Of a DNA stretch of 64,000 bases, positions 1 to 64,000 are shown piece by piece. Numbering within the stretch: the first letter of the stretch is position 1; the number at the start of each line of letters is the position of its first letter. The notes beneath the pieces are model-generated. The model made no database searches, was not told the DNA's origin, and saw only the letters and a program-made list of their open reading frames with translations. The stretch lies in assembly GCF_002077945.1 (NCBI RefSeq), contig NZ_LVYD01000044.1, positions 248,001-312,000 of the forward strand. The letters are read 5' to 3'. The stretch comes from Niastella vici (lineage in GTDB: Bacteria > Bacteroidota > Bacteroidia > Chitinophagales > Chitinophagaceae). Both the position numbers and the translations under genes were made by a program.

Positions 1-1935
1 TTTAATTTTTTGTTTTCCGCTTTGTTTAATTTCAAAAGCCCCTGGTGATGGGTTGGCTGTATTGCGTTGATTGCCTAAATAATCGGTATCGATCTTAAGT
101 GTCGATCCGTCTGTATTTTCAAAAGGCAGGCTGGGAACAATAGCCGGTCTTAGTGATTGTGTTGTTACTAATTTTCTTGTTTGTTCGCTAAGCCAGTTTT
201 TATCGAGATCGATCTCCAGGAAAAACGTTTCGTTTTGTGTTGACAAATCAGCAATGGCATCAAAATCATTTTTTACCAACGCATTTTTTTCAACAGCAGC
301 TTGTTCTTTGTAATTTTTCATTTTCTCTTTTGCATCTTTGTCCATCTCGCCAAATTGCATTTGCTTATCATTATTGATGGCTCTTACCGTTCCTTTTGTA
401 TAAACGTTCCCGTCAAAGGTTACTGGCATCAGCGCCTTACTGTATTGACTCGCATTGCCTGCATTTACAAAGAGGTTGTTGATAAACTGGATATCGCCAC
501 CGGGATTATCGTGTAATCCGGCAACATAAGTGGAGTGGGGAAGATGGTAAGGAGTTAATCGTCCGTCGTAATTAATAATAGTCATTCCTCCACCAAAAAT
601 ATTGTGCACAAAAGCCGCCCCGCTTGAATTCATCAGCAGGTTGGTTTTCGATAACAGGATATTATTGCTTACCAGCATGGGGCCATGGTCCACTTCCAGG
701 AAAATGTCGTGGTCATTATCATGCATCAGGTTGTTTTTGATCTGTGCGCCCTGGGCCATCCAGTCGAGCCAAATACCAAAATTGCTGCGATAAATATGGT
801 TATTGCGGATTTGCACATCTACCGCACCGTGAAATTTAATAGCGGCCTGTTCAGCTCCATCAAACAAGCGATGAATGTGAATGTCGTGGATGGTATTGCC
901 TTCTACAATGCTGAACGCACAACCCATGCTGCCTACAATACCTGTTTGCTCGCAGTTAGTGATGGTATTGTTGCGAACAAGATGCCCGCCAATAGTAGCC
1001 TTGTTCCAACCGAATGCCAGGGCTCTGTTGATAGTACCTACATAACCTTTTGCCGATTCGGTTTCCCTGTTATCGAATTCATCGCCATATTTACCCAGTG
1101 CGATGCCCACGCATTTTGAATACCGGATCACATTATTCTCAATGATCCAGCCACGGCTCCAATGCGTGCCAATAAGGCCATGCTGTTCGGCAGTAGGTGG
1201 CGCCCAATTGGTAGCGGCCTGTTCCAGGGTAAATCCACGAACAGTAAGAAAATTTATGAATGGTTTATCGGGATAAAATACAGTTGCGCGAACATTGATC
1301 TCCACCAGCGCTGTATTGGGATCTGCATTTTTAAACTGCGCCCAGATGGTGGTGCTGTCGGCATCCACTGTTGCACACCAAAGTGGATTTTTTGCATCAG
1401 CTGTTTTGTTGAGCACTTCTTCTTTTTTCGCTGCCTCCATCAGCCAATCGCCATTTAGGTACACAGCGCCCCGCAGGTATTTTCTGTCTTTTGGCCTGGG
1501 CCAAAACCAATCGCCATGAATGTATTCTTTATACGGATTGAAATTTCCAAAGAAACTGTTGGGTAGCTTCAGCACCCAGGTATCATTCTCTTGCTTTTGC
1601 CAGCCTTTCACTACTTCTGATCCTTTTACGGCCACCTTCTCTCCTTTGGCTGCCTGATAAGTAATTCTTTCTTTATCAGAGTTACCGCCACGGGGCGGTA
1701 CGATGGATTCACGGTAAATACCGGCGTGCACGGTAATTATATCTCCGGGCAGGGCTTTGCCGGCCGCCGCCATAATGGTTTTTAAAGGGTTGCCTGCCGA
1801 GCCATCGTTGGCATCATTGCCGTTTACCGAAACATGGTATTCTTTATATGCTTTGGCATTGCCATTGGATGTTTTTACTTGTGCAAATGTGCAGAAATAG
1901 CTGAATGCAAGCAGTGCGCAAAAGAAGGATTTCAT
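1..1935 (-). CDS. Right-handed beta-helix glycosidase-like protein, GH141-like (C-terminus cut by window edge)
   Basis: An open frame runs from an ATG at 1935 to the window edge: 645 codons with no stop, so the C-terminus is missing. Residues 1-19 are a signal peptide ending FAQ. A DUF1565-like start follows (YHVSVNGNDANDGS, then GDIITVHAGIYRES), and then repeated beta-helix rungs rich in NN-x-I, such as IENNVIRYSKCVGIALGK, VRNNTITNCEQTGIVGSMG and GIWLDWMAQGAQIKNN. These rungs resemble those I recall from GH141 proteins (RG-II fucosidase/xylanase type), so I favour GH141 over a pectate lyase. It is the last visible gene of the minus-strand operon. Its ATG lies one base after the stop of the remnant at 1937, which suggests former translational coupling. 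Substrate is unknown; periplasmic or cell-surface location is inferred. Confidence 0.75.
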   Translation of the reverse strand, partial: MKSFFCALLAFSYFCTFAQVKTSNGNAKAYKEYHVSVNGNDANDGSAGNPLKTIMAAAGKALPGDIITVHAGIYRESIVPPRGGNSDKERITYQAAKGEKVAVKGSEVVKGWQKQENDTWVLKLPNSFFGNFNPYKEYIHGDWFWPRPKDRKYLRGAVYLNGDWLMEAAKKEEVLNKTADAKNPLWCATVDADSTTIWAQFKNADPNTALVEINVRATVFYPDKPFINFLTVRGFTLEQAATNWAPPTAEQHGLIGTHWSRGWIIENNVIRYSKCVGIALGKYGDEFDNRETESAKGYVGTINRALAFGWNKATIGGHLVRNNTITNCEQTGIVGSMGCAFSIVEGNTIHDIHIHRLFDGAEQAAIKFHGAVDVQIRNNHIYRSNFGIWLDWMAQGAQIKNNLMHDNDHDIFLEVDHGPMLVSNNILLSKTNLLMNSSGAAFVHNIFGGGMTIINYDGRLTPYHLPHSTYVAGLHDNPGGDIQFINNLFVNAGNASQYSKALMPVTFDGNVYTKGTVRAINNDKQMQFGEMDKDAKEKMKNYKEQAAVEKNALVKNDFDAIADLSTQNETFFLEIDLDKNWLSEQTRKLVTTQSLRPAIVPSLPFENTDGSTLKIDTDYLGNQRNTANPSPGAFEIKQSGKQKIK

Positions 1936-1936
1936 T

Positions 1937-2125
1937 TTATAAACCAGTTTTTATTTTCAATACTTCGGGTCTCAAATAGGGTTTGTTTAGATCTACAAGC
2001 GGTTTTTGCACATAAGGGTCTTTACCTGCAACAAGTACAATGTTGCGCCAGATGGCCCAGCAAGATGGAACTCGCCTGTTTTCTGCATGGTCTACATTGT
2101 TTATGGAGTTACTGATAACGCTTTT
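1937..2125 (-). pseudogene. Headless gene remnant (62 codons, no start)
   Basis: Between the TIM-barrel stop and the beta-helix ATG, one minus-strand frame is open for 62 codons. It reads like real protein: VDHAENRRVPSCWAIW, then KDPYVQKPLVDLNKPYLRPE, ending KIKTGL and TAA at 1937-1939. It contains no in-frame ATG, and a stop at 2126-2128 closes it upstream, inside the end of the TIM-barrel gene. The composition (W, P, charged residues) is unlike a random frame. I read it as the C-terminal tail of a gene whose 5' part was deleted up to the TIM-barrel stop. I do not recognise the parent family. Alternatively it is chance coding, or a tail joined by frameshift to the gene upstream. Confidence 0.45.
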
Positions 2126-2936
2126 TTAGCAATCGCATCATGTACACATTGATATCCCATTGGCTCGATAAAGGTTGCTTTGTATAAGGTACAGATGGTA
2201 TGTACGGCCAGGGGCCAAATTCCGGAGTAATTGTAATGGCGCCTGCGCCGGTATTCTGATGATTGGCAATGATGGCATCCCACCATTGTAAATGTGCATT
2301 CAATGCATTTTGCCATTCGGGTGCACGGGGGTCATTCACCTGCGGTCCTTCTTCATACCCAATGCGTGCATGAATGTGAATGGCATGTTTGCAGGCCAAC
2401 GCGGTTGCTTCTTCCTGATCTTCCAACAAAGTTTCGGCCACTGCACACCAATGCGAAAAATCGGCAGTGACAGGCAGGCCGGGTAATCGTTCTAAAATTA
2501 ATTTTGAAGTATGTGCTGCAAACAATGCTTTATTGCGATGCGTTTCATGTGCAATAGGGATATTGTATTCTTCCGATAGTTTTTGGGCAAGGTCAAACAG
2601 TTCTTTATTCTGTTCAAACGAAAAATAATCCTTCCCGGTTTGCGAATCGATCTTCACCGGTTTTGCCTGTATCAGACTGATCAAATGTTTTTCATAATTG
2701 CTTTTATGTTCGGCAAAATCTTTTTCAAATGATTGGTAATACTGGCCTATCAGCAGCAGGTTGTACTTAACAAGTGCATTCGCCTGTTCTTCTCTCTCAT
2801 TTGCATCAAAAGAAACAGGCGCTTCAATACCATCATATCCTGCTTCTTTTACTTTTCGGCAAAAGGCATCGTAGGTTTCATGTTCCTGCCCCCATCTGGG
2901 GCAGAAAAACTGCAAGCTTACATTAGTTGGTTGCAT
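2109..2936 (-). CDS. Sugar phosphate isomerase/epimerase-like TIM barrel protein
   Basis: This 275-residue cytoplasmic protein belongs to the xylose isomerase-like/AP endonuclease 2 TIM barrel superfamily. Supporting signs are the early strand FFCPRWGQE, the GYDGIEAPV segment, and acidic/His clusters IAHETHRN, ADFSHWCA, HIHARIGYEEGPQV and ITPEFGPWPY, which are typical divalent-metal ligands of the fold. The ATG at 2936 gives a natural N-terminus (MQPTNVSLQFF) and overlaps the porter gene's end by 14 bp, implying translational coupling. A longer start at 2969 would add 11 unlikely residues. In this operon it probably isomerises or epimerises an imported sugar or derivative. Members of the family are too varied to name a substrate. 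Confidence 0.8.
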   Translation of the reverse strand: MQPTNVSLQFFCPRWGQEHETYDAFCRKVKEAGYDGIEAPVSFDANEREEQANALVKYNLLLIGQYYQSFEKDFAEHKSNYEKHLISLIQAKPVKIDSQTGKDYFSFEQNKELFDLAQKLSEEYNIPIAHETHRNKALFAAHTSKLILERLPGLPVTADFSHWCAVAETLLEDQEEATALACKHAIHIHARIGYEEGPQVNDPRAPEWQNALNAHLQWWDAIIANHQNTGAGAITITPEFGPWPYIPSVPYTKQPLSSQWDINVYMMRLLKKRYQ

Positions 2937-4326
2937 GTCGGCAATCGTTTTGTGCCAGCATTTTTTCAATCTCTTCCAAACTCTTTCCTTTCGTTTCCAT
3001 CAGTTTACTTTTGGCATAGAAAAATGACAGGATACAGAAAAATGAAAAAATAAAAAATGTAACAGCTATACCCAATCCGTCGCGCAGGATAGGAAATAAA
3101 AGGTTTACCAGCCAGTCAGATACCCACATGGTCATAATACAAACAGATAATGCCGTGCCCCGGATGTGGGTTGGAAATATTTCGGTGGAAATGACAAATT
3201 TTAAGGGCCCCAGCGAAAGCGCAAAAAACAAAAGAAAGAGAATAATACAGCCCAGCATCAGCCATCCGGTGATGTTCAGCCAAAAACAAAAACCGGTTAG
3301 TGCCAGCGCTACTGCCGCGCATATGGAACCATACAGGTATAAGGGACGGCGGCCCCAGCTATCTACTTTCATAATGGCAAAAAATGTAAAAACCGTATTG
3401 GCAACCCCCAGGATCACCTGGTAAAACAGTGCGTCGCTGGTAACTATGCCGGCCGATTTCATGATGGTAGGGCCATAAAAAATAACCCCGTTAATACCGC
3501 TGAGTTGCGACAACGCCGTAAGTACCATGGCCAGAGCGAGTAATTTGCTTAATGGCAAACGCATCAGTTCGGCAAAACCGCCTTTTTTCTGCGACGCCAT
3601 TTCCTGGATGGCCTTTAATTCAATGAGCGCATTTTTTTCGCCGGCCGTTTTAGTGAGCACCGCCATCGCTGCCGCTGCCTGTCCGTTTTGTACCAGCCAG
3701 CGCGGGCTTTCGGGCACTATCAGCAGTAACAGGGCAAATGTCAGGGCCGGTAGTACGCCCACCAAAAACATCCCACGCCATACGTTTTCAATAAACAACC
3801 AGTGAATTAAGCCCTGCCCGCTACCGGTATAGGTTGCCGCGTTCCTTTGTAAAAACAGGTTGCTCAGGTAGGCGCATAATATGCCAATAGTAATGGCCAA
3901 CTGATAAAAGGTGACCAGTCCGCCGCGTTTATGCGCCGGGGCGATCTCTGAAATGTACAGGGGCGATACATTGGATGCCACGCCTACTGCCATCCCGGCC
4001 AGTATTCGAAAGAAGATCAATACTCCATAGGCTGTTGAAAAGGCAAAACCCGCTGCGCTGATCAGGAACAGGAAAGCAGCAATAAACAACACTTTCTTTC
4101 TTCCTGTTTTATCACTGAGATAACCTGAAACCGCTACGCCCGCAATACAGCCCAGCAGCGCACAGGAAACAAACAACCCTTCCTGCGAGGAAGATAACCC
4201 GTATTGCGTTTTTACGGGTTCAATAATGCCACTCACCACGGCCATATCGAAGCCAAAGAGAAAGCCTCCCAGTGCGGCAATCAGCGTTATAAGCGCAATG
4301 AACCGGTTTGTATTTGCCTGTGCCAT
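2923..4326 (-). CDS. MFS sugar porter (XylE/GLUT-like), sugar:H+ symporter
   Basis: A 467-residue inner-membrane protein with about 12 hydrophobic helices. Sugar-porter signatures are visible: GYLSDKTGRKKVL after TM2, PESPRWLVQNGQ in the central loop, QLSGINGVIFYGP in TM7, DSWGRRPLYLYG between TM8 and TM9, and a C-terminal METKGKSLEEIEK, a variant of PETKG...EE. Length is normal for the family. The gene starts 47 bp after the ROK-isomerase stop and overlaps the TIM-barrel gene, so the three are one operon. It most likely brings monosaccharide released in the periplasm, plausibly mannose, into the cytoplasm. The substrate is inferred from the neighbouring kinase-isomerase; xylose, glucose or galactose porters share these motifs. 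Confidence 0.9.
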   Translation of the reverse strand: MAQANTNRFIALITLIAALGGFLFGFDMAVVSGIIEPVKTQYGLSSSQEGLFVSCALLGCIAGVAVSGYLSDKTGRKKVLFIAAFLFLISAAGFAFSTAYGVLIFFRILAGMAVGVASNVSPLYISEIAPAHKRGGLVTFYQLAITIGILCAYLSNLFLQRNAATYTGSGQGLIHWLFIENVWRGMFLVGVLPALTFALLLLIVPESPRWLVQNGQAAAAMAVLTKTAGEKNALIELKAIQEMASQKKGGFAELMRLPLSKLLALAMVLTALSQLSGINGVIFYGPTIMKSAGIVTSDALFYQVILGVANTVFTFFAIMKVDSWGRRPLYLYGSICAAVALALTGFCFWLNITGWLMLGCIILFLLFFALSLGPLKFVISTEIFPTHIRGTALSVCIMTMWVSDWLVNLLFPILRDGLGIAVTFFIFSFFCILSFFYAKSKLMETKGKSLEEIEKMLAQNDCRHATN

Positions 4327-4373
4327 ATACTGTCGTTGTATGTTGATGGTTTTTATGCTTTAATTCATAAGGT

Positions 4374-7043
4374 TCAACAGTGCTCCGCTTTTACCTGCGC
4401 CACTACGAGAAATGCTTTTTCATTGTTGTTGGTGATCACTTCATATGCTCCGGTGGCCGCGGGTATCACAAAAGTTTCGGCAAAATGAAAATGGGAAGTG
4501 CCTGTTTTGGCTTTTACCGTAACGCTTTTCCCTTCTACCAGCATACAGATATGGCATTGATCATTGGTATTGATCAGCACGCTTCCTGTAAACTCATAGC
4601 GGTGTACGCTGTAAAAATGTTCTTCATGCGTGGGCAATTGTAATCTTCTGCCTCCCGGCCATTCTTCTTCTGTTACCGGGTGCGAGATCAGTTTTTTCGT
4701 TACATAATCGCCTTTCCTGTCGAAGTAAAGGTTGTTCATCGCATGTTCAATATTAATAGGGCGGGGTTGGCCGTTGAGGCCGGGGCGCAGCCAGTCATAC
4801 TTCTTGAAAGTGAAAATATAAGGGGTGCTGCTTATTTCCAGCACCAGGTTGTTTTTGCCTGAAGCGTGTATGGTTCCGTTGGGGATCAGGAACAGATCGT
4901 GCTTATGCGCGGGAAACTTTTGTACATATTTTTCAACGTCCATTTCAATGCCGTTCTCCTGCGATTCGATCAATGCGGTCTGGAACGCTGCGGGATCAAT
5001 GGGGTCCTGGAAGCCGAGATAAACAGCTGCGCCGGGCGCACAATCCAGGATATAATAAGTTTCGTCCTGCGTAAAATTTTCGCCGAAATGTTCTTTGGCA
5101 TAGGCTGGTCTTGGATGACATTGAACAGATAGATTGCCGCCATTAAATGTGTCGAGGAAATCAAAGCGGATGGGGAACTCTGTGCCAAACCGTTGTGCTG
5201 CTTTGCCAAGCAGTTTTTTATTATCCTTGTAAAGCAGAAAATCAAAAGACACTTCCAGCAAATTGTTGGCGCCCTCTATTACAATGCCATTTTCAGGCGT
5301 GATCAGTTCAAACGACCAGGCATAGTTTATTTCATCCTGGTTTAGTTGTGGTATGTGCTTTTTCATCCAGTCGCCACCCCACACACCGGCTTCAAACCAC
5401 GGCCTGGCGCGAAAAGGTTGTTGTACTATCTGGTGCAGGGTGCTCCTGAATGCATCGCCCTCCATCCAGGTAATTTCGGCTATGCGTTGCTCATCAATAA
5501 TGCAATTTATCTGTGAAAGCAGTTGCGCTTTATGTTTATTAAGCACAGGCCAGTCAACAAAGTAAAAACGTTTGTACATCTGTGAGGGTTCGGCTACGGC
5601 ATCGGCGCCCAAATTAGTAATGCTGCCCGCCCGCATGCGATACTGGATCTCATTTTTGGGCACTTCTGCATACAGCAACTTTCCTTTGATGCCGGTTAAT
5701 GCGGCGCCGGTTCCGTAGATAATGCAAATGTCGGCCGATGGGTCGGGCGTGATCAGTTGCAGTTTTTTTTCATCAAAAAAATCAACCAGGTTACCGGTGT
5801 ACCTTTTCCCAAATACCGGGTCTTCGCCGTTCAGGCTGCCGGCTATCATGGCGAGTATTTCATTAACTGGTTTCAGACAGGTACTTACATCATACCAGAA
5901 AACCCTTTTGTTTTTACGGCTTAGCGCTGCCTGCAGCTGCGTTCTGAATGGCTCCCATAATACCCCGCCATAGCCATCAAGGATAACTATTTTTTCTGTA
6001 GCTATCTCTGCTGCCAGTGAATCGAATCCTTTGCCAATATTTTTCCCGGATTGAAAGGAAGGGTAGAGGCCATAAATACCTGTATCTATCGTTGAGGCTG
6101 TTAGCGGTAAAAGTTCCTGTGAAGTTTTTCGCATTGTCTTTTTACTGTTTGAAAGTGTAGCATTGCCGGCAATAATGGCCGCACCGGTGATGATGCAGGC
6201 TTCTGTATCCTCAGTTACTACAATGCTGAGCTTATTGCGCAATTCTCCGAGTGCTTGTTTTAATGCAGGTGCAAACAGAGAAAACGCTTTCGCAATATTT
6301 CCACCAATGACCAGCTCGTTGCATTGAAATTTTTGCAGCCAGGGCAGCAGAAAGCGCCCGAGGTTCTTACCTAATTCACCCATTACTGTATTGGCGCTAA
6401 CGGTACCACTCTCCACTAATTCTTTTACAGAAGAAATACGGGTGCCGGAAATTTGTTTATAGGCATTCAGGATCCACCGGGTAGAAAAACAGTCATCTGC
6501 GATGGTATCCAGAAAAGGCTGGTCGAAAAATGCGCCGGACGGGGGAATGTCTGGATGGGTTTGCACTAATTCGCCATTCTGCATAAAGGCAGAGCCCAAC
6601 CCGGTACCCAATGTTATAAAAACTGTTCGTTTACCCGTTAGCCGGTGCAGCTCACAGGCGCCGGCAGCAAAGCAATGCGCATCATTGGAAAATGTAAATG
6701 CTGCGTTGTGCAGACCGGTAAGGTCCTGTACACACTGCCCGATATGCAGGCCAAAGGTTTTCTCAAATTTTCCGCCCACATTGGTGATTGCACTTACACC
6801 GTTTTCGTAGTTAAATGGGCCCGGAAAGGCAATGCCAACGGCTTCAATATCCTTTACCTGGGCCGTGAGTTCTTTAATACTATTACTTAATGCAGTAATG
6901 ATAGCCCAGGCGCTGTCACTGGAATCAAGTGTTATTCTTGTTTTTAAAGATGATTCCCAACCACTGCCGGTATTACCAATAACAGCAGCAGTTATATGAC
7001 TGCCGCCTACATCTATTCCTATTCTTTTACAATTCGCTGCCAT
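4374..7043 (-). CDS. ROK family sugar kinase fused to class I mannose-6-phosphate isomerase-like protein
   Basis: An 889-residue two-enzyme protein. Residues 6-295 form a ROK kinase: ATP-binding IGIDVGG at 8-14, putative catalytic Asp121 in SNDAH, and LGTGLG at 145-150. The Cys-rich zinc motif of many ROK proteins is absent. Residues 310-540 match the N-terminal extension of long class I isomerases, with a degenerate glycine loop GYGG at 357-360. The isomerase core follows, with metal-ligand candidates in QCHP (641-644), Glu661 in DETYYIL, and His726 in IPNGTIHASG. Such a protein could convert mannose to mannose-6-P and then to fructose-6-P. That reaction is inferred from the domain pair and the adjacent mannosidase genes. 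The start at 7043 is chosen because the kinase motif begins eight residues later; 7100 is a longer alternative that would overlap the operator. Confidence 0.88.
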   Translation of the reverse strand: MAANCKRIGIDVGGSHITAAVIGNTGSGWESSLKTRITLDSSDSAWAIITALSNSIKELTAQVKDIEAVGIAFPGPFNYENGVSAITNVGGKFEKTFGLHIGQCVQDLTGLHNAAFTFSNDAHCFAAGACELHRLTGKRTVFITLGTGLGSAFMQNGELVQTHPDIPPSGAFFDQPFLDTIADDCFSTRWILNAYKQISGTRISSVKELVESGTVSANTVMGELGKNLGRFLLPWLQKFQCNELVIGGNIAKAFSLFAPALKQALGELRNKLSIVVTEDTEACIITGAAIIAGNATLSNSKKTMRKTSQELLPLTASTIDTGIYGLYPSFQSGKNIGKGFDSLAAEIATEKIVILDGYGGVLWEPFRTQLQAALSRKNKRVFWYDVSTCLKPVNEILAMIAGSLNGEDPVFGKRYTGNLVDFFDEKKLQLITPDPSADICIIYGTGAALTGIKGKLLYAEVPKNEIQYRMRAGSITNLGADAVAEPSQMYKRFYFVDWPVLNKHKAQLLSQINCIIDEQRIAEITWMEGDAFRSTLHQIVQQPFRARPWFEAGVWGGDWMKKHIPQLNQDEINYAWSFELITPENGIVIEGANNLLEVSFDFLLYKDNKKLLGKAAQRFGTEFPIRFDFLDTFNGGNLSVQCHPRPAYAKEHFGENFTQDETYYILDCAPGAAVYLGFQDPIDPAAFQTALIESQENGIEMDVEKYVQKFPAHKHDLFLIPNGTIHASGKNNLVLEISSTPYIFTFKKYDWLRPGLNGQPRPINIEHAMNNLYFDRKGDYVTKKLISHPVTEEEWPGGRRLQLPTHEEHFYSVHRYEFTGSVLINTNDQCHICMLVEGKSVTVKAKTGTSHFHFAETFVIPAATGAYEVITNNNEKAFLVVAQVKAEHC

Positions 7044-7077
7044 CTGTTTTGGGGCGTTTTTATACTGATCCTTATTG

Positions 7078-7107
7078 TAAAGATATGTACATATGTTCAA
7101 ACATATG
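7078..7107 (-). promoter_or_regulatory. Operator/promoter of the ROK-isomerase operon (putative GntR site)
   Basis: A perfect 12-bp palindrome ATATGTACATAT lies at 7083-7094. It overlaps a second inverted element, CATATG-N6-CATATG, at 7090-7107. On the minus strand the palindrome runs into TATCTTTA (7085-7078), one base off the Bacteroidota -7 box TAnnTTTG. The start codon is 34 bp downstream. The same 12-mer, as part of a shared 14-mer, precedes the mannosidase operon at 8054. Regulator identity is inferred from the GntR gene lying between the two sites. Confidence 0.65.
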
Positions 7108-7126
7108 GTTTAATTGGGTACTGGCC

Positions 7127-7166
7127 AAAAAATAAATACTTCACCGCAGTGCGATGAAGTATTTAT
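7127..7166 (-). terminator. Rho-independent terminator downstream of the GntR gene
   Basis: Arms 7132-7143 and 7155-7166 form a 12-bp perfect stem (ATAAATACTTCA against its complement), extended by CGC/GCG past one mismatch. On the minus strand it is followed by a run of six T (plus-strand A6 at 7127-7132). It separates the gntR transcript from the ROK-isomerase promoter. Confidence 0.75.
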
Positions 7167-7194
7167 AAAGATTTTATCAGTAAGTTAAAGGGGC

Positions 7195-7230
7195 AAAAAA
7201 ACGCGGCTGTTGAGCAGCCTGGTGACCAGG
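7195..7230 (-). terminator. First, GC-rich terminator of the GntR gene
   Basis: Just after the gntR stop, a GGCTG/CAGCC hairpin (7205-7209 with 7215-7219) is followed on the minus strand by GCG and seven T (A7 at 7195-7201). A second small hairpin, CCTGG-TGA-CCAGG, lies at 7218-7230. With the hairpin at 7132-7166 this makes a tandem terminator. Confidence 0.65.
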
Positions 7231-7239
7231 AGCCGGGAG

Positions 7240-7971
7240 TTATTGGTCTCTTCTGCTTTCTATGGTATACACAAAGCTATCGGCCTTATAATAGCCTAAA
7301 TTATATTCTATGGGACGTTCCGCCTGGTCAAAAACAAACCTTTTTCTTAGCAGGATGGGGCTGCCCAGGTCGAGTTTTAATTTGCCGGCTAAAAATTTGT
7401 CGGCCCCTTTGGCGCTGATCTCTTCTTTGGAAAGATCGGCCACAACATGATAATCCTGTTCCAGAATATCATATAATGGTCTTGTAAAATCTTCCTCGCC
7501 TGTAAGGCCGATACGGGGGTGAAAATAAGATACGAAATAAACAAATGGCCCTTCAGGCCGGCCCCTTAGCTTTTCTAATTTTAATACTTTCCTGTTCCCC
7601 CTTATATCAAAAAAATTGGATACCACTTCTTCCGGTTTGGCCCAGCTTATTTTGGTCTCAAAATCTTCAATGGGAATGCCCCTAACGGCCATTTCCTGGG
7701 AAAAGCTCAACCAGCTCACTGCTTTTGAGCTTACTATATTATTGACTTTAGTCCCAAATCCCTTTTTCCTTACAAGAAGGCCTTCATACACCAGTTTATT
7801 GATCGCCTGCCGTAAGGTGCCCCTGGAAATATTCAATTTTTGGGCAAGCTCAATTTCATTGGGCAGGTGCTTGCCTTTTTGATATTGCGGCTGCTTAATG
7901 AGCTTTCTAAGCAGTTCCTCCGTTTGAACATGCAGCGGGATGGGGCTCTTATGGTCAATTGTAAACGTCAT
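7240..7971 (-). CDS. GntR/HutC-type transcriptional regulator with UTRA sensor domain
   Basis: A 243-residue cytoplasmic one-component regulator. Residues 10-75 are a GntR winged helix-turn-helix: PLHVQTEELLRKLI, LPNEIELAQKLNISRGTLRQ, then the wing GLLVRKKGFGTKV. Residues 90-235 match a UTRA effector domain (VLKLEKLRGRPEGPFVYFVSYF, PILLRKRFVFDQAERPIEYNLGYYKADSF), which in this family binds a sugar phosphate or related ligand. The ATG at 7971 starts directly at the conserved region; a TTG three codons upstream is less likely. The gene lies between the intake operon and the divergent mannosidase operon, and both have the same palindrome at their promoters. It is therefore probably their local repressor, perhaps relieved by a mannose-derived phosphate (inference). 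Confidence 0.92.
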   Translation of the reverse strand: MTFTIDHKSPIPLHVQTEELLRKLIKQPQYQKGKHLPNEIELAQKLNISRGTLRQAINKLVYEGLLVRKKGFGTKVNNIVSSKAVSWLSFSQEMAVRGIPIEDFETKISWAKPEEVVSNFFDIRGNRKVLKLEKLRGRPEGPFVYFVSYFHPRIGLTGEEDFTRPLYDILEQDYHVVADLSKEEISAKGADKFLAGKLKLDLGSPILLRKRFVFDQAERPIEYNLGYYKADSFVYTIESRRDQ

Positions 7972-8053
7972 ATGATGCAATATTACCTTTTTTAGGGCAG
8001 TTTGGCAGCAGTAAAACCGGTGGGGTGAAAAAAAGTAAAGGAAAATGTAAATT

Positions 8054-8078
8054 ATATGTACATATGTATATACATTTG
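8054..8078 (+). promoter_or_regulatory. Operator and promoter of the alpha-mannosidase operon
   Basis: The 12-bp palindrome ATATGTACATAT (8054-8065) overlaps a second perfect palindrome ATGTATATACAT (8064-8075). The box TACATTTG at 8071-8078 matches the Bacteroidota -7 consensus TAnnTTTG exactly. Bound regulator would cover the region immediately upstream of the -7 box. The start codon is 39 bp downstream. The first palindrome is identical to that at 7083 upstream of the ROK-isomerase gene. Confidence 0.7.
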
Positions 8079-8117
8079 AAGTGGAATGATTTTATTTGGT
8101 CCAATTATATTAAAATC

Positions 8118-10505
8118 ATGATAAAGATTGCCAGGCTGACCTTTCTATCCCTGATCTTGTTTACTTCTGTAACTGTTGCACAGAAGAATAATAATAAGGA
8201 GTTTCATCCATCGCAATGGGTCGATCCGCAAATTGGTTCCGTGCATGGCCGGTGGTTTTTTTATACCCCTGCTTCCTTACCTTTTGGCATGGCCAAACTG
8301 GCCCCGCATACCAATGCCTGGGGAAGCAAGGGCGGCTGGGAGCCCTGTGGCTACGATGATCGCCATACTTCCATTGAAGGGTTTGGTCATTTTCATGAAT
8401 TCCAGATCGGTGGCCTGGTGGTTATGCCCATTACCGGCCCGTTACAAACCATTCCTGGTCCGCTGGGAAATCCGGATGCAGGGTATCGTTCCCGTTTCGA
8501 TAAAAGTGCTGAACACGCTGAGCCGGGCTATTATTCGGTTTTCCTGAAAGACTATGGCGTTAAAGCAGAGCTCACTGCCACCGAAAGAGTAGGGTATCAT
8601 CGTTATACATTTCCCCAATCGAAGGACGCGCATATTATTTTTGATGTGGGACACCGCCAGGGCGAAAGCAGTGAGGTAACGGCGGCCTTTATCCGATTAT
8701 CAGGGAAAAAAGAACTGGAAGGTTCCATTGAAACCTATCCCGAATACCTGAAGTTTTGCGACCCGGGCAAAAGGGTGAAAATGTATTTTGTAATTCAGCT
8801 AAACAAAGAACCCCGGTCGTACGGAACGTTTATTGATTCCATGGCCTCACTCAATAAAAGCGAATCAAAAGGAATTAATAATGGGATGTTTGTAACTTTC
8901 TCAACTGCCAGAAATGAAGTGATTGAAATGCATGTTGGGCTTTCTTACACCAGCATCGCCAATGCCAGAAAGAACCTGGAGGCTGAATCGGCTGGGAAGG
9001 ATTTTGACCTGGTGAGAACAGCGGCCCGCACCCAATGGAATGAAAAGCTGGGCCGCATTAAAGTGGAAGGAAAGGACAGTATCGACAAAGTGAAATTTTA
9101 CACCGGGCTTTATCATGCACTTTTGGGAAGGGGGCTGGCCAGTGATGGTAACGGACAATACCCAAAGAACGATGGTGGTATTGGCCAGATCCCATTGAAC
9201 AAAAACGGGAAGCCTGCATACAATCATTATAATACCGATGGCATATGGGGTGCATGCTGGAACCTTGGCCAGTTGTGGGCATTGGTGTATCCGGAATATC
9301 AAAGTGAATACATGCGGTCGAACCTTGATTTTGCACAGGAAACCGGTTGGCTGCACGATGGGGTGGCCGCAGGCGCCCATGCAAACGGCGTATCAACTAA
9401 TTTTTTCGGCTTTATGCTGGCGGCCACTTATAACTGCGGCATCAGGGATTTTGATGTGAACAGTGCCTATGCGGCTGCTTACAAAAATGAGACCGGGTAC
9501 AGTAACAGGCCATTTGGTTCGGGTAAATACGATTTGCATTACCTGGTAAATAACGGCTATATCCCGTCAAAAGATACCACTTTGTCTAACGGTTGGGTTT
9601 TTAACTTCGGCGCCTCCCATACGCTTGAATTTTGCTTTAATTCCTATGCCGTTGCACAATTTGCCAAAGCGCTTGGAAAACAGGACGACTGTAACCGCCT
9701 TACAAAACAGGCGGCCTGTTGGAAAAACCTGTTCGATAAAAAAACAAAGTATATACGCCCCCGGTATGAGAATGGAACGTTTATAGAAAACTTTGATCCC
9801 ATGCAGGCCTGGCGGGGATTCCAGGAAGGAAATGCGGTTCAATATACCTGGTATGTGCCGCAGGATGTGGCGGGGTTGATGCAGCTGTTGGGTAAAGACA
9901 CTTTTAATGCGCGGTTAGAGAATACCTTTAATGAAAGCCGGAAATCAACCTTTGGCGGCGGTAAAGAAATAAACAGTTTTTCCGGATTGGAAAAATTATA
10001 TAACCACGGCAACCAGCCCTGTTTACATCAATCGTGGCTGTTCAATTATTCGGGCAAACCATGGCTTACACAAAAATGGACCCGCGCTATTTGTGATGAA
10101 TTTTATGGGGCTGATCCTTTGCATGGGTATGGCTTCGGTCAGGATGAAGACCAGGGACAACTGGGCGCCTGGTATGTAATGGCCGCTATGGGATTGTTTG
10201 ATGTACAGGGGCATGCCGCCACGGACCCCACCTTCCAGTTTGGCAGTCCCCTGTTCGATAGAGTGACGATAAAACTGCATCCAAAATATTATACAGGCAA
10301 AACCCTGGTTATAGAAGCCAGGAACAACACGAAGCAGCATGTATATATTCAATCGGTATCCTTTAATGAAAAGAAAGGGAACAATTGCTGGATAAACCGG
10401 AAAGAACTTACCGGAGGAGGTGTTTTGCGTTTTGAAATGGGACCGCAGCCAGATACTTCATTTGGGATTACGGTGCCCCCGCCTTCGATGAGCACCGGCC
10501 AATAG
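8118..10505 (+). CDS. GH92 family exo-alpha-mannosidase (divergent subgroup), copy A
   Basis: A 795-residue exported enzyme with a signal peptide ending TVAQ at about residue 21. The N-terminal GH92 domain starts at PSQWVDPQIGSVHGRW. GH92 enzymes are calcium-dependent inverting exo-alpha-mannosidases. The C-terminal catalytic signature GFGQDEDQGQLGAWYVMAAMG is at about 672-692; its acidic pair aligns with the general-base aspartates of the family. The usual central motifs (SGWDxFR and GCMIGxPA, both present in copy C) are replaced by IWGACWNLGQLWALV and a divergent stretch, so linkage specificity may differ. It is the first gene of the operon with GH38-like, six-hairpin and GH92 genes. The ATG at 8118 is chosen over an upstream GTG at 8025 because it directly precedes the signal peptide and lies downstream of the promoter. 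Confidence 0.88.
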   Translation: MIKIARLTFLSLILFTSVTVAQKNNNKEFHPSQWVDPQIGSVHGRWFFYTPASLPFGMAKLAPHTNAWGSKGGWEPCGYDDRHTSIEGFGHFHEFQIGGLVVMPITGPLQTIPGPLGNPDAGYRSRFDKSAEHAEPGYYSVFLKDYGVKAELTATERVGYHRYTFPQSKDAHIIFDVGHRQGESSEVTAAFIRLSGKKELEGSIETYPEYLKFCDPGKRVKMYFVIQLNKEPRSYGTFIDSMASLNKSESKGINNGMFVTFSTARNEVIEMHVGLSYTSIANARKNLEAESAGKDFDLVRTAARTQWNEKLGRIKVEGKDSIDKVKFYTGLYHALLGRGLASDGNGQYPKNDGGIGQIPLNKNGKPAYNHYNTDGIWGACWNLGQLWALVYPEYQSEYMRSNLDFAQETGWLHDGVAAGAHANGVSTNFFGFMLAATYNCGIRDFDVNSAYAAAYKNETGYSNRPFGSGKYDLHYLVNNGYIPSKDTTLSNGWVFNFGASHTLEFCFNSYAVAQFAKALGKQDDCNRLTKQAACWKNLFDKKTKYIRPRYENGTFIENFDPMQAWRGFQEGNAVQYTWYVPQDVAGLMQLLGKDTFNARLENTFNESRKSTFGGGKEINSFSGLEKLYNHGNQPCLHQSWLFNYSGKPWLTQKWTRAICDEFYGADPLHGYGFGQDEDQGQLGAWYVMAAMGLFDVQGHAATDPTFQFGSPLFDRVTIKLHPKYYTGKTLVIEARNNTKQHVYIQSVSFNEKKGNNCWINRKELTGGGVLRFEMGPQPDTSFGITVPPPSMSTGQ

Positions 10506-10531
10506 ATTGCTTAATAACAAATTTAATTGTA

Positions 10532-13213
10532 ATGCCAGGAGTGAAAAAAGTAGTGCTCTTCTTTATGGTATTATCCATAACAGGAGCACATGCCCAACCG
10601 CCAAAAGAAAATAAGAATACCAACGCTAAAGTAACCGATATATGGGTGGTGTTTAAAACCCACTTTGATCTTGGCTATACCGATCTGCCCGAAAACGTGT
10701 TTAAACGTTACCGGGAAGAAATGATGGATAATGCCTTAAAGGTTATTGAGAACAATGCAACGTTACCACCCGAAAAACATTTTGCGTGGACGGTTTCAGG
10801 TTGGCCTTTACAGGCCCAGATCCTCGGCCCCCAACAAACGCCCGAACGCAAGGCAAGGATTGAAAAAGCGATCAGATCAGGCGCGTTGGCAGTGCATGGC
10901 CTTCCTTTTACAACACATACAGAATCGTTAGACTATGAAGACCTGGTACGCGGGATGGGTTTTTCTTCAACCGTTGCAAGAAAATACAGACTCCCGTTGC
11001 CCATCAGTGCAAAAATGACGGATGTGCCCAGCCATTCATGGATCATGCCCTCTTTACTAAAGCAGGCGGGCATCCGCTTTTTGCAATTGGGTTGTAACGA
11101 CGCCAGCCAGTATCCCCGTTTTCCCGAACTGTTTTGGTGGGAAGGCGCCGATGGGTCGAAAGTACTCTGCAACTATACGGTATCGTATGGTTCCGGTATA
11201 AAACCAACCCCCAACTGGCCCTGCAAAAATTATCTGGCGATGCAAATGACAGGCGACAATCATGGTCCGCCCACCTCACAGGAGTTAGATAAGCTCCTGG
11301 CTTATGCCGCAAAGGAATTGCCCGGGGTGAAAGTACATTTTGGAACGCTTGATGACTTTGCCAAAGCTGTTTTGGCTGAGGGGCCCGATCTGCCAACTGT
11401 TAAAGGCGATTGTCCTGATACCTGGATCCATGGATTACAATCCAATCCGCAAGAAACAAAAATTGCAAGGAATATCCGCCCCCTTGAATCAGCGTTAGAT
11501 GGCCTGCACACGCAAATGAAAGGGTGGGGCATAGGAGTTGCGCCTATTGCGGCAGAGCTGGCAAAAGCTTATGAGCAAAGTCTTTTGTATGGCGAGCATA
11601 CCTGGGGAATGAATTCTGCTTTTGGCCCCCGCAATAGTTATGGCGATGACTGGAAAAAATGGATGGAGGAAGCAGCTGCAGAACCATTGCCTGAAAATGG
11701 CAATTATGCCCAACTGAAAAATGGGGATGCACATAACACCGCAACAGGAAGCAAAAGAAAATGGCTTCGTTCTTACGACGATAAACGGCAATACATTCTT
11801 ACAGCAAAGGATATTGTAAGTAAAGAATTAAATGAACACCTCAACTTACTGGCGTCGTCCCTGCATATAAAAGGGAAACGCCTTGTTGTATATAATCCAC
11901 TGCCCTGGAAAAGATCGGGGATCATTGAAAACCCCTGGGAAAAAGGAAGCTATTTCTTTGTGAAGGATGTGGCTGCCTCGGGTTACAGTAGTTATACCAT
12001 CGATGAGTTAAAAGCACCTGATATTACCCATGATGAACAACCTGTCTTCAGCACCCCATATTTTAAAATAGCATTTGATTTAACAAAGGGCGGCATTGTT
12101 TCCTTAATTGAAAGATCAACAGGACGTGAGTTGGTTGATCAATCATCCCCGTATGTAATAGGCCAGTTTTTGCATGAGCGCTTCAGCAAAAATGAAGTGG
12201 ATAGATTTTTTAATGCCTACCCCAGGATAAAAGAAGGCTGGGGGTTGAACGATTTTGGTAAACCCGGAATGCCCAATGCCCAGGAAGCGCCTTATGTAAG
12301 TTTTACGCCCAATGCCTGGAAAATTAACGTGGCCCATTCGGCTGTTGCAGACATAGCTACCTTAACAGCGGTGGAAACAAATGGTTATGCCAAAGGATAT
12401 ACCCTAACGTTTACGTTCCCCCGGAATGCGGCGTATGTTGATGTTGAATGGGGGGTAGATTCAAAAACGGCCGAGAAACAACCGGAAGGCGGCTGGCTTT
12501 GTTTTCCATTCAAAGTAGAGAACCCAACTTTTACAATAGGCCGCCTCGGCGGCCCTGTTAATCCGGCTACAGATATTATACCGGGTACCAACCGGCACCT
12601 GATGGCAGTGGCTACAGGGGTGTCAATTACACAAGCCGATCAGTCGGGCGCAGCACTCACGTCAATGGATGCTCCCCTGATAAGTTTGGGCGAACCGGGC
12701 TTATGGAGATTCTCGATGGATTATGTGCCAACGAAAGCATCGGTGTTCGTGAATCTTTACAACAATATGTGGAACACCAATTTTGCTTTGTGGCAGGATG
12801 GTTCATGGAGTGAAAGCGTGCGCATATGGCCGGTTGGTAAGCAAACACAAACTGTAGCCAACCTGGTTCAGTATGGCTGGGAAACCCGTTTGCCATTATT
12901 GACAGGAAAGGCGGAAGGTGAGCCCGGACGGTTGCCCGTTAGTAAGACAGGTATTTCTGTTTCCAGACCGGGCGTATTAATAACAGCATTCGGCGATAAT
13001 CCTGATGGCGACGGAACAATTCTGCGTTTGTGGGAGCAAGCCGGTAGTACTGGTAACTGCATAGTAAGTTTGGGTAAAGAAAGTAAAGTAAAAGCCGTGG
13101 TGCCAATTGATTTGCGTGGAAATAAGACCGGGAATAAAATTTTGGTAAAGAACGGCGTATTCAATTTTAACCTGGGCAAATATGCACCTGCTTCCTTCCT
13201 GCTTGTTTATTGA
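10532..13213 (+). CDS. GH38-like alpha-mannosidase (DUF5054-type), copy A
   Basis: An 893-residue exported protein (signal peptide ending AHAQ at 22) starting 26 bp after the first GH92. The GH38 N-terminal catalytic fold is suggested by THFDLGYTD at 43-51, where His44 and Asp46 fit the zinc-binding H-x-D motif. Asp163 in KMTDVPSHSW fits the nucleophile position, and a late His lies in GEHTWGMNS. The middle and C-terminal parts are beta-rich (FKIAFDLTKGGIVSLI, DVEWGVDSKTAEKQP), like the GH38 sandwich domains. The motifs are loose compared with classical GH38 (usually WxxDxFGHS), so this may be the related DUF5054 group. Context supports retaining alpha-mannosidase activity in the periplasm, but the exact sugar is unproven. 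Confidence 0.75.
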   Translation: MPGVKKVVLFFMVLSITGAHAQPPKENKNTNAKVTDIWVVFKTHFDLGYTDLPENVFKRYREEMMDNALKVIENNATLPPEKHFAWTVSGWPLQAQILGPQQTPERKARIEKAIRSGALAVHGLPFTTHTESLDYEDLVRGMGFSSTVARKYRLPLPISAKMTDVPSHSWIMPSLLKQAGIRFLQLGCNDASQYPRFPELFWWEGADGSKVLCNYTVSYGSGIKPTPNWPCKNYLAMQMTGDNHGPPTSQELDKLLAYAAKELPGVKVHFGTLDDFAKAVLAEGPDLPTVKGDCPDTWIHGLQSNPQETKIARNIRPLESALDGLHTQMKGWGIGVAPIAAELAKAYEQSLLYGEHTWGMNSAFGPRNSYGDDWKKWMEEAAAEPLPENGNYAQLKNGDAHNTATGSKRKWLRSYDDKRQYILTAKDIVSKELNEHLNLLASSLHIKGKRLVVYNPLPWKRSGIIENPWEKGSYFFVKDVAASGYSSYTIDELKAPDITHDEQPVFSTPYFKIAFDLTKGGIVSLIERSTGRELVDQSSPYVIGQFLHERFSKNEVDRFFNAYPRIKEGWGLNDFGKPGMPNAQEAPYVSFTPNAWKINVAHSAVADIATLTAVETNGYAKGYTLTFTFPRNAAYVDVEWGVDSKTAEKQPEGGWLCFPFKVENPTFTIGRLGGPVNPATDIIPGTNRHLMAVATGVSITQADQSGAALTSMDAPLISLGEPGLWRFSMDYVPTKASVFVNLYNNMWNTNFALWQDGSWSESVRIWPVGKQTQTVANLVQYGWETRLPLLTGKAEGEPGRLPVSKTGISVSRPGVLITAFGDNPDGDGTILRLWEQAGSTGNCIVSLGKESKVKAVVPIDLRGNKTGNKILVKNGVFNFNLGKYAPASFLLVY

Positions 13214-13248
13214 GATAATAAAACTTGATTATAACGAATACACATAAA

Positions 13249-14535
13249 ATGAAAAAGGGTTATTCATTGTTATTACTGCTTATTGTTTTTGCGGCTGCAG
13301 CACAGGAAAAAAATGCAGGTAACAAAATACTTGTTGAAAAAATAAAGAGCAATCAATATTTCCCGCTGGTAAAGGCCAAAGCGCTGGAAGTAATGAAAAC
13401 CGGTTTTAATGCCGGTGATGGTTATCGCGAAGTGTGGATCCGCGATTACAATACATTTATAGAGCTGGCGGCACAGGTTTATCCAAAAGAAGTGTTGAAA
13501 GAAAACCTGCTGGTTTTTTTCAGAATGCAGGGCGATGACGGAAATATCATAGACGGGTTTACGCCCGCGGAAAAAATTGGCGCCGTGAATTATGATTTTT
13601 CCTATTCAAAGCTGGAGCCTCGTTATGCCGGGCATAAGAATACTGTGGAAACCGACCAGGAAACCTCGTTGGTACAGGCGGTGTATAAATACATTCAGCT
13701 CACCGGCGATAAAACAATTTTATCGGAAAAGGTAGGCGATAAAACCGTAAGCGAAAGATTGAAGTGGGCCATGGAATTTTTGATGAAGTACCGGTTTAAC
13801 GGTAAATATGGTTTGTTGATTGGCGCTACCACGGCCGACTGGGGCGATGTGCAACCCGAGCATGGCTGGGGTGTTGACCTTGACAGCAATACGCACCCCG
13901 CTATTGATATTTATGACAATGCCATGTTTGTTGTTGCTTTGAATAATTTGATGAGCATGGACCCTGCTGCAAAACAGCAATGGAACAAGGTAAAAAACAA
14001 TGTTGCCAGTAACTGCAGAAAGTATCTGTGGGATAAGCAGCAGCAAAAATTTATTCCGCATATCTACCTGAAAGGATCTCCTTTTCCGGCTGGTTTTGAT
14101 GAGAACAGGATCTATTATTTCGGCGGCACAGCGGTTGCCATTGAAGCCGGGCTGTTAAACCGGGAGGAAGTAAAAGCCTCGTTGAACGAAATGATCAAAA
14201 GGGTTAAGCAGGCAGGTGCGGCTTCCATTGGCCTCACCCTGTATCCACCTTATCCCAAAGGGTATTTTGTAAATAAGATCATGAACCCCGTATATAGTTA
14301 CCAGAATGGCGGCGACTGGACGTGGTTTGGGGCCCGAATGATTCAGCAGTTGATCAAATATGGGTTTGCAACAGAAGCGTACGAGCAATTACAACCCATG
14401 GTAAAACGCGTAAAGGACAACAATGGATTTTATGAATGGTACTCGGTCGATAACAAGCCCCGTGGCTCAGGTACATTCAGAGGCGAAGCGGGTGTTTTAT
14501 ATACAGCTATTGTGATGCTGGAAAGTTTGAAGTAG
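13249..14535 (+). CDS. Six-hairpin (alpha/alpha)6-barrel glycosidase, family unassigned
   Basis: A 428-residue exported protein (signal peptide about 1-18, ending AAAAQ). The body is an alpha-helical toroid with aromatic and acidic segments typical of (alpha/alpha)6 glycosidases: GYREVWIRDYNTFIELA near residue 60, HKNTVETDQETSLVQA, IGATTADWGDVQPEHGWG, IDIYDNAMFVVALNN, YQNGGDWTWFGARMI and GTFRGEAGVLYTA near the end. Catalytic acids are probably among the Asp/Glu in WIRD, ADWGD and GGDWTW. It lacks the MWLRDS-type signature I associate with GH125, so I do not assign that family; distant GH63-, GH78- or GH133-like folds are alternatives. It is third in the mannosidase operon, 35 bp after the GH38-like gene. 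The ATG at 13249 immediately precedes the signal peptide; a TTG at 13225 is less likely. Confidence 0.72.
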   Translation: MKKGYSLLLLLIVFAAAAQEKNAGNKILVEKIKSNQYFPLVKAKALEVMKTGFNAGDGYREVWIRDYNTFIELAAQVYPKEVLKENLLVFFRMQGDDGNIIDGFTPAEKIGAVNYDFSYSKLEPRYAGHKNTVETDQETSLVQAVYKYIQLTGDKTILSEKVGDKTVSERLKWAMEFLMKYRFNGKYGLLIGATTADWGDVQPEHGWGVDLDSNTHPAIDIYDNAMFVVALNNLMSMDPAAKQQWNKVKNNVASNCRKYLWDKQQQKFIPHIYLKGSPFPAGFDENRIYYFGGTAVAIEAGLLNREEVKASLNEMIKRVKQAGAASIGLTLYPPYPKGYFVNKIMNPVYSYQNGGDWTWFGARMIQQLIKYGFATEAYEQLQPMVKRVKDNNGFYEWYSVDNKPRGSGTFRGEAGVLYTAIVMLESLK

Positions 14536-14572
14536 CAAAGCACGCTTATTGGCAACTGGTAAATTTTATTCT

Positions 14573-17500
14573 ATGAAACGAATACTATATTTCAGCTTAT
14601 TGTTTCAATGCGCCTGGTCCCAGAGGGGTTTTGCGCAGGAGACAATTTGGAAAATAGGAAAAGCCGATAACTCGGCCAAAGAGTTTGCGTTGGCCCCCGA
14701 TAAATTCAGGGATTTTGTGAAGCATGATTTTGGCTATGAGGACAAATATTTTTTAATCGGGTATTCAAAAGAAGAAAACAACTTTCCTTATGTGCTGCCG
14801 GGACCAGTTGATACCTGGGGCGGTACCTGGCCTACTTCAGGCTGGCGCACGAATCAAATAAATATATTATTTGGAATAGAAAGCCTGCCGGCAAATGGGT
14901 CGTATAAATTGCTTATTAAGCTGGCCGATTATGCGAAGAAGTTCCTGCCTTTGATAAAAGTGGTCATTAATGGCCAGGAGGAAACGTTTCAATTAACAGC
15001 GCCCGGTTATGAGGTAAAAACGCAACCCACCCCCCGGCTGAACGAACCATTTGTTGACACGGCCTCCATTACCGGGCACCTGGCCGCTGCAATCGCGAAG
15101 ACAATTGAAATTCCCATTAAGCCTGGGGTGCTCACAAAAGGCGGTAATAAGGTTACGATAACCGTATTACAAGGTTCCTGGATACTCTTTGACCAGGTTC
15201 AGTTAACTGGCCCCAACTGTAAATTAGCAGTACCGGAGAAGGTCTTTGTTTGTAATGTTGAACCGGCAAATTATACGTTGGAAAAAGCCGGTAAGGAAAT
15301 ACAGCCGCTATTGGTGAACGTAGAACATTTGAGCGGAAGACCAAAGTTGACCGTTGAATTAGATGGCAGGAATGTATTTGACGAAATGGTGGAGGAGGGG
15401 AGTTACGTATTTGAAGTGCCCATGGCTGCTGTTGCTGCACCTACGCAAAGCAGGTATACCATTTTTGCCGATGGTAAGGTGGTTGACGAAGGAGTGGTTA
15501 ACCGGTCAGTACAAAAACGGCAAACCCCGGCCGATTATATTGATACCCGCATGGGTACAGCCCATTCGCGCTGGATGATTGCGCCCGGCCCATGGATGCC
15601 GTTTAGTATGGTTAAATTGAGCCCCGACAATCAAAATGCCGGTTGGCAGGCCGGGTACGAACCTGCTTATGAAAGTATAGGAACATTCAGTTATATTCAT
15701 GAATGGACGTTGGGCGGGTTAGGGATCTTTCCAACAAATGGGAAGTTGAAAACAACTATGGGTGATGAATTAGGCCGGGTTCCGGGCTACCGGTCAAAAA
15801 TAGATAAGCAATCGGAAGAAGCGCCCATTGGTTATTATAAAGTATTGCTGACCGATTATAACATCAAAGCCGAACTTACGTCAACTACCCGTTGCGGTTT
15901 TCAACGATTTACTTTTCCTGATAACAGCGATAGTTCCAGGATTCTAGTTGACCTGCACATCCCAACAGAGTATGATTACCAGTTAAAAAAAGTTTTTATC
16001 CGCAAAACAGGGAACAACCGGATAGAGGGATTCTCGAATCAACTTTCGCCCCAGGTGTGGAGCAATGACGCCGGGCAGGATTATACCGTAAACTTTGTCA
16101 TTGAGTTCGACCAACCCATACAACGAATGGGCCGTTGGATAAATGGAGAAATTAAATATGAAGACATCGTTGATGTAAAGGATATAAAGGATGCCGGCAT
16201 TTTTTTAGAATTTGATACGAAGACAAATCCTGTTGTGCAGCTTCGCACCGGCATCTCCCTGGTAAGCATTGCCAATGCCGGGGAAAATCTGGAAACAGAA
16301 ATAATCCGCCCTTTCAATTGGGATTTTGATGCAGTTAGAAATAATCAAAAACAGGTTTGGAACGACATCCTCAACCGGGTTGCGATCACCACGGTAAACC
16401 GGCTCGATAAAATTCGTTTTTACAACGCCATGTACCGGTCGGTTTGCAGTAGAAATACCTGGAGTGATGTAAATGGCGAATGGAAAGGAACGGATGGCGC
16501 CATTCAGCAATTGAAAGGAAAAGACGAGGTGGCGTTAGGCTGCGATGCTTTTTGGAATACCTTCTGGAATTTAAATCAGTTCTGGAACCTGGTAACACCC
16601 GAATGGAGCAGCAGGTGGGTACGATCTCAACTGGCCATGTATGATGCCTATGGCTGGTTAGCCAAGGGACCGGCGGGTATGAACTATATTCCTGTGATGG
16701 TGGCAGAACATGAAATTCCCATGATGGTGAGCGCTTATCAAATGGGCATAACAGGGTTCGATCCTAAAAAACTGTTGAACGCATCGCTTAAAATGCAAAC
16801 TACCCCGGCACAAAAAGTATTTACCGGTTTTGCCGGCAACCGTGACCTTACTGCCTACCTGCAATATCACTACGTGCCTTCCGATAAAGGCCGTTTCTCC
16901 AATACAATGGAATATTCTTATGACGATTGGTGTGTGGGCCAGCTGGCAAGATCGATCGGCGATTCAGCGGTATATAAAACCTATAACGGCAGGGGGTATT
17001 GGTGGAAGAACGCTATTGATAAAGCAGGCTATTGCCATATGAAATTAAGCAACGGCGAGTTTACAAAGAACTTCAATCCTTTCCGTAGCGGCGCCAATGA
17101 ACATTATGTAGAAGGAAATGCCTGGCAACTTACTTTCTTTGTTCCGCAGGATGTGCCGGCATTGACCCGCCTGATTGGTAAAGATGAATTTGCAAAAAGG
17201 CTTGATTGGGGATTCACGCAAAGTGAACCCTGGCGATACAATGGAATGAACGACCAGTATTGGGATTATCCGGTTATGCAGGGTAATCAACAGTCCATGC
17301 ATTTTGCTTTTCTCTTTAACTGGGCCGGCAAACCCTGGTTAACACAAAAATGGAGCCGTTCAGTTGTGGAACGTTATTACGGCAAAGGCATCGCCAATGC
17401 CTATCTCGGCGATGAGGACCAGGGCCAAATGAGTGGCTGGCTGGTGATGGCTTCCATGGGTCTGTTCCAAACAGATGGCGGCTGCAGCGTAAACCCCATC

Positions 17501-17743
17501 TATGAAATTGGAAGTCCGTTGTACGAAAGGGTGGAGATCAACCTGGGAAAACAATATGGACGGGGAGAGCAGTTTATTATTGTAGCGCACAACGCAAGCC
17601 GGCGTAATAAATATGTGCAAAAGGCCACGCTGAATGGTAAACCCCTGCACACATTTTATTTCCCCGCCAGTGAACTCCTGAAGGGCGGTGAATTACAATT
17701 GGAAATGGGGCCTGAACCAAATTATAATTGGGGAAAGAATTAA
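14573..17743 (+). CDS. GH92 family exo-alpha-mannosidase with N-terminal PL4-type beta-sandwich domain, copy B
   Basis: A 1056-residue exported enzyme (signal peptide ending GFAQ at about 22). Residues 22-210 resemble the carbohydrate-binding domain III of PL4 rhamnogalacturonan lyases (ETIWKIGKADNSAKEF, GYEDKYFLIGYSKEE, TSGWRTNQINILF). A linker sandwich follows, and the GH92 domain starts near residue 320 (PADYIDTRMGTAHSRW). The base signature GDEDQGQMSGWLVMASMGLF is near residue 945. Like copy A it lacks the canonical SGWDxFR block, having CDAFWNTFWNLNQFWNLV instead. It is the last gene of the mannosidase operon, 37 bp after the six-hairpin gene. The two divergent GH92 copies may split different mannose linkages or act on decorated mannan (inference). 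Confidence 0.88.
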   Translation: MKRILYFSLLFQCAWSQRGFAQETIWKIGKADNSAKEFALAPDKFRDFVKHDFGYEDKYFLIGYSKEENNFPYVLPGPVDTWGGTWPTSGWRTNQINILFGIESLPANGSYKLLIKLADYAKKFLPLIKVVINGQEETFQLTAPGYEVKTQPTPRLNEPFVDTASITGHLAAAIAKTIEIPIKPGVLTKGGNKVTITVLQGSWILFDQVQLTGPNCKLAVPEKVFVCNVEPANYTLEKAGKEIQPLLVNVEHLSGRPKLTVELDGRNVFDEMVEEGSYVFEVPMAAVAAPTQSRYTIFADGKVVDEGVVNRSVQKRQTPADYIDTRMGTAHSRWMIAPGPWMPFSMVKLSPDNQNAGWQAGYEPAYESIGTFSYIHEWTLGGLGIFPTNGKLKTTMGDELGRVPGYRSKIDKQSEEAPIGYYKVLLTDYNIKAELTSTTRCGFQRFTFPDNSDSSRILVDLHIPTEYDYQLKKVFIRKTGNNRIEGFSNQLSPQVWSNDAGQDYTVNFVIEFDQPIQRMGRWINGEIKYEDIVDVKDIKDAGIFLEFDTKTNPVVQLRTGISLVSIANAGENLETEIIRPFNWDFDAVRNNQKQVWNDILNRVAITTVNRLDKIRFYNAMYRSVCSRNTWSDVNGEWKGTDGAIQQLKGKDEVALGCDAFWNTFWNLNQFWNLVTPEWSSRWVRSQLAMYDAYGWLAKGPAGMNYIPVMVAEHEIPMMVSAYQMGITGFDPKKLLNASLKMQTTPAQKVFTGFAGNRDLTAYLQYHYVPSDKGRFSNTMEYSYDDWCVGQLARSIGDSAVYKTYNGRGYWWKNAIDKAGYCHMKLSNGEFTKNFNPFRSGANEHYVEGNAWQLTFFVPQDVPALTRLIGKDEFAKRLDWGFTQSEPWRYNGMNDQYWDYPVMQGNQQSMHFAFLFNWAGKPWLTQKWSRSVVERYYGKGIANAYLGDEDQGQMSGWLVMASMGLFQTDGGCSVNPIYEIGSPLYERVEINLGKQYGRGEQFIIVAHNASRRNKYVQKATLNGKPLHTFYFPASELLKGGELQLEMGPEPNYNWGKN

Positions 17744-17754
17744 GTCATTGATAG

Positions 17755-17818
17755 CAAAAATAGCATCAGAAATTATCAAAATTGTGGTGGTTTCAACTTG
17801 TAGTCAACACGAGATTTG
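17755..17818 (+). promoter_or_regulatory. Copy E of the six-copy direct-repeat promoter element
   Basis: Half-site 1 AAAATAG is at 17757-17763 and half-site 2 AAAATTG at 17778-17784, 21 bp apart. TATC precedes the second half-site and GGTTT follows it, as in the other copies. The -7 box GAGATTTG (17811-17818) lies 33 bp after the second half-site. It begins 11 bp after the GH92 stop, so the DUF3472 gene has its own promoter. Confidence 0.7.
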
Positions 17819-17861
17819 CTCTCCTGCCAATCGGGACTATATGCATACGCCAACCATAACG

Positions 17862-19151
17862 ATGAATTGTAAGAAATTTAGCGGCTTTATTATTCTTTGT
17901 TTTTTTCTAAATATCCCTGCCTTTGCTGAAAATGATTCTGCTTTAATTCTTCCCATAGCCGGTAATACCTGGGCGCGGGGCAATACAGGTGGTGTAGACG
18001 TTATTACCGATGCAGGCATTGAAAACTGGAAAAATGCCGCCACCCAATTCGATACGTATGTGCGCATTGATCACCCGGGATCAATAAAGCTCAGGATCAA
18101 AGCTAAAACAGAAGGGGAATGCCAGCTGCGTATTGCTATTAAAGATAAATTCAACCCGGTAGTGATCAGGGGCAATGAATTTCAACTCTATGATGCGGGT
18201 ACCTGGCAAATAAAAGATACCGGTTATATCAGGATCACGCTTAGTGGTGTTTCAACAACCGGTAAACAGATAGCCGATGTAAGCGATTATGAAATAAGTG
18301 GCTCTGCCACCAGGTCAGGAGTAAACTTTGTAAGATCAAATGAAGGCAACTTTCATTATTGGGGGCGCAGAGGGCCTTCGGTACACCTCAGCTATCCGTT
18401 CGACGAAAGCATTAACGCGCAATGGTTTTATAATGAAGTAACCGTTCCCGCAAAACAGGATGTCATTGGCTCCTATTTTATGAGCATTGGTTTTGGTGAA
18501 GGTTATTTTGGAATACAGGTGAACTCAGCCACAGAGCGAAGAGTGCTATTTTCAGTATGGAGCCCTTATAGCACCGATGATCCTAAAAGCATTCCGCAAA
18601 ATATGCGGATCGAAATGCTAAGGAAAGGCAGCGATGTTCATACCGGTGAATTTGGCAGTGAAGGTTCTGGCGGACAAAGCTATCTGCGTTACAACTGGAA
18701 AGCAGGTACAACTTATAAATTCTTATTGAAGGGGGAACCGGATGGCAATAATAACACGGTATATACCGCCTGGTTTTTTGCTCCTGAAAAAAGCGAATGG
18801 ATGCTGATCGCTTCCTTCAAACGGCCCCAGACAAATACTTACTTAAAGCATTTCCATTCTTTTTTGGAAAACTTTATTCCGGAACAGGGTAATATAGAAA
18901 GACAGGTGTTGTTCGGCAATCAGTGGACCGGTGATGCGAATGGAAACTGGATAGAACTTACAAAAAGCATTTTTACCTACGACAATACCGCAGCAAAAGG
19001 ATACCGCATGGATTATGCAGGCGGTGTTTTAAACGGTAATTTTTATTTAAGAAACTGCGGATTCTTTAATCAGCATACACCTTTAAGATCCGGGTTCACC
19101 CGCACAAAGCGAAATAGTAAACCTGTCATCGACCTGGAGAAACTGCCTTAG
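17862..19151 (+). CDS. Exported DUF5077/DUF3472 protein
   Basis: A 429-residue exported protein (signal peptide about 1-22, NIPAFAEN). Residues 25-135 match DUF5077 (GNTWARGNTGGVDVITDAGIENW, then a beta-sandwich). Residues about 165-370 match DUF3472 (APSVHLSY-type core GPSVHLSYPF, AQWFYNEVTVP, GSYFMSIGFGEGYFGIQVN, LFSVWSPYSTDDP). DUF3472 proteins often accompany glycan-degrading loci and have no established reaction; a lectin-like or esterase-assisting role is only a guess. Starts at 17841 and 17862 are both possible; 17862 gives the shorter signal peptide, while 17841 matches the leader length of other genes with the same promoter element. It follows the mannosidase operon but is separated from it by copy E. 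Confidence 0.8.
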   Translation: MNCKKFSGFIILCFFLNIPAFAENDSALILPIAGNTWARGNTGGVDVITDAGIENWKNAATQFDTYVRIDHPGSIKLRIKAKTEGECQLRIAIKDKFNPVVIRGNEFQLYDAGTWQIKDTGYIRITLSGVSTTGKQIADVSDYEISGSATRSGVNFVRSNEGNFHYWGRRGPSVHLSYPFDESINAQWFYNEVTVPAKQDVIGSYFMSIGFGEGYFGIQVNSATERRVLFSVWSPYSTDDPKSIPQNMRIEMLRKGSDVHTGEFGSEGSGGQSYLRYNWKAGTTYKFLLKGEPDGNNNTVYTAWFFAPEKSEWMLIASFKRPQTNTYLKHFHSFLENFIPEQGNIERQVLFGNQWTGDANGNWIELTKSIFTYDNTAAKGYRMDYAGGVLNGNFYLRNCGFFNQHTPLRSGFTRTKRNSKPVIDLEKLP

Positions 19152-19205
19152 GGCGCAGTAAAATTCATGCAAACGGTTGCGGAATAAACGCATTACTGAA
19201 AGTGG

Positions 19206-19213
19206 TATATTTG
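19206..19213 (+). promoter_or_regulatory. -7 promoter box before the first ECF sigma gene
   Basis: TATATTTG is an exact match to the Bacteroidota housekeeping -7 consensus TAnnTTTG. It lies 110 bp upstream of the ECF sigma start in the only intergenic stretch available. No clear -33 box is visible at the usual spacing. Confidence 0.5.
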
Positions 19214-19323
19214 AAACAGATCATTGCTTTTAATCATAAACCCCGGAAGAAAGCTTCTTATCCATTTACTCAAAAGATCATAGTTAAATGCGCCGTTTAT
19301 TATTTAATTAGTAGCGAGTGAAT

Positions 19324-19911
19324 ATGATTTGCCTGCATAATGAAAAGGAACTGCTGAAAAATGTAGCGGAAGGTAACCAGGCTTCATTTGGTATTATCTA
19401 TGAAGCTTATCACGATGCCCTTTGCCAGTTTGTGCAGAAATACGTCAAAGCAACAGACCTGGCCAGTGATCTTGTACAGGATGTATTTGCCCATATCTGG
19501 GTTAAACGGGTTGATTTACCGGCTGTTGATTCTTTCGGCGCTTATATTTTCACTTCCGTTCGCAATCATACACTTAATTTTTTAAAAAAGGCTTCCCGGG
19601 AAAATACCCTGAAAGCAGCGATACTGCATAATTATCAACCGGCAGTAGGAAATGCCGATTATCATTTGCTGGCAAGTGAGTACAGGCAGTTCATACAGGA
19701 TATTCTTAACACCCTTCCGCCACAAACACGCACCGTTTTTCAGCTTTGCCGGGAAGAAGGCATGTCGTACGACGAAGCGGCCAGCCATCTCGGCATTTCA
19801 CGCAATGCAGTGAAAAAACATATGGTGCGCTCACTCAAATTATTCCGCGAGAAACTGCATTCCGATCCGCATTCAGCTTTGCTGTTGTTACTATTCTTTA
19901 TTAAGTCCTGA
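19324..19911 (+). CDS. ECF RNA polymerase sigma factor (FecI-like), PUL 1
   Basis: A 195-residue sigma-70 family protein with regions 2 and 4. Region 2 is FGIIYEAYHDALCQFVQKYV, then DLVQDVFAHIWVKR and AYIFTSVRNHTLNFLKK. Region 4 is LNTLPPQTRTVFQLCREEGMSYDEAASHLGISRNAVKKHMVRSLK. It is typical of Bacteroidota sigma factors paired with FecR and SusC. The ATG at 19324 is preferred over GTG at 19318. The anti-sigma gene follows after 81 bp. It should direct transcription of the SusC/SusD genes at 21256-26250 when SusC senses ligand (established model for sigma/FecR/SusC trios; its use here is inferred). Confidence 0.93.
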   Translation: MICLHNEKELLKNVAEGNQASFGIIYEAYHDALCQFVQKYVKATDLASDLVQDVFAHIWVKRVDLPAVDSFGAYIFTSVRNHTLNFLKKASRENTLKAAILHNYQPAVGNADYHLLASEYRQFIQDILNTLPPQTRTVFQLCREEGMSYDEAASHLGISRNAVKKHMVRSLKLFREKLHSDPHSALLLLLFFIKS

Positions 19912-19937
19912 ATTTATTTCAAAAAAAAATTATAAAA

Positions 19938-19945
19938 GGGGTACC
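19938..19945 (+). promoter_or_regulatory. Motif GGGGTACC between ECF sigma and anti-sigma genes
   Basis: GGGGTACC lies 55 bp upstream of the FecR start, after a nine-base A tract. The matching position of the second sigma/FecR pair carries GGGGTAAC (46066-46073), 50 bp upstream of FecR and also after an A tract. It may be part of an autoregulated promoter of the anti-sigma gene; the role is inferred. Confidence 0.4.
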
Positions 19946-19992
19946 CTGCTTTCAGTAGAAGGTTGTCATCATGGTATATTAAATAATTGTTA

Positions 19993-21105
19993 ATGGAAGA
20001 AAATTCCCCTTATTATAAGGAATTGATCCGCCGGTACAGAGATAGTAAGGCGACTGAAGAAGAGCTGGAAGTTTTTTTTCATTTATTGAGCGAGGGTACT
20101 ATCAACCAGGAGTTGGAAGACGTAATGAATGAGGATATGCCAGGGGAAGAAAGAACGGTTCATCGCATCCCTTTTTATAAACTCACGGCTGTACGGGTGG
20201 CGGCCGCTGTGCTGCTGATACTGGCTACGGCTGGTGGTTACTGGCTTTCGAAAAAAAGACGGGAGTCTCCATTACTTTCAGATAACAAGCCGCTTATAAA
20301 GCATGATCTGCCACCCGGCGGAAACAAGGCTATCCTGGAGTTGGCCGATGGTTCTTCCATTGTGCTCGACAGCGCCTCAAATGGTACCCTCTCGCGGCAG
20401 GGCGCCACAGAAATTTCAAAGAAAGATGGCATGCTGGCTTATAACCAGGCTGGAAAAAAGCAGGGTGAAATTCTTTTCAACACAATAAAAACACCAAGAG
20501 GCGGGCAGTACCAACTTAAATTGGCAGATGGTACGAAGGTTTGGCTGAACGCCGCATCTTCTCTCCGTTTCCCCGCAGCCTTTTCAGGTAACGTAAGAAA
20601 AGTGGAACTAACCGGCGAGGCCTATTTTGAAGTGGCGAAGAATGCCAAAATGCCTTTTATTGTACAGGAAGGCGGAATGAGTGTGCAGGTACTGGGTACT
20701 CATTTTAATGTGAATGGTTATGATGATGAAGATGCAGTGAGAACCACCTTACTCGAAGGCTCGGTAAAAGTTTCGAAAGGTGGCGCCTCAGTTATGTTAA
20801 AGCCTGGAGAACAGACATCCGTATCCCATACATCCCAACTGTCCCAACCCATCCCGGTTCAGACAGATGAGGTAATGGCCTGGAAAAACGGCCTGTTCTA
20901 TTTCAATGGCGAAAATATAGCCGTTATCATGCGGCAATTAGCCCGGTGGTACGATTTCGACGTAACGTATGAAAAGCCGGTAAAGGAGAAGTTCTATGTG
21001 AAAATAAACAGGAACACCAACGTTTCCAATGTTTTTAAAATACTGGAAACAACAGGCGGTGCGCATTTTAAAATTGAAGGAAAGAAGATCACGGTAATGC
21101 CGTAA
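19993..21105 (+). CDS. FecR-type anti-sigma factor, PUL 1
   Basis: A 370-residue inner-membrane protein. Residues 1-60 form the cytoplasmic sigma-binding part (YYKELIRRYRDSKATEEELE). A transmembrane helix spans about 66-85 (AVRVAAAVLLILATAGGYWL). The periplasmic FecR domain follows (FNTIKTPRGGQYQLKLADGT, VWLNAASSLRFPAAF, KVELTGEAYFEVAKN, FIVQEGGMSVQVLGTHFNV). It ends with a DUF4974-type module (FYFNGENIAVIMRQLARWYDFDVTYE). The ATG at 19993 is chosen over an upstream TTG. It should hold the upstream sigma factor inactive and release it after contact with the signal extension of SusC 1. Confidence 0.93.
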   Translation: MEENSPYYKELIRRYRDSKATEEELEVFFHLLSEGTINQELEDVMNEDMPGEERTVHRIPFYKLTAVRVAAAVLLILATAGGYWLSKKRRESPLLSDNKPLIKHDLPPGGNKAILELADGSSIVLDSASNGTLSRQGATEISKKDGMLAYNQAGKKQGEILFNTIKTPRGGQYQLKLADGTKVWLNAASSLRFPAAFSGNVRKVELTGEAYFEVAKNAKMPFIVQEGGMSVQVLGTHFNVNGYDDEDAVRTTLLEGSVKVSKGGASVMLKPGEQTSVSHTSQLSQPIPVQTDEVMAWKNGLFYFNGENIAVIMRQLARWYDFDVTYEKPVKEKFYVKINRNTNVSNVFKILETTGGAHFKIEGKKITVMP

Positions 21106-21200
21106 ACATAGTGGTTGCTCCAAAAGAAAGCTGGAGGCGCTTGCAACACCCCCAGCCAATAGTTTGGGTAACCCATAATGAAGGTCCCGCAAGACTGCTT

Positions 21201-21222
21201 TCCTCCCGACAGGTCGGGAGGA
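21201..21222 (+). terminator. Hairpin between FecR 1 and SusC 1
   Basis: A perfect 9-bp stem (TCCTCCCGA, loop CAGG, TCGGGAGGA) lies 95 bp after the FecR stop and 33 bp before the SusC start. No T-run follows. An equivalent hairpin lies between FecR 2 and SusC 3. It could terminate the sigma/anti-sigma message or structure the SusC leader. Confidence 0.45.
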
Positions 21223-21255
21223 GTATACATTACTTAACCCAAACAAAACAAAGTT

Positions 21256-24200
21256 ATGGATTTAAAATCTCTTTGTTTTCCCCTGCATGCTTACAGGAGA
21301 AAATTAAACCAAACACTGCGGATCGTGAACAGTACAATTCTTTTATTGCTGGTAGCCTGCCTGCAGGTGAGTGCCACCGGATATTCACAGCGAATTACGC
21401 TGTCGCAGCAAAACGCCCCATTGGAAAAGGTGTTGAAGGAAATTGAAAAGCAAAGCGGCTATACGTTTGCCTACACCGGCACCATGGTGGACAAGGCTAA
21501 AAACGTTTCTGTTAGTATTGTGAACGGGTCATTGGAGCAGGCGCTGAACCTGTGTTTCAACGGGCAGCCGTTTACCTACACCATCATCGAAAAAACCATT
21601 GTCATTAAACCGGCCATAGTGGTGGAGGCTGCACCAAAACCGGCGCCACCGCCCATTGAAGTGAAGGGTGTGGTTACAGATGCAGCCGGTAAAGCATTAA
21701 GCGGGGCATCGGTGAACCTGAAAGGCTCAACGCAGGGAACCTCTACAGATAAGAACGGAAATTTTTTGATTCAATTACCAGAAGGGGGCGGAAAGCTGGT
21801 TATTTCCTATGTAGGGTATGAACCGTATGAACTGGCTGTTTCGAGATCAGGAACGGTAAAGGTTGCTTTAAAACTGGCCGAAACAAAAGTAGATGAAGTA
21901 GTGGTAATAGGGTATGGCACACAGAAAAGGTTAAATGTCACCGGGGCGGTGTCAACGGTTTCGTCGAAAGATATTGCCGACAGGCCAATCACCAATATTC
22001 CCAATGCCATTCAGGGAAAAATGGCCGGTGTTACAGTAACCACTTCCAATGGCCAGCCGGGCAGGGACGCAGGTACCATCCGCGTCAGGGGTATTGGTTC
22101 GGGTATAGGTAGCGGTGGCGCCAGTACCACGCCTGCTGTTATCATCGACGGCGTTCCCGGTTCTATCGGTGATCTTAACCCCAATGACATTGAATCGATG
22201 TCGGTGCTCAAAGATGCTGCCTCATCGGCTATTTACGGCGCAAGAGCTTCAAACGGCGTGATCCTGATCACCACAAAAAAGGGGAAAAAGGGCAGCCTGC
22301 AAATGCGTTACAATATGTACGCCGGTGTACAGGATATTACCCGCAAACCTGATTTTTTACCATCCTGGCAACAGGCTGAATTATACAACGAAGCCCGGGC
22401 TAATGAAAACGCACCGCTCAAATGGACCGATACCGACATCCAGTTGTTTAAGGACGGCACTGACAAAACAGGCGCGCATCCCAATACCGACTGGTTATCG
22501 CTGTTGTATTCGGAACCGGGCTGGCAGCAAAACCATAATGTAAGTGTTAGTGGGGGAGATGAACGCACCAATTACATGGTTTCGCTGGGTTATTTTGACC
22601 AAAAGGGAAACATCCAAAAGTCCCGGTATCAAAAATTCAACGGCTTAATTAACCTCAATTCTCAACTCAATAAAAAGATCGGCGTCAATGCGGGGCTCGG
22701 CTTCCTGTATGCGCCTTTCCAGGAACCGGTAAGCACCTATGCCACCAGCTTTTCGCAAATCATAAGAATGGCAAACCGCATTTCCAATACCGTTCCCGAT
22801 AAATGGGAAAATGGTGCGTTGGGCTATGTGTCAGACGGTAGTGCCATGGCGTGGCTTCAATCGCCCTCATTCAACAGATGGCAAAACTATACCGTTACGG
22901 CCAATGCCGGGGCCGATTGGTCGCCATTGCCCGGGCTGCATGTAAAGCCTTCATTTGGCTACCGGTTAGCTATAGGTCAGCAACAGCAATATGTTTCCGA
23001 CATTCAGTATTATAAGGGTGGACCGGCCGGTACGCCGCTTACCCCCACCAAGTACCAGGGCCCGAATAATTTACTCAACGCTACCGATAGAACTGTTTAT
23101 ACCCTGGTGCAGGGTCTTGCTGAATACACAAAATCGATCGGCCATCACAATATGAAGCTGCTGGCCGGCGCTTCACAGGAATACTCCGTTTATAATATTT
23201 TCTCCGGCTCGCGCCAGGGTTTCCTGAACAACTCACTCACACAGCTGAACGTAGCGCCCGCTTTAGGCCAGGAGGCAAAAGGAAGTTCGAACGACTGGGC
23301 GTTGCAATCTGTTTTCGGCAGGTTCAACTATAATTTCAGGGAAAAATATTTGCTGGAAGCTAACCTCCGCTTCGACGGCTCCTCCCGTTTTGCAAAAGGG
23401 CACCGGTGGGGGAAGTTCCCTTCGGTTTCAGCAGGCTGGGTATTGTCGAAGGAAAATTTCTTCAGTGGCTTAACCCCCGCAATAGACCTGTTAAAGGTGC
23501 GTGCATTCTGGGGTAAGCTGGGTAATCAGCAGATCGCCAACAACTATGCCTATTTTGAATCTATCGCCGGTGGACAGGTGTACTCGTTTAACCAAACGCT
23601 GGTAACGGGTGTGGCGCCTAACGCGGGAGCTAATCCGCTGCTGCAATGGGAAGAAACTGAATCATCGGGCGTGGGCATCGATGCTGCCTTCCTGGCAAAC
23701 AAACTGACCCTGTCATTGGATTACTTTGAAAGGAAAACGGAAAACCCGTTAATGCGTTCACAGGCCGGCGCGCCTTATGCCTTTACACCGCCCTATGTAA
23801 ACGTAGATGGCGCCATGACCAACAAGGGCATTGAAGTAAGTGCAGGATACAGAGATGCCATAGGGGCATTCAATTATAGTGTTAACGGTAACTTCACTTA
23901 CATCAAAAATAAAGTGACCCGGTTAACTGGCGGCAGGGTGATCAATGATAATACCTTTTATGATGTAGGTACGCCTTTATACTCTCTTTATGGTTACGAA
24001 ACAGAAGGCATCTATCAAAAAACTGCCGATATAACCGGCACCGCTGTGATCAATAACAAGGTTTCGGCAGGCGACCTGAAATATAAGGACCAGAATGACG
24101 ATGGAAAGATCGATGCAAAGGATAAGGTCTTCCTGGGCACTTATTTCCCAAAAATAACCTATGGCTTCACGTTGTTTTCCGGTTACAAAAATTTCGAGCT

Positions 24201-24630
24201 TACCCTGTTCTTCCAGGGAGCGGCTGCAGTAAAGGCCATGGCCGGAACCCTTATTGGGAGCGTTGGACCAGATGTAGGGAAACCCACCAGTGTATTCCTG
24301 GACAGATGGACGGCTGCTAACCCATCTGCTGCTTTTCCCCGGCTTTGGTACAGTTACAAACAAAATGATCCGCTTACGAACCCTTCCTCTTTCTGGGTAA
24401 AGGACGCATCGTACCTGCGCCTCAAAAACGTGATGGTTGGTTATAATATTCCGCAGGCAATTGTTAAAAAGGTGGGACTGAATAATGTGAAAGTGTACTA
24501 CAGTGGTCAAAATTTGCTGACGTTCACAAAGTTTTACAAATGGATAGATCCAGAAACAGGATCAGCCGGCAGCATCTACAACTATCCCCAGGTAAAGATC
24601 AACACATTTGGAGTTAACGTAACATTCTAA
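21256..24630 (+). CDS. SusC-like TonB-dependent outer-membrane transporter with STN signalling domain, PUL 1
   Basis: A 1124-residue protein: signal peptide to about residue 45 (ends TGYSQ); STN domain at about 46-115 (LSQQNAPLEKVLKEIEKQSGYTFAYTG), which talks to the FecR anti-sigma; carboxypeptidase-like regulatory beta-sandwich at 135-210 (VKGVVTDAAGKALSGASVNLKG); TonB-box region VDEVVVIGYGTQKR; plug (IPNAIQGKMAGVTV, SMSVLKDAASSAIYGARASNGVILITTKKG); and a beta-barrel ending with Phe (FGVNVTF). It imports oligosaccharides with SusD 1, 12 bp downstream. The start is supported because CAAAGTTATG is shared with the start of SusC 3. The STN domain fits regulation by the adjacent ECF/FecR pair. 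Confidence 0.96.
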   Translation: MDLKSLCFPLHAYRRKLNQTLRIVNSTILLLLVACLQVSATGYSQRITLSQQNAPLEKVLKEIEKQSGYTFAYTGTMVDKAKNVSVSIVNGSLEQALNLCFNGQPFTYTIIEKTIVIKPAIVVEAAPKPAPPPIEVKGVVTDAAGKALSGASVNLKGSTQGTSTDKNGNFLIQLPEGGGKLVISYVGYEPYELAVSRSGTVKVALKLAETKVDEVVVIGYGTQKRLNVTGAVSTVSSKDIADRPITNIPNAIQGKMAGVTVTTSNGQPGRDAGTIRVRGIGSGIGSGGASTTPAVIIDGVPGSIGDLNPNDIESMSVLKDAASSAIYGARASNGVILITTKKGKKGSLQMRYNMYAGVQDITRKPDFLPSWQQAELYNEARANENAPLKWTDTDIQLFKDGTDKTGAHPNTDWLSLLYSEPGWQQNHNVSVSGGDERTNYMVSLGYFDQKGNIQKSRYQKFNGLINLNSQLNKKIGVNAGLGFLYAPFQEPVSTYATSFSQIIRMANRISNTVPDKWENGALGYVSDGSAMAWLQSPSFNRWQNYTVTANAGADWSPLPGLHVKPSFGYRLAIGQQQQYVSDIQYYKGGPAGTPLTPTKYQGPNNLLNATDRTVYTLVQGLAEYTKSIGHHNMKLLAGASQEYSVYNIFSGSRQGFLNNSLTQLNVAPALGQEAKGSSNDWALQSVFGRFNYNFREKYLLEANLRFDGSSRFAKGHRWGKFPSVSAGWVLSKENFFSGLTPAIDLLKVRAFWGKLGNQQIANNYAYFESIAGGQVYSFNQTLVTGVAPNAGANPLLQWEETESSGVGIDAAFLANKLTLSLDYFERKTENPLMRSQAGAPYAFTPPYVNVDGAMTNKGIEVSAGYRDAIGAFNYSVNGNFTYIKNKVTRLTGGRVINDNTFYDVGTPLYSLYGYETEGIYQKTADITGTAVINNKVSAGDLKYKDQNDDGKIDAKDKVFLGTYFPKITYGFTLFSGYKNFELTLFFQGAAAVKAMAGTLIGSVGPDVGKPTSVFLDRWTAANPSAAFPRLWYSYKQNDPLTNPSSFWVKDASYLRLKNVMVGYNIPQAIVKKVGLNNVKVYYSGQNLLTFTKFYKWIDPETGSAGSIYNYPQVKINTFGVNVTF

Positions 24631-24642
24631 AAAGCCCGACAA

Positions 24643-26250
24643 ATGAAAAAGAAATTATTCTATATATTATTTGCAGGCACTTCACTGGTTGCCTGTAAGA
24701 AAGATGTTTTAAATACTGCGCCTCTTGATGAATATAGCAATAGTTCGCTTTGGACCTCAAAGGCCGATGCCAATGCCGCATTGACCGGCTGCTACAGCGG
24801 CTGGGAGCTCGGTGATAATATCCTGTACGACGACTGTATCTCAGATAATGGATTTGACCAGTTCCCGTGGGAAGGGTATGAAACCTTTGCATCGGGACTG
24901 GCCACGCCCAGCAACCCGGGTGTAAATAAGTACAGTTATACCACTATTCAGCGGTGTAACTGGTTTTTGGAGAATGTTGATAAAGTATCTGCAACATTAC
25001 TCGACAATACCCTCAGAGACAGAATGAAGGGCGAGGCCAGGTTCCTGAGGGCATACCGGTATTTTGTGTTAAGTCAGGTGTATGGCGATGTGCCGCTGAC
25101 GCTCACCAATATAACTACCGCCGAGGCTAATACGATCACGCGCACACCCAAAGCGACCGTGGTTGATTTTGTTCTTAAAGAACTGGCTGAGATCGCCCCT
25201 GCATTGCCGGTCAGTTATTCGGGCAGCGACATAGGCCGCATTACCCGTGGGGCTGCCCTGGCTTTAAAGGCCAGAGTAGAACTGTTTAACGCAAAGTACA
25301 CAGATTGTATAACAACCTGTCAGCTATTGATGACCGCGCCATTCAGCTACAGCCTGTACCCCAATTATGAAGGGTTGTTCAGGCCGCAGAATTCCAATAA
25401 CAAGGAAGTGATCCTCGATGTGCAGTACCTGCAAAACGACAATGCCGAGTGGGTGTTGGGTGCCATGCTGCCCAATTCGTACGGCGGCTGGAGCTCTATG
25501 GCGCCTACACAATCCCTGGTAGATGCGTATGAAACAAAAAATGGAAAGGAGATCCAGAACGATCCTTCCTACGACCCGCTGCAACCCTATAAGAACCGCG
25601 ACCCCCGGTTGGATGCTTCCATTATCCGTCCCGGTCTTTATCACAATGGCGGTTATTTTGACCCGTTAAGCCAGGGCTCAAGCGACCTGGTAGGAAATAA
25701 CAACGCATCGCCAACAGGCTACAACTGGAAAAAATATGTGGCCGACCTCGATGACTATAATAACTCTGCCTATGGAACCGACATCTGGAATACCGGTGGA
25801 AGTATTATAGTGATACGGTATGCAGAAATATTACTGGCCTATGCAGAAGCAAAAATTGAAGCTAATCAAATAGACGCTTCGGTGTATGCAGCCATTAACC
25901 TGGTGCGGCAAAGGCCAACAGTCAATATGCCTGTAGTTACCAATGCCCTTTATCCCGACCAGGCTTCCTTGCGTACGTTGATCCGGCGTGAAAGAAGAGT
26001 GGAGCTGGCTGGCGAAGGGCTTCGCTGGTACGATATTCAGCGCTGGAAAATAGGTTCAACCGTATTGAATGGAAATGTAAAAGGATGCCTCAATGGCTCA
26101 GTAGACCCTTCTAACGGTAACCTCACCCTGATACCCAATTCGAATTTCGTGGCCGGGTCAAGGTCTTTTGCCGATAAGAATTATTTATGGCCTATTCCGC
26201 AAAAAGAAAGGGATATCAATAAAGAATTGTCGCAAAATCAGGGATACTAG
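24643..26250 (+). CDS. SusD/RagB-like surface glycan-binding lipoprotein, PUL 1
   Basis: A 535-residue lipoprotein. The signal peptide ends at lipobox Cys18 (SLVACKK) followed by a SusD start (DVLNTAPLDEYSNSSLWTS). The TPR-rich SusD fold shows in RDRMKGEARFLRAYRYFVLSQVYGDVPL and in ITRGAALALKARVELFNAKY. The C-terminal RagB part shows VIRYAEILLAYAEAKIE, RRERRVELAGEGLRWYDIQRW and YLWPIPQKERDINKELSQNQGY. It caps SusC 1 on the cell surface and binds the glycan. It is cotranscribed with SusC 1. The ligand is not readable from the sequence. Confidence 0.95.
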   Translation: MKKKLFYILFAGTSLVACKKDVLNTAPLDEYSNSSLWTSKADANAALTGCYSGWELGDNILYDDCISDNGFDQFPWEGYETFASGLATPSNPGVNKYSYTTIQRCNWFLENVDKVSATLLDNTLRDRMKGEARFLRAYRYFVLSQVYGDVPLTLTNITTAEANTITRTPKATVVDFVLKELAEIAPALPVSYSGSDIGRITRGAALALKARVELFNAKYTDCITTCQLLMTAPFSYSLYPNYEGLFRPQNSNNKEVILDVQYLQNDNAEWVLGAMLPNSYGGWSSMAPTQSLVDAYETKNGKEIQNDPSYDPLQPYKNRDPRLDASIIRPGLYHNGGYFDPLSQGSSDLVGNNNASPTGYNWKKYVADLDDYNNSAYGTDIWNTGGSIIVIRYAEILLAYAEAKIEANQIDASVYAAINLVRQRPTVNMPVVTNALYPDQASLRTLIRRERRVELAGEGLRWYDIQRWKIGSTVLNGNVKGCLNGSVDPSNGNLTLIPNSNFVAGSRSFADKNYLWPIPQKERDINKELSQNQGY

Positions 26251-26280
26251 TGTGCCAGCACATTTATTTAGGAGAACATT

Positions 26281-26355
26281 ATGAGAATAATAAAGCTTAC
26301 TGCCGGGAGAAGATATATTTTCGACCGGCAGCTAAGCCTGCTCCCTGAGAAATGA
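26281..26355 (+). CDS. Possible 24-residue leader peptide
   Basis: An ATG at 26281 is preceded by AGGAGA at good spacing, an unusually clear Shine-Dalgarno for this region. It opens a 24-codon frame (starts MRIIKLTAGRR, ends LLPEK) that stops 13 bp before the GH35 ATG. An inverted repeat, CTGCCGG with CCGGCAG (26300-26306 and 26325-26331), lies inside it. It may be a translated leader controlling GH35 expression or simply chance. There is no homology evidence. Confidence 0.2.
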   Translation: MRIIKLTAGRRYIFDRQLSLLPEK

Positions 26356-26368
26356 ATTAAAACAAAAT

Positions 26369-28717
26369 ATGAAAAAACTGCCTTCCCTTTTTTTGCTGTT
26401 GCTGGCACTTCAGGCCGGAAAAATTAAAGCCCAGTCAAAACCCGTTACGAACCTTTTGACCACCTCGTCCTTTTCAATTTCGGATGAGGATTTTATGCTC
26501 AATGGTAAACCATTTGTGATCCGTTGTGGTGAAATGCATTTTGCCCGTATTCCACAGGAATATTGGCGCCACCGGCTCAAAATGGCAAAAGCCATGGGAT
26601 TAAATACCGTTTGTGCTTACCTGTTCTGGAACCTGCATGAGCCGGCTCCCGGGCAATTTCAATGGAATGGTATGGCCGATGCGGCACAGTTTTGCCGCAT
26701 GGCACAGGAAGAAGGATTGTATGTGATACTGCGGCCCGGGCCTTATGCCTGCGCAGAATGGGAGTTTGGCGGTTTCCCCTGGTGGTTACTGAAGAAAAAA
26801 GATCTGAAAGTTCGTACGCAGGATGCTTATTACCTGGAACGTTGCCGGCTTTACCTGCAGGAAGTGGGCCGGGTACTGGCCCCGTTGCAGGTAAGCAATG
26901 GCGGTTCCATTATAATGACGCAGGTGGAAAATGAATATGGCTCATATGGGAATGATAAGGAATATATTGGTAAAATAAGGGATTACCTGGTGGAAGCCGG
27001 TTTTACCGTACCACTTTTTACCTGCGATGGCCCTTCCCAGTTAGTACAGGATGTGCGGGATGATCTGTTCTGCGTAGTAAATTTTGGCGGCAACCCCGAA
27101 GCTAATTTTAAAGCGTTGCGCGCTATACGGCCTAAGGGCCCGCTTATGTGCGGTGAATATTACCCGGGCTGGTTCGATTCGTGGGGTACCAGGCACCACA
27201 GCGGTTCTTCAGAAAGAGTGGAAAAAGAAATTGGCTGGATGCTCGATCACAAGGCTTCTTTCAGTATCTATATGGCCCACGGCGGCACCTCGTTCGGGTT
27301 GTGGTCGGGCGCCAATTGCCCGCCATTCCTTCCCCAAACCAGCAGTTACGATTATGATGCACCCATTAACGAAGCCGGATGGGAAACCCCGAAATTTGTT
27401 GCCTTGCGGAATTTATTTTCCCGCTACCTGCAGCCTGGCGAATCGCTGCCCGATGTTCCTGCAAGGAACCCGGTTATAACCATTCCTGCCTTTCATACAA
27501 CAGAAACAGCGCCTGTATTTTCGAACCTGCCGTCGCCAATAGCCGATGAAACGGTGCGCAACATGGAAGAATACAATGAGGGGTACGGTGCTATTCTCTA
27601 TCGCACAAAGCTGGCTGGTGGCGATGCCGGTAGTTTACAGATCAAAGAGGTGCACGATTATGCACTTGTTTACCTGAATGGAAAAAAGATAGCTGCCCTC
27701 GACAGAAGGAAAAATCAAAATACCTGTCAGTTGCCTGCTACCAAAAAAGGCGATGTGCTCGACATCCTGGTTGAAGCAATGGGCCGGGTGAACTATGGCG
27801 GCCATATACACGACAGAAAAGGCATTACTGAAAAAGTGGAGCTGATCGTTAATGATAAAAATACCGAGCTTAAGAACTGGAATGTATACCCGTTGGCGTT
27901 GAATAACGATGCGGCGCCTTCCAATTTGAAATTCCGTGCTGGTGAAACAAACGCACCTGCGTATCATAAAGCGAAGTTTGTGTTAGACAGGACCGGCGAT
28001 ACATTTCTTGATATGGGTACCTGGGGCAAGGGCATTGTTTGGCTCAACGGTCATTGTTTGGGCCGGTTTTGGAATATTGGCCCCACACAAACCATGTATG
28101 TGCCCGGTCCCTGGTTAAAAAAAGGTGTGAATGAGATCATCGTACTCGATTACAACGGACCAAAAATGAATGTGCTGGCCGGGTTGGAAAAACCTTTGCT
28201 GGATGCGGTAACTGAAAAGTCTTCAGTAAAAAAACACCGCAAGGAAGGGCAACAGGTAAACCTTGCATATAGTCAACCGGTATTTACAGGCGCGTTCAAC
28301 GAAGGCATTGAATGGCAGACGGTGAATTTCAAAGCAACTGCCGGCCGGTATTTCTGCCTGGAAGCATTAAATGCCCAGCGTGCAGATGATCACTATACCA
28401 CCGGGGCCGAGCTGTACCTGATCGATGAAAAAGGAAAGGAAATTCCGCGGAATAAATGGAAGATCGTTTATGCCGACAGTGAAGAAATGGAAGGGGAAGA
28501 TGGCAAGGCCGACAACCTGTTCGATCTGCAGAACACCACCATTTGGCATACCCAGTGGCAGGATGCATCGCCCAAACACCCGCACCAGGTAGTGATTGAT
28601 CTGGGCGCTGAATACAGGATCGCGGGCATGAGGTACCTGCCGCGCCAGGATGCACCCAATGGTCACATAAAAGACTTCAATATTTACCTGAGCAAGACGA
28701 TGTTCAAAGGACTATAG
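26369..28717 (+). CDS. GH35 family beta-galactosidase with C-terminal F5/8-type domain
   Basis: A 782-residue exported enzyme (signal peptide ending KIKAQ at about 22). The TIM-barrel core shows GEMHFARIPQEYWRHRLKMA, FWNLHEPAPGQF and RPGPYACAEWEFGG. The acid/base is Glu189 in QVENEYGSYG and the nucleophile is Glu263 in MCGEYYPGWFDSWG, both as expected for GH35 retaining beta-galactosidases. Beta-sandwich domains follow. Residues about 625-782 form an F5/8 type C (CBM32-like) module (IEWQTVNFKATAGRYFCLEAL, HPHQVVIDLGAEYRIAGMRYLPR). It likely removes terminal beta-galactose from imported oligosaccharides. It follows SusD 1 and precedes GH43-GH2 by 8 bp, in the same transcription unit. Confidence 0.93.
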   Translation: MKKLPSLFLLLLALQAGKIKAQSKPVTNLLTTSSFSISDEDFMLNGKPFVIRCGEMHFARIPQEYWRHRLKMAKAMGLNTVCAYLFWNLHEPAPGQFQWNGMADAAQFCRMAQEEGLYVILRPGPYACAEWEFGGFPWWLLKKKDLKVRTQDAYYLERCRLYLQEVGRVLAPLQVSNGGSIIMTQVENEYGSYGNDKEYIGKIRDYLVEAGFTVPLFTCDGPSQLVQDVRDDLFCVVNFGGNPEANFKALRAIRPKGPLMCGEYYPGWFDSWGTRHHSGSSERVEKEIGWMLDHKASFSIYMAHGGTSFGLWSGANCPPFLPQTSSYDYDAPINEAGWETPKFVALRNLFSRYLQPGESLPDVPARNPVITIPAFHTTETAPVFSNLPSPIADETVRNMEEYNEGYGAILYRTKLAGGDAGSLQIKEVHDYALVYLNGKKIAALDRRKNQNTCQLPATKKGDVLDILVEAMGRVNYGGHIHDRKGITEKVELIVNDKNTELKNWNVYPLALNNDAAPSNLKFRAGETNAPAYHKAKFVLDRTGDTFLDMGTWGKGIVWLNGHCLGRFWNIGPTQTMYVPGPWLKKGVNEIIVLDYNGPKMNVLAGLEKPLLDAVTEKSSVKKHRKEGQQVNLAYSQPVFTGAFNEGIEWQTVNFKATAGRYFCLEALNAQRADDHYTTGAELYLIDEKGKEIPRNKWKIVYADSEEMEGEDGKADNLFDLQNTTIWHTQWQDASPKHPHQVVIDLGAEYRIAGMRYLPRQDAPNGHIKDFNIYLSKTMFKGL

Positions 28718-28725
28718 AAAGTGCT

Positions 28726-31700
28726 ATGCGAAAATTGTTACTGCTTTTTTTTATAACCACCACCTGTGCTGGACAGCAGCTCTATGCACAGAAACAGGCT
28801 GCTTCACCCGTTTATACAGCCGATAACGGTGACGGCACCTATAAAAATCCCCTGCTTTGGGGCGATTGGCCCGATCCCGATCTCATAAGGGTGGGGGATG
28901 AGTTTTATTTCGTTTCTACCAGTATGCATTATGTGCCCGGTTGCCCTATCTTAAAATCGAAGGACCTGGTGAACTGGGAAATGGCGGGGTATGCAGTTGA
29001 CCGGTATAACGAAGACCCGCGCTATAACCTGCAGGGCGGTAACATGTACCTGCGTGGTTCCTGGGCGGCAACCATCAGACATCATAACGGGTTATTCTAT
29101 GTTGGGTTTTGTACGCCCCGGTGGGATAAGGAGAAAGGACAGTTCTCCATTTGCACGGCAAAGGAGGTGAAAGGTCCCTGGACGCGCACCATTTTTCCGG
29201 AATATTTATACGATCCCGGTTTGTTTTTTGACGATAACGGAAAAGTATATGTGGTGCATGGGCAGGGAAAGTTGTATGTGACCGAGCTGGCCGCCGATGC
29301 CCGCTCTGCTATTGGCGCTGCCAAAGAGATCTGGACAAAACCTATAGAAAAGCCGGCAGGTTCTACGGCCCCGGGCCAGCGTTATGGTATGGAAGGCTCG
29401 CATGTATACAAGATCAATGGTTATTACTACATAACCTGTCCGGCCGGCGGCACCGAAGGCTGGCAGGTGTGTTTACGCAGTAAAAATATCTATGGCCCAT
29501 ACGAAAGCAAAGTCATTGTACAGGATGAATCGTCGTACCCCGCCAATGGGTTGCACCAGGGCGGTATGGTACAGTTGAAAGATGGAAGCTGGTGGTTTTT
29601 GATCATGCAGGACCGCGGGCCTATTGGCCGGGTGCCGCATTTGGTACCCGTAGTGTGGAAGGAGGGATGGCCCCTGTTGGGAATAGACGGCAATGGCAAA
29701 GGCGTTCTCACCTATACAAAACCGAATGTAGGTAAAACCTGGCCGGTAAAAGTTCCTGCAACCACCGATGAGTTTAACAAGGCCACGCTGGGCCTGCAAT
29801 GGCAATGGAACCACAACCCCGATCGGGAAAAATGGTCATTGAAAGAAAGAAATGGGTATCTGCGTTTGCATGCTTCGCTGGCAGCAGAATTACCTACAGC
29901 ACGAAATACATTGACGCAACGCGTGCAGGGACCTGTTTCGGAAGCAACCGTTGAGCTGGAGCTTAACGGATTGAAGACCGGCAACACGGCGGGATTTGGG
30001 GTATTTCAATCACCCTATGCCTATATAGCAGTAAGGAAAGCGGGAAATAACAGTTGCCTGCTGATGGTAAATAATGGGAAGGTGATCGACAGCATCGCAC
30101 ATTTCAATGCGCAAAAGATCTGGATCAGGGCGCATGCCACCCATCTATCGTACATCGCTACGTTTTCATACAGTACAGATGGAAAGCATTTCATCCCATT
30201 CGGAAATGAATTAAAAATGGGGCTGGGGTACGACTGGACGGCCAACCGCTTTGCGCTGTTTAATTTCAGCGCAACCAAAGAAGGTGTTGGTGGATATGCC
30301 GATTTTAACTGGTTTCATTTTACCGGTTCCAACCCAAACTCCTCTACTGTTTCTATTGCAGATGCGGCGCGCAGCGTTTTTAACTTAAATACCAACTGGG
30401 CTTTCTTCAGGGGCGATGTTAAAGACGCCGAAGCACCCGGGTACAATGACAGGGATTGGGTATCGGTGAGTGTTCCGCATACCATGCGATTGGAAAAAAA
30501 GCACAATGGCGGCAACAATATTTACCAGGGTATAGGCTGGTACCGCAGGTATTTCAAATTAAACAGGACGTACGCAGGCAAAAGACTGGTGCTGAATTTT
30601 GATGGCGTGCAAAAGAATTGTGAGGTATTTCTCAATGGCGAAAAACTAACCACGCATTACGGCGGGTATATAGGATTTGTAGTTGATATAACCAATAAGG
30701 TGAATTTTGACACTGACAATGTGCTGGCTGTTCGGGTTGCTAATTTGGATGATCCCCAAACCCCGCCCGGCAAGGAGCAGGCAAAACTGGATTTTAATTA
30801 TTACGGCGGTATTTACCGGGACGTAACACTCATAGCGACCAATAAGGTTTATATCTCAAATTCGCTTGAAGCCAATAAAGTTGCAGGTGGGGGCGTATTT
30901 ATTACTTACCCAAAAGTGAATGCGCAACAAGCTGCAATAAATGTGAAAACCCATGTTGTAAGCCAAACCCCGGGCACAATTCCCGTAAGGCTTGTAACAA
31001 GCATCCGCGATAAAGAAGGGCAGGAGGTGGCAAGGGCAGAGACCGAAGAAATAGTGAGCGGTGAAAAAGAATTTGAACAGCGGCTCCAGGTGTTAAACCC
31101 CCAGCTATGGCATCCTTACCACCCTTATTTGTACCAGGTAGTTTCACAGGTGTACAATGGAACAGAATTATCTGACGACGTAACAACGCCCAGCGGCATT
31201 CGTACCATTTCTTTCAGATCACCCGATGGTAAAGCCGATGGGTTTTATATTAATGGAGAGAAGTTGTATCTGCGGGGCGTGAATCGCCATCAGAGTTATC
31301 AGAATATAGGAGATGCAGCCGCTAATTCCATGCAGTACAGAGATGCCCTGCAGATCAAAAAGGGCGGGTTCAATGCAGTGCGGGCGGCGCATTATCCGCA
31401 ATCGCCTGCGTTTTTAGATGCCTGTGATAAACTGGGGTTATTGGTGATCGAATGTGAGCCCGGGTGGCAGGCATTCAATAAAGATTCCGTTTTTATAAAG
31501 AGATCGTTTCAGCAAATACGTGAAATGATCAGGCGTGACCGTAACCGGCCGTCTGTGTTTTTATACGAAACATCTTTAAACGAATCGCCCACGCCTGAAT
31601 CATGGGCCAGGGAAGCAGTGCGCATTGCACACGAAGAAATGCCCAATGATCAGCTGTTCACTTCAGATGATTTTTTTGCCAACGGAAAGAAGTGTTACGA

Positions 31701-33225
31701 TGTAAGTTATAAAGTGATCAATGAAGATGGTACCGACCCAATGCCCGAAATGCCATCCCTGACAAGGGAATGGGGCGACACCTGGATTGCAGACCCAGCA
31801 AAAGAAAATGGTCTCAGGGCCTCTATGAGCTACACTGCGAAAGGACTGTTAACTCAGTGCCTGCTGCGGCAAAATGCATTGAATGGTACCATGCTGGAGG
31901 AGGAGGGCGGGTATTGGGATCACGCCCGGCTCGATGCCAACGAAAGGATCAGCGGGTATTTTTTGTGGAGTTTTAATGATATAACGAGAGGGTGTGATCC
32001 GGTTACCGCTTATTGTGGCGTAGTGGATATTAACCGGTATGAGAAGTTCGGTTATTATCAGTTACAGGCCATGCAGGACCCCAAAAGAACTATTTATGAA
32101 CCAATGGTATTTATAGCCAGTTATAACAGCCTTCCCGGCCTCGACTCAAACATCGTTGTTTTTTCCAACTGCGACAAGGTGCGGCTATCCAGGAACAATA
32201 CATTAGTTGGAGAAATGACAAGAGCAGAAAATGCAGCCACCGCTCCATTTGTTGCCGCTAAAGGCGGAAGCCCCTACTATTGTTTTAAGACCGGCCGCTA
32301 TGAATCAGGTGAGTTGAAAGCAGAAGGGATGATCGATGGCAAAGTGGTGAAAACGCATGTTGTAAGAACGCCGGGGAAGGCCCACCACCTCGAAATTGTA
32401 ATGGCAGCTGATGGTATAAAACCGGTGGCAGACGGTTCAGATATGTTGCCTGTGTATATTAAAGTCTGCGATAAGAACGGAACAGTGGTGACAAATACAA
32501 AACCGCTTCAATCTTATACCATCCATTTAAATGTATCAGGCAATGGAACGCTTATAGGCGCCAATATGCCCGGTATTTCCATTGCAACCCAGCAAACGGA
32601 AGGCGGAATAGGTTATGGCATTATTCAAACGGCAAAGCGCGCGGGACGCATTACCATGACTGCCACCAGCCCGGGATTATTACCGGCAACGGCCGTGATC
32701 AATACAAGCCCCTATAGAGGAAGTTATTTGCCCGACGGTGTTCACGTACAATGGAAAAATGAAAAAGAAACCGGGACCAGGGTGGTAAAAGACAGTGCCG
32801 GAACCGCCCTGCCTGCGGTCATTAAACTTACCCGGGAAATGATAAGAGTGTCCGGTGAAGTGAATAGCAGGGGTGTTGAAAATTTAACAGATAATAATTC
32901 CTCAACTGTATGGACGCACGAAAGAAACAGCTTGCCGGTTGAGATAACCATTGACCTGGGCCGGAATTATATACTTGGTGGCAGCAGGATCTTCTGGGGA
33001 AAAGACAGTGACTGGTATACTTACTCCCTTGCTGCTTCTTTAAATGGAACGGAATGGCAAACGCTTATCAATAAAGAAAAAGTGTCGGGCCAGGAGTATA
33101 AACCAGTATTATTTAATTGTTATGATGTGAGGTATATCAGGGTGGTTGTTTTTGACGTGCAGCCTGAAAAAAGTAAAGCCGCAATTAAAGAACTGGAGTT
33201 TTACGGATACCCGGTAAAGAAGTAG
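28726..33225 (+). CDS. GH43-GH2-CBM32 multi-domain glycosidase
   Basis: A 1499-residue exported fusion. The signal peptide ends LYAQ at about 22. Residues 38-345 are a five-bladed GH43 domain (GDWPDPDLIR with the catalytic Asp near 50-52, YLYDPGLFFDD, acid Glu in RYGMEGSHVY). Residues about 345-535 are the concanavalin-like module usual after GH43 xylosidase/arabinofuranosidase domains (DEFNKATLGLQWQWNHNP). Residues 545-1150 are GH2 (FEVFLNGEKL-type sandwich, GVNRHQSYQ, acid/base Glu near 951 in SLNES, nucleophile Glu near 1014 in LTREWGD). The end (about 1355-1499) is an F5/8 CBM32 (GVENLTDNNSSTVWTHE). It could cut an arabino- or xylo-side chain and a beta-galactoside in one polypeptide. Exact linkages are unknown. 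Confidence 0.92.
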   Translation: MRKLLLLFFITTTCAGQQLYAQKQAASPVYTADNGDGTYKNPLLWGDWPDPDLIRVGDEFYFVSTSMHYVPGCPILKSKDLVNWEMAGYAVDRYNEDPRYNLQGGNMYLRGSWAATIRHHNGLFYVGFCTPRWDKEKGQFSICTAKEVKGPWTRTIFPEYLYDPGLFFDDNGKVYVVHGQGKLYVTELAADARSAIGAAKEIWTKPIEKPAGSTAPGQRYGMEGSHVYKINGYYYITCPAGGTEGWQVCLRSKNIYGPYESKVIVQDESSYPANGLHQGGMVQLKDGSWWFLIMQDRGPIGRVPHLVPVVWKEGWPLLGIDGNGKGVLTYTKPNVGKTWPVKVPATTDEFNKATLGLQWQWNHNPDREKWSLKERNGYLRLHASLAAELPTARNTLTQRVQGPVSEATVELELNGLKTGNTAGFGVFQSPYAYIAVRKAGNNSCLLMVNNGKVIDSIAHFNAQKIWIRAHATHLSYIATFSYSTDGKHFIPFGNELKMGLGYDWTANRFALFNFSATKEGVGGYADFNWFHFTGSNPNSSTVSIADAARSVFNLNTNWAFFRGDVKDAEAPGYNDRDWVSVSVPHTMRLEKKHNGGNNIYQGIGWYRRYFKLNRTYAGKRLVLNFDGVQKNCEVFLNGEKLTTHYGGYIGFVVDITNKVNFDTDNVLAVRVANLDDPQTPPGKEQAKLDFNYYGGIYRDVTLIATNKVYISNSLEANKVAGGGVFITYPKVNAQQAAINVKTHVVSQTPGTIPVRLVTSIRDKEGQEVARAETEEIVSGEKEFEQRLQVLNPQLWHPYHPYLYQVVSQVYNGTELSDDVTTPSGIRTISFRSPDGKADGFYINGEKLYLRGVNRHQSYQNIGDAAANSMQYRDALQIKKGGFNAVRAAHYPQSPAFLDACDKLGLLVIECEPGWQAFNKDSVFIKRSFQQIREMIRRDRNRPSVFLYETSLNESPTPESWAREAVRIAHEEMPNDQLFTSDDFFANGKKCYDVSYKVINEDGTDPMPEMPSLTREWGDTWIADPAKENGLRASMSYTAKGLLTQCLLRQNALNGTMLEEEGGYWDHARLDANERISGYFLWSFNDITRGCDPVTAYCGVVDINRYEKFGYYQLQAMQDPKRTIYEPMVFIASYNSLPGLDSNIVVFSNCDKVRLSRNNTLVGEMTRAENAATAPFVAAKGGSPYYCFKTGRYESGELKAEGMIDGKVVKTHVVRTPGKAHHLEIVMAADGIKPVADGSDMLPVYIKVCDKNGTVVTNTKPLQSYTIHLNVSGNGTLIGANMPGISIATQQTEGGIGYGIIQTAKRAGRITMTATSPGLLPATAVINTSPYRGSYLPDGVHVQWKNEKETGTRVVKDSAGTALPAVIKLTREMIRVSGEVNSRGVENLTDNNSSTVWTHERNSLPVEITIDLGRNYILGGSRIFWGKDSDWYTYSLAASLNGTEWQTLINKEKVSGQEYKPVLFNCYDVRYIRVVVFDVQPEKSKAAIKELEFYGYPVKK

Positions 33226-33245
33226 CTTTACCAAAATATTTGCTC

Positions 33246-33509
33246 ATGCTCCTCGATTTTATCGGCTGGATCGGGTTTGCTAGTTGTGTAATTGCCTACT
33301 TCCTATTAAATATTGGGTATATCCGGTTCAACGGGTGGCCTTTTCAGCTGTTGAACCTGCTGGGTGGTACAGGGCTGGCCATAAAGGCCTACCAGCTTCA
33401 TGATGTGCCCAACATGCTGGCAAACGGTTTATGGGGACTGATCGCTGTTGGAGGTATTATCAAGTATTTTATAAAAAGGTCCGATCAGGAGATCCCGAGC
33501 AAACTGTAA
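33246..33509 (+). CDS. Small integral membrane protein, CBU_0592-like
   Basis: An 87-residue inner-membrane protein with about three hydrophobic helices: LLDFIGWIGFASCVIAYFLL, WPFQLLNLLGGTGLAIKAY and MLANGLWGLIAVGGIIKYF. The pattern (D-x-x-G-W-x-G then A-Y, N-x-x-G) fits the CBU_0592 family of unknown function. The ATG at 33246 lies 20 bp after the GH43-GH2 stop. Its last 25 bp overlap the convergent TetR gene. It has no visible tie to glycan use and may belong with the TetR gene. Confidence 0.7.
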   Translation: MLLDFIGWIGFASCVIAYFLLNIGYIRFNGWPFQLLNLLGGTGLAIKAYQLHDVPNMLANGLWGLIAVGGIIKYFIKRSDQEIPSKL

Positions 33510-34078
33510 GCGGCCGCTTTATGCCGGATCACTATTTTTTCATATTCTTTTTTATCGTTGATAACACTTACATAAAAGTAAGACCCATCCACTAACACAA
33601 AAAGCTTATCGGCCACTTCCTCAACGTTTTTTACCGACAATATTTTACCCTTATTACACGATTCAATAAAGGATGCCAGCCTGCTGCGTAGCGTGCTGCC
33701 AATGCTGTGGTACATTTGCTTTATCTTTTTATCCCTGAAGGTGAGCGCATAGCAACTATAAAATAAGCCATCGTCAAAAAGGTTGTTCCATTTTTTTGAA
33801 AATAGATTGTCGATCATTTTTTTAAGGTCGGCCAGGGTAGGTTTATCGGTATTTTCCACCCTGTAAATAAGCATGTACTTGTCGAGGATATACTCAATGA
33901 GGGCATACACCAGTTCCTGTTTGTTCCTGAAATAATGAACAATTAAGCTGGGGTTTATTTCCATTACCTCCGCAATTTTAGCAATGGACGTTTCTTCCAG
34001 GCCCTCTTTTTTAGCTACTTTATAAAAGGCTTTTATGATCTCTTTCTTTCTTGGTTCTTCCAAACTTTTTCTTCCCAT
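33485..34078 (-). CDS. TetR family transcriptional regulator
   Basis: A 197-residue cytoplasmic regulator. The N-terminal helix-turn-helix (residues 10-55) reads RKKEIIKAFYKVAKKEGLEETSIAKIAEVMEINPSLIVHYFRNKQEL, with the GVxxxxxxxYFxxKxxL-type signature present as LIVHYFRNKQEL. The remaining helical domain (DGLFYSCYALTFRDKKIKQMYH) is the ligand/dimer part, not assignable. The start at 34078 (MGRKSLEEP) is preferred to 34144, which would add 22 odd residues. It converges with and overlaps the small membrane gene by 25 bp and diverges from SusC 2. An inverted repeat ATTGAA-N6-TTCAAT (34292-34309) in between is a candidate operator. Confidence 0.9.
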   Translation of the reverse strand: MGRKSLEEPRKKEIIKAFYKVAKKEGLEETSIAKIAEVMEINPSLIVHYFRNKQELVYALIEYILDKYMLIYRVENTDKPTLADLKKMIDNLFSKKWNNLFDDGLFYSCYALTFRDKKIKQMYHSIGSTLRSRLASFIESCNKGKILSVKNVEEVADKLFVLVDGSYFYVSVINDKKEYEKIVIRHKAAAYSLLGIS

Positions 34079-34441
34079 AAAGCTACTCTTGGTGTCTGTG
34101 AATTGATTCAAAAGTGAAAAATACACAATCTGTTCAAATAACAATTATATGTGTGCTTATTTTTTTAGCAGCGGAAGAATGGTCGTATTTCCCCTGCAAC
34201 TGATCGTGATAATTATTGAAGGAGGCAGGTGCCGCAGTTTACACAATCGATTGCGTGATCTTTAAGTTAAACATTTTATCGAATATTATAAATTGAATGA
34301 ATGTTCAATCAAAATAATTAATAATTTAGTAAGGGAAAATTGCTAATTAGTTAAACTGCCAAAAGGAATTATTGCAACTGTAATTGTGAATTTTGCAACG
34401 ATCAGGATTCATGATTTTTAACTCATTTACAAAATCTTAAA
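34079..34441. promoter_or_regulatory. Divergent intergenic region between TetR and SusC 2
   Basis: This AT-rich stretch of 363 bp holds no convincing gene. It contains two palindromes. One is a near-perfect 16-bp palindrome, ACACAATCGATTGCGT (34241-34256, one mismatched pair), whose AATCGATT core fits LacI-family operators. The other is ATTGAA-N6-TTCAAT (34292-34309), a TetR-like spacing. GAATTTTG close to the SusC start could serve as a -7 box. SusC 2 is the only importer pair here without an ECF sigma gene, so this region probably carries its control sites. Confidence 0.5.
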
Positions 34442-37400
34442 ATGCCAACAATGCCAAAACTAACTTTCGCGCTTTTGTTTTGTGTACTTTGCCACTACGC
34501 AGGCGCGCAGGACGTAAAAATCAGCGGTGTGGTACGGTCTGCCCGCGATAGCAGCCTGCTACAGGGAGTTTCTGTTACCGTAAAGGGTACCAAAAAAGGT
34601 GCCACCACCAATGCATCGGGAACGTATAATATTACCTGTCAAAAAGAAGCTGTGCTGAGCTTTAGTTTCATCGGTTATACATTACAGGAAATTCCGTTGA
34701 ACGGAAACAATACAGTTAATGTGTATCTGCAGGTGGAAGCCAACGGCGATCTGCTGCAGGAAGTGGTAGTGAACGTAGGGTATGGAACCCGCAAAAAAAT
34801 TGAGGTTGCCGGGGCCGTTGACCAAATTGCCGGCCGTAAAATAGCTGAACGGCCGGTTGCCAACATCCTGCAGGGATTGCAGGGCGTGAGCGCCGGTTTA
34901 AATATTACCTATTCCGGTGGCGCACCCGGTAGTACGCCTAATATTAATATCCGGGGCCTGGGGTCAATCAACGGTGGCGGTGGCGCGCCTTTGATCCTGA
35001 TCGATGGGGTGGCTGCCCAAACCGATGACCTGCTGCGGATAAATCCTTCCGATGTAGAGTCCATCACCACGTTAAGAGATGGCGCATCAGCTGCAATCTA
35101 TGGCGCCCGGTCGGCCTTTGGTGTTATCCTGATCGTTACCAAAAAAGGAAAATCGGGCGGCCGGCACACTATTTCTTATAACGATTATTTCGCTATCTCA
35201 AAAAAGACGGTGATGCCTGACCCGGTAACTGATCCATTCATTTATAAAAAAGTAATGAAGATCGCCACCCAGAATACACCCTGGGATTATGCCAGCTTTA
35301 CCCCCTGGGAACAAACCTGGGCCAAACAGCGGAGCGATGATCCTTCCTCTGCCCCTGAAGTAATGCCGAATCCGGATAATCCAACGCAATGGGCGTATAT
35401 GGGTAATTATAACTTTAATGATTATTTTTTCAGCAAGACCAATTTCTCGCAATACCACACCATTTCTTTCAGCGGATCTTCGGCAGGAAAAATGCCGGTC
35501 AATTATTTGTTATCGGCTGATTACACTAAAGAGAATGGCCTTATCAAGCTTGCCAAAAATGAGTGGAACCGGTATGGCCTGAGGTCTAATCTCAGTATTA
35601 ATCCATTACCATGGTTACGGGTGGAAGATAATATGAGTCTTTACCAATTGGTAAAAGATATGCCTTCTTACAATATTACAGATGTGTATTACACGCAACC
35701 TGTTAACGTGCCTAAAAACCCCGATGGCTCGTGGGGAAACAATACGGCGGGCATTCTTGCCGGTGAGTTGGCAGATGGCGGACGGAATAAAGAAACCCGT
35801 TTTGGCTTTAATAACATTTTAAGAGCTATTGTAACGCTGTTAAATGGCGATCTTACCATTACCGGAACGGCCAGTAATAAAAGAGAACTCTGGAATGGGT
35901 ATTACTCCTATTTACCTATACAGGTGGGCTATGGCCCTAATGATATAAGGACCACCAATTCGCCCGGCTCAATTACCAATGTGAATGGTGTTGCCAGGCA
36001 GGATATTTATGACCTGTTTGCAAACTATAACAAAACATTCGGGTTGCATAATATTAAATTGACGGCAGGTTATAACCAGGAGTACTACCAATGGGACCCA
36101 TTGTCGGTGAACAGAAATCAATTGATCTCTACCAGTCTGCCATATTTAGGCCTTACCCTGGGAACAAACCCCAGTATTACACAATCTGGTTTTGGGGCTT
36201 CTTACTACGACTACGCTATCAGAAGTTATTTTGGCCGGGCCGAATATACGTTTAACGACCGTTATATTGCCACATTCACCGCCCGCAGGGATGGTTCATC
36301 AAGATTTCCTGCCAGTGGCCGTTGGGCATTTACACCCGGTGTTTCAGGCGCGTGGATAGTGAATAAGGAAAATTTCTGGAATGCAGTAGCCCCCTATGTT
36401 TCCACTTTTAAACTCAGGGCCTCTTATGCAAAACAGGGAAATCAGTCGGTTAGCTATTATGGATATGTGCAGGGATTGGGACTGGGTACTTCGGGATATT
36501 TGATCAATGGCGCGGGGCAGCAACCCATTACTACGGTGCCTGGCCTCAGCGTTGATCCCAATAACTACACCTGGGAAAGCGTAAGTTCAAACAACTTTGG
36601 AACCGATGTAAGTTTCCTCAATAACCATTTGAATGTTACGTTCGACTATTATGTGCGCAATACTACGGGCATGCTGGTGCCATCGAAAGTATTGCCTGGT
36701 GTGTTGGGAACTTCAGCGCCCCAGCAGAATGCAGCCAATATGAGCACCAAAGGCTGGGAGTTTACAGCAGCATATAATACCTCGTTTAATGTAGCCGGCC
36801 AACCTTTTTCATTTAATATAAAAGGCCAGTTGTGGGACGATAAAAGCAAGATCACCAAATACGATAACCCGCTTGGATTATTTTCGGCTCCATACCGGCA
36901 GGGACAAACTGTTGGCGAAATGTGGGGGTTAGTGAATGATGGCTACTTTAAAGATCAAAATGAGATCTCGGCTTTGGATGAAAGCGCCATTATTCCCTGG
37001 GGATCGCTTAATGTGGTGCCGGGCTGGCCGAAATATATTGATCAGGATGGTGATAAGAAAATTACAACAGGGCCCAGCGATAAAAATCCTGGTGACTTAC
37101 GCGTTATCGGCAATTCAAGACCCAGGTATCGCTATTCATTTAACATAGACATGGCATGGCACAATATTGATGTGTCCTTATTCCTGCAAGGGGTGGCAAA
37201 AATGGATTATTATCCGCATCACTACCTGTTCTGGGGACCTTACCAACAGCCTTATGCAAATATTTATCCCTGGAACCTTGATTTTTACCGGGGTACCGCT
37301 GCAACTGATGCAGAAAAAGCCACCTACTCACAGTCATATATTAATGCCGGGCTGGCCAATGCAAATACCAATTCCAGCTACCCGGTATTGCAGTCATGGC

Positions 37401-37684
37401 TTGCCGATGCTAATTATGGCTCAGGTCTTGATATTCCACAAACAAAATACCTGTTGAGCGGTGCGTATTTAAGAGTTAAGAACCTGACAGTGGGCTATAG
37501 TTTGCCGCATACTGTGATCAAACAATTGGGCATTCAACGATTCAGGGTATTCTTCACCGGCGAAAACCTGTTTGAATTTTCTTCGATAAAAAAATATGTG
37601 GATCCTGAATCCATCGCTACCGGCAATGGCTGGGTGTATCCTTATCAAAGAAAATATTCTGTTGGTGTAAATCTTGATTTTTAA
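34442..37684 (+). CDS. SusC-like TonB-dependent transporter without STN domain, PUL 2
   Basis: A 1080-residue outer-membrane protein. The signal peptide ends YAGAQ at about 23. The carboxypeptidase-like regulatory domain follows at once (VKISGVVRSARDSSLLQGVSVTVKG), so there is no STN signalling module. The TonB-box region is LQEVVVNVGYGTRKK. The plug shows ILQGLQGVSAGLNITYSGG and ITTLRDGASAAIYGARSAFGVILIVTKKG. The barrel ends VGVNLDF with terminal Phe. Absence of STN matches absence of an adjacent ECF/FecR pair, so control is probably through another route. Partner SusD 2 follows after 39 bp. Confidence 0.95.
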   Translation: MPTMPKLTFALLFCVLCHYAGAQDVKISGVVRSARDSSLLQGVSVTVKGTKKGATTNASGTYNITCQKEAVLSFSFIGYTLQEIPLNGNNTVNVYLQVEANGDLLQEVVVNVGYGTRKKIEVAGAVDQIAGRKIAERPVANILQGLQGVSAGLNITYSGGAPGSTPNINIRGLGSINGGGGAPLILIDGVAAQTDDLLRINPSDVESITTLRDGASAAIYGARSAFGVILIVTKKGKSGGRHTISYNDYFAISKKTVMPDPVTDPFIYKKVMKIATQNTPWDYASFTPWEQTWAKQRSDDPSSAPEVMPNPDNPTQWAYMGNYNFNDYFFSKTNFSQYHTISFSGSSAGKMPVNYLLSADYTKENGLIKLAKNEWNRYGLRSNLSINPLPWLRVEDNMSLYQLVKDMPSYNITDVYYTQPVNVPKNPDGSWGNNTAGILAGELADGGRNKETRFGFNNILRAIVTLLNGDLTITGTASNKRELWNGYYSYLPIQVGYGPNDIRTTNSPGSITNVNGVARQDIYDLFANYNKTFGLHNIKLTAGYNQEYYQWDPLSVNRNQLISTSLPYLGLTLGTNPSITQSGFGASYYDYAIRSYFGRAEYTFNDRYIATFTARRDGSSRFPASGRWAFTPGVSGAWIVNKENFWNAVAPYVSTFKLRASYAKQGNQSVSYYGYVQGLGLGTSGYLINGAGQQPITTVPGLSVDPNNYTWESVSSNNFGTDVSFLNNHLNVTFDYYVRNTTGMLVPSKVLPGVLGTSAPQQNAANMSTKGWEFTAAYNTSFNVAGQPFSFNIKGQLWDDKSKITKYDNPLGLFSAPYRQGQTVGEMWGLVNDGYFKDQNEISALDESAIIPWGSLNVVPGWPKYIDQDGDKKITTGPSDKNPGDLRVIGNSRPRYRYSFNIDMAWHNIDVSLFLQGVAKMDYYPHHYLFWGPYQQPYANIYPWNLDFYRGTAATDAEKATYSQSYINAGLANANTNSSYPVLQSWLADANYGSGLDIPQTKYLLSGAYLRVKNLTVGYSLPHTVIKQLGIQRFRVFFTGENLFEFSSIKKYVDPESIATGNGWVYPYQRKYSVGVNLDF

Positions 37685-37723
37685 TTATCCTGTTATAAGG
37701 AATCATTCCAAAAAAATAGTCGG

Positions 37724-39511
37724 ATGAAAAAATATATAGCGATCATCATCACGTTTGTAGTGGTAAGTTCCTGTAAGAAGGACTTTTTAGACCGCTACCC
37801 GCAAACAAGCATCTCACCACAACTCTATTTTAATACCGAGAGCGATCTGTCATTGTATGTCAACGGTTTTTTAGACCATCCGGGAACATCCCTGTTTGTG
37901 AACGGAAATGAACAGGGAACCGACGACTATGCCACAACGGGCAATGTTACCATGAAGAACCTGATGAGTGGGAATATAAGCTCTAAAAATACACCTAATA
38001 ACTGGGGCTGGGGCCGGCTGCGCTCTATTAATTATTTCCTGGGTAATTATGCAAAAGCCAATGTGGCGGATGCTGTTAAAAACCATTACGCAGGTTTGGC
38101 AAGATATTACCGGGCAAAATTTTACCTTGATAAAGTAAAGAACTATTCAGATGTTCCCTGGTATAGTAGTGCCATTAACCCTTCCGACTCGGCCATGTTA
38201 TACAAGGCCAGTGATGCCCGCACCCTGGTGGTCGACAGCATTTTTGCCGATCTTGATTTTGCCGTCAACAACGTAATGGAAAAGGTTCCTGCAGGTACAC
38301 CCGGCTTATGGGCTGTAAAGGCCATGTATGCACGGATGGCGCTGTTTGAGGGCACTTACCGCAGGTATCACCCTGAACTGAACCTGCAAAGCACAGCCAC
38401 CCGGTTTTTGCAACTGGCCCGGCAACAGGCAGGTGATATTATGGCTTCCGGAAAGTTTGCCTTGACCGCAAATTATTCAGATCTGTTCAACAGCCAGGAC
38501 TTAAGCCAGAACAAGGAAGTTATTTTGAATACCGGTTATGATGCAGCAAAAGGCGTTTCAAGTTCAGGGAATTTTGGATTGCTGGATTATGAACAATCTC
38601 CCTCAAGAGACCTGGTGCAAACCTATTTAATGAAAGATGGTACAAGATTTACCGATATTCCCAATTACCAGCAAAAGCAGTTTGTAGAGGAATTCCAGAA
38701 CCGCGACACCCGGTTGTATGCTACGTATATGTATCCGGGTTTAATGATCATTCCGTCCACAAAGCCATATGTGCAAAAGCTCAGCAGCAATTTCACCGGG
38801 TACCATCAACTGAAAGGGTTCAATAACAATAGCACCGATGGCACCATTGTCAGCAGCGTTGATGTAGCTGCGATCAGGTATGCAGAAGTGTTGTTGACAT
38901 ACGCAGAGGCCAGTGCCGAACTGGGTACCGTAACCCAGCCGGACCTTGATAAAACCATCGGTTTATTAAGAACGCGAGCAGGCCTACCTGGGCTGAACAT
39001 GGCAATCGCCAACGCAAATCCTGATGCCGTTTTGCAGGCCAAATATCCTGATGTTACCGGCGCCAACCAGGGGCTTATCCTCGAGATCAGAAGAGAAAAA
39101 AGAGTGGAATTTGCGTTGGAGGGGCAGCGCTATAACGACCTGATGCGCTGGAATGCAGGCGTCACCTGTTTTGCGCCCTATGCACAGGGCCTTTATTTCC
39201 CTGGCCTGGGTCAATACGATCTTACAGGCGATGGCATCCCTGATATTATTTTGATCAGTAAGTCAACACCGATACCCAGCGATAACAACAAAATAAAAAA
39301 TTCCCTGGGTGTAACCCTGGTTTATTACAAAGCCGGCAGCTATGGCGATCAAGGTGTAACGGTTTATTTGCAGAATGGCGAGAGTGGCGGCCCCACTGTT
39401 ACCGGGGTTAGTGCAAGAACTTTTACCGCGCCCAAATATTATTATTTACCTATACCGGTTTTGGAAATAACGCAAAACCCGAATTTGAAACAGCCATTTG
39501 GCTGGCAATAA
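37724..39511 (+). CDS. SusD/RagB-like surface glycan-binding lipoprotein, PUL 2
   Basis: A 595-residue lipoprotein with lipobox Cys17 (VVSSCKKDFLDRYPQTSIS). The SusD fold shows in GLARYYRAKFYLDKVKNYSDVPWY, GLWAVKAMYARMALFEGTYRRY and NKEVILNTGYD. The C-terminal RagB part shows AAIRYAEVLLTYAEASAELG, LEIRREKRVEFALEGQRYNDLMRWNAG, and the end YYYLPIPVLEITQNPNLKQPFGW. An insertion near residues 495-560 (GDGIPDIILISKST and following) makes it longer than SusD 1. It forms the surface lid of SusC 2. A strong hairpin follows the stop. Confidence 0.95.
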   Translation: MKKYIAIIITFVVVSSCKKDFLDRYPQTSISPQLYFNTESDLSLYVNGFLDHPGTSLFVNGNEQGTDDYATTGNVTMKNLMSGNISSKNTPNNWGWGRLRSINYFLGNYAKANVADAVKNHYAGLARYYRAKFYLDKVKNYSDVPWYSSAINPSDSAMLYKASDARTLVVDSIFADLDFAVNNVMEKVPAGTPGLWAVKAMYARMALFEGTYRRYHPELNLQSTATRFLQLARQQAGDIMASGKFALTANYSDLFNSQDLSQNKEVILNTGYDAAKGVSSSGNFGLLDYEQSPSRDLVQTYLMKDGTRFTDIPNYQQKQFVEEFQNRDTRLYATYMYPGLMIIPSTKPYVQKLSSNFTGYHQLKGFNNNSTDGTIVSSVDVAAIRYAEVLLTYAEASAELGTVTQPDLDKTIGLLRTRAGLPGLNMAIANANPDAVLQAKYPDVTGANQGLILEIRREKRVEFALEGQRYNDLMRWNAGVTCFAPYAQGLYFPGLGQYDLTGDGIPDIILISKSTPIPSDNNKIKNSLGVTLVYYKAGSYGDQGVTVYLQNGESGGPTVTGVSARTFTAPKYYYLPIPVLEITQNPNLKQPFGWQ

Positions 39512-39536
39512 TAATGGTCAGTTAAAGAAACCGCAA

Positions 39537-39567
39537 TAAGAGGTTGCTTCAATGAAGCAACCTCTTA
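39537..39567 (+). terminator. Hairpin terminator or attenuator after SusD 2
   Basis: A perfect 14-bp stem (39537-39550 with 39554-39567) has a three-base loop and is followed by an AT-rich tail with a short T run (AATAATTTTAAAA). It ends 15 bp before the phosphoesterase ATG, leaving no room for a separate promoter. It may thus act as a partial terminator that lowers downstream expression. Confidence 0.65.
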
Positions 39568-39582
39568 AATAATTTTAAAACT

Positions 39583-40476
39583 ATGAACAGAAAAAAATTC
39601 CTGACAGGCCTGCCCATACTGGCAGCTGCGCCCGTATCAATTTTGGCAAATGAAGCGGCTCCGCCACGGAAGGAGAAGCCTGTACTTACCCTGGCCCATA
39701 TTACCGATGTACATATACGAAGTGGAGACAATGCACCCCAGCGGTTTAAGGATTGCCTCAGCAAGATCAAAAAACTGAACGTCGACTTTTTTTTAAATAC
39801 CGGCGACTCCATCAACGACGCTTCGTACGACAATGTAAAAAGAGAAAGTGTAACGGAACAATGGCAGCTATGGGACAACTGTTTGCAGCAGATAAAAGGA
39901 TATGATATCTACAGTTGCATTGGCAATCATGATATCTGGTGGGCCGCGCCTGATAAAAACGATGACATGTATGGAAAAGAGTATGTGGTAAAACGATTGA
40001 ACATTCCGCACCGCTATTACAGCTTTACCCGCAGTGGCTGGCATTTTATTATCCTGGATGGAAATAATAAAAATATTTCACTGGACGAAGAACAGTTTAA
40101 CTGGTTGGCGGCTGATCTGGAAAGTATTCCTGCCAATACGCCCACACTGATCATGTCGCATTACCCTACATTTGGCGCTACACCCATACTGGTAGGCGGC
40201 AACCATAGTGATCGTAATAAATTAAAAGATCTTTTTTATAAACATAAAGATAAAGTAAGGGCTTCCCTCAGCGGGCACAACCATTTGTATGATAAAACAT
40301 TTTACAATGGCGTATGGTATTGCTGTAATGGCGCCATGAGCGGGTTCTGGTGGGGCAAAGGCGATAAGGATTCAACCGGGCCGGGTTATTATTTTGAAAC
40401 GCCGCCTGGTTTTGCCATTCTGAAGTTATATAAAGACGGCGGGTTTGAAAGCGAATACTACGCGCATGAGCTTTAG
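39583..40476 (+). CDS. Calcineurin-like metallophosphoesterase, exported
   Basis: A 297-residue protein of the calcineurin-like phosphoesterase fold with all the metal motifs in order: DVH (in LAHITDVHI), GDS (LNTGDSIND), GNHD (SCIGNHDIWW), MSHYP and GHNH (SLSGHNHLYD). The N-terminus MNRKKFLTGLPILAAAPVS looks like an export signal with a Tat-like start. Family members cut phosphomono- or diesters or serve as 3',5'-nucleotide phosphodiesterases; the substrate here is unknown. Placement between SusD 2 and a GH92 suggests it could remove phosphate from phosphorylated mannose glycans (inference only). Confidence 0.88.
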   Translation: MNRKKFLTGLPILAAAPVSILANEAAPPRKEKPVLTLAHITDVHIRSGDNAPQRFKDCLSKIKKLNVDFFLNTGDSINDASYDNVKRESVTEQWQLWDNCLQQIKGYDIYSCIGNHDIWWAAPDKNDDMYGKEYVVKRLNIPHRYYSFTRSGWHFIILDGNNKNISLDEEQFNWLAADLESIPANTPTLIMSHYPTFGATPILVGGNHSDRNKLKDLFYKHKDKVRASLSGHNHLYDKTFYNGVWYCCNGAMSGFWWGKGDKDSTGPGYYFETPPGFAILKLYKDGGFESEYYAHEL

Positions 40477-40663
40477 CAATAGCATTTGAAAACCGGCAGG
40501 GGAGTATTGCGATATTTCCCTGCTGTGAACCAGGCAACTTCAATAATATTGATAAAAACAGATGCAATATTTACAAATAACAGGGCCTGTATTTTTTGTC
40601 AGTCATTTTAATGGATATTTGGGACCCGATACAAAATGATTCGCTGACAAATAACTGCTTTGC

Positions 40664-42973
40664 ATGAAAATAAATGGTTTGTTTTTGGCATTAATGTGTG
40701 TGACAGCAACGATCAATGCCCAAATACAACAGCCCGCCGATTATGTAAATCCTTTTATAGGGGCCAGTACCAGCATAGAGAAGGCCGGTGCATCGCATGG
40801 GTTGGGTAAAACCTTTCCCGGCGCCACTACACCTTTTGGATTGGTGCAGGTAAGTGCGAATACCATTACCGGTGGCGATAACGGAAGTGGTTACAGTTAT
40901 GAGCATACTACCATTGAAGGTTTTGCCTGTACACAAATGAGTGGGGTGGGGTGGTATGGCGATCTGGGCAATTTCCTGGTAATGCCCACCACCGGACCAT
41001 TACACACGGCTGCGGGGAAGCCGGGGGAACCTGGCAGCGGCTATCGTTCGCGATATGATAAACAAAGTGAGAAAGCAAGGGCCGGGTATTATGGGGTACG
41101 TTTAACAGATTATGATATCAGGGCAGAGCTTACTGCGGCTCCCCATAGTGCTGTAATGCGTTTCACTTTTCCGGCACATCAGCAATCGCGTTTACAAATA
41201 GACCTGGCTCGCCGGGTAGGAGGTACCTCGGTGCTACAATATGTAAAAGTGGTGAATGAAAATACGATCACCGGTTATATGAAATGCACCCCCGAAGGCG
41301 GAGGTTGGGGCAATGGGGATGGGAAGGGGGATTACACGGTTTATTTCTATACGAAATTTAGTAAGCCATTACAACATTACGGAGTTTGGAGCGCCGATAT
41401 ACCAGATGGGCTCAGGCGAAAACGGGAGAATATTGAAAGCGATAGCTATCAGCAACGGATTGCAAAAGCGGAGGTGCTTCCCGGTGTAAGAGAAAAAGAA
41501 GGGAAGCACCTGGGCTTTTTTACCGAGTTTGCCACCACGGCTAATGAAGCAGTAACGATGAGCACAGGTATCTCGCTGGTAAGTATGGAAGGGGCCCAAA
41601 AGAACTGGCAGGCAGAGATCGGCAACAAAAGCTTTGATGATGTTTGCCGGCTGGCGCATGAAGAGTGGAACAAAGCGTTAGGTAAAATAACAGTGACAGG
41701 TGGCAGCGACAATGATAAAACCATTTTTTATACGGCGCTGTACCATACCATGATCGACCCGCGCAGTATGGCCGATGTAGATGGTAAATATCCCGGTGCA
41801 GATGGACAAATTCACAGCAGCACTTTATTCACCAAACGCACCATTTTTAGCGGGTGGGATGTGTTCAGAAGCCAGATGCCGCTGCAAACCATTATCAATC
41901 CCCGCGTTGTGAATGATATGATCAATTCCCTGGTTGAGCTGGCTGATCAAAGCGGTAAACATTACCTGGAGCGTTGGGAGTTTTTTAATGCCTATAGTGG
42001 ATGTATGATAGGTAATCCCGCTATCGTGATGATCACAGATGCGTATGCCAAAGGCATCAAACAGTTCAATACGCAAAAAGCATTGGCCTATGCCATTAAT
42101 ACTTCGGAACGGTTTGGGACTGGTGACAAAGGATATTGCGCCGGTGGTTCATCTGTATCCAATACCCTGGAATATGCCTTTAGTGAATGGTCGTTGTCAA
42201 AGCTGGCGGGCATGCTTGGTAACAACGCGGTGAAAGAAAAATATGAAATGCGAAGCCGGTCGTGGCAGAATATCTTCGATACAACAGTACAATGGTTCAG
42301 GCCCCGGAACAACGACGGCAGTTGGGCAGCCTGGCCTGCCAATGGCAGGCTGGAGCAAAGTTATGGTTGTGTAGAGTCGAACTTATATCAGCAAGGCTGG
42401 TTTGTACCCCACGATGTTACAGGTATGATTAAGTATATGGGGGGCAGGGAAAAAGTTTTGAATGACCTGCTTCATTTTTTCGACAGCGTGCCAGCTAATA
42501 TGCTATGGAACAACTATTACAACCACGCCAATGAACCGGTTCATCATGTTCCTTTTTTGTTTAACTGGCTGGGCGCTCCCTGGTACACGCAACAATGGAC
42601 AAGAGCTATTTGCGCGAGGGCATACCATAATTCGGTGGAGGGATTGGTAGGAAATGAAGATGTGGGGCAAATGTCGGCCTGGTATGTGTTGGCCGCAAGC
42701 GGTCTGCATCCGGTTTGTCCTGGCAATACCCGTTATGAAATAACCAGTCCGGTATTCGATAAAATTACTATCCGGCCGGGTATGGGTAAACTGTTTACAA
42801 TTATCGCAAAGCATAACAGCAAGCATAATCTCTATATACAAAGGGCTACCCTGAATGGCAAACCCTGGTCAAATTGTTTCATTGATCATGCACAAATTAT
42901 TGCCGGGGGTGTGCTGGAATTGGAAATGGGATCAGTGCCTAACCAGGAATGGGGGAGGGGGGCGGTCAATTGA
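40664..42973 (+). CDS. GH92 family exo-alpha-mannosidase (canonical), copy C
   Basis: A 769-residue exported enzyme (signal peptide ending TINAQ at about 20). It is a complete canonical GH92: ADYVNPFIGAS, GKTFPGATTPFGLVQVSANT, YSYEHTTIEGFACTQMSGVG, then FSGWDVFRSQMPLQTII near residue 395, ERWEFFNAYSGCMIGNPAIVMITDAYAKGI, and the base signature GNEDVGQMSAWYVLAASGLHP near 662. GH92 members are Ca2+-dependent inverting exo-alpha-1,2-, 1,3-, 1,4- or 1,6-mannosidases; the linkage cannot be read from the sequence alone. It lies 187 bp after the phosphoesterase gene and may have its own promoter, though no clear -7 box was found. Confidence 0.95.
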   Translation: MKINGLFLALMCVTATINAQIQQPADYVNPFIGASTSIEKAGASHGLGKTFPGATTPFGLVQVSANTITGGDNGSGYSYEHTTIEGFACTQMSGVGWYGDLGNFLVMPTTGPLHTAAGKPGEPGSGYRSRYDKQSEKARAGYYGVRLTDYDIRAELTAAPHSAVMRFTFPAHQQSRLQIDLARRVGGTSVLQYVKVVNENTITGYMKCTPEGGGWGNGDGKGDYTVYFYTKFSKPLQHYGVWSADIPDGLRRKRENIESDSYQQRIAKAEVLPGVREKEGKHLGFFTEFATTANEAVTMSTGISLVSMEGAQKNWQAEIGNKSFDDVCRLAHEEWNKALGKITVTGGSDNDKTIFYTALYHTMIDPRSMADVDGKYPGADGQIHSSTLFTKRTIFSGWDVFRSQMPLQTIINPRVVNDMINSLVELADQSGKHYLERWEFFNAYSGCMIGNPAIVMITDAYAKGIKQFNTQKALAYAINTSERFGTGDKGYCAGGSSVSNTLEYAFSEWSLSKLAGMLGNNAVKEKYEMRSRSWQNIFDTTVQWFRPRNNDGSWAAWPANGRLEQSYGCVESNLYQQGWFVPHDVTGMIKYMGGREKVLNDLLHFFDSVPANMLWNNYYNHANEPVHHVPFLFNWLGAPWYTQQWTRAICARAYHNSVEGLVGNEDVGQMSAWYVLAASGLHPVCPGNTRYEITSPVFDKITIRPGMGKLFTIIAKHNSKHNLYIQRATLNGKPWSNCFIDHAQIIAGGVLELEMGSVPNQEWGRGAVN

Positions 42974-43027
42974 TTTCAATTACATTTCTTAGCGCCGGTT
43001 ATCAGGATGTTTCCATTGGTCAGGGCG

Positions 43028-43091
43028 TAAAAAAAGCATCAGTCTTTATCAAAATAGCGTCGGTTTTAAAGCCGCTATAAAGGTAATTTCG
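43028..43091 (+). promoter_or_regulatory. Copy A of the six-copy direct-repeat promoter element
   Basis: Half-site 1 AAAAAAG is at 43030-43036 and half-site 2 AAAATAG at 43051-43057, 21 bp apart. TTATC precedes and CGGTTTTAAA follows the second half-site. The -7 box TAATTTCG (43084-43091) is 33 bp after half-site 2, one base shorter than in copies B, C, D and F. The alpha-galactosidase-like gene starts 63 bp downstream. Confidence 0.75.
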
Positions 43092-43154
43092 TATGCATAA
43101 CTTGTACATTAAAACCGAACATTCTCCATACCCCACTATTTGAGGAATTTATCT

Positions 43155-45332
43155 ATGATAAAGTTTTTTAGACCTATTGTCATTTTCGCTGTCAGTTTTC
43201 AAACAGTTATAGTGCAGGCCCAACAAATAGCTTCAGCAATTACAGGCGACTGGTTGGTAAAACCGGTGTTGCAAAAAGCCGGAATGCATATCAGCGATGA
43301 TAAAAAGAATATTACCCTGTTCAATGGCCTGGTCGAAAGAACTTTCCGGCTGTTTCCTAATGTAGCATGCACTGGTTATAAAAATATAACAACCGGTCAG
43401 CAATTGATACGGGCCGTAATGCCCGAAGCAGTGATCACTATTAACGGTAAAGAGTATAATGTAGGCGGATTGTACGGTCAAAAGGAAAAAGCCTACTTAT
43501 TGCCCCAATGGCTCGATGGTTTTACCGCCGGTGAAAATGATTTCCGGTTTGTCAGTTATGACACCGGTGAATTAAAACCCTTCATAAACTGGCAAGCCAG
43601 GGATTGGTGGTCGTCAAATACCCAACATCCGAAGGGAAAACAGATCAGCTTTGCCTACCGGAATAATGAAGCATCGCTGAAAGACCTGCTGGTAAAAGTG
43701 CATTATGCTGTGTACGATGGTTTGCCTTTAATGGCCAAGTGGGTTACCATCGAAAATAAAGGAACAGCTACCTATAAAATTGACGGGCTGAAAAATGAAG
43801 TGCTGGCATTGGTGGAAGAGGAGAGCGCCGTGGTAGGTAAGCCGGAGATCATGAAAAAGCAGCAGGGCATTTATATTGAAACCAATTATGCTTTCAACAA
43901 TGCTATGCGGTATGAGCTCAGCGACCAAACCACCCACTGGAAAGTTGATAAGTCTTATACCTCACAGGTTAATTATGATTATAACACGCCATGCGTGTTG
44001 GAAATATATCCCGATAAGGCGCCGGGCATTGAGCTGCAACCGGGAGAGTCATTGACCTCCGTTCGCAGTTTTGAATTGCTGATGGATAGCTATGACCGGG
44101 AAAGAAGAGGATTGGCAGTAAGAAAAATGTACAGGGCCGTTGCTCCCTGGACCACTTCGAACCCCATCTTTATGCACCTGGTTAGCCGGAATGATGAAGA
44201 GGTGCAGCATGCGATCGATCAATGCGCTGCCACGGGATATGAAGCATTGATCCTGAGCTTTGGCAGTCACATCAATATGGAAGATACTTCTGCCGCCAAT
44301 ATTATGCGCTGGAAAAAAAATGCCGACTACGCGCATAGCAAAAAAATAAAGATCGGCGGTTATTCCCTGTTCAGTTCGCGCCGCATCAGTGAAGAAGATG
44401 ATGTAATAAACCCGTTAACGGGAAAAACAGGCGGCGCCTTCTTTGGAAATGCGCCCTGTTTCGGAAGCAGGTGGGGCCTGGCCTACCGGGATAAAATAAA
44501 AACATTCTTTACGCAAACCGGTTTCGACATCTGGGAAAACGATGGACCGTATCCCGGCGATGTATGTGCATCTACCGTGCACCCCGGGCATAAAGGGTTA
44601 GATGATTCGCAATGGCGGCAAATGGAAACGCAGAAAGAATTGTACAAATGGCTGAATGAAAAAGGAGTTTATATCAATGCGCCCGATTGGTATTTTTTAG
44701 ATGGAACCAATAAGATAGCGATCGGTTACCGGGAAGTGAATTTTTCTTTGCCCAGGGAAGATCAAAAAATATTGAACAGGCAAAACATTTACGATGGCAC
44801 CTGGGAAAAAACACCTTCCATGGGCTGGGGCTTTGTACCGCTTACCCGCTACCAGGGCGGTGGAAAGGAAGCAATACTGGAACCATTGAGCGAACACCTC
44901 ACCGATTATGAACAATTAATGATACAATACTATGGCGCCGGTGTGCAGGCTTGTTACCGTGGACCAAGATTGTATGATACCGATGCCACCAAACAAAAGG
45001 TCATTGAAGTGATCAGCTGGTATAAAAAATACCGCGATATCCTTAACTCCGATATTATTCACCTGCGCCGGGCCGATGGCCGTGACTGGGATGGAATACT
45101 GCATGTGAATGCCGCTTTGAAAACAAAAGGATTGCTGATGCTGTACAATCCTACAAAAGAAAGAATAACGCGCACCATTAAAGTGCCGCTTTATTACACA
45201 GGTTTAAGCACTGTTGCTGTTGTTGCAGAAAAAGGGAATACACGAAAGACCTATAAGCCTGACCGGAATTACGATATAGAGTTGTCATTTAGCATAGAGC
45301 CAGAAGGGTACACGTGGTTTACAATTGAATAA
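43155..45332 (+). CDS. Alpha-galactosidase-like protein (clan GH-D/GH36-like), exported
   Basis: A 725-residue exported protein (signal peptide ending IVQAQ at about 22). An N-terminal beta-supersandwich (ITLFNGLVERTFRLFPNVACTGYKN, LLVKVHYAVYDGLPLMAKWVTIENKG) precedes a TIM barrel (ALILSFGSHINMEDTS, ADYAHSKKIKIGGYSLFSS, TGFDIWENDGPYPGD). This order matches GH36-like enzymes, but the usual KxD nucleophile and SDxxD acid motifs are not obvious; the Asp in WENDGP or the Asp in INAPDWYFLDG are candidates. It could be an alpha-galactosidase, alpha-N-acetylgalactosaminidase or an unassigned family. Its single-gene unit starts with promoter element copy A. The ATG at 43155 directly precedes the signal peptide. 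Confidence 0.7.
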   Translation: MIKFFRPIVIFAVSFQTVIVQAQQIASAITGDWLVKPVLQKAGMHISDDKKNITLFNGLVERTFRLFPNVACTGYKNITTGQQLIRAVMPEAVITINGKEYNVGGLYGQKEKAYLLPQWLDGFTAGENDFRFVSYDTGELKPFINWQARDWWSSNTQHPKGKQISFAYRNNEASLKDLLVKVHYAVYDGLPLMAKWVTIENKGTATYKIDGLKNEVLALVEEESAVVGKPEIMKKQQGIYIETNYAFNNAMRYELSDQTTHWKVDKSYTSQVNYDYNTPCVLEIYPDKAPGIELQPGESLTSVRSFELLMDSYDRERRGLAVRKMYRAVAPWTTSNPIFMHLVSRNDEEVQHAIDQCAATGYEALILSFGSHINMEDTSAANIMRWKKNADYAHSKKIKIGGYSLFSSRRISEEDDVINPLTGKTGGAFFGNAPCFGSRWGLAYRDKIKTFFTQTGFDIWENDGPYPGDVCASTVHPGHKGLDDSQWRQMETQKELYKWLNEKGVYINAPDWYFLDGTNKIAIGYREVNFSLPREDQKILNRQNIYDGTWEKTPSMGWGFVPLTRYQGGGKEAILEPLSEHLTDYEQLMIQYYGAGVQACYRGPRLYDTDATKQKVIEVISWYKKYRDILNSDIIHLRRADGRDWDGILHVNAALKTKGLLMLYNPTKERITRTIKVPLYYTGLSTVAVVAEKGNTRKTYKPDRNYDIELSFSIEPEGYTWFTIE

Positions 45333-45425
45333 GGAAGCGTCTCATTTTCAAATCAAACGTTTGCGCCAATTTATTACTATACAACTGTTACCTGAACTGA
45401 GTTGTTACTTTGTTGACGAATGTTT

Positions 45426-45453
45426 ATCAATGATAGCATGAACTATCATTGAT
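45426..45453. promoter_or_regulatory. Perfect 11-bp inverted repeat upstream of ECF sigma 2
   Basis: ATCAATGATAG (45426-45436), a six-base spacer CATGAA, and its exact complement (45443-45453) lie 25 bp upstream of the sigma gene ATG. It could be an operator for a dimeric regulator or a hairpin in the leader. No T run follows, so a terminator is unlikely. Confidence 0.45.
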
Positions 45454-45478
45454 TATAATTATACACTTCGATTGCTGC

Positions 45479-46045
45479 ATGGAAAAAAAGGAAAATATTA
45501 CCTCTATTTTTCAACGCCTGGCTTATAGGGATGATCAGGATGCTTTCTATCGGTTGCATGCTGATTTTTTCCCTCGTTTGTTCCGGCTTGTTTATTCGCT
45601 CACTGGTCAGCGCGAAGTGGCAGAAGAGTTAACCAATGATGTTTTTATTCAAATTTGGCAGAACCGGAGAAAGTTAAACAGCATAAAGAATCCTGAAGTG
45701 TATCTTTTTGTATGTGCAAAGAACATAGCCTTCGCCTACCTTAAATCAATAAAACTTCCCATTGTAAGCCTCGATGGCTTGCAACAATTCGACCTGCAGA
45801 TTGAAAGAACAGCCGAAGATATACTGATCTCCTCTGAAATGGTCTCCCGTATCAATACTGCTATTGCCCAACTCCCGGCTCAATGTAAACTGGTGTTTTT
45901 ATTAGTTAAGGAAAATAATTTGAAGTACCGTGAAGTGGCAGCGGTATTGGATATTTCGGTTAAAACCGTTGAGGCGCAAATGAACATCGCCTTAAAGAAA
46001 CTTACCAGTTCCATTCCTTTTTTGCTTCCAGCCTTTTCCCGTTAA
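45479..46045 (+). CDS. ECF RNA polymerase sigma factor (FecI-like), PUL 3
   Basis: A 188-residue sigma factor. Region 2 is FYRLHADFFPRLFRLVYSLTG, EELTNDVFIQIWQNRRKL and EVYLFVCAKNIAFAYLKS. Region 4 is AIAQLPAQCKLVFLLVKENNLKYREVAAVLDISVKTVEAQMNIALKKL. The ATG at 45479 (MEKKENITS) is chosen over an upstream TTG. It is followed after 70 bp by its FecR anti-sigma gene and then SusC/SusD 3. It should activate that importer when its glycan is sensed (inferred from the known trio design). Confidence 0.93.
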   Translation: MEKKENITSIFQRLAYRDDQDAFYRLHADFFPRLFRLVYSLTGQREVAEELTNDVFIQIWQNRRKLNSIKNPEVYLFVCAKNIAFAYLKSIKLPIVSLDGLQQFDLQIERTAEDILISSEMVSRINTAIAQLPAQCKLVFLLVKENNLKYREVAAVLDISVKTVEAQMNIALKKLTSSIPFLLPAFSR

Positions 46046-46065
46046 AAAAAACTTTTCCTGCTTTA

Positions 46066-46073
46066 GGGGTAAC
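46066..46073 (+). promoter_or_regulatory. Motif GGGGTAAC between ECF sigma 2 and FecR 2
   Basis: Counterpart of GGGGTACC at 19938. It follows an eight-base A tract and lies 50 bp before the FecR start. Shared position and sequence in both sigma/anti-sigma gaps suggest a control site, possibly an ECF-dependent promoter. Confidence 0.4.
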
Positions 46074-46115
46074 ATAGCTGTTTACCACTCCTTGTATAAA
46101 AGGAGTTATTAAACA

Positions 46116-47213
46116 ATGTCTATCGACCGTATCTGGCAACTGCTTACTAAACGGTTTAACAAGGAGATTTCAAAACAGGAGCTGGAGGAGTTGGAATTGT
46201 TGCTACGGAAAAATCAGGGATCTATTCAGGTGAATGAATTGTTAACCGCTTTTGACGGGCTTACCTTCAGGCCGGTTAGTGATGCGGCCATGATAAAAAG
46301 AAGCGCCAATGTGTTAAAAGAAACAATTGCGGCCAGTGCTCCCGATGGCGGTGATGAAACTGCCGGCGATGATCAGGGGCCGGTTGTGCCTTATGGCAAA
46401 AGCCGGGTAAGAATAATGATGGCGCTGGTTGTGCTGGTGCCTGTAATTGTTTTCCTGAGCAGTATATGGAAAAAGAATGAGCCTGCTAAAGAGATGGCCA
46501 CCGTAAATGAAATTAAAACCGATGTTGGAACAAAAACTACCATAAAACTCCCCGATGGTTCCATCGCTGTTTTAAATGCAGGCAGCAGCCTGAGTTATAA
46601 TAAAGATTTTGGAATTAATTCAAGGGAGATCAAATTGACGGGTGAAGCTTACTTTGATATAAGGAAAAACCCCGAGATGCCATTGGCGGTTCATGCCGGA
46701 ACCGTTGATATCTGGGTTAAAGGGACCACCTTTAATGTGAAAGCTTTTCCTAAAGATTCTACTATAGAAGCAGCCTTGTTTACCGGTATTATAGAATTGG
46801 TTTCGCACAAGGACCCTGAAAGAAAAATACTGCTTCGGCCTAATGAAAAGATCGTGATCAGCCGCTCGCCGGTTGAAAAAGAACTTAATCCTTCCAGCAA
46901 CAATACAACGCCCGTAAATGAAGAAATAGTTTCATTGGGAAGAATAAAGCCTGATCCGGTCGACAGCAGCTATGCAGAAATAGCCTGGTTACAGAACAAA
47001 CTGGTATTCCATTCCGAATTGTTCAGTCAGATAGCCCGGGATATGGAACGCAGGTATAATGTAACGATCAAATTTTTGGATGCTTCTGTAAGTGAATTGA
47101 AATTCACCGGCTCTTTTACCAATGAAAGCCTGGTTGAAGCGCTGGATGCAGTGAAAAGCATCGTACCCTTTCACTATACTATTGAAAATAAAACGGTTTT
47201 GATCAGGAAATAA
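46116..47213 (+). CDS. FecR-type anti-sigma factor, PUL 3
   Basis: A 365-residue inner-membrane protein. The sigma-binding cytoplasmic part is residues 1-95 (IWQLLTKRFNKEISKQELEELE). A transmembrane helix spans about 99-117 (RIMMALVVLVPVIVFLSSIW). The FecR domain shows NEIKTDVGTKTTIKLPDGS, VLNAGSSLSYNKDF, EIKLTGEAYFDIRKN and IWVKGTTFNVKAF. A DUF4974-like end follows (LVFHSELFSQIARDMERRYNVTIKFLD, FTGSFTNESLVEALDAVK). It relays the SusC 3 signal to ECF sigma 2. Confidence 0.93.
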   Translation: MSIDRIWQLLTKRFNKEISKQELEELELLLRKNQGSIQVNELLTAFDGLTFRPVSDAAMIKRSANVLKETIAASAPDGGDETAGDDQGPVVPYGKSRVRIMMALVVLVPVIVFLSSIWKKNEPAKEMATVNEIKTDVGTKTTIKLPDGSIAVLNAGSSLSYNKDFGINSREIKLTGEAYFDIRKNPEMPLAVHAGTVDIWVKGTTFNVKAFPKDSTIEAALFTGIIELVSHKDPERKILLRPNEKIVISRSPVEKELNPSSNNTTPVNEEIVSLGRIKPDPVDSSYAEIAWLQNKLVFHSELFSQIARDMERRYNVTIKFLDASVSELKFTGSFTNESLVEALDAVKSIVPFHYTIENKTVLIRK

Positions 47214-47262
47214 ATTGTAAACCAAAACAGTACCACATGAAGTAAGGCCTGCCCAAAAAATA

Positions 47263-47286
47263 AGGGAGATGCGCTAACATCTCCCT
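47263..47286. terminator. Hairpin between FecR 2 and SusC 3
   Basis: A perfect 9-bp stem AGGGAGATG/CATCTCCCT (47263-47271 and 47278-47286) has a six-base loop. An A-rich run precedes it, so the T run would lie downstream only on the minus strand. It matches the position of the hairpin at 21201 in PUL 1 and may end the sigma/anti-sigma message or fold in the SusC leader. Confidence 0.45.
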
Positions 47287-47354
47287 GAATTAAAGTCACC
47301 GGGAACCGGCTGTAACCAATGTTCCCAATTTATAACTCTAACACTTGCAAAGTT

Positions 47355-50300
47355 ATGCAATTAACCAAAATTGACTGCAAAACAGCTAAGGTTTTGCGAT
47401 CACCCCATTTGCCGTTTTTTATGAAAGTGTCTTTTGTTTTTACCACAATGTTTTGTATGCACCTGAGTATGTGGGCGCACACACAGAACACCATTTCGCT
47501 GGTAGTAAAGAAAGAACAGTTGAAAAACGTTTTTGAACTCATTGAGCGCCAGTCGGAATACAGGTTCCTGTACAACGATAACCCGGTTTTTGAAAATAAA
47601 AAAATTACCCTGAAAATACAGGAGGCTCCGGTAGATAAGATCATGGACCAGTTGTTGGAAGGAACGGGGTTGCAGTATAAAATAACTGCCAATAACCTGA
47701 TCACCCTTTTTTTTCCCGTTGCCGATGGAAAGAGCGGCCGGCCATTTAAAATAATAAAGGGTACCGTGAAAGATGAAAAAGGCTTGCCATTGGCCCGGGT
47801 AACTATAACCGTAAAAGGCACCAGTAAAGGCACTGCAACGGATTCAAAAGGTACCTACACTATAGAAGCTAATGCGGGCGACGTACTGGAATTTTCCAAT
47901 ATAGGGTATAAAAAGGTGTCATTGACCGTAGGTGAAGACGAAACGATAAATGTAAGTATGGAACTGGAGATGGCCGGGCTAAATGAAATAGTGGTAATAG
48001 GTTATGGTACACAACGAAAAGCGAGCCTCACGAGTGCTGTTACTACTGTCAATACCCGGGAAATGACCAATATTCCTGCTTCTAATTTATCAAATTTGCT
48101 GGCCGGACGTGCTTCCGGCGTATTTGTGCAATCGCCAACAGGCATTCCTGGTAAAACCTCCTCAGTGCGAATACGTTCAGCATCTTCCTGGAACGCTGCG
48201 CCGCCGTTATTTGTGATCGATGGTATTGTGAGAGATCAGAGCGCGTTTGACGCGTTAGACCCCAGTCAGATCGATAACCTGACGATCCTGAAAGATGCTG
48301 CTTCCACTGCGATCTATGGTTCACGGGCATCGAATGGCGTATTGTTGGTAACTACCAAAACCGGGAAAAAAGGAAAACCACAGGTGCAGTTAAGTTCAGT
48401 TTTGGGGGTGCACAGTAAGCCTGCGATAAATTTTAAGTACATGCCGCTGCTGCAGGCAGCAGATATTGTAAACAATTTGTATGCTCCCGACGTAAAGTAT
48501 AACGATTTCGACAGACAGTGGATTGCTAAAAATAATCCTGAAGGCAAAATTTATTACAATGAAGTTTATCAGGATCCCTTCAGTCAAAAGCATGCGATAA
48601 ATATTTCCGGGGGTAACGAGGATGTTTCTTATTTTATTGGCGGCAATTATTATAATGAAAAAGGATTTTTACCCCAACTGCGGTATGAGCGTTATAATTT
48701 TCGCGGTAATGTTGTAACCCACCTGAATAAAGACCTTTCAGTAGGATTAAATGTGAATGTCAACAATGGTAATCGCCGCACCTTTTGGAGTGGGTTGGCA
48801 AATGATGAAGATCTTTCAGGGTTCTATGAAAAATTGTTTTACCTGGGTGGTGGTTCTACACCGGCGTATGTCGATGGAAAACCCGTTAACCCCAAATGGC
48901 TTGGCGGCAACCCCATTGAGGTAATGCGTAATGGCGGTTATTCCAAATACAATGATCAGCAAATTGACGCCTTGTTGACTGCAGAGTACAAAGTGCCGTT
49001 TATAAAAGGGCTTGGGTTGAAATTCATTTACAGCCAGAACTTTAATAACAGGTTTTCCAAAAAGTTTGCAAAAAAAACAACACTGTATGATTTTAAAGCC
49101 GATCCGGCTTCCAAAGCAGGTGTGTTGACCAATGAAGTGACTGGTACTGTAGAGAGCGGCTTACCTACAACCCCTTTTGTTGAAAATACGAATGGTAAAA
49201 CAAGGTCTTATCAATTAAATGGAATGATCACTTACGATAAAAAGATCGCACAGCATTCCATTAATGTTTTAGCCGCCTATGAACAGGCAGAAGGATATTA
49301 TACTTATTCTTCTATTAACAGACAGAATTTTCCGTTTTATACTGCCGATCAGTTTCCATTTACCAGTTCCGCTTCTGCAGATACAAAGGCAACCGGGTAT
49401 GAATTCAATATGCCTGCCCGCATCTCTTATATTGGCAGGATCAATTATGATTTTGCCGGAAAATACCTGGCCTCTGTTTCAGTACGGGAAGATGGTTCCA
49501 GCAATTTCGCACCGGCCCAACGATGGGGCTTTTTCCCTTCAGCCTCCGCAGCATGGGTCATTTCGAACGAATCTTTTTTTGGGAACCTGAATAAGAAAGG
49601 ATTGGTGGATGTTATGAAACTGCGGATGTCGGTTGGTACTACAGGTAATGATCCTTCTTTTAACTGGTTGTGGAAAGAGCTTTACAATGCCTCTGTTACT
49701 TCATATGCAGTAGGTGATCCTGTTGTCAATTCCAGCATACTGGCTTATAATGGCATTTCTAACCCTGGTTATACCTGGGAAACTTCAAAAGCTTTTAATG
49801 CAGGCCTTGATCTCAGCTTCCTTAAGCATTGGAATATTACCGCTGAATTATGGGAGAAGAAAACATTTGACATCCTCGGCAAGCGCGTGCTGACATTGCC
49901 AATTGAATTTGGCGCAAATTTTCCGCCGGAAAATTATGGGAAAATGAATGCGAAAGGTTTGGAGGTTGAACTGAGTTATGTGAAAGCAAAATTGGGTAAG
50001 GACCTTGAAATGAATGTTTCGGCCAATGTAGGATTGGCTACAACAAAGGTTGTTCAAATTGATGCGCCGGCTAACAGTCTGGCAGCAGAAAACCCCAACG
50101 GAAAACCATTGAATGCAATGGCAGGCTATCATGCTACCGGTATTATAAGAACACAAAACGATCTGAACGCTTTACCCGGTGGTTACACAATATTTGGGGC
50201 AACTCCTGAATTGGGAATGATGAATTTTGAGGATGTATCAGGGCCAGATGCGAAACCTGATGGAAAAATTGATAACTACGATAAAGTAGTGCTCGCCAAA

Positions 50301-50831
50301 TACGGCAACACCGGGAATACTGCAGCCAGTTATAATAATGATGCCTCATTCGCATCAAACAATGCACCGGTTTCCTTTGGCCTGAATTTCAATTTTAAAT
50401 ACAAAGGTCTTTCGCTGGATATGCTTTGGGGCGGATTGGCTGGTTATAAAATTCTTTACAATGATCCATGGGGACGCAGCTTCCCGGGCCTGGTGGCGCC
50501 GACATATTATGAAGATGCGTGGACAACCGATAATCCTGGTGGCAAAGCACCAAAGATCTTCCGGTCAGGCGATCCACGAGAAAATGGATACAAAGTTCCT
50601 TCCACTTACAACATCTATAATGGGGCATTTGTAAGATTAAAGAATTTGCAGGTATCCTATGACCTGGGCCGTGTATTGAAAAATGGAGGAATTAAAGCGG
50701 CAACTGTATTCGTTAATGGTACTAATTTATTGATCATCCGTGGGTTTAAATATTATGATCCCGAAACGTTTTCCAGTTCAAGCTATCCTGTAATGCGAAA
50801 TGTGAATATGGGGGTCAATTTCCAATTTTAA
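47355..50831 (+). CDS. SusC-like TonB-dependent transporter with STN signalling domain, PUL 3
   Basis: A 1158-residue outer-membrane protein. The signal peptide ends near WAHTQ (about residue 45). The STN domain follows (LVVKKEQLKNVFELIERQSEYRFLYND). Then come the regulatory sandwich (IKGTVKDEKGLPLARVTITVKG), TonB-box region LNEIVVIGYGTQRK, plug (LSNLLAGRASGVFVQSPTG, LTILKDAASTAIYGSRASNGVLLVTTKTG) and a barrel ending MGVNFQF. The ATG at 47355 is preferred over 47319 because CAAAGTTATG around it is shared with SusC 1. The STN domain fits signalling to FecR 2. SusD 3 follows after 35 bp. Confidence 0.95.
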   Translation: MQLTKIDCKTAKVLRSPHLPFFMKVSFVFTTMFCMHLSMWAHTQNTISLVVKKEQLKNVFELIERQSEYRFLYNDNPVFENKKITLKIQEAPVDKIMDQLLEGTGLQYKITANNLITLFFPVADGKSGRPFKIIKGTVKDEKGLPLARVTITVKGTSKGTATDSKGTYTIEANAGDVLEFSNIGYKKVSLTVGEDETINVSMELEMAGLNEIVVIGYGTQRKASLTSAVTTVNTREMTNIPASNLSNLLAGRASGVFVQSPTGIPGKTSSVRIRSASSWNAAPPLFVIDGIVRDQSAFDALDPSQIDNLTILKDAASTAIYGSRASNGVLLVTTKTGKKGKPQVQLSSVLGVHSKPAINFKYMPLLQAADIVNNLYAPDVKYNDFDRQWIAKNNPEGKIYYNEVYQDPFSQKHAINISGGNEDVSYFIGGNYYNEKGFLPQLRYERYNFRGNVVTHLNKDLSVGLNVNVNNGNRRTFWSGLANDEDLSGFYEKLFYLGGGSTPAYVDGKPVNPKWLGGNPIEVMRNGGYSKYNDQQIDALLTAEYKVPFIKGLGLKFIYSQNFNNRFSKKFAKKTTLYDFKADPASKAGVLTNEVTGTVESGLPTTPFVENTNGKTRSYQLNGMITYDKKIAQHSINVLAAYEQAEGYYTYSSINRQNFPFYTADQFPFTSSASADTKATGYEFNMPARISYIGRINYDFAGKYLASVSVREDGSSNFAPAQRWGFFPSASAAWVISNESFFGNLNKKGLVDVMKLRMSVGTTGNDPSFNWLWKELYNASVTSYAVGDPVVNSSILAYNGISNPGYTWETSKAFNAGLDLSFLKHWNITAELWEKKTFDILGKRVLTLPIEFGANFPPENYGKMNAKGLEVELSYVKAKLGKDLEMNVSANVGLATTKVVQIDAPANSLAAENPNGKPLNAMAGYHATGIIRTQNDLNALPGGYTIFGATPELGMMNFEDVSGPDAKPDGKIDNYDKVVLAKYGNTGNTAASYNNDASFASNNAPVSFGLNFNFKYKGLSLDMLWGGLAGYKILYNDPWGRSFPGLVAPTYYEDAWTTDNPGGKAPKIFRSGDPRENGYKVPSTYNIYNGAFVRLKNLQVSYDLGRVLKNGGIKAATVFVNGTNLLIIRGFKYYDPETFSSSSYPVMRNVNMGVNFQF

Positions 50832-50866
50832 TATTCCTGATTGTTGTCAGAAAAAAGCTTCATACA

Positions 50867-52744
50867 ATGAAAAATGTTTTATCAATTATATGGGCAGTTG
50901 CCATTGCGATCCCAATGTTCATTTGTGGTTGCAATAAAATATTAGACAAAGAACCAATGAATGCACTGGACGAATCAAAAGTTTGGGCCAATGCCACAGC
51001 GGCAACGGCATTCCTTGATACGGTGTATTACAACCTGATGCCGGGTATGGCCTATGGAACAGGTAACCCCGGTGGATGCTCCAAGGGCATGAACAACTGG
51101 TTCTGGGGCGGATGGAACGCAAATTCAGATCTTGTGCAATACGGTAACTATACCGGTACTGATGAAGCATGCCCTACCGATATGGAAACTTCGAGGTATT
51201 TATTAGGTACTGCTACTTATGACTGGCTTGAAAATTATGACAGAACAGATGTTGCTGAAAAATGGGCGATGAAAAATTATGGAAGCATCCGTAATATCAA
51301 TCAGATCCTGGCAAAAATTGACGGAGCAACATTTGATGACGCAAGTAAGAAAGCAATAAAAGGACAGGCGTTATTTTTCAGGGCATGGGCTTATCATGCA
51401 ATGGTGAAAGATGTGGGTGGAATGCCGTTGATCTTAACGCCGCAACCTGTTGGCGATCTGGCAGATCTTCAGCAACCCCGCAATAAAACTTCTGAATGTG
51501 TAACCCAGATCCTGAAAGACCTCGATGATGCCATTGCGTTGTTGCCCGACAGTTGGGGTGGCCGGGATGCCGGCCGCATAGACAAAGGCGCCGCGATGGC
51601 CTTTAAAGGCCGGGTGTTATTATTCTATGCCAGTCCGTTGTTTAATGGCCTGGGCGGTATTGCAACCTGGCAAAAAGCATACGATGCTAATTTGGCAGCA
51701 AAGAATTTCCTCGACTCAAAAGGTAAAGGCCTGTACCCCGTGTTTGGTAAAATATGGGATGATGAAATGAACAAAGAGGTGATCATGGTACGGCGATTTA
51801 ACTATCCCGATTCCTATTACCCGGCACCTGGCTTTGTGCCCTTATTTGCATCAGCAGATGACTGGGAATCTGATTGCCCGTCCTGGGAATTGATCAGGGC
51901 ATTCCCTATGAAAGACGGATCGGCCTTCAACCCGGTTAATGCTGACGATTTTGCAAAATATTTCATCAATCGCGACGATCGTTTTTATGCTACCATCTTA
52001 TATAATGGGGCCCCGGTAATGTGGAGCGAAAAATGGAAAAAACAAAACGTGTACAATTGGTCTTTTTTACAATATGGAGAAATAGATGCAAACAATAACG
52101 CACATGATAAAAGCAGTGGGAAATATAAGAACGATCTGAATCAATCATGGTCCGGGCTTACTGATCTTTCACCTAATTGTACTTACCGTGCCAAAGCGGT
52201 TGATAAAATAGCACCCGATGCTGATCATTCAGCTACCGACTGGCCCGAGATCCGCTATGCTGAAGTGTTGCTGAACCTCGCAGAGGCGGCTTATGAATCG
52301 GGCAACATTTCAGAAGTGTTAGGTTATTTAACACCGCTACGTAAACGGGCAGGTATAGCTGCAGGCAGTGGAAATTATGGTATTGATGTTGCCAATTTAC
52401 GCAAGGCGATCCACGACGAGCGTTTTGTTGAATTGGCATTCGAAAACAAGCGTTGGGATGATCTGCGCCGCTGGAAGGCGTTTGGCGATCTAAGATCATT
52501 AGGCAAACGGCACGGATTTGCTATTTTATTAAAAGCAGGGGAGTCGATGCCGGGAAAACTGGATGATATTTACCAGCCATCAGTTTATACAAAATTTTCC
52601 TGTAAGGTGGTTAATGGCGATAAAGCGCCGATAGCGATCCAGGATAATCAGTATTTGTTTGGATTGCCCTATAGCATTTTACAACGCAACCCTAAACTGC
52701 AACAATCAATTGCCTGGGGTGGCAGTTTCAATCCATTTCAATAG
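50867..52744 (+). CDS. SusD/RagB-like surface glycan-binding lipoprotein, PUL 3
   Basis: A 625-residue lipoprotein with a lipobox around Cys20-Cys22 (MFICGCNKILDKEPMNALDES). The SusD fold shows in KAIKGQALFFRAWAYHAMVKDVGGMPLIL and IDKGAAMAFKGRVLLFYASPLFN. The RagB end shows EIRYAEVLLNLAEAAYESG, IHDERFVELAFENKRWDDLRRWKA and LFGLPYSILQRNPKLQQSIAWGG. It caps SusC 3 and binds its glycan outside the cell. A strong terminator follows, so the GH95 gene is separately transcribed. Confidence 0.95.
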   Translation: MKNVLSIIWAVAIAIPMFICGCNKILDKEPMNALDESKVWANATAATAFLDTVYYNLMPGMAYGTGNPGGCSKGMNNWFWGGWNANSDLVQYGNYTGTDEACPTDMETSRYLLGTATYDWLENYDRTDVAEKWAMKNYGSIRNINQILAKIDGATFDDASKKAIKGQALFFRAWAYHAMVKDVGGMPLILTPQPVGDLADLQQPRNKTSECVTQILKDLDDAIALLPDSWGGRDAGRIDKGAAMAFKGRVLLFYASPLFNGLGGIATWQKAYDANLAAKNFLDSKGKGLYPVFGKIWDDEMNKEVIMVRRFNYPDSYYPAPGFVPLFASADDWESDCPSWELIRAFPMKDGSAFNPVNADDFAKYFINRDDRFYATILYNGAPVMWSEKWKKQNVYNWSFLQYGEIDANNNAHDKSSGKYKNDLNQSWSGLTDLSPNCTYRAKAVDKIAPDADHSATDWPEIRYAEVLLNLAEAAYESGNISEVLGYLTPLRKRAGIAAGSGNYGIDVANLRKAIHDERFVELAFENKRWDDLRRWKAFGDLRSLGKRHGFAILLKAGESMPGKLDDIYQPSVYTKFSCKVVNGDKAPIAIQDNQYLFGLPYSILQRNPKLQQSIAWGGSFNPFQ

Positions 52745-52775
52745 TTAGTGTTTCATTTGTGGCAGTTTGTTTGGT

Positions 52776-52814
52776 AATGCAGGCCATTAATTATTAATGC
52801 GCCTGCATTTTTTT
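52776..52814 (+). terminator. Rho-independent terminator after SusD 3
   Basis: A 9-bp outer stem AATGCAGGC/GCCTGCATT (52776-52784, 52801-52809) continues into an inner CATTAA/TTAATG stem and is followed by a T run to 52814. It clearly ends the PUL 3 importer transcript. Confidence 0.85.
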
Positions 52815-52874
52815 CTACAATGGTTTTTTTCCTGGTAACAGGGACGCTTTGTTTTGAAATGAGCCAGCCCCGGG

Positions 52875-52939
52875 CAAAAATGACACCGGTTATTATCAAA
52901 ATAGAACAGGTTTTAAAACAGGCAATGCAGGTAATTTCG
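52875..52939 (+). promoter_or_regulatory. Copy B of the six-copy direct-repeat promoter element
   Basis: Half-site 1 AAAATGA is at 52877-52883, followed by CACCGGTT. Half-site 2 AAAATAG is at 52898-52904, 21 bp on, followed by AACAGGTTTTAAAA. The -7 box TAATTTCG (52932-52939) is 34 bp after half-site 2. The GH95 ATG is 81 bp downstream. Confidence 0.8.
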
Positions 52940-53020
52940 CCGCTGGTAACTACATCCCCGGGTTTGGTAAAAGGCAATTGATGCCGTCGATATATCAAAA
53001 AACTACCCCTATATTTAATA

Positions 53021-55243
53021 ATGATTATGAAAACAACCGGCATCCGATTAGTCTTTAGTAGTATATTACTATTTTTTGTACTCACAGTTCAGGCATTTGG
53101 AAATGGAGGTGAGCTATGGTATACACGTCCGGCCGAAAAATGGGAGCAGGACGCGTTACCAATAGGTAACGGCAGAATGGGGGCGATGATCTTTGGCGGA
53201 ATAGCGCGCGATCATCTTCAGTTTAATGAACAAAGCCTGTGGTCGGGCGATAATAACTGGGATGGAGGCTATGATACAGGCGATCATGGTTTTGGTTCGT
53301 ACCGTAATTTCGGGGATGTATTTATTGACTTCACACATTCCGCAACGGCCAGCCTGTACCGGCGGGCGTTGAATATTTATACCGGGGTACATACTACCGC
53401 ATTTCAAATTAACGAGGTGCACTATACGCGCCAGGCCTTTGCCAGCTATCCCGATCAGGTAATGGTCTTCAGGTATGCAGCTGATAAAAAGCAGGCCCTT
53501 TCGGGCGCTATATCGCTGGTGAGCGCGCAGGGGGCAACCACTGTTGTACAAGGCAATCAGTTGAGCTTTCAGGGCGAAATGCCCAATCATTTACGGTATG
53601 CCACTATGATAAAGGTGGTGAGCGAAGGCGGGCAGGTTCAGGTGAAAGAGAACAAACTCTTTTTCAGCAATTGTAACACGTTGGTGTTATATGTTTCGGC
53701 CCGCACCAATTATAAACCGGCTTACGCGGCCAACTGGCGGGGCGGCGACCCAATGCCGTTGATCGATAAGGAATTGATAAATGCCCTTCGCACCGGTTAT
53801 CCGGCATTACTAAGCCGCCATACAAAAGATATTACCGCATTGACCCGTGCCGCAATAATAGATGTGGGAAGCACAACCGATTCCATTTTACAACTTCCCG
53901 TTGATGTGCGGTTGGGCAAATATGCGGCCGGTGGCACTGATCCCGACCTTGAAGAAATGCTATTTCAATATGGCCGATATCTGCTTGTCAGCACTTCGCG
54001 ACCCGGCGGTTTACCTGCCAATTTGCAGGGGTTATGGAATAACAGCAACAATCCGCCATGGGCCAGCGACTATCACAACAACATCAATATCCAGATGAAT
54101 TACTGGTCTGCTGAATCTACTAATTTATCTGCCTGTCATCTTCCCCTCATCGACTTTATTGTAGCAGCACAGGAACCCTGCCGTATTGCCACCCGCAAAG
54201 CTTTTGGTGAAAACGTGCGTGGCTGGACGGCCCGCACCAGTCAAAGTATTTTTGGCGGTAATGGCTGGGAATGGAACATTCCGGCCAGCGCCTGGTACGC
54301 TCAGCATGTGTTTGAGCATTGGGCATTTACTGCCGATACGGTTTACCTGCGCAATACCGCTTATCCTATACTGAAAGAGATCTGTAATTTTTGGGAAGAC
54401 CGGCTGAAGAAAACGCCCGATGGAAAACTGGTGGTGCCCAATGGCTGGTCGCCCGAACACGGGCCAAGGGAAGATGGAGTGATGCATGATCAGCAACTGA
54501 TCTGGGACCTGTTTCAAAATTACCTCGATGCGGCCAAAGCACTGCAGGTTGATAACGCTTACCGGCAAAAGGTTGCTTCTATGCAACAGCAACTGGCGCC
54601 TAATAAGATCGGGAAATGGGGACAGCTGCAGGAGTGGCAGGAAGACCGGGACGACCCCGATGATCTGCACCGCCATACTTCCCATTTGTTTGGGGTGTTT
54701 CCGGGTAAGCAAATAACCCCTGATCGTACACCGGAGCTGGCCAATGCCGCGGTTATCTCATTGCTTGCCCGTAGCGGTAATTACGGGAAGAACAGCAATA
54801 AAGCATTTACGGTGGAGCTAACTGTTGGCGACAGCCGCCGATCATGGACGTGGCCCTGGCGATGCGCCTTGTGGGCAAGGTTAAAACAGGGCGATAAAGC
54901 TGGTATGATGCTTCGCGGATTGCTCACTTATAATACATTGCCCAATTTGTTTACCAGCCATCCGCCTTTTCAGCTCGATGGAAACCTGGGCATCAGCGGT
55001 GCCATACCCGAAATGCTGCTGCAAAGCCAGGACGGTGAAATTCATTTGCTGCCGGCCCTGCCTGCCGGCTGGGCGGTTAGCGGTTCATTTAAGGGGTTAA
55101 AAGCCCGGGGTGGTTATAGCGTTAATTGTGTCTGGAGAAACGGTAAGGTTATTCAATATAACATTACTTCAAAACAACCCCGTAAGGTTTTGGTACATAT
55201 AAATGGAATGGTAAAAGAAATTACAACAAAGCAGGGGGCATGA
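53021..55243 (+). CDS. GH95 family alpha-L-fucosidase (or alpha-L-galactosidase)
   Basis: A 740-residue exported enzyme (signal peptide to about residue 27). The GH95 hallmarks are present in order: LWYTRPAEKWEQDALPIGNGRMGAMIFGG, FNEQSLWSGD, WASDYHNNINIQMNYWSAESTNL with the conserved Asn, VVPNGWSPEHGPREDG with the probable acid Glu, HRHTSHLFGVFPGKQI, and HPPFQLDGNLGISGAIPEML with the conserved Asp. GH95 inverts terminal alpha-1,2-fucose; some members take alpha-L-galactose. Starts at 53021 and 53027 are equivalent. It is a single-gene unit between the PUL 3 terminator and copy C of the promoter element. Confidence 0.94.
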   Translation: MIMKTTGIRLVFSSILLFFVLTVQAFGNGGELWYTRPAEKWEQDALPIGNGRMGAMIFGGIARDHLQFNEQSLWSGDNNWDGGYDTGDHGFGSYRNFGDVFIDFTHSATASLYRRALNIYTGVHTTAFQINEVHYTRQAFASYPDQVMVFRYAADKKQALSGAISLVSAQGATTVVQGNQLSFQGEMPNHLRYATMIKVVSEGGQVQVKENKLFFSNCNTLVLYVSARTNYKPAYAANWRGGDPMPLIDKELINALRTGYPALLSRHTKDITALTRAAIIDVGSTTDSILQLPVDVRLGKYAAGGTDPDLEEMLFQYGRYLLVSTSRPGGLPANLQGLWNNSNNPPWASDYHNNINIQMNYWSAESTNLSACHLPLIDFIVAAQEPCRIATRKAFGENVRGWTARTSQSIFGGNGWEWNIPASAWYAQHVFEHWAFTADTVYLRNTAYPILKEICNFWEDRLKKTPDGKLVVPNGWSPEHGPREDGVMHDQQLIWDLFQNYLDAAKALQVDNAYRQKVASMQQQLAPNKIGKWGQLQEWQEDRDDPDDLHRHTSHLFGVFPGKQITPDRTPELANAAVISLLARSGNYGKNSNKAFTVELTVGDSRRSWTWPWRCALWARLKQGDKAGMMLRGLLTYNTLPNLFTSHPPFQLDGNLGISGAIPEMLLQSQDGEIHLLPALPAGWAVSGSFKGLKARGGYSVNCVWRNGKVIQYNITSKQPRKVLVHINGMVKEITTKQGA

Positions 55244-55265
55244 TCTACTGCTATAGTTCGAGGCG

Positions 55266-55330
55266 CAAAAATAGCACCGGTTCTTATCAAAATAGCGTAG
55301 GTTTTAAGATGGCTAAAGCGGGTAATTTCG
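55266..55330 (+). promoter_or_regulatory. Copy C of the six-copy direct-repeat promoter element
   Basis: Closest to consensus: AAAATAGCACCGGTT (55268-55282), then AAAATAGCGTAGGTTTT (55289-55305), starting exactly 21 bp apart. The -7 box TAATTTCG (55323-55330) is 34 bp after half-site 2. Only 16 bp separate it from the GH38-like ATG, implying a very short leader. Confidence 0.85.
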
Positions 55331-55346
55331 CGCTAATTGCTTGTTT

Positions 55347-58300
55347 ATGAAAAAGGGAATATTTTTCGTAGCTATTGTTTTCATTTGTAATGTGGTTATA
55401 GCCCAGCTGCAGGCCCCATACCTCGGTACTGTTCAATGGGTGAACGGCTATGCAAAAGATGTGCAGGGTGAAACCATCAGCTATTTTTCGGCTTACCCCG
55501 ATTATGCCAACATCGCTTTATTAACACGCTGCACCGATGGCGCCAAAGTAATTGAATGGGAAACCGCCCCGGTGCCCAAAAAGACCAGCGGCAATTATAT
55601 TTACTTCAGCTGGGTGGCAGCCCATTCTTCCGGAACCAGTAGCGGCAACCGTAATTTTGATCTGTATGTGAATGATCAAAAGGTGCTCACGTTTACTACC
55701 ATGCCTGGTAACCAATTGCCCACCTGGACGTATGCTGCACCCGACAGTTCCCGGCTTGTTTTTCAACAAACGAAAAGAGATGGCGCCAATGATGCGCATG
55801 GCCTTATTTTTCTGCGATTGCCTGTAGCCCGGGTTAAACGGGGGCAATTTGCAAAGATCAAAATTGTTGGCGCGGCCCAGCAAAGCAATGACTGGTTCAT
55901 GACCTTCAAATTTTCCTTTGAAGAAAAAGCAGATGTTGAGCCAATGCCTTTCAGGCTCAAAGACGGAAAACAACCTGTGGCTTTAACTGTGCTGCATTTT
56001 GGAAAAGAGGCGTTGGCGCATGTTGCTATAAACCAGAAAGAGGCATATTCATTTTTATGTAAGAATGGTGTAAACCATTTTGAGATACCTGTAAATGCCG
56101 TACAGCAGGAAGATAGCCTGCAGGTGCGGGTTTCAATAGGACAAAAAATACTGGCGAACCGGTATATAAAATTACAACCGGTTATTTACCGGGAACTTCA
56201 CCTTATTCATCATTCGCACACCGATATCGGTTATTCGCATTTGCAACCGGAAGTGCTGCGGATACAAATGAAGAACATTGACGATGCACTGCATATGATC
56301 GATAAAACCAACACTTTGCCGGATGCGGCCAGGTTCAAATGGAATATTGAGTCGTTATGGGTGGTAGAAAATTACCTGAAACAGGCATCGGCCAGTCAAA
56401 AGGAAAAGTTTATCAGGGCCGTTAAAGAAGGCAACATCTGTTTGTCGGGCCTGTATGCCAATATTCTTACCGGTTTAAGTGAGCCGGAAGAAGTATTTCA
56501 TTATACTGATTATGCAGCGCAATTGCGGGAGCAATTTGGATTGCGCATCAATAGTGCCATGATAAGTGACATTCCGGGTTATGCCTGGACAACCGTAACA
56601 GGACTTGCCAAAGGAGGCATCAGGTATTTTTCAAGTGGCCCAAACTTCATGGGCGAAACACATCCATATCTTGGCGACAGAGCAGGGCATTTTGTAAAAG
56701 CCTGGGGCGATAAACCTGTTTGGTGGACGTCCCCGTCGGGTGAAGAAAAGATCTTATTCTGGACAGCTGGTAAAGGCTATTCTTCCTGGCATGGTACGGC
56801 CATAGGTGGCGTGTTTGAGCGCGGCCCCAAAAAAATTGCCGCTTATCTGAACGAACTGAGGCTGCATAATTATCCGTATGATCTGGTGCAATGGCGGTAC
56901 AATGTAGTATCGGATAACGGGCCCATTGATTCCACCATTTCTGAGTTTGTTGAACAATGGAATAATAAATATGCATCGCCGAAGATCGTTTTAAACACCA
57001 CGGAGAAAGTCTTTGAGCAGTTCGAACAAAAGTATGGGGCCAGCATTCCTGTAGTAAAAGGCGATATAACACCCTATTGGGAAGACGGCGCCTTGTCAAC
57101 CGCCGCCGAAGAAGGAATGAACAGGCGGAACAGCCTCAGGCTGCAACAATTAACAAACCTGTATGCGATGCTTGCCCCTGAAAAGTACAACCCCGCACAT
57201 TTTTATGAAGCATGGAAGAACATCCTGTTATTTCATGAACATACCTGGGGCGCCTATAACAGTGTCAGCGAGCCCGACAAGCCTTTTGTAACGGAACAAT
57301 GGCGAATAAAAAAGCAATTCCTGCTCGATGCCGGTGAGCAGATCGATCAGTTGGAAACCGGTCTTTTGAATGATTTTGTTCAACCCGGCTCAAAGAAAAT
57401 AGCAGTTATAAATACATCGTCTTTTGTTCGCGACGGTTTGGTGGTATTACCAGTGGGGGTTACAGGAAATTCAGTGAAAGATCTTTCCGGCAAAATATTC
57501 CCCTTGCAAAAACTGAGTAATGGCAGCAGTATTTTTTGGGCCGGTCAGGTGCCACCCCTGGGAACAACCATCTATACGATCACAGATAATAAAGCAGTGC
57601 CCGGGTATAACGGTTTCCATTACACCGACAGCTCGGTATCGAATGGGAAGATCACTTTGCGCTGGGATAAAAAAGGAAGTATAATACAGTTGTCTGACAG
57701 TACGGGCTTTAACTATGCGGAAACGTTTAATGGGCAGGGGTTGAACAGTTTTTGGTATGTGCCTGGTTTGGATCCCGCAAAAGCGTTGACCAATGATGCC
57801 GTGCAGGTAAAAATAGTAGAAAATGGTGCGGTAGCCATTACCATCGCGTTTGTATGTAACGCCCCGGGTGTTAACCGTTTTGAACGACAGATCACTTTAT
57901 ATGCAGAAAGTAACGAAGTAGTAATAGAGAATACAATAGACAAGAAGGCAATCCGGGAAAAGGAAAGTCTTCATTTCGGTTTTCCGTTCCGGTCATCTTT
58001 GAACCAGGTAACCCTTGATGCCGGGTATGGTACCATAAAGTATTTGGCCGATCAGTTGCCGGGGTCAAACAAAGACTATTTATATACGCGGAACTGGCTC
58101 GATCTGTCTCAGTCTGATAAAGGAATACAGTGGATGGTGCAGGAAGCGCCGCTGCTTGAACCGGGTAGTATGATCGATGAACGCCGTACTATCTATGGTG
58201 CGCATAAAGAATGGAAAAGCGAGGGAAATATAACCTCAACCTGGTTTAGTTATATTATGAACAATTACTGGCATACCAATTATAAGGCCGACCAGGATGG

Positions 58301-58667
58301 AGTAAGTAGTTACCGGTATTGTTTGAAACCGCATGGTATGTTCAGCAATAGCGAAACAGAAAAAGCAGCCATTGTGTTCAGTGCGCCATTACAGGGCTGG
58401 CTTGTTAAAGAAGAGGCTGCCTTACCCGGCTCTTTGTTTGAACTATCGAATGCGCGCATAGTGGTTACCAGTGTAACGCCGTTGAAAGAAGGCGGGTATA
58501 CAATTAGACTGTTTAACCCCGAACCGGCTGCAGAGCAAACGAACTTCCGTTGGGGTAAGCTCAGGCCTTCGCAATTGATAAATAGTCAAAACGGAAAAAT
58601 AATGGCCGCCGGCGATAGCATTATGTTACCGGGCCAGGGTGTGATCGACATGAAATTAGTTCCCTGA
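55347..58667 (+). CDS. GH38-like glycosidase with N-terminal beta-sandwich, copy B
   Basis: A 1106-residue exported protein (signal peptide ending VIAQ at about 20). Residues 20-200 form a beta-sandwich of galactose-binding look (GTVQWVNGYAKDVQGETISY, NFDLYVNDQKVLTF). The GH38-type catalytic domain starts near 285: HHSHTDIGYSH provides the H-x-D metal motif near 291-293, Asp in ISDIPGYAWT near 407 fits the nucleophile, and FHEHTWGAYNS gives a late His. Beta-rich C-terminal domains end with GQGVIDMKLVP. The motifs resemble the GH38-like protein at 10532 more than textbook mannosidases. Alpha-mannosidase activity is likely but not proven. The ATG at 55347 is preferred over TTG at 55341. Confidence 0.75.
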   Translation: MKKGIFFVAIVFICNVVIAQLQAPYLGTVQWVNGYAKDVQGETISYFSAYPDYANIALLTRCTDGAKVIEWETAPVPKKTSGNYIYFSWVAAHSSGTSSGNRNFDLYVNDQKVLTFTTMPGNQLPTWTYAAPDSSRLVFQQTKRDGANDAHGLIFLRLPVARVKRGQFAKIKIVGAAQQSNDWFMTFKFSFEEKADVEPMPFRLKDGKQPVALTVLHFGKEALAHVAINQKEAYSFLCKNGVNHFEIPVNAVQQEDSLQVRVSIGQKILANRYIKLQPVIYRELHLIHHSHTDIGYSHLQPEVLRIQMKNIDDALHMIDKTNTLPDAARFKWNIESLWVVENYLKQASASQKEKFIRAVKEGNICLSGLYANILTGLSEPEEVFHYTDYAAQLREQFGLRINSAMISDIPGYAWTTVTGLAKGGIRYFSSGPNFMGETHPYLGDRAGHFVKAWGDKPVWWTSPSGEEKILFWTAGKGYSSWHGTAIGGVFERGPKKIAAYLNELRLHNYPYDLVQWRYNVVSDNGPIDSTISEFVEQWNNKYASPKIVLNTTEKVFEQFEQKYGASIPVVKGDITPYWEDGALSTAAEEGMNRRNSLRLQQLTNLYAMLAPEKYNPAHFYEAWKNILLFHEHTWGAYNSVSEPDKPFVTEQWRIKKQFLLDAGEQIDQLETGLLNDFVQPGSKKIAVINTSSFVRDGLVVLPVGVTGNSVKDLSGKIFPLQKLSNGSSIFWAGQVPPLGTTIYTITDNKAVPGYNGFHYTDSSVSNGKITLRWDKKGSIIQLSDSTGFNYAETFNGQGLNSFWYVPGLDPAKALTNDAVQVKIVENGAVAITIAFVCNAPGVNRFERQITLYAESNEVVIENTIDKKAIREKESLHFGFPFRSSLNQVTLDAGYGTIKYLADQLPGSNKDYLYTRNWLDLSQSDKGIQWMVQEAPLLEPGSMIDERRTIYGAHKEWKSEGNITSTWFSYIMNNYWHTNYKADQDGVSSYRYCLKPHGMFSNSETEKAAIVFSAPLQGWLVKEEAALPGSLFELSNARIVVTSVTPLKEGGYTIRLFNPEPAAEQTNFRWGKLRPSQLINSQNGKIMAAGDSIMLPGQGVIDMKLVP

Positions 58668-58723
58668 TCATACGCTGCTTCATTTTCCCGTCACCTTTCT
58701 ATTGGTCAAATTAATTGGGGCGG

Positions 58724-58788
58724 GTAAAATAGCATCGGTTATTATCAAAATAGGTTAGGGTTTAAAGCAGACAATGCAGTTAATTTCG
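58724..58788 (+). promoter_or_regulatory. Copy D of the six-copy direct-repeat promoter element
   Basis: Half-site 1 AAAATAGCATCGGTT is at 58726-58740 and half-site 2 AAAATAGGTTAGG at 58747-58759, starting 21 bp apart. The -7 box TAATTTCG (58781-58788) is 34 bp after half-site 2. The GH29 ATG is 16 bp downstream, the same as for copy C. Confidence 0.85.
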
Positions 58789-58804
58789 CCATTATTACTT
58801 ATAG

Positions 58805-60397
58805 ATGAAAGCCGGAAAATTCTTTGTTGTATTGCTAAGTTCAATACTGCCTGTTGCCACATTTTCACAACAAAAAGAGCTGTCCTGGGAAGAGTTGCGT
58901 AATCAATACCAGTTTCCCAAATGGTATACAGAAGCCCGTTTCGGCATTTGGGTGCACTGGGGCGCACAAACCCAACCCGATAGTGGGGGAGGCTGGTATG
59001 CCCGTCACATGTATATGCAGGATGTAGGCAGCCAGGCCTGGGGAAAAAATGCATATCCTTATCACCTTCGCCACTACGGTCATCCGTCAGAGATAGGGTA
59101 TAAGGATGTGATCCACGCCTGGAAGGCCGAAAAGCTGGATACGGATTCGTTGCTGCGCTATTTCAAAAGCATCGGCGCTAAGTATTTTATGGCCCTGGCC
59201 AACCACCACGATCATTTCGATAATTTCAATTCTACCTACCATGCCTGGAACTCGGTAAATGTGGGCCCTAAAAAAGACATTATCGGGTTGTTCAAACAAT
59301 CGGCGGTTAAATATGGGATGCCGTTTGGCGTAAGCTCACATGATGATCGTTTCCTCGGTTGGTGGCTGTCTGCATTTGGAGCGGATAGCTCTGGCCCCAA
59401 AAAAGGTATTCCCTATGATGGCAACATGACCAAAGAAGATGGCAAGGGTAAATGGTGGGAGGGGTTAGACCCCGCCGATCTGTATGGCCTTCCGCCGGCC
59501 AAAAGAACACCTGAATGGATAGCCGGCGTGAAGAAAAATTATGTACAGCGGCAAATTGAACTGGTTACCAAATATGATGTGGATATGCTTTGGTTCGACG
59601 GATATGGATTTCCGTATGGCGATTATGGTAAACAGGTTTGCACGGCTTACTTCAATGATAACCTGCGCAAGCATGGAAAAATAACCGCGATCATTGCCGG
59701 TAAGTTTGACAAAGAACCATCGATAGCAAAAGATATTGAGCGTGGCAGCGCTACGGAAATATTGCCTTATCCCTGGCAGGGTATAATCACTTTCACCGAC
59801 TGGTTTCTTAAATATGATAATCCGCCCATACATAATGCGCGTACCATTATTGAAGCGCTGGCCGATATGAACAGTAAGAATGGCAATCTGGTTTTAAATG
59901 TAGAGCTGCAACCTGATGGACGTATTCCCGGCTGGCAGAAAATGATCCTGGATACCATTGGCCGGTGGATTAACCGGAACGCCGCAGCCATTTATGCCAG
60001 CAAACCCTGGAAAACGTTTGGCGATAATATCGGCGGCAGGCAACAGGAGAAAATTATCAGCAACGCCGATCTCGCAGCAGTGAAAAAACAAAAAAGCAAT
60101 GACTTTAATGAACGTACTGTTGCAAGCAAGCCATATCCACAGGATGAAGTGCGGTTTACTACTGACAAGGGCAACCTGTACATCTTTGTGATGAACCCCG
60201 GCAAAGGTGGTGCTGTTACCATTCCCAGCCTGGGCTATCAATCGCCCTATAATTCAAAAAAAATAAGTTCGGTCCGTTTGTTGGGTTCCCGGCAAAAGAT
60301 CTCCTTTAAACAATCAGCGCAGGAATTGCGTTTGAACATCCCTGAAACACCTGGTGATACTTATACAAAAGTATTTGAAGTAAAAGGTGTGCTGTAA
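58805..60397 (+). CDS. GH29 family alpha-L-fucosidase
   Basis: A 530-residue exported enzyme (signal peptide ending TFSQQ at about 20). The GH29 TIM barrel shows PKWYTEARFGIWVHWGAQT near the start, then YFMALANHHDHFDNFNSTYHAWNSVN, and the nucleophile Asp265 in DMLWFDGYGFPYGDYG. ILPYPWQGIITF and NGNLVLNVELQPDGRIPGWQ complete the core, followed by a C-terminal beta domain. GH29 enzymes are retaining alpha-L-fucosidases for alpha-1,2/1,3/1,4/1,6 fucose; the subfamily cannot be told here. It is a single-gene unit between promoter copy D and a strong terminator. Confidence 0.94.
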   Translation: MKAGKFFVVLLSSILPVATFSQQKELSWEELRNQYQFPKWYTEARFGIWVHWGAQTQPDSGGGWYARHMYMQDVGSQAWGKNAYPYHLRHYGHPSEIGYKDVIHAWKAEKLDTDSLLRYFKSIGAKYFMALANHHDHFDNFNSTYHAWNSVNVGPKKDIIGLFKQSAVKYGMPFGVSSHDDRFLGWWLSAFGADSSGPKKGIPYDGNMTKEDGKGKWWEGLDPADLYGLPPAKRTPEWIAGVKKNYVQRQIELVTKYDVDMLWFDGYGFPYGDYGKQVCTAYFNDNLRKHGKITAIIAGKFDKEPSIAKDIERGSATEILPYPWQGIITFTDWFLKYDNPPIHNARTIIEALADMNSKNGNLVLNVELQPDGRIPGWQKMILDTIGRWINRNAAAIYASKPWKTFGDNIGGRQQEKIISNADLAAVKKQKSNDFNERTVASKPYPQDEVRFTTDKGNLYIFVMNPGKGGAVTIPSLGYQSPYNSKKISSVRLLGSRQKISFKQSAQELRLNIPETPGDTYTKVFEVKGVL

Positions 60398-60464
60398 GTT
60401 AAAGGACCGCCATAAATGATCTGGTGAGATGGCAAGCAGTCTCACAGTATAGACAAGCAATCTC

Positions 60465-60495
60465 CCGGGCCCGTTTCTACGGGCCTGGTTTTTTT
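60465..60495 (+). terminator. Rho-independent terminator after GH29
   Basis: The stem GGCCCGT/ACGGGCC (60468-60474 and 60479-60485, loop TTCT) is extended by CC/GG pairs with a G-T pair and followed by seven T (60489-60495). It isolates the GH29 unit from the GH20 promoter that begins 13 bp later. Confidence 0.88.
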
Positions 60496-60507
60496 AGCGC
60501 AGGAAGG

Positions 60508-60572
60508 CAAAAATACCATTGGTTAAAGTCAATATCGTTGCAATTTATCAGGGGCATCTACACCTAACTTTA
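60508..60572 (+). promoter_or_regulatory. Copy F (degenerate) of the six-copy direct-repeat promoter element
   Basis: Half-site 1 AAAATAC is at 60510-60516, with GGTT at the usual place. Half-site 2, AATATCG at 60531-60537, is weaker but exactly 21 bp away. The -7 box TAACTTTA (60565-60572) is exactly 34 bp after half-site 2. The GH20 ATG is 22 bp downstream. Confidence 0.6.
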
Positions 60573-60594
60573 ACCGCTTAACATATTGAAATTG

Positions 60595-62700
60595 ATGTGT
60601 AAAAGACCCCTTTCTTTTTGGATGGGCCCCGTGGCGGCCTGTATGGGCTCTCTATTATTAACATGCCTGGGATTTCCAGGAAATTGTCAGCAGGTGAATC
60701 CGCAACCGTTTGTGATCCCGGCACTACGCGAATGGACAGGTGCGCAGGGAACGTTTATGCTGAAAAACAATGCCGCGATCGTAGTTGATCCGGCTTACAG
60801 CGAACAACTGATGACTGCGGCCATTACCTTCCGCGATGATCTGCAAGCAGTAAAAGGTACAGCTCATTGTAAAGTAAGGATAGGAAAACCGGCAAAAGGG
60901 GATCTCTACCTGACCCTTGACCCCGCCGACACTTCATTGGGAAAAGAAGGCTACCTGTTTTCAGTAAAAGATATTATCGACATCAAAGCCAATACGCCCA
61001 CCGGTGTTTTTTGGGCCACCCGCAGCCTGTTGCAGATCCTGGAACAGGACCCCTTGCACCAACGCATTCCCGCCGGCATGGCCAGGGACCTTCCCCGTTT
61101 TGCAGTAAGAGGGTTTGTGCTCGACTGTGGCCGTAAATTCTTTACCATGGATTTTCTGCGCAATTATGTAAAGCTGATGTCTTATTACAAGATGAACGAT
61201 TTTCATGTGCATTTGAATGATAATGGATTTAAAGGTTTTTACAATAATAACTGGGATAGTACGTATTCAGCTTTTCGTTTAGAGAATGCTACTTATCCTT
61301 CACTCACCGCCAAAGACGGCCATTACACCAAAAAGGAATTTATTGACCTGCAAAAGCTGGCCCAACAATATGGGGTGAACATTGTACCCGAGATCGATGC
61401 TCCGGCGCACGCCTTACCTTTTACCAAAGCAGTGCCGCAAATAGGCAGTGATAAATACGGGAAAGATCACCTCGACCTCGATAATGCGCTTACCTATGAG
61501 GTAATGGATAATATCTTTAAAGAATACCTGCAGGGCCCAAACCCTGTTTTCATTGGGAAAGAGGTGCATATTGGCACCGATGAATATGCAAAACAGGAAG
61601 CGGAAAAGTTCAGGGCATTTACCGATCATTATATCAGGCTGGTTGAAAGCTATGGCTACAAAGCCCGGTTATGGGGCGCGTTGACACACGCTCCGGGTAC
61701 AACGCCGGTTAAATCGGCCAACGTTACCATGAATTTGTGGTATAACGGGTATGCCGATCCTAAAGAAATGATCAGGCAGGGGTATGATGTTATCAGTACG
61801 CCCGACGGCTGGTTATATATTGTACCTGCCGCCGGCTATTATTATGACTATCTGTATTTAGACAAACTGTATCACAAATGGACCCCGAATGTTATCGGTG
61901 ACCAGGTATTCCCTATAGACCATCCGCAGATCAAAGGTGGCTCATTTGCCGTTTGGAACGATCACGTTGGTAACGGCATTACAGAAAAAGATGTGCATCA
62001 CCGGGTGTTTCCAGCCATGCAGGTACTGGCGCAAAAAATGTGGGATGGTACCGATACGGCCGTGAGTTATGAAGTGTTTGCTGAAAAAAGCAAGAACATT
62101 GGCGAAGGCCCGGGTTTGAACATGATGGGAAAGCTGAAAGGGGATGGGGCCGACTCCCTGGTACTGCATTATAATTTTAATCAGAAAGAATTTCCGCAGG
62201 GCGTACTTAGCCTGAAAGGGAATAACAGCTATCTCAGGACGCCGGTAAAAGGAATAGGATATGGATACACGGTTTCCTTCTTTATAAAGCCCGATGAAAA
62301 TAATAAAGATAATGCGGTGCTTTTTTCATCGCCCGATGCTGTGGTGAAACTGAAACAGGGAACTACCGGTAAACTGGGCTTCTCACGCGAAGGGTACGAT
62401 TATACATTTAATTATTCGGCGCCGGCCGGCAAATGGACGCATATTGCAATTACCGGCGATAACAAAACCACCAGCCTGTATGTGAACGGGGTTTTATGCG
62501 ACAGGCTTGAACAGGGCAAACGCCTTTTCCCCAATAACTATAAGATGGCAGTGGTGCAAACACTGTTCTTCCCATTACAATATATCGGCGATCAGCACAA
62601 CGCAGTCAAAGGTTCGTTTGATGATATTAAAGTATATAACCATGTCTTGCAACCTGAGTCTATTTTGAAACTTTCTGTACGGAATATGGGTCATTTTTAG
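60595..62700 (+). CDS. GH20 family beta-N-acetylhexosaminidase with C-terminal LamG-like domain
   Basis: A 701-residue exported enzyme. The N-terminal GH20b-type domain leads to the TIM barrel (RFAVRGFVLDCGRKFFTMDFL, NDFHVHLNDNGFKGFY, GVNIVPEIDAPAHALPF). The catalytic pair Asp329-Glu330 sits in HIGTDEYAKQ; the Asp positions the substrate acetamido group and the Glu is the acid/base (family knowledge). Residues about 520-700 form a concanavalin/LamG-like module (DSLVLHYNFNQKEF, GKWTHIAITGDNKTTSLYVNG), likely for binding. It removes terminal GlcNAc or GalNAc. The ATG at 60595 is chosen over TTG at 60586. Its own promoter (copy F) and terminator bracket it. Confidence 0.94.
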   Translation: MCKRPLSFWMGPVAACMGSLLLTCLGFPGNCQQVNPQPFVIPALREWTGAQGTFMLKNNAAIVVDPAYSEQLMTAAITFRDDLQAVKGTAHCKVRIGKPAKGDLYLTLDPADTSLGKEGYLFSVKDIIDIKANTPTGVFWATRSLLQILEQDPLHQRIPAGMARDLPRFAVRGFVLDCGRKFFTMDFLRNYVKLMSYYKMNDFHVHLNDNGFKGFYNNNWDSTYSAFRLENATYPSLTAKDGHYTKKEFIDLQKLAQQYGVNIVPEIDAPAHALPFTKAVPQIGSDKYGKDHLDLDNALTYEVMDNIFKEYLQGPNPVFIGKEVHIGTDEYAKQEAEKFRAFTDHYIRLVESYGYKARLWGALTHAPGTTPVKSANVTMNLWYNGYADPKEMIRQGYDVISTPDGWLYIVPAAGYYYDYLYLDKLYHKWTPNVIGDQVFPIDHPQIKGGSFAVWNDHVGNGITEKDVHHRVFPAMQVLAQKMWDGTDTAVSYEVFAEKSKNIGEGPGLNMMGKLKGDGADSLVLHYNFNQKEFPQGVLSLKGNNSYLRTPVKGIGYGYTVSFFIKPDENNKDNAVLFSSPDAVVKLKQGTTGKLGFSREGYDYTFNYSAPAGKWTHIAITGDNKTTSLYVNGVLCDRLEQGKRLFPNNYKMAVVQTLFFPLQYIGDQHNAVKGSFDDIKVYNHVLQPESILKLSVRNMGHF

Positions 62701-62703
62701 GGT

Positions 62704-62731
62704 AAACCAGGCTTTTCCAGGCCTGGTTTTT
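62704..62731 (+). terminator. Rho-independent terminator after GH20
   Basis: A 9-bp perfect stem AAACCAGGC/GCCTGGTTT (62704-62712, 62721-62729) with an eight-base loop continues the T run to 62731. It starts 3 bp after the GH20 stop and leaves 12 bp before the GH2 ATG, so GH2 would need read-through or a buried promoter. Confidence 0.8.
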
Positions 62732-62743
62732 AAAATTTATTGT

Positions 62744-64000
62744 ATGCATTCAAACCGGAATATATTTTTAGTAAGTGTTGTTTTAATGAGTTGGTTACCC
62801 CTGATAACAACAGGTCAAAATAAGCAGGCTGCACTTTTTGATGCCAACTGGTTGTTCAGGCGGGTGGGTTTACAGGCCGATGGATCGGTAGTTGCCGAGC
62901 CAACAGGCTTGCAGGAAATAAGTGCCGATGAAACCGGGTGGCGAAAACTCGATCTGCCACACGATTGGGCCATAGAAGGGCCTTTCAGGATTGACCTGGC
63001 TGGTGAAACCGGTAAATTGCCTTATAAAGGAATTGGCTGGTATCGAAAACATTTTACCCTCCCGCGTACAGATAGCGCAAAACAGCTCTTTCTCGATTTT
63101 GATGGCGCCATGGCTTACGCACAGGTATGGCTAAACGGCCATTATTTAGGGACCTGGCCATATGGCTACAGTTCATTTCGCATGGAGTTGACGCCCTTCT
63201 TACAATTCGGCAAAGAAAATGTGCTGGCTGTGAGGGTAAGCACCGAACACTGGGATTCCCGCTGGTATTCAGGGGCAGGTATTTACCGGCATGTGTGGCT
63301 GGTAAAAACAAACCCGGTGCATGTTGCCCATTGGGGAACGTTTATAACAACGCCCCACGTTACCAGGCAAAAGGCTGTTGTACAGGTACAGGTGAAGGTC
63401 GATAATCAAAGCGGTAACCCGGTATTGGCAGGTGTGCATACCGAGCTGTTTACAATGGATAACCATAATAAGCCTGGCGTTCGGGTTGCCACTTTAAAAG
63501 ATTCGGTATTATCAATTGCGCCCGGCAAAACGGCAGAGGCAATGGTAAGTGCAGTGGTGGTGAACCCACAATTCTGGGATCTTGAGTCCCCGCACCGGTA
63601 TCTGGCACGTACAACTATAACCGCAAACAAAAAATTAGTCGATACCTATTACACCGCATTCGGCATTCGTACCCTTCAGTTTACTGCCCGGAACGGCTTT
63701 TTGTTAAATGGCCGTCGGGTTCAAATACAGGGAACCTGTAATCACCACGACGCGGGGGCGCTGGGTGCTGCCATCAATACCAGCGCATTACGCCGGCAGC
63801 TCACCATCCTGAAAGAAATGGGCTGTAATGCCTTGCGCACCTCACATAATCCACCTGCTCCTGAATTGCTGGAGCTGGCCGATGAAATGGGCTTTCTGGT
63901 ATGGGACGAAGCCTTTGATTGCTGGAAGCATGGAAAGAAGAAAGAAGATTATAACAAACTGTATGACGAGTGGCATGAAAAAGACCTGGAAGCGCTTGTG
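62744..64000 (+). CDS. GH2 family beta-galactosidase (C-terminus cut by window edge)
   Basis: The frame is open from the ATG at 62744 to the window end: 419 codons without stop. The signal peptide ends ITTGQ near residue 26. The GH2 sugar-binding sandwich shows FDANWLFRRVGLQ, WRKLDLPHDWAIEGPF, GIGWYRKHFTLP and YAQVWLNGHYLGTWPYGYSSF. The immunoglobulin-like domain follows, then the start of the TIM barrel: LNGRRVQIQGTCNHHDAGALGAA, LKEMGCNALRTSHNPPAPELLELADEMGFLVWDEAFDCW. The catalytic Glu residues lie beyond the edge. A terminator hairpin sits directly upstream. Beta-galactosidase is the usual activity for this pattern; beta-glucuronidase or mannosidase cannot be excluded. Confidence 0.9.
   Translation, partial: MHSNRNIFLVSVVLMSWLPLITTGQNKQAALFDANWLFRRVGLQADGSVVAEPTGLQEISADETGWRKLDLPHDWAIEGPFRIDLAGETGKLPYKGIGWYRKHFTLPRTDSAKQLFLDFDGAMAYAQVWLNGHYLGTWPYGYSSFRMELTPFLQFGKENVLAVRVSTEHWDSRWYSGAGIYRHVWLVKTNPVHVAHWGTFITTPHVTRQKAVVQVQVKVDNQSGNPVLAGVHTELFTMDNHNKPGVRVATLKDSVLSIAPGKTAEAMVSAVVVNPQFWDLESPHRYLARTTITANKKLVDTYYTAFGIRTLQFTARNGFLLNGRRVQIQGTCNHHDAGALGAAINTSALRRQLTILKEMGCNALRTSHNPPAPELLELADEMGFLVWDEAFDCWKHGKKKEDYNKLYDEWHEKDLEALV

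Follow-up and report, generated by a model that had tools for sequence, protein, structure and literature searches.

The window, by which we mean the whole 64,000-nucleotide stretch of Niastella vici DNA analysed (C44:248001-312000), contains six copies of a direct-repeat element, each combining a 21-bp repeat with a -7 box at a fixed distance, at the positions that an earlier note made from the sequence had given them. These sites, a further reversed copy and the genes downstream are listed below, numbered from the first base of the window.

17688..19151, + strand: DUF5077 and DUF3472 gene; the ORF as called begins upstream of the site
17755..17796, + strand: direct-repeat site upstream of the DUF5077/DUF3472 gene; -7-like GAGATTTG at 17811-17818
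40532..40573, - strand: seventh copy, reversed; lies opposite in strand to the GH92 gene that follows (40664) and lacks a good -7 box
43028..43069, + strand: direct-repeat site upstream of the 730-aa protein; -7 box TAATTTCG at 43084-43091
43140..45332, + strand: 730-aa protein; tblastn homologs in target operons of three relatives
52875..52916, + strand: direct-repeat site upstream of GH95; -7 box TAATTTCG at 52932-52939
53021..55243, + strand: GH95; nearest solved relative FucOB, an alpha-1,2-fucosidase
55266..55307, + strand: direct-repeat site nearest to consensus, upstream of GH38; -7 box TAATTTCG at 55323-55330
55341..58667, + strand: GH38-type protein (Pfam)
58724..58765, + strand: direct-repeat site upstream of GH29; -7 box TAATTTCG at 58781-58788
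58805..60397, + strand: GH29; nearest solved relatives alpha-L-fucosidase / exo-alpha-L-galactosidase
60508..60549, + strand: weakest direct-repeat site, upstream of GH20; -7 box TAACTTTA at 60565-60572
60586..62700, + strand: GH20; 60-62% homologs within ~10-17 kb of the AraC gene (see below) in three relatives

Reading all six copies, together with shuffle and control counts, confirmed the shared architecture, with four copies graded strong, 17755 good and 60508 weak. The earlier note had described two exact AAAATAG words 21 bp apart; the 21-bp repeat is present in all six copies, but only those at 55266 and 58724 are letter-exact, one or both words being altered in the remaining four. A 28-base pattern allowing up to three mismatches matched four times in the window, compared with none in 100 shuffles, and five times in the whole 10.06-Mb genome, leaving one further close match outside the window, while the reversed-pattern control gave none. 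The 17755 and 60508 copies fail this pattern. With leave-one-out matrices, however, five of the six copies outrank every other window position, and the 60508 copy (12.5) falls below the reversed copy at ~40534 (22.2) but above all remaining positions. The six sites score 40.6-48.9 bits with a matrix in which they are in-sample. A reciprocal scan with a matrix from nine sites in relatives returned the six sites and ~40535 as the top seven window positions, and the 17755 site reaches 34.1 bits by a matrix from relatives' sites, results that are partly circular as the nine had been chosen with the own-genome matrix. The six copies counted in the note were all found, but the reversed seventh, the function of which is doubtful, had been missed. 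In all six copies the first base of the -7 box lies 55 or 56 bases past the aligned site start, which is the proposed 33-34 bases after the second AAAATAG word, and each box matches five of the six positions of TAnnTTTG, described in the available text of PMC9723704 as the -7 box of the Bacteroidetes main-sigma promoter.

The proposal that unrelated genes are co-regulated through this element is supported. The DUF5077/DUF3472 gene more likely starts at the ATG at 17841 or later; the 730-aa protein has no sequence match in Pfam, NCBIfam or PDB, and the GH20 homologs near the AraC gene in the three relatives lack a site of 15 bits of their own. No AraC-type regulator gene was found in the window, as the note had held: a Pfam scan of 26 of the 40 window ORFs of at least 120 aa identified GntR, TetR and two ECF-sigma/FecR pairs, and none of the HTH_18 matches listed for the genome (at least 139, with 150 of 182 candidates scored) lies there. 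The candidate regulator is a stand-alone AraC-family protein of 298 aa, encoded 23 kb to the right of the window (G000 contig C44:334976-335869). Its C-terminal double helix-turn-helix is PF12833 (HTH_18; E 1.2e-19, residues 212-289), and HTH_18 and HTH_AraC are its only Pfam matches, with no kinase or receiver domain.

This gene lies between two out-of-sample sites, one of 27.9 bits and one of 15.5 bits that points away from it, and in-sample sites precede both the adjacent SusC/SusD genes (C44:329045; 36.8 bits) and an 850-aa gene 19 kb away (29.4 bits). Within the window, the best gene-strand score upstream of the SusC/SusD and first GH92 operons is 11.6 bits (34367, before the SusC at 34442), with no -7 box at offset 55/56, and the other such regions reach at most 4.0 bits. 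The claim that importers are under different controls therefore holds for the window's three SusC/SusD pairs but is not supported as a rule, since the SusC/SusD beside the regulator carries a site and, in relatives, 22 of 89 sites have SusC as the first gene behind them; the regulon does not leave importers out. Elsewhere in the genome, a site precedes an endonuclease/exonuclease/phosphatase-family gene on C2 (E 2e-8), 64-66% homologs of which adjoin the AraC gene in two relatives. No site was found directly upstream of the reductase gene in this genome. Outlying sites accompany GH97 on C76 and C113 and GH31 on C43, with a pair on C124, and at least six own-genome sites aim at no flanking gene (window ~40535, C43 twice, C124 twice and C44:334132).

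Orthologs of the AraC protein at 59-76% identity occur in Chitinophaga, Pedobacter, Sphingobacterium, Niabella and others. Within the family they form a clean group, at 64-73% identity in seven of 293 other genomes (eight copies), the next best being 40%. A narrow model run over 294 family genomes gave five weak single matches in the 293 others, none in an ortholog-bearing genome, and because it found no real relatives a broader matrix was adopted. Applied out-of-sample to the eight ortholog loci (147 kb), this yielded seven matches of at least 17 bits, in five loci; six reach 19 bits, compared with none in 60 shuffles, and 217 kb of control loci from other genomes held no match of 15 bits. 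Three of these first loci remain below 13 bits (L134 12.2, L137 11.5, L135 5.3). A matrix built from this genome's sites alone was then applied to 48 further ortholog loci (987 kb) and found 94 sites of at least 15 bits in 44 loci, 90 of them intergenic, against 0-5 (mean 1.33) in 12 shuffles; four loci stay below 15 bits. All but one of the 94 lie on the strand opposite the AraC gene, and 43 half-site pairs are spaced at 21 bp, compared with three or fewer at any other distance tried. Tandem half-sites ~21 bp apart near a promoter, the arrangement by which operators of AraC/XylS regulators are recognized, are thus present. In matched 3-kb spans, 15 bits is reached at 39 of 48 orthologs, 1 of 22 paralogs and 1 of 30 own-genome AraC-domain loci. 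Of 32 assembled sites, 19 have the -7 box at offset 55/56, as do 35 of the 94 new ones; a second -7 peak, at offset 47, was seen in 12 of the 94.

Best E-values were 1.8e-5 to 0.0139 in the seven ortholog-bearing genomes versus 0.0162 or above in 12 comparison genomes, a thin margin, with nine of 25 training sites coming from those seven and ortholog absence not established for comparison genome G008. Free of this overlap are two sites outside the training set (E 2.9e-5 and 2.1e-4), which both precede a GH92 gene sharing ~40% identity with window 14549-17743. It should be emphasized that the conclusion leans on the control, 48-locus, spacing and 3-kb-span tests, and not on the reciprocal scan.

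The sites, their geometry, the gene context and the co-occurrence of AraC gene and site in two families lead us to assign the element as the putative operator of the one-component AraC-family activator at C44:334976-335869, with a probability of roughly 85%; its binding, activation and ligand are inferred. Two AraC molecules would occupy the half-sites AAAATAGCatCgGTT and TCAAAATAGCnnnGGTT, two helical turns apart on one DNA face, the downstream half-site lying over the -33 region such that the bound protein could touch the main RNA polymerase, itself positioned on the TAnnTTTG-type -7 box at the fixed 33-34 bp. The protein would thus activate in the class II manner of E. coli AraC at araI1-I2, where tandem half-sites are likewise two turns apart and the second overlaps the -35 region, although there the promoter is proteobacterial and sequence and ligand differ. 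The signal is probably an L-fucose-type monosaccharide that the regulon itself would release and break down. We consider the sub-regulon, a computational assignment, to be real, and most likely one sugar-sensing protein turns on glycan-degrading genes together, an arrangement conserved in many related soil bacteria.

Of the earlier interpretation, the single element with a shared AraC-type regulator is supported and the hybrid two-component option is not. It could be argued that such a system, an AraC-type domain fused to a sensor and encoded elsewhere in the genome, binds the element, as those of Bacteroides thetaiotaomicron have the same geometry in the available text of PMC3878776, the genome has at least 19 AraC-domain proteins that are 900 aa or longer, and a gene pair that splits sensor and AraC domain is found ~7.5 kb from the C124 sites, which may belong to it. 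However, no intergenic site above 13.4 bits was found in 20 loci fetched around large AraC-domain proteins, or near any of the 19 listed, the 298-aa protein lacks the fused kinase, receiver and sensor, and the sites track stand-alone AraC over 48 loci; this very improbable candidate was dropped. That several AraC paralogs of similar specificity share the element, with the outlying GH97, GH31 and C124 sites under other regulators, is unlikely but deserves more weight. The HTH_18 matches are numerous, some outlying sites aim at no gene, and in outlying sites GTCAA replaces the ATCAA seen in most window copies; GTCAA, however, also occurs in most ortholog sites and in window copy 60508, and GH97 homologs are found in target operons of three relatives. 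Weak copies exist, and two control matches of at least 21 bits fall within genes, one of them a hybrid two-component gene, but chance similarity or a dispersed repeat devoid of regulatory role is scarcely credible given the shuffle and control counts, intergenic placement, fixed -7 distance and conservation over two families.

The regulon of the AraC activator is wider than glycosidases, as in relatives the targets include, besides SusC/SusD and two unnamed enzyme-like families, a sugar-catabolic operon of reductase, dehydratase, symporter and mutarotase. These targets, together with GH29 and GH95 here, suggest L-fucose, or L-galactose or L-rhamnose, as the probable inducer. Candidate members of a fucose gene set, of unassigned enzyme specificity, are present (GH29, GH95, reductase, MR/MLE dehydratase, SSS symporter and mutarotase). 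We favour L-fucose at about even odds. It is not proved, as just one of the 48 loci gave a match to the window GH29 and two to the window GH95, and searches of solved structures and folds did not settle the substrate. A signal of L-rhamnose or L-galactose instead is a serious, if somewhat less than even, prospect: the mutarotase falls in the L-rhamnose mutarotase family, the reductase is nearest to L-galactose dehydrogenase, the dehydratase is nearest to 3,6-anhydro-L-galactonate cycloisomerase, and the top fold match of one conserved target protein is the polysaccharide lyase BACCELL_00875 (TM 0.36-0.40), which presumably removes rhamnose caps. Against this, the GH29 and GH95 genes here carry sites, and beside sites or regulator Pfam places GH95 in L135, L136 and L210 and GH29 in L224.

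The 21-bp AraC repeat is of a known type, although no description of this AraC/operator pair was found in the literature searched. As far as the available text of PMC3878776 describes them, hybrid two-component regulators of B. thetaiotaomicron use direct repeats of 21 bp on average (for HTCS_Man, two 16-bp sites separated by 5 bp) and likewise control glycan-use targets including mannosidases and SusC/SusD, in contrast with the one-component protein here; in the same text FucR, a GntR-family protein, governs an L-fucose regulon through a single target operon, whereas the putative L-fucose regulon here has several targets and a regulator of another family. Excerpts of PMC5698469 report that CgrA of Zobellia galactanivorans, also a stand-alone AraC protein, is required for use of a polysaccharide, and that carrageenan induces a set of genes to which distant ones and a distal SusC/SusD pair belong; its substrate differs, and the excerpts give no operator sequence. 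The AraC-family L-rhamnose regulators of Bacteroides, Bacillales and Enterococcus, as covered in part of PMC3870299, also control sugar catabolism, but they belong to other taxa, and the present system differs in its catabolic operon and in glycosidase genes at several places carrying the site.

Tentatively, and at slightly less than an even chance, an undescribed one-component AraC protein of Chitinophagaceae and Sphingobacteriaceae may sense free L-fucose (or L-galactose) and switch on its oxidative breakdown together with a variable group of enzymes that remove caps (GH29, GH95, GH109, GH110, GH97/GH27/GH36-like and GH20) and two unnamed enzyme families. Distant genes would join or leave as they gained or lost a 38-bp operator, and those SusC/SusD operons of the locus that are linked to ECF sigma factors would remain outside the regulon. 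Separately controlled layers can be present within one large mixed locus. Regulator and operator can be traced over dozens of species in two families, making the evolution of a glycan regulon testable, and the analysis flags the ORF10545 and ORF5758 types, two protein families yet to be characterised, as candidate regulon members.

The element, a direct repeat of AAAATAG-type half-sites 21 bp apart, is present in all six copies described in the earlier note (17755, 43028, 52875, 55266, 58724 and 60508), and these align without gaps across the repeat. The AAAATAG words said to lie exactly 21 bp apart are, however, both exact in only two copies and degenerate in the other four. With up to three mismatches the repeat pattern occurs four times in the window and never in 100 shuffles, while the whole genome (10.06 Mb) holds five matches against zero in the control. 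A 69-position sequence profile built from the six window copies recovers these together with one strong match on contig C2 (E 2e-8) and a series of weaker ones. In a leave-one-out scan a copy absent from the earlier note ranks above the weakest listed copy, 60508:

40532-40573 (match at 40535), minus strand: seventh copy, reversed relative to the GH92 gene downstream of it and lacking a good -7 box

A weaker match at 40556 overlaps the seventh copy and suggests a third half-site. The weak 11.6-bit match at 34367, ahead of a SusC gene (34442), lacks a suitably spaced -7 box and is probably due to chance.

As the earlier note held, the window contains no AraC-type regulator gene, either by a Pfam scan of 26 of its 40 ORFs of at least 120 aa or among the listed HTH_18 matches of the genome; regulators among the scanned ORFs are GntR, TetR and two ECF-sigma/FecR pairs. 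With 150 of 182 candidates scored, HTH_18 has at least 139 matches in the genome, including 19 in proteins of at least 900 aa. A scoring matrix was made from 16 own-genome sites and run over fetched loci. The hybrid two-component regulator suggested earlier found no support, as none of the intergenic matches in 20 loci around large AraC-domain proteins exceeds 13.4 bits. The regulator that we propose is instead a stand-alone 298-aa AraC-family protein encoded to the right of the window (contig C44:334976-335869), whose gene is flanked by two sites outside the matrix training set:

About 0.8 kb beyond the AraC 3' end: out-of-sample site, 27.9 bits
Immediately upstream of the AraC gene: out-of-sample site, 15.5 bits
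Ahead of SusC/SusD near AraC: in-sample site, 36.8 bits
Ahead of an 850-aa gene, then a GH3 gene: in-sample site, 29.4 bits

Between the two in-sample sites lie genes for an aldo/keto reductase, an MR/MLE-type dehydratase, an SSS symporter and a rhaM-type mutarotase.

Orthologs of this AraC, at 64-73% identity, occur in 7 of 293 other family genomes, the next best match being at 40%. The eight ortholog loci (147 kb) contain seven matrix matches of at least 17 bits, spread over five loci, and none of 60 shuffles attains 19; the best scores of the weak loci are 12.2 (L134), 11.5 (L137) and 5.3 bits (L135). Control loci from other genomes (217 kb) reach a maximum of 14.1, and own-genome controls (416 kb) have two matches of at least 21 bits, both within genes. 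A scan of named genomes gave 57 loci (two unrelated rows and 55 orthologs, from Chitinophaga, Pedobacter, Sphingobacterium, Niabella, Terrimonas, Pinibacter and other genera), of which 48 were left after removal of the unrelated rows and seven loci already used. These 48 loci (987 kb) carry 94 sites of at least 15 bits, in 44 of the loci, against 0 to 5 (mean 1.33) in 12 shuffles. Of the 94 sites, 90 are intergenic and 93 are on the strand opposite AraC. Half-sites are spaced by 21 bp in 43 pairs, other observed spacings occurring 1, 1 and 3 times. Within a matched 3-kb span, sites of at least 15 bits are found at 39/48 orthologs, 1/22 paralogs and 1/30 own-genome HTH_18 loci.

The main-sigma -7 box of a flavobacterium is TAnnTTTG, according to PMC9723704. 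Of 32 assembled sites, 19 have such a box (at least 5/6 positions) starting at offset 55 or 56, and each other offset from 30 to 74 accounts for 0-2, a result partly circular for own-genome sites from the 69-position profile. The circularity does not extend to the 94 sites in relatives found with a 38-position matrix, where the box lies at offset 55 in 28 and at 56 in 7, with a smaller, unexplained peak at 47 (12) and at most 3 at all remaining offsets. The fixed offset indicates that the second half-site covers the -33 region; this geometry, with what is known of AraC proteins, suggests that AraC would act as a class II activator. Direct repeats of 21 bp are described for AraC-type rhamnose regulators (PMC3870299) and HTCS (PMC3878776), and a stand-alone AraC with a dispersed induced set for Zobellia (PMC5698469). 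The 21-bp AraC-type repeat is of a known kind; the AraC/operator pair was not found described among the papers listed by full-text searches on AraC with fucose or with Bacteroidetes groups, in a collection with few subscription journals.

All evidence for element and regulator comes from sequence. Some matches appear non-functional or outside the regulon of this AraC, because there are sites without a target, a pair on contig C124 and the two intragenic matches of at least 21 bits. At least six own-genome sites aim at no flanking gene (40535, two on C43, two on C124 and C44:334132). The C124 sites (663538 and 663689; L044:9538 and 9689) are in tandem about 151 bp apart, each followed by a -7-like box and an apparent inverted repeat, agcaccgtt...aacggtgct. 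Small-RNA promoters or a duplicated terminator are possible readings of this pair, which may be served by a split sensor/AraC-domain pair (1046-aa and 260-aa ORFs) about 7.5 kb away rather than by the C44 AraC. A 25.6-bit match at L090:8639 (C58:571640), within a 1489-aa AraC-domain gene of hybrid two-component size, is probably chance.

In relatives, where genes were labelled by tblastn or Pfam, 89 of the 94 sites have a downstream ORF, a few starting 0.5-2.4 kb off. The first gene is of ORF5758-type in 23, SusC_R-type in 21, aldo/keto reductase in 18 and ORF10545-type in 15; five are unlabelled, and seven other labels, including another SusC, occur once each. Across the 48 loci, homologs of the reductase (42), dehydratase, symporter and mutarotase (41 each) are widespread. 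The families named after L038:10545-12866 and L038:5758-8310, both on C44 to the right of the window, are large, common beside sites in relatives and without a Pfam match. The ORF10545-type model (pLDDT 86) has an alpha/alpha barrel and beta domains, a fold search returning a polysaccharide lyase first (TM 0.36/0.40) and GH116 next, while the ORF5758-type model (pLDDT 80) resembles alpha-galactosidases of the GH36/GH97/GH31 kind (query TM at most 0.35). These models suggest that both are carbohydrate-active enzymes. Also beside sites or regulator in relatives are GH109, GLAA-B-type (presumably GH110), alpha-galactosidase A type (which we take to be GH27), GH95 and GH29 genes, and the relatives also have two GH92 sites that were not used in training. 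One relative has a site ahead of GH109 and APH-family kinase genes (L138:12943-15322), another a GLAA-B-type gene within a target operon (L203:1715-3514); we take both enzyme types to be those known from blood-group caps. In the clusters of relatives, homologs of the window GH20 (60-62%) lie within about 10-17 kb of AraC without their own site of 15 bits, and those of a C2 endonuclease/phosphatase-family gene (64-66%) adjoin it. Genes at 2109-7980 encode xylose-isomerase-like, sugar transporter, ROK-cupin and GntR proteins; in genome G074 (L134), homologs of GntR (51%) and ROK-cupin (46%) adjoin the AraC cluster.

The nearest matches among solved structures are FucOB, an alpha-1,2-fucosidase, for the window GH95 (683 bits), an alpha-L-fucosidase/exo-alpha-L-galactosidase for GH29 (219 bits), L-galactose dehydrogenase for the reductase (85 bits) and 3,6-anhydro-L-galactonate cycloisomerase for the dehydratase (124 bits). 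Because of these matches, and because L-fucose and L-galactose share the same configuration, an inducer of L-fucose type is favoured. L-rhamnose is a plausible alternative, consistent with the rhaM-family mutarotase and the lyase-like fold of a target protein, and the fucose reading is weaker for relatives since homologs of the window GH29 and GH95 occur in only 1/48 and 2/48 loci.

In the AraC tree the Niastella vici protein groups with that of Terrimonas pollutisoli (94/85, not starred). Same-genus genomes, five among the matches listed, have only paralog-level AraC matches, so that horizontal gain and repeated loss are both possible histories. Beside the 27.9-bit site, a near-copy of the AraC gene 3' end and terminator (L039 ~6000-6130; C44 ~334000-334130) looks as if it were the remnant of a lost second AraC copy.
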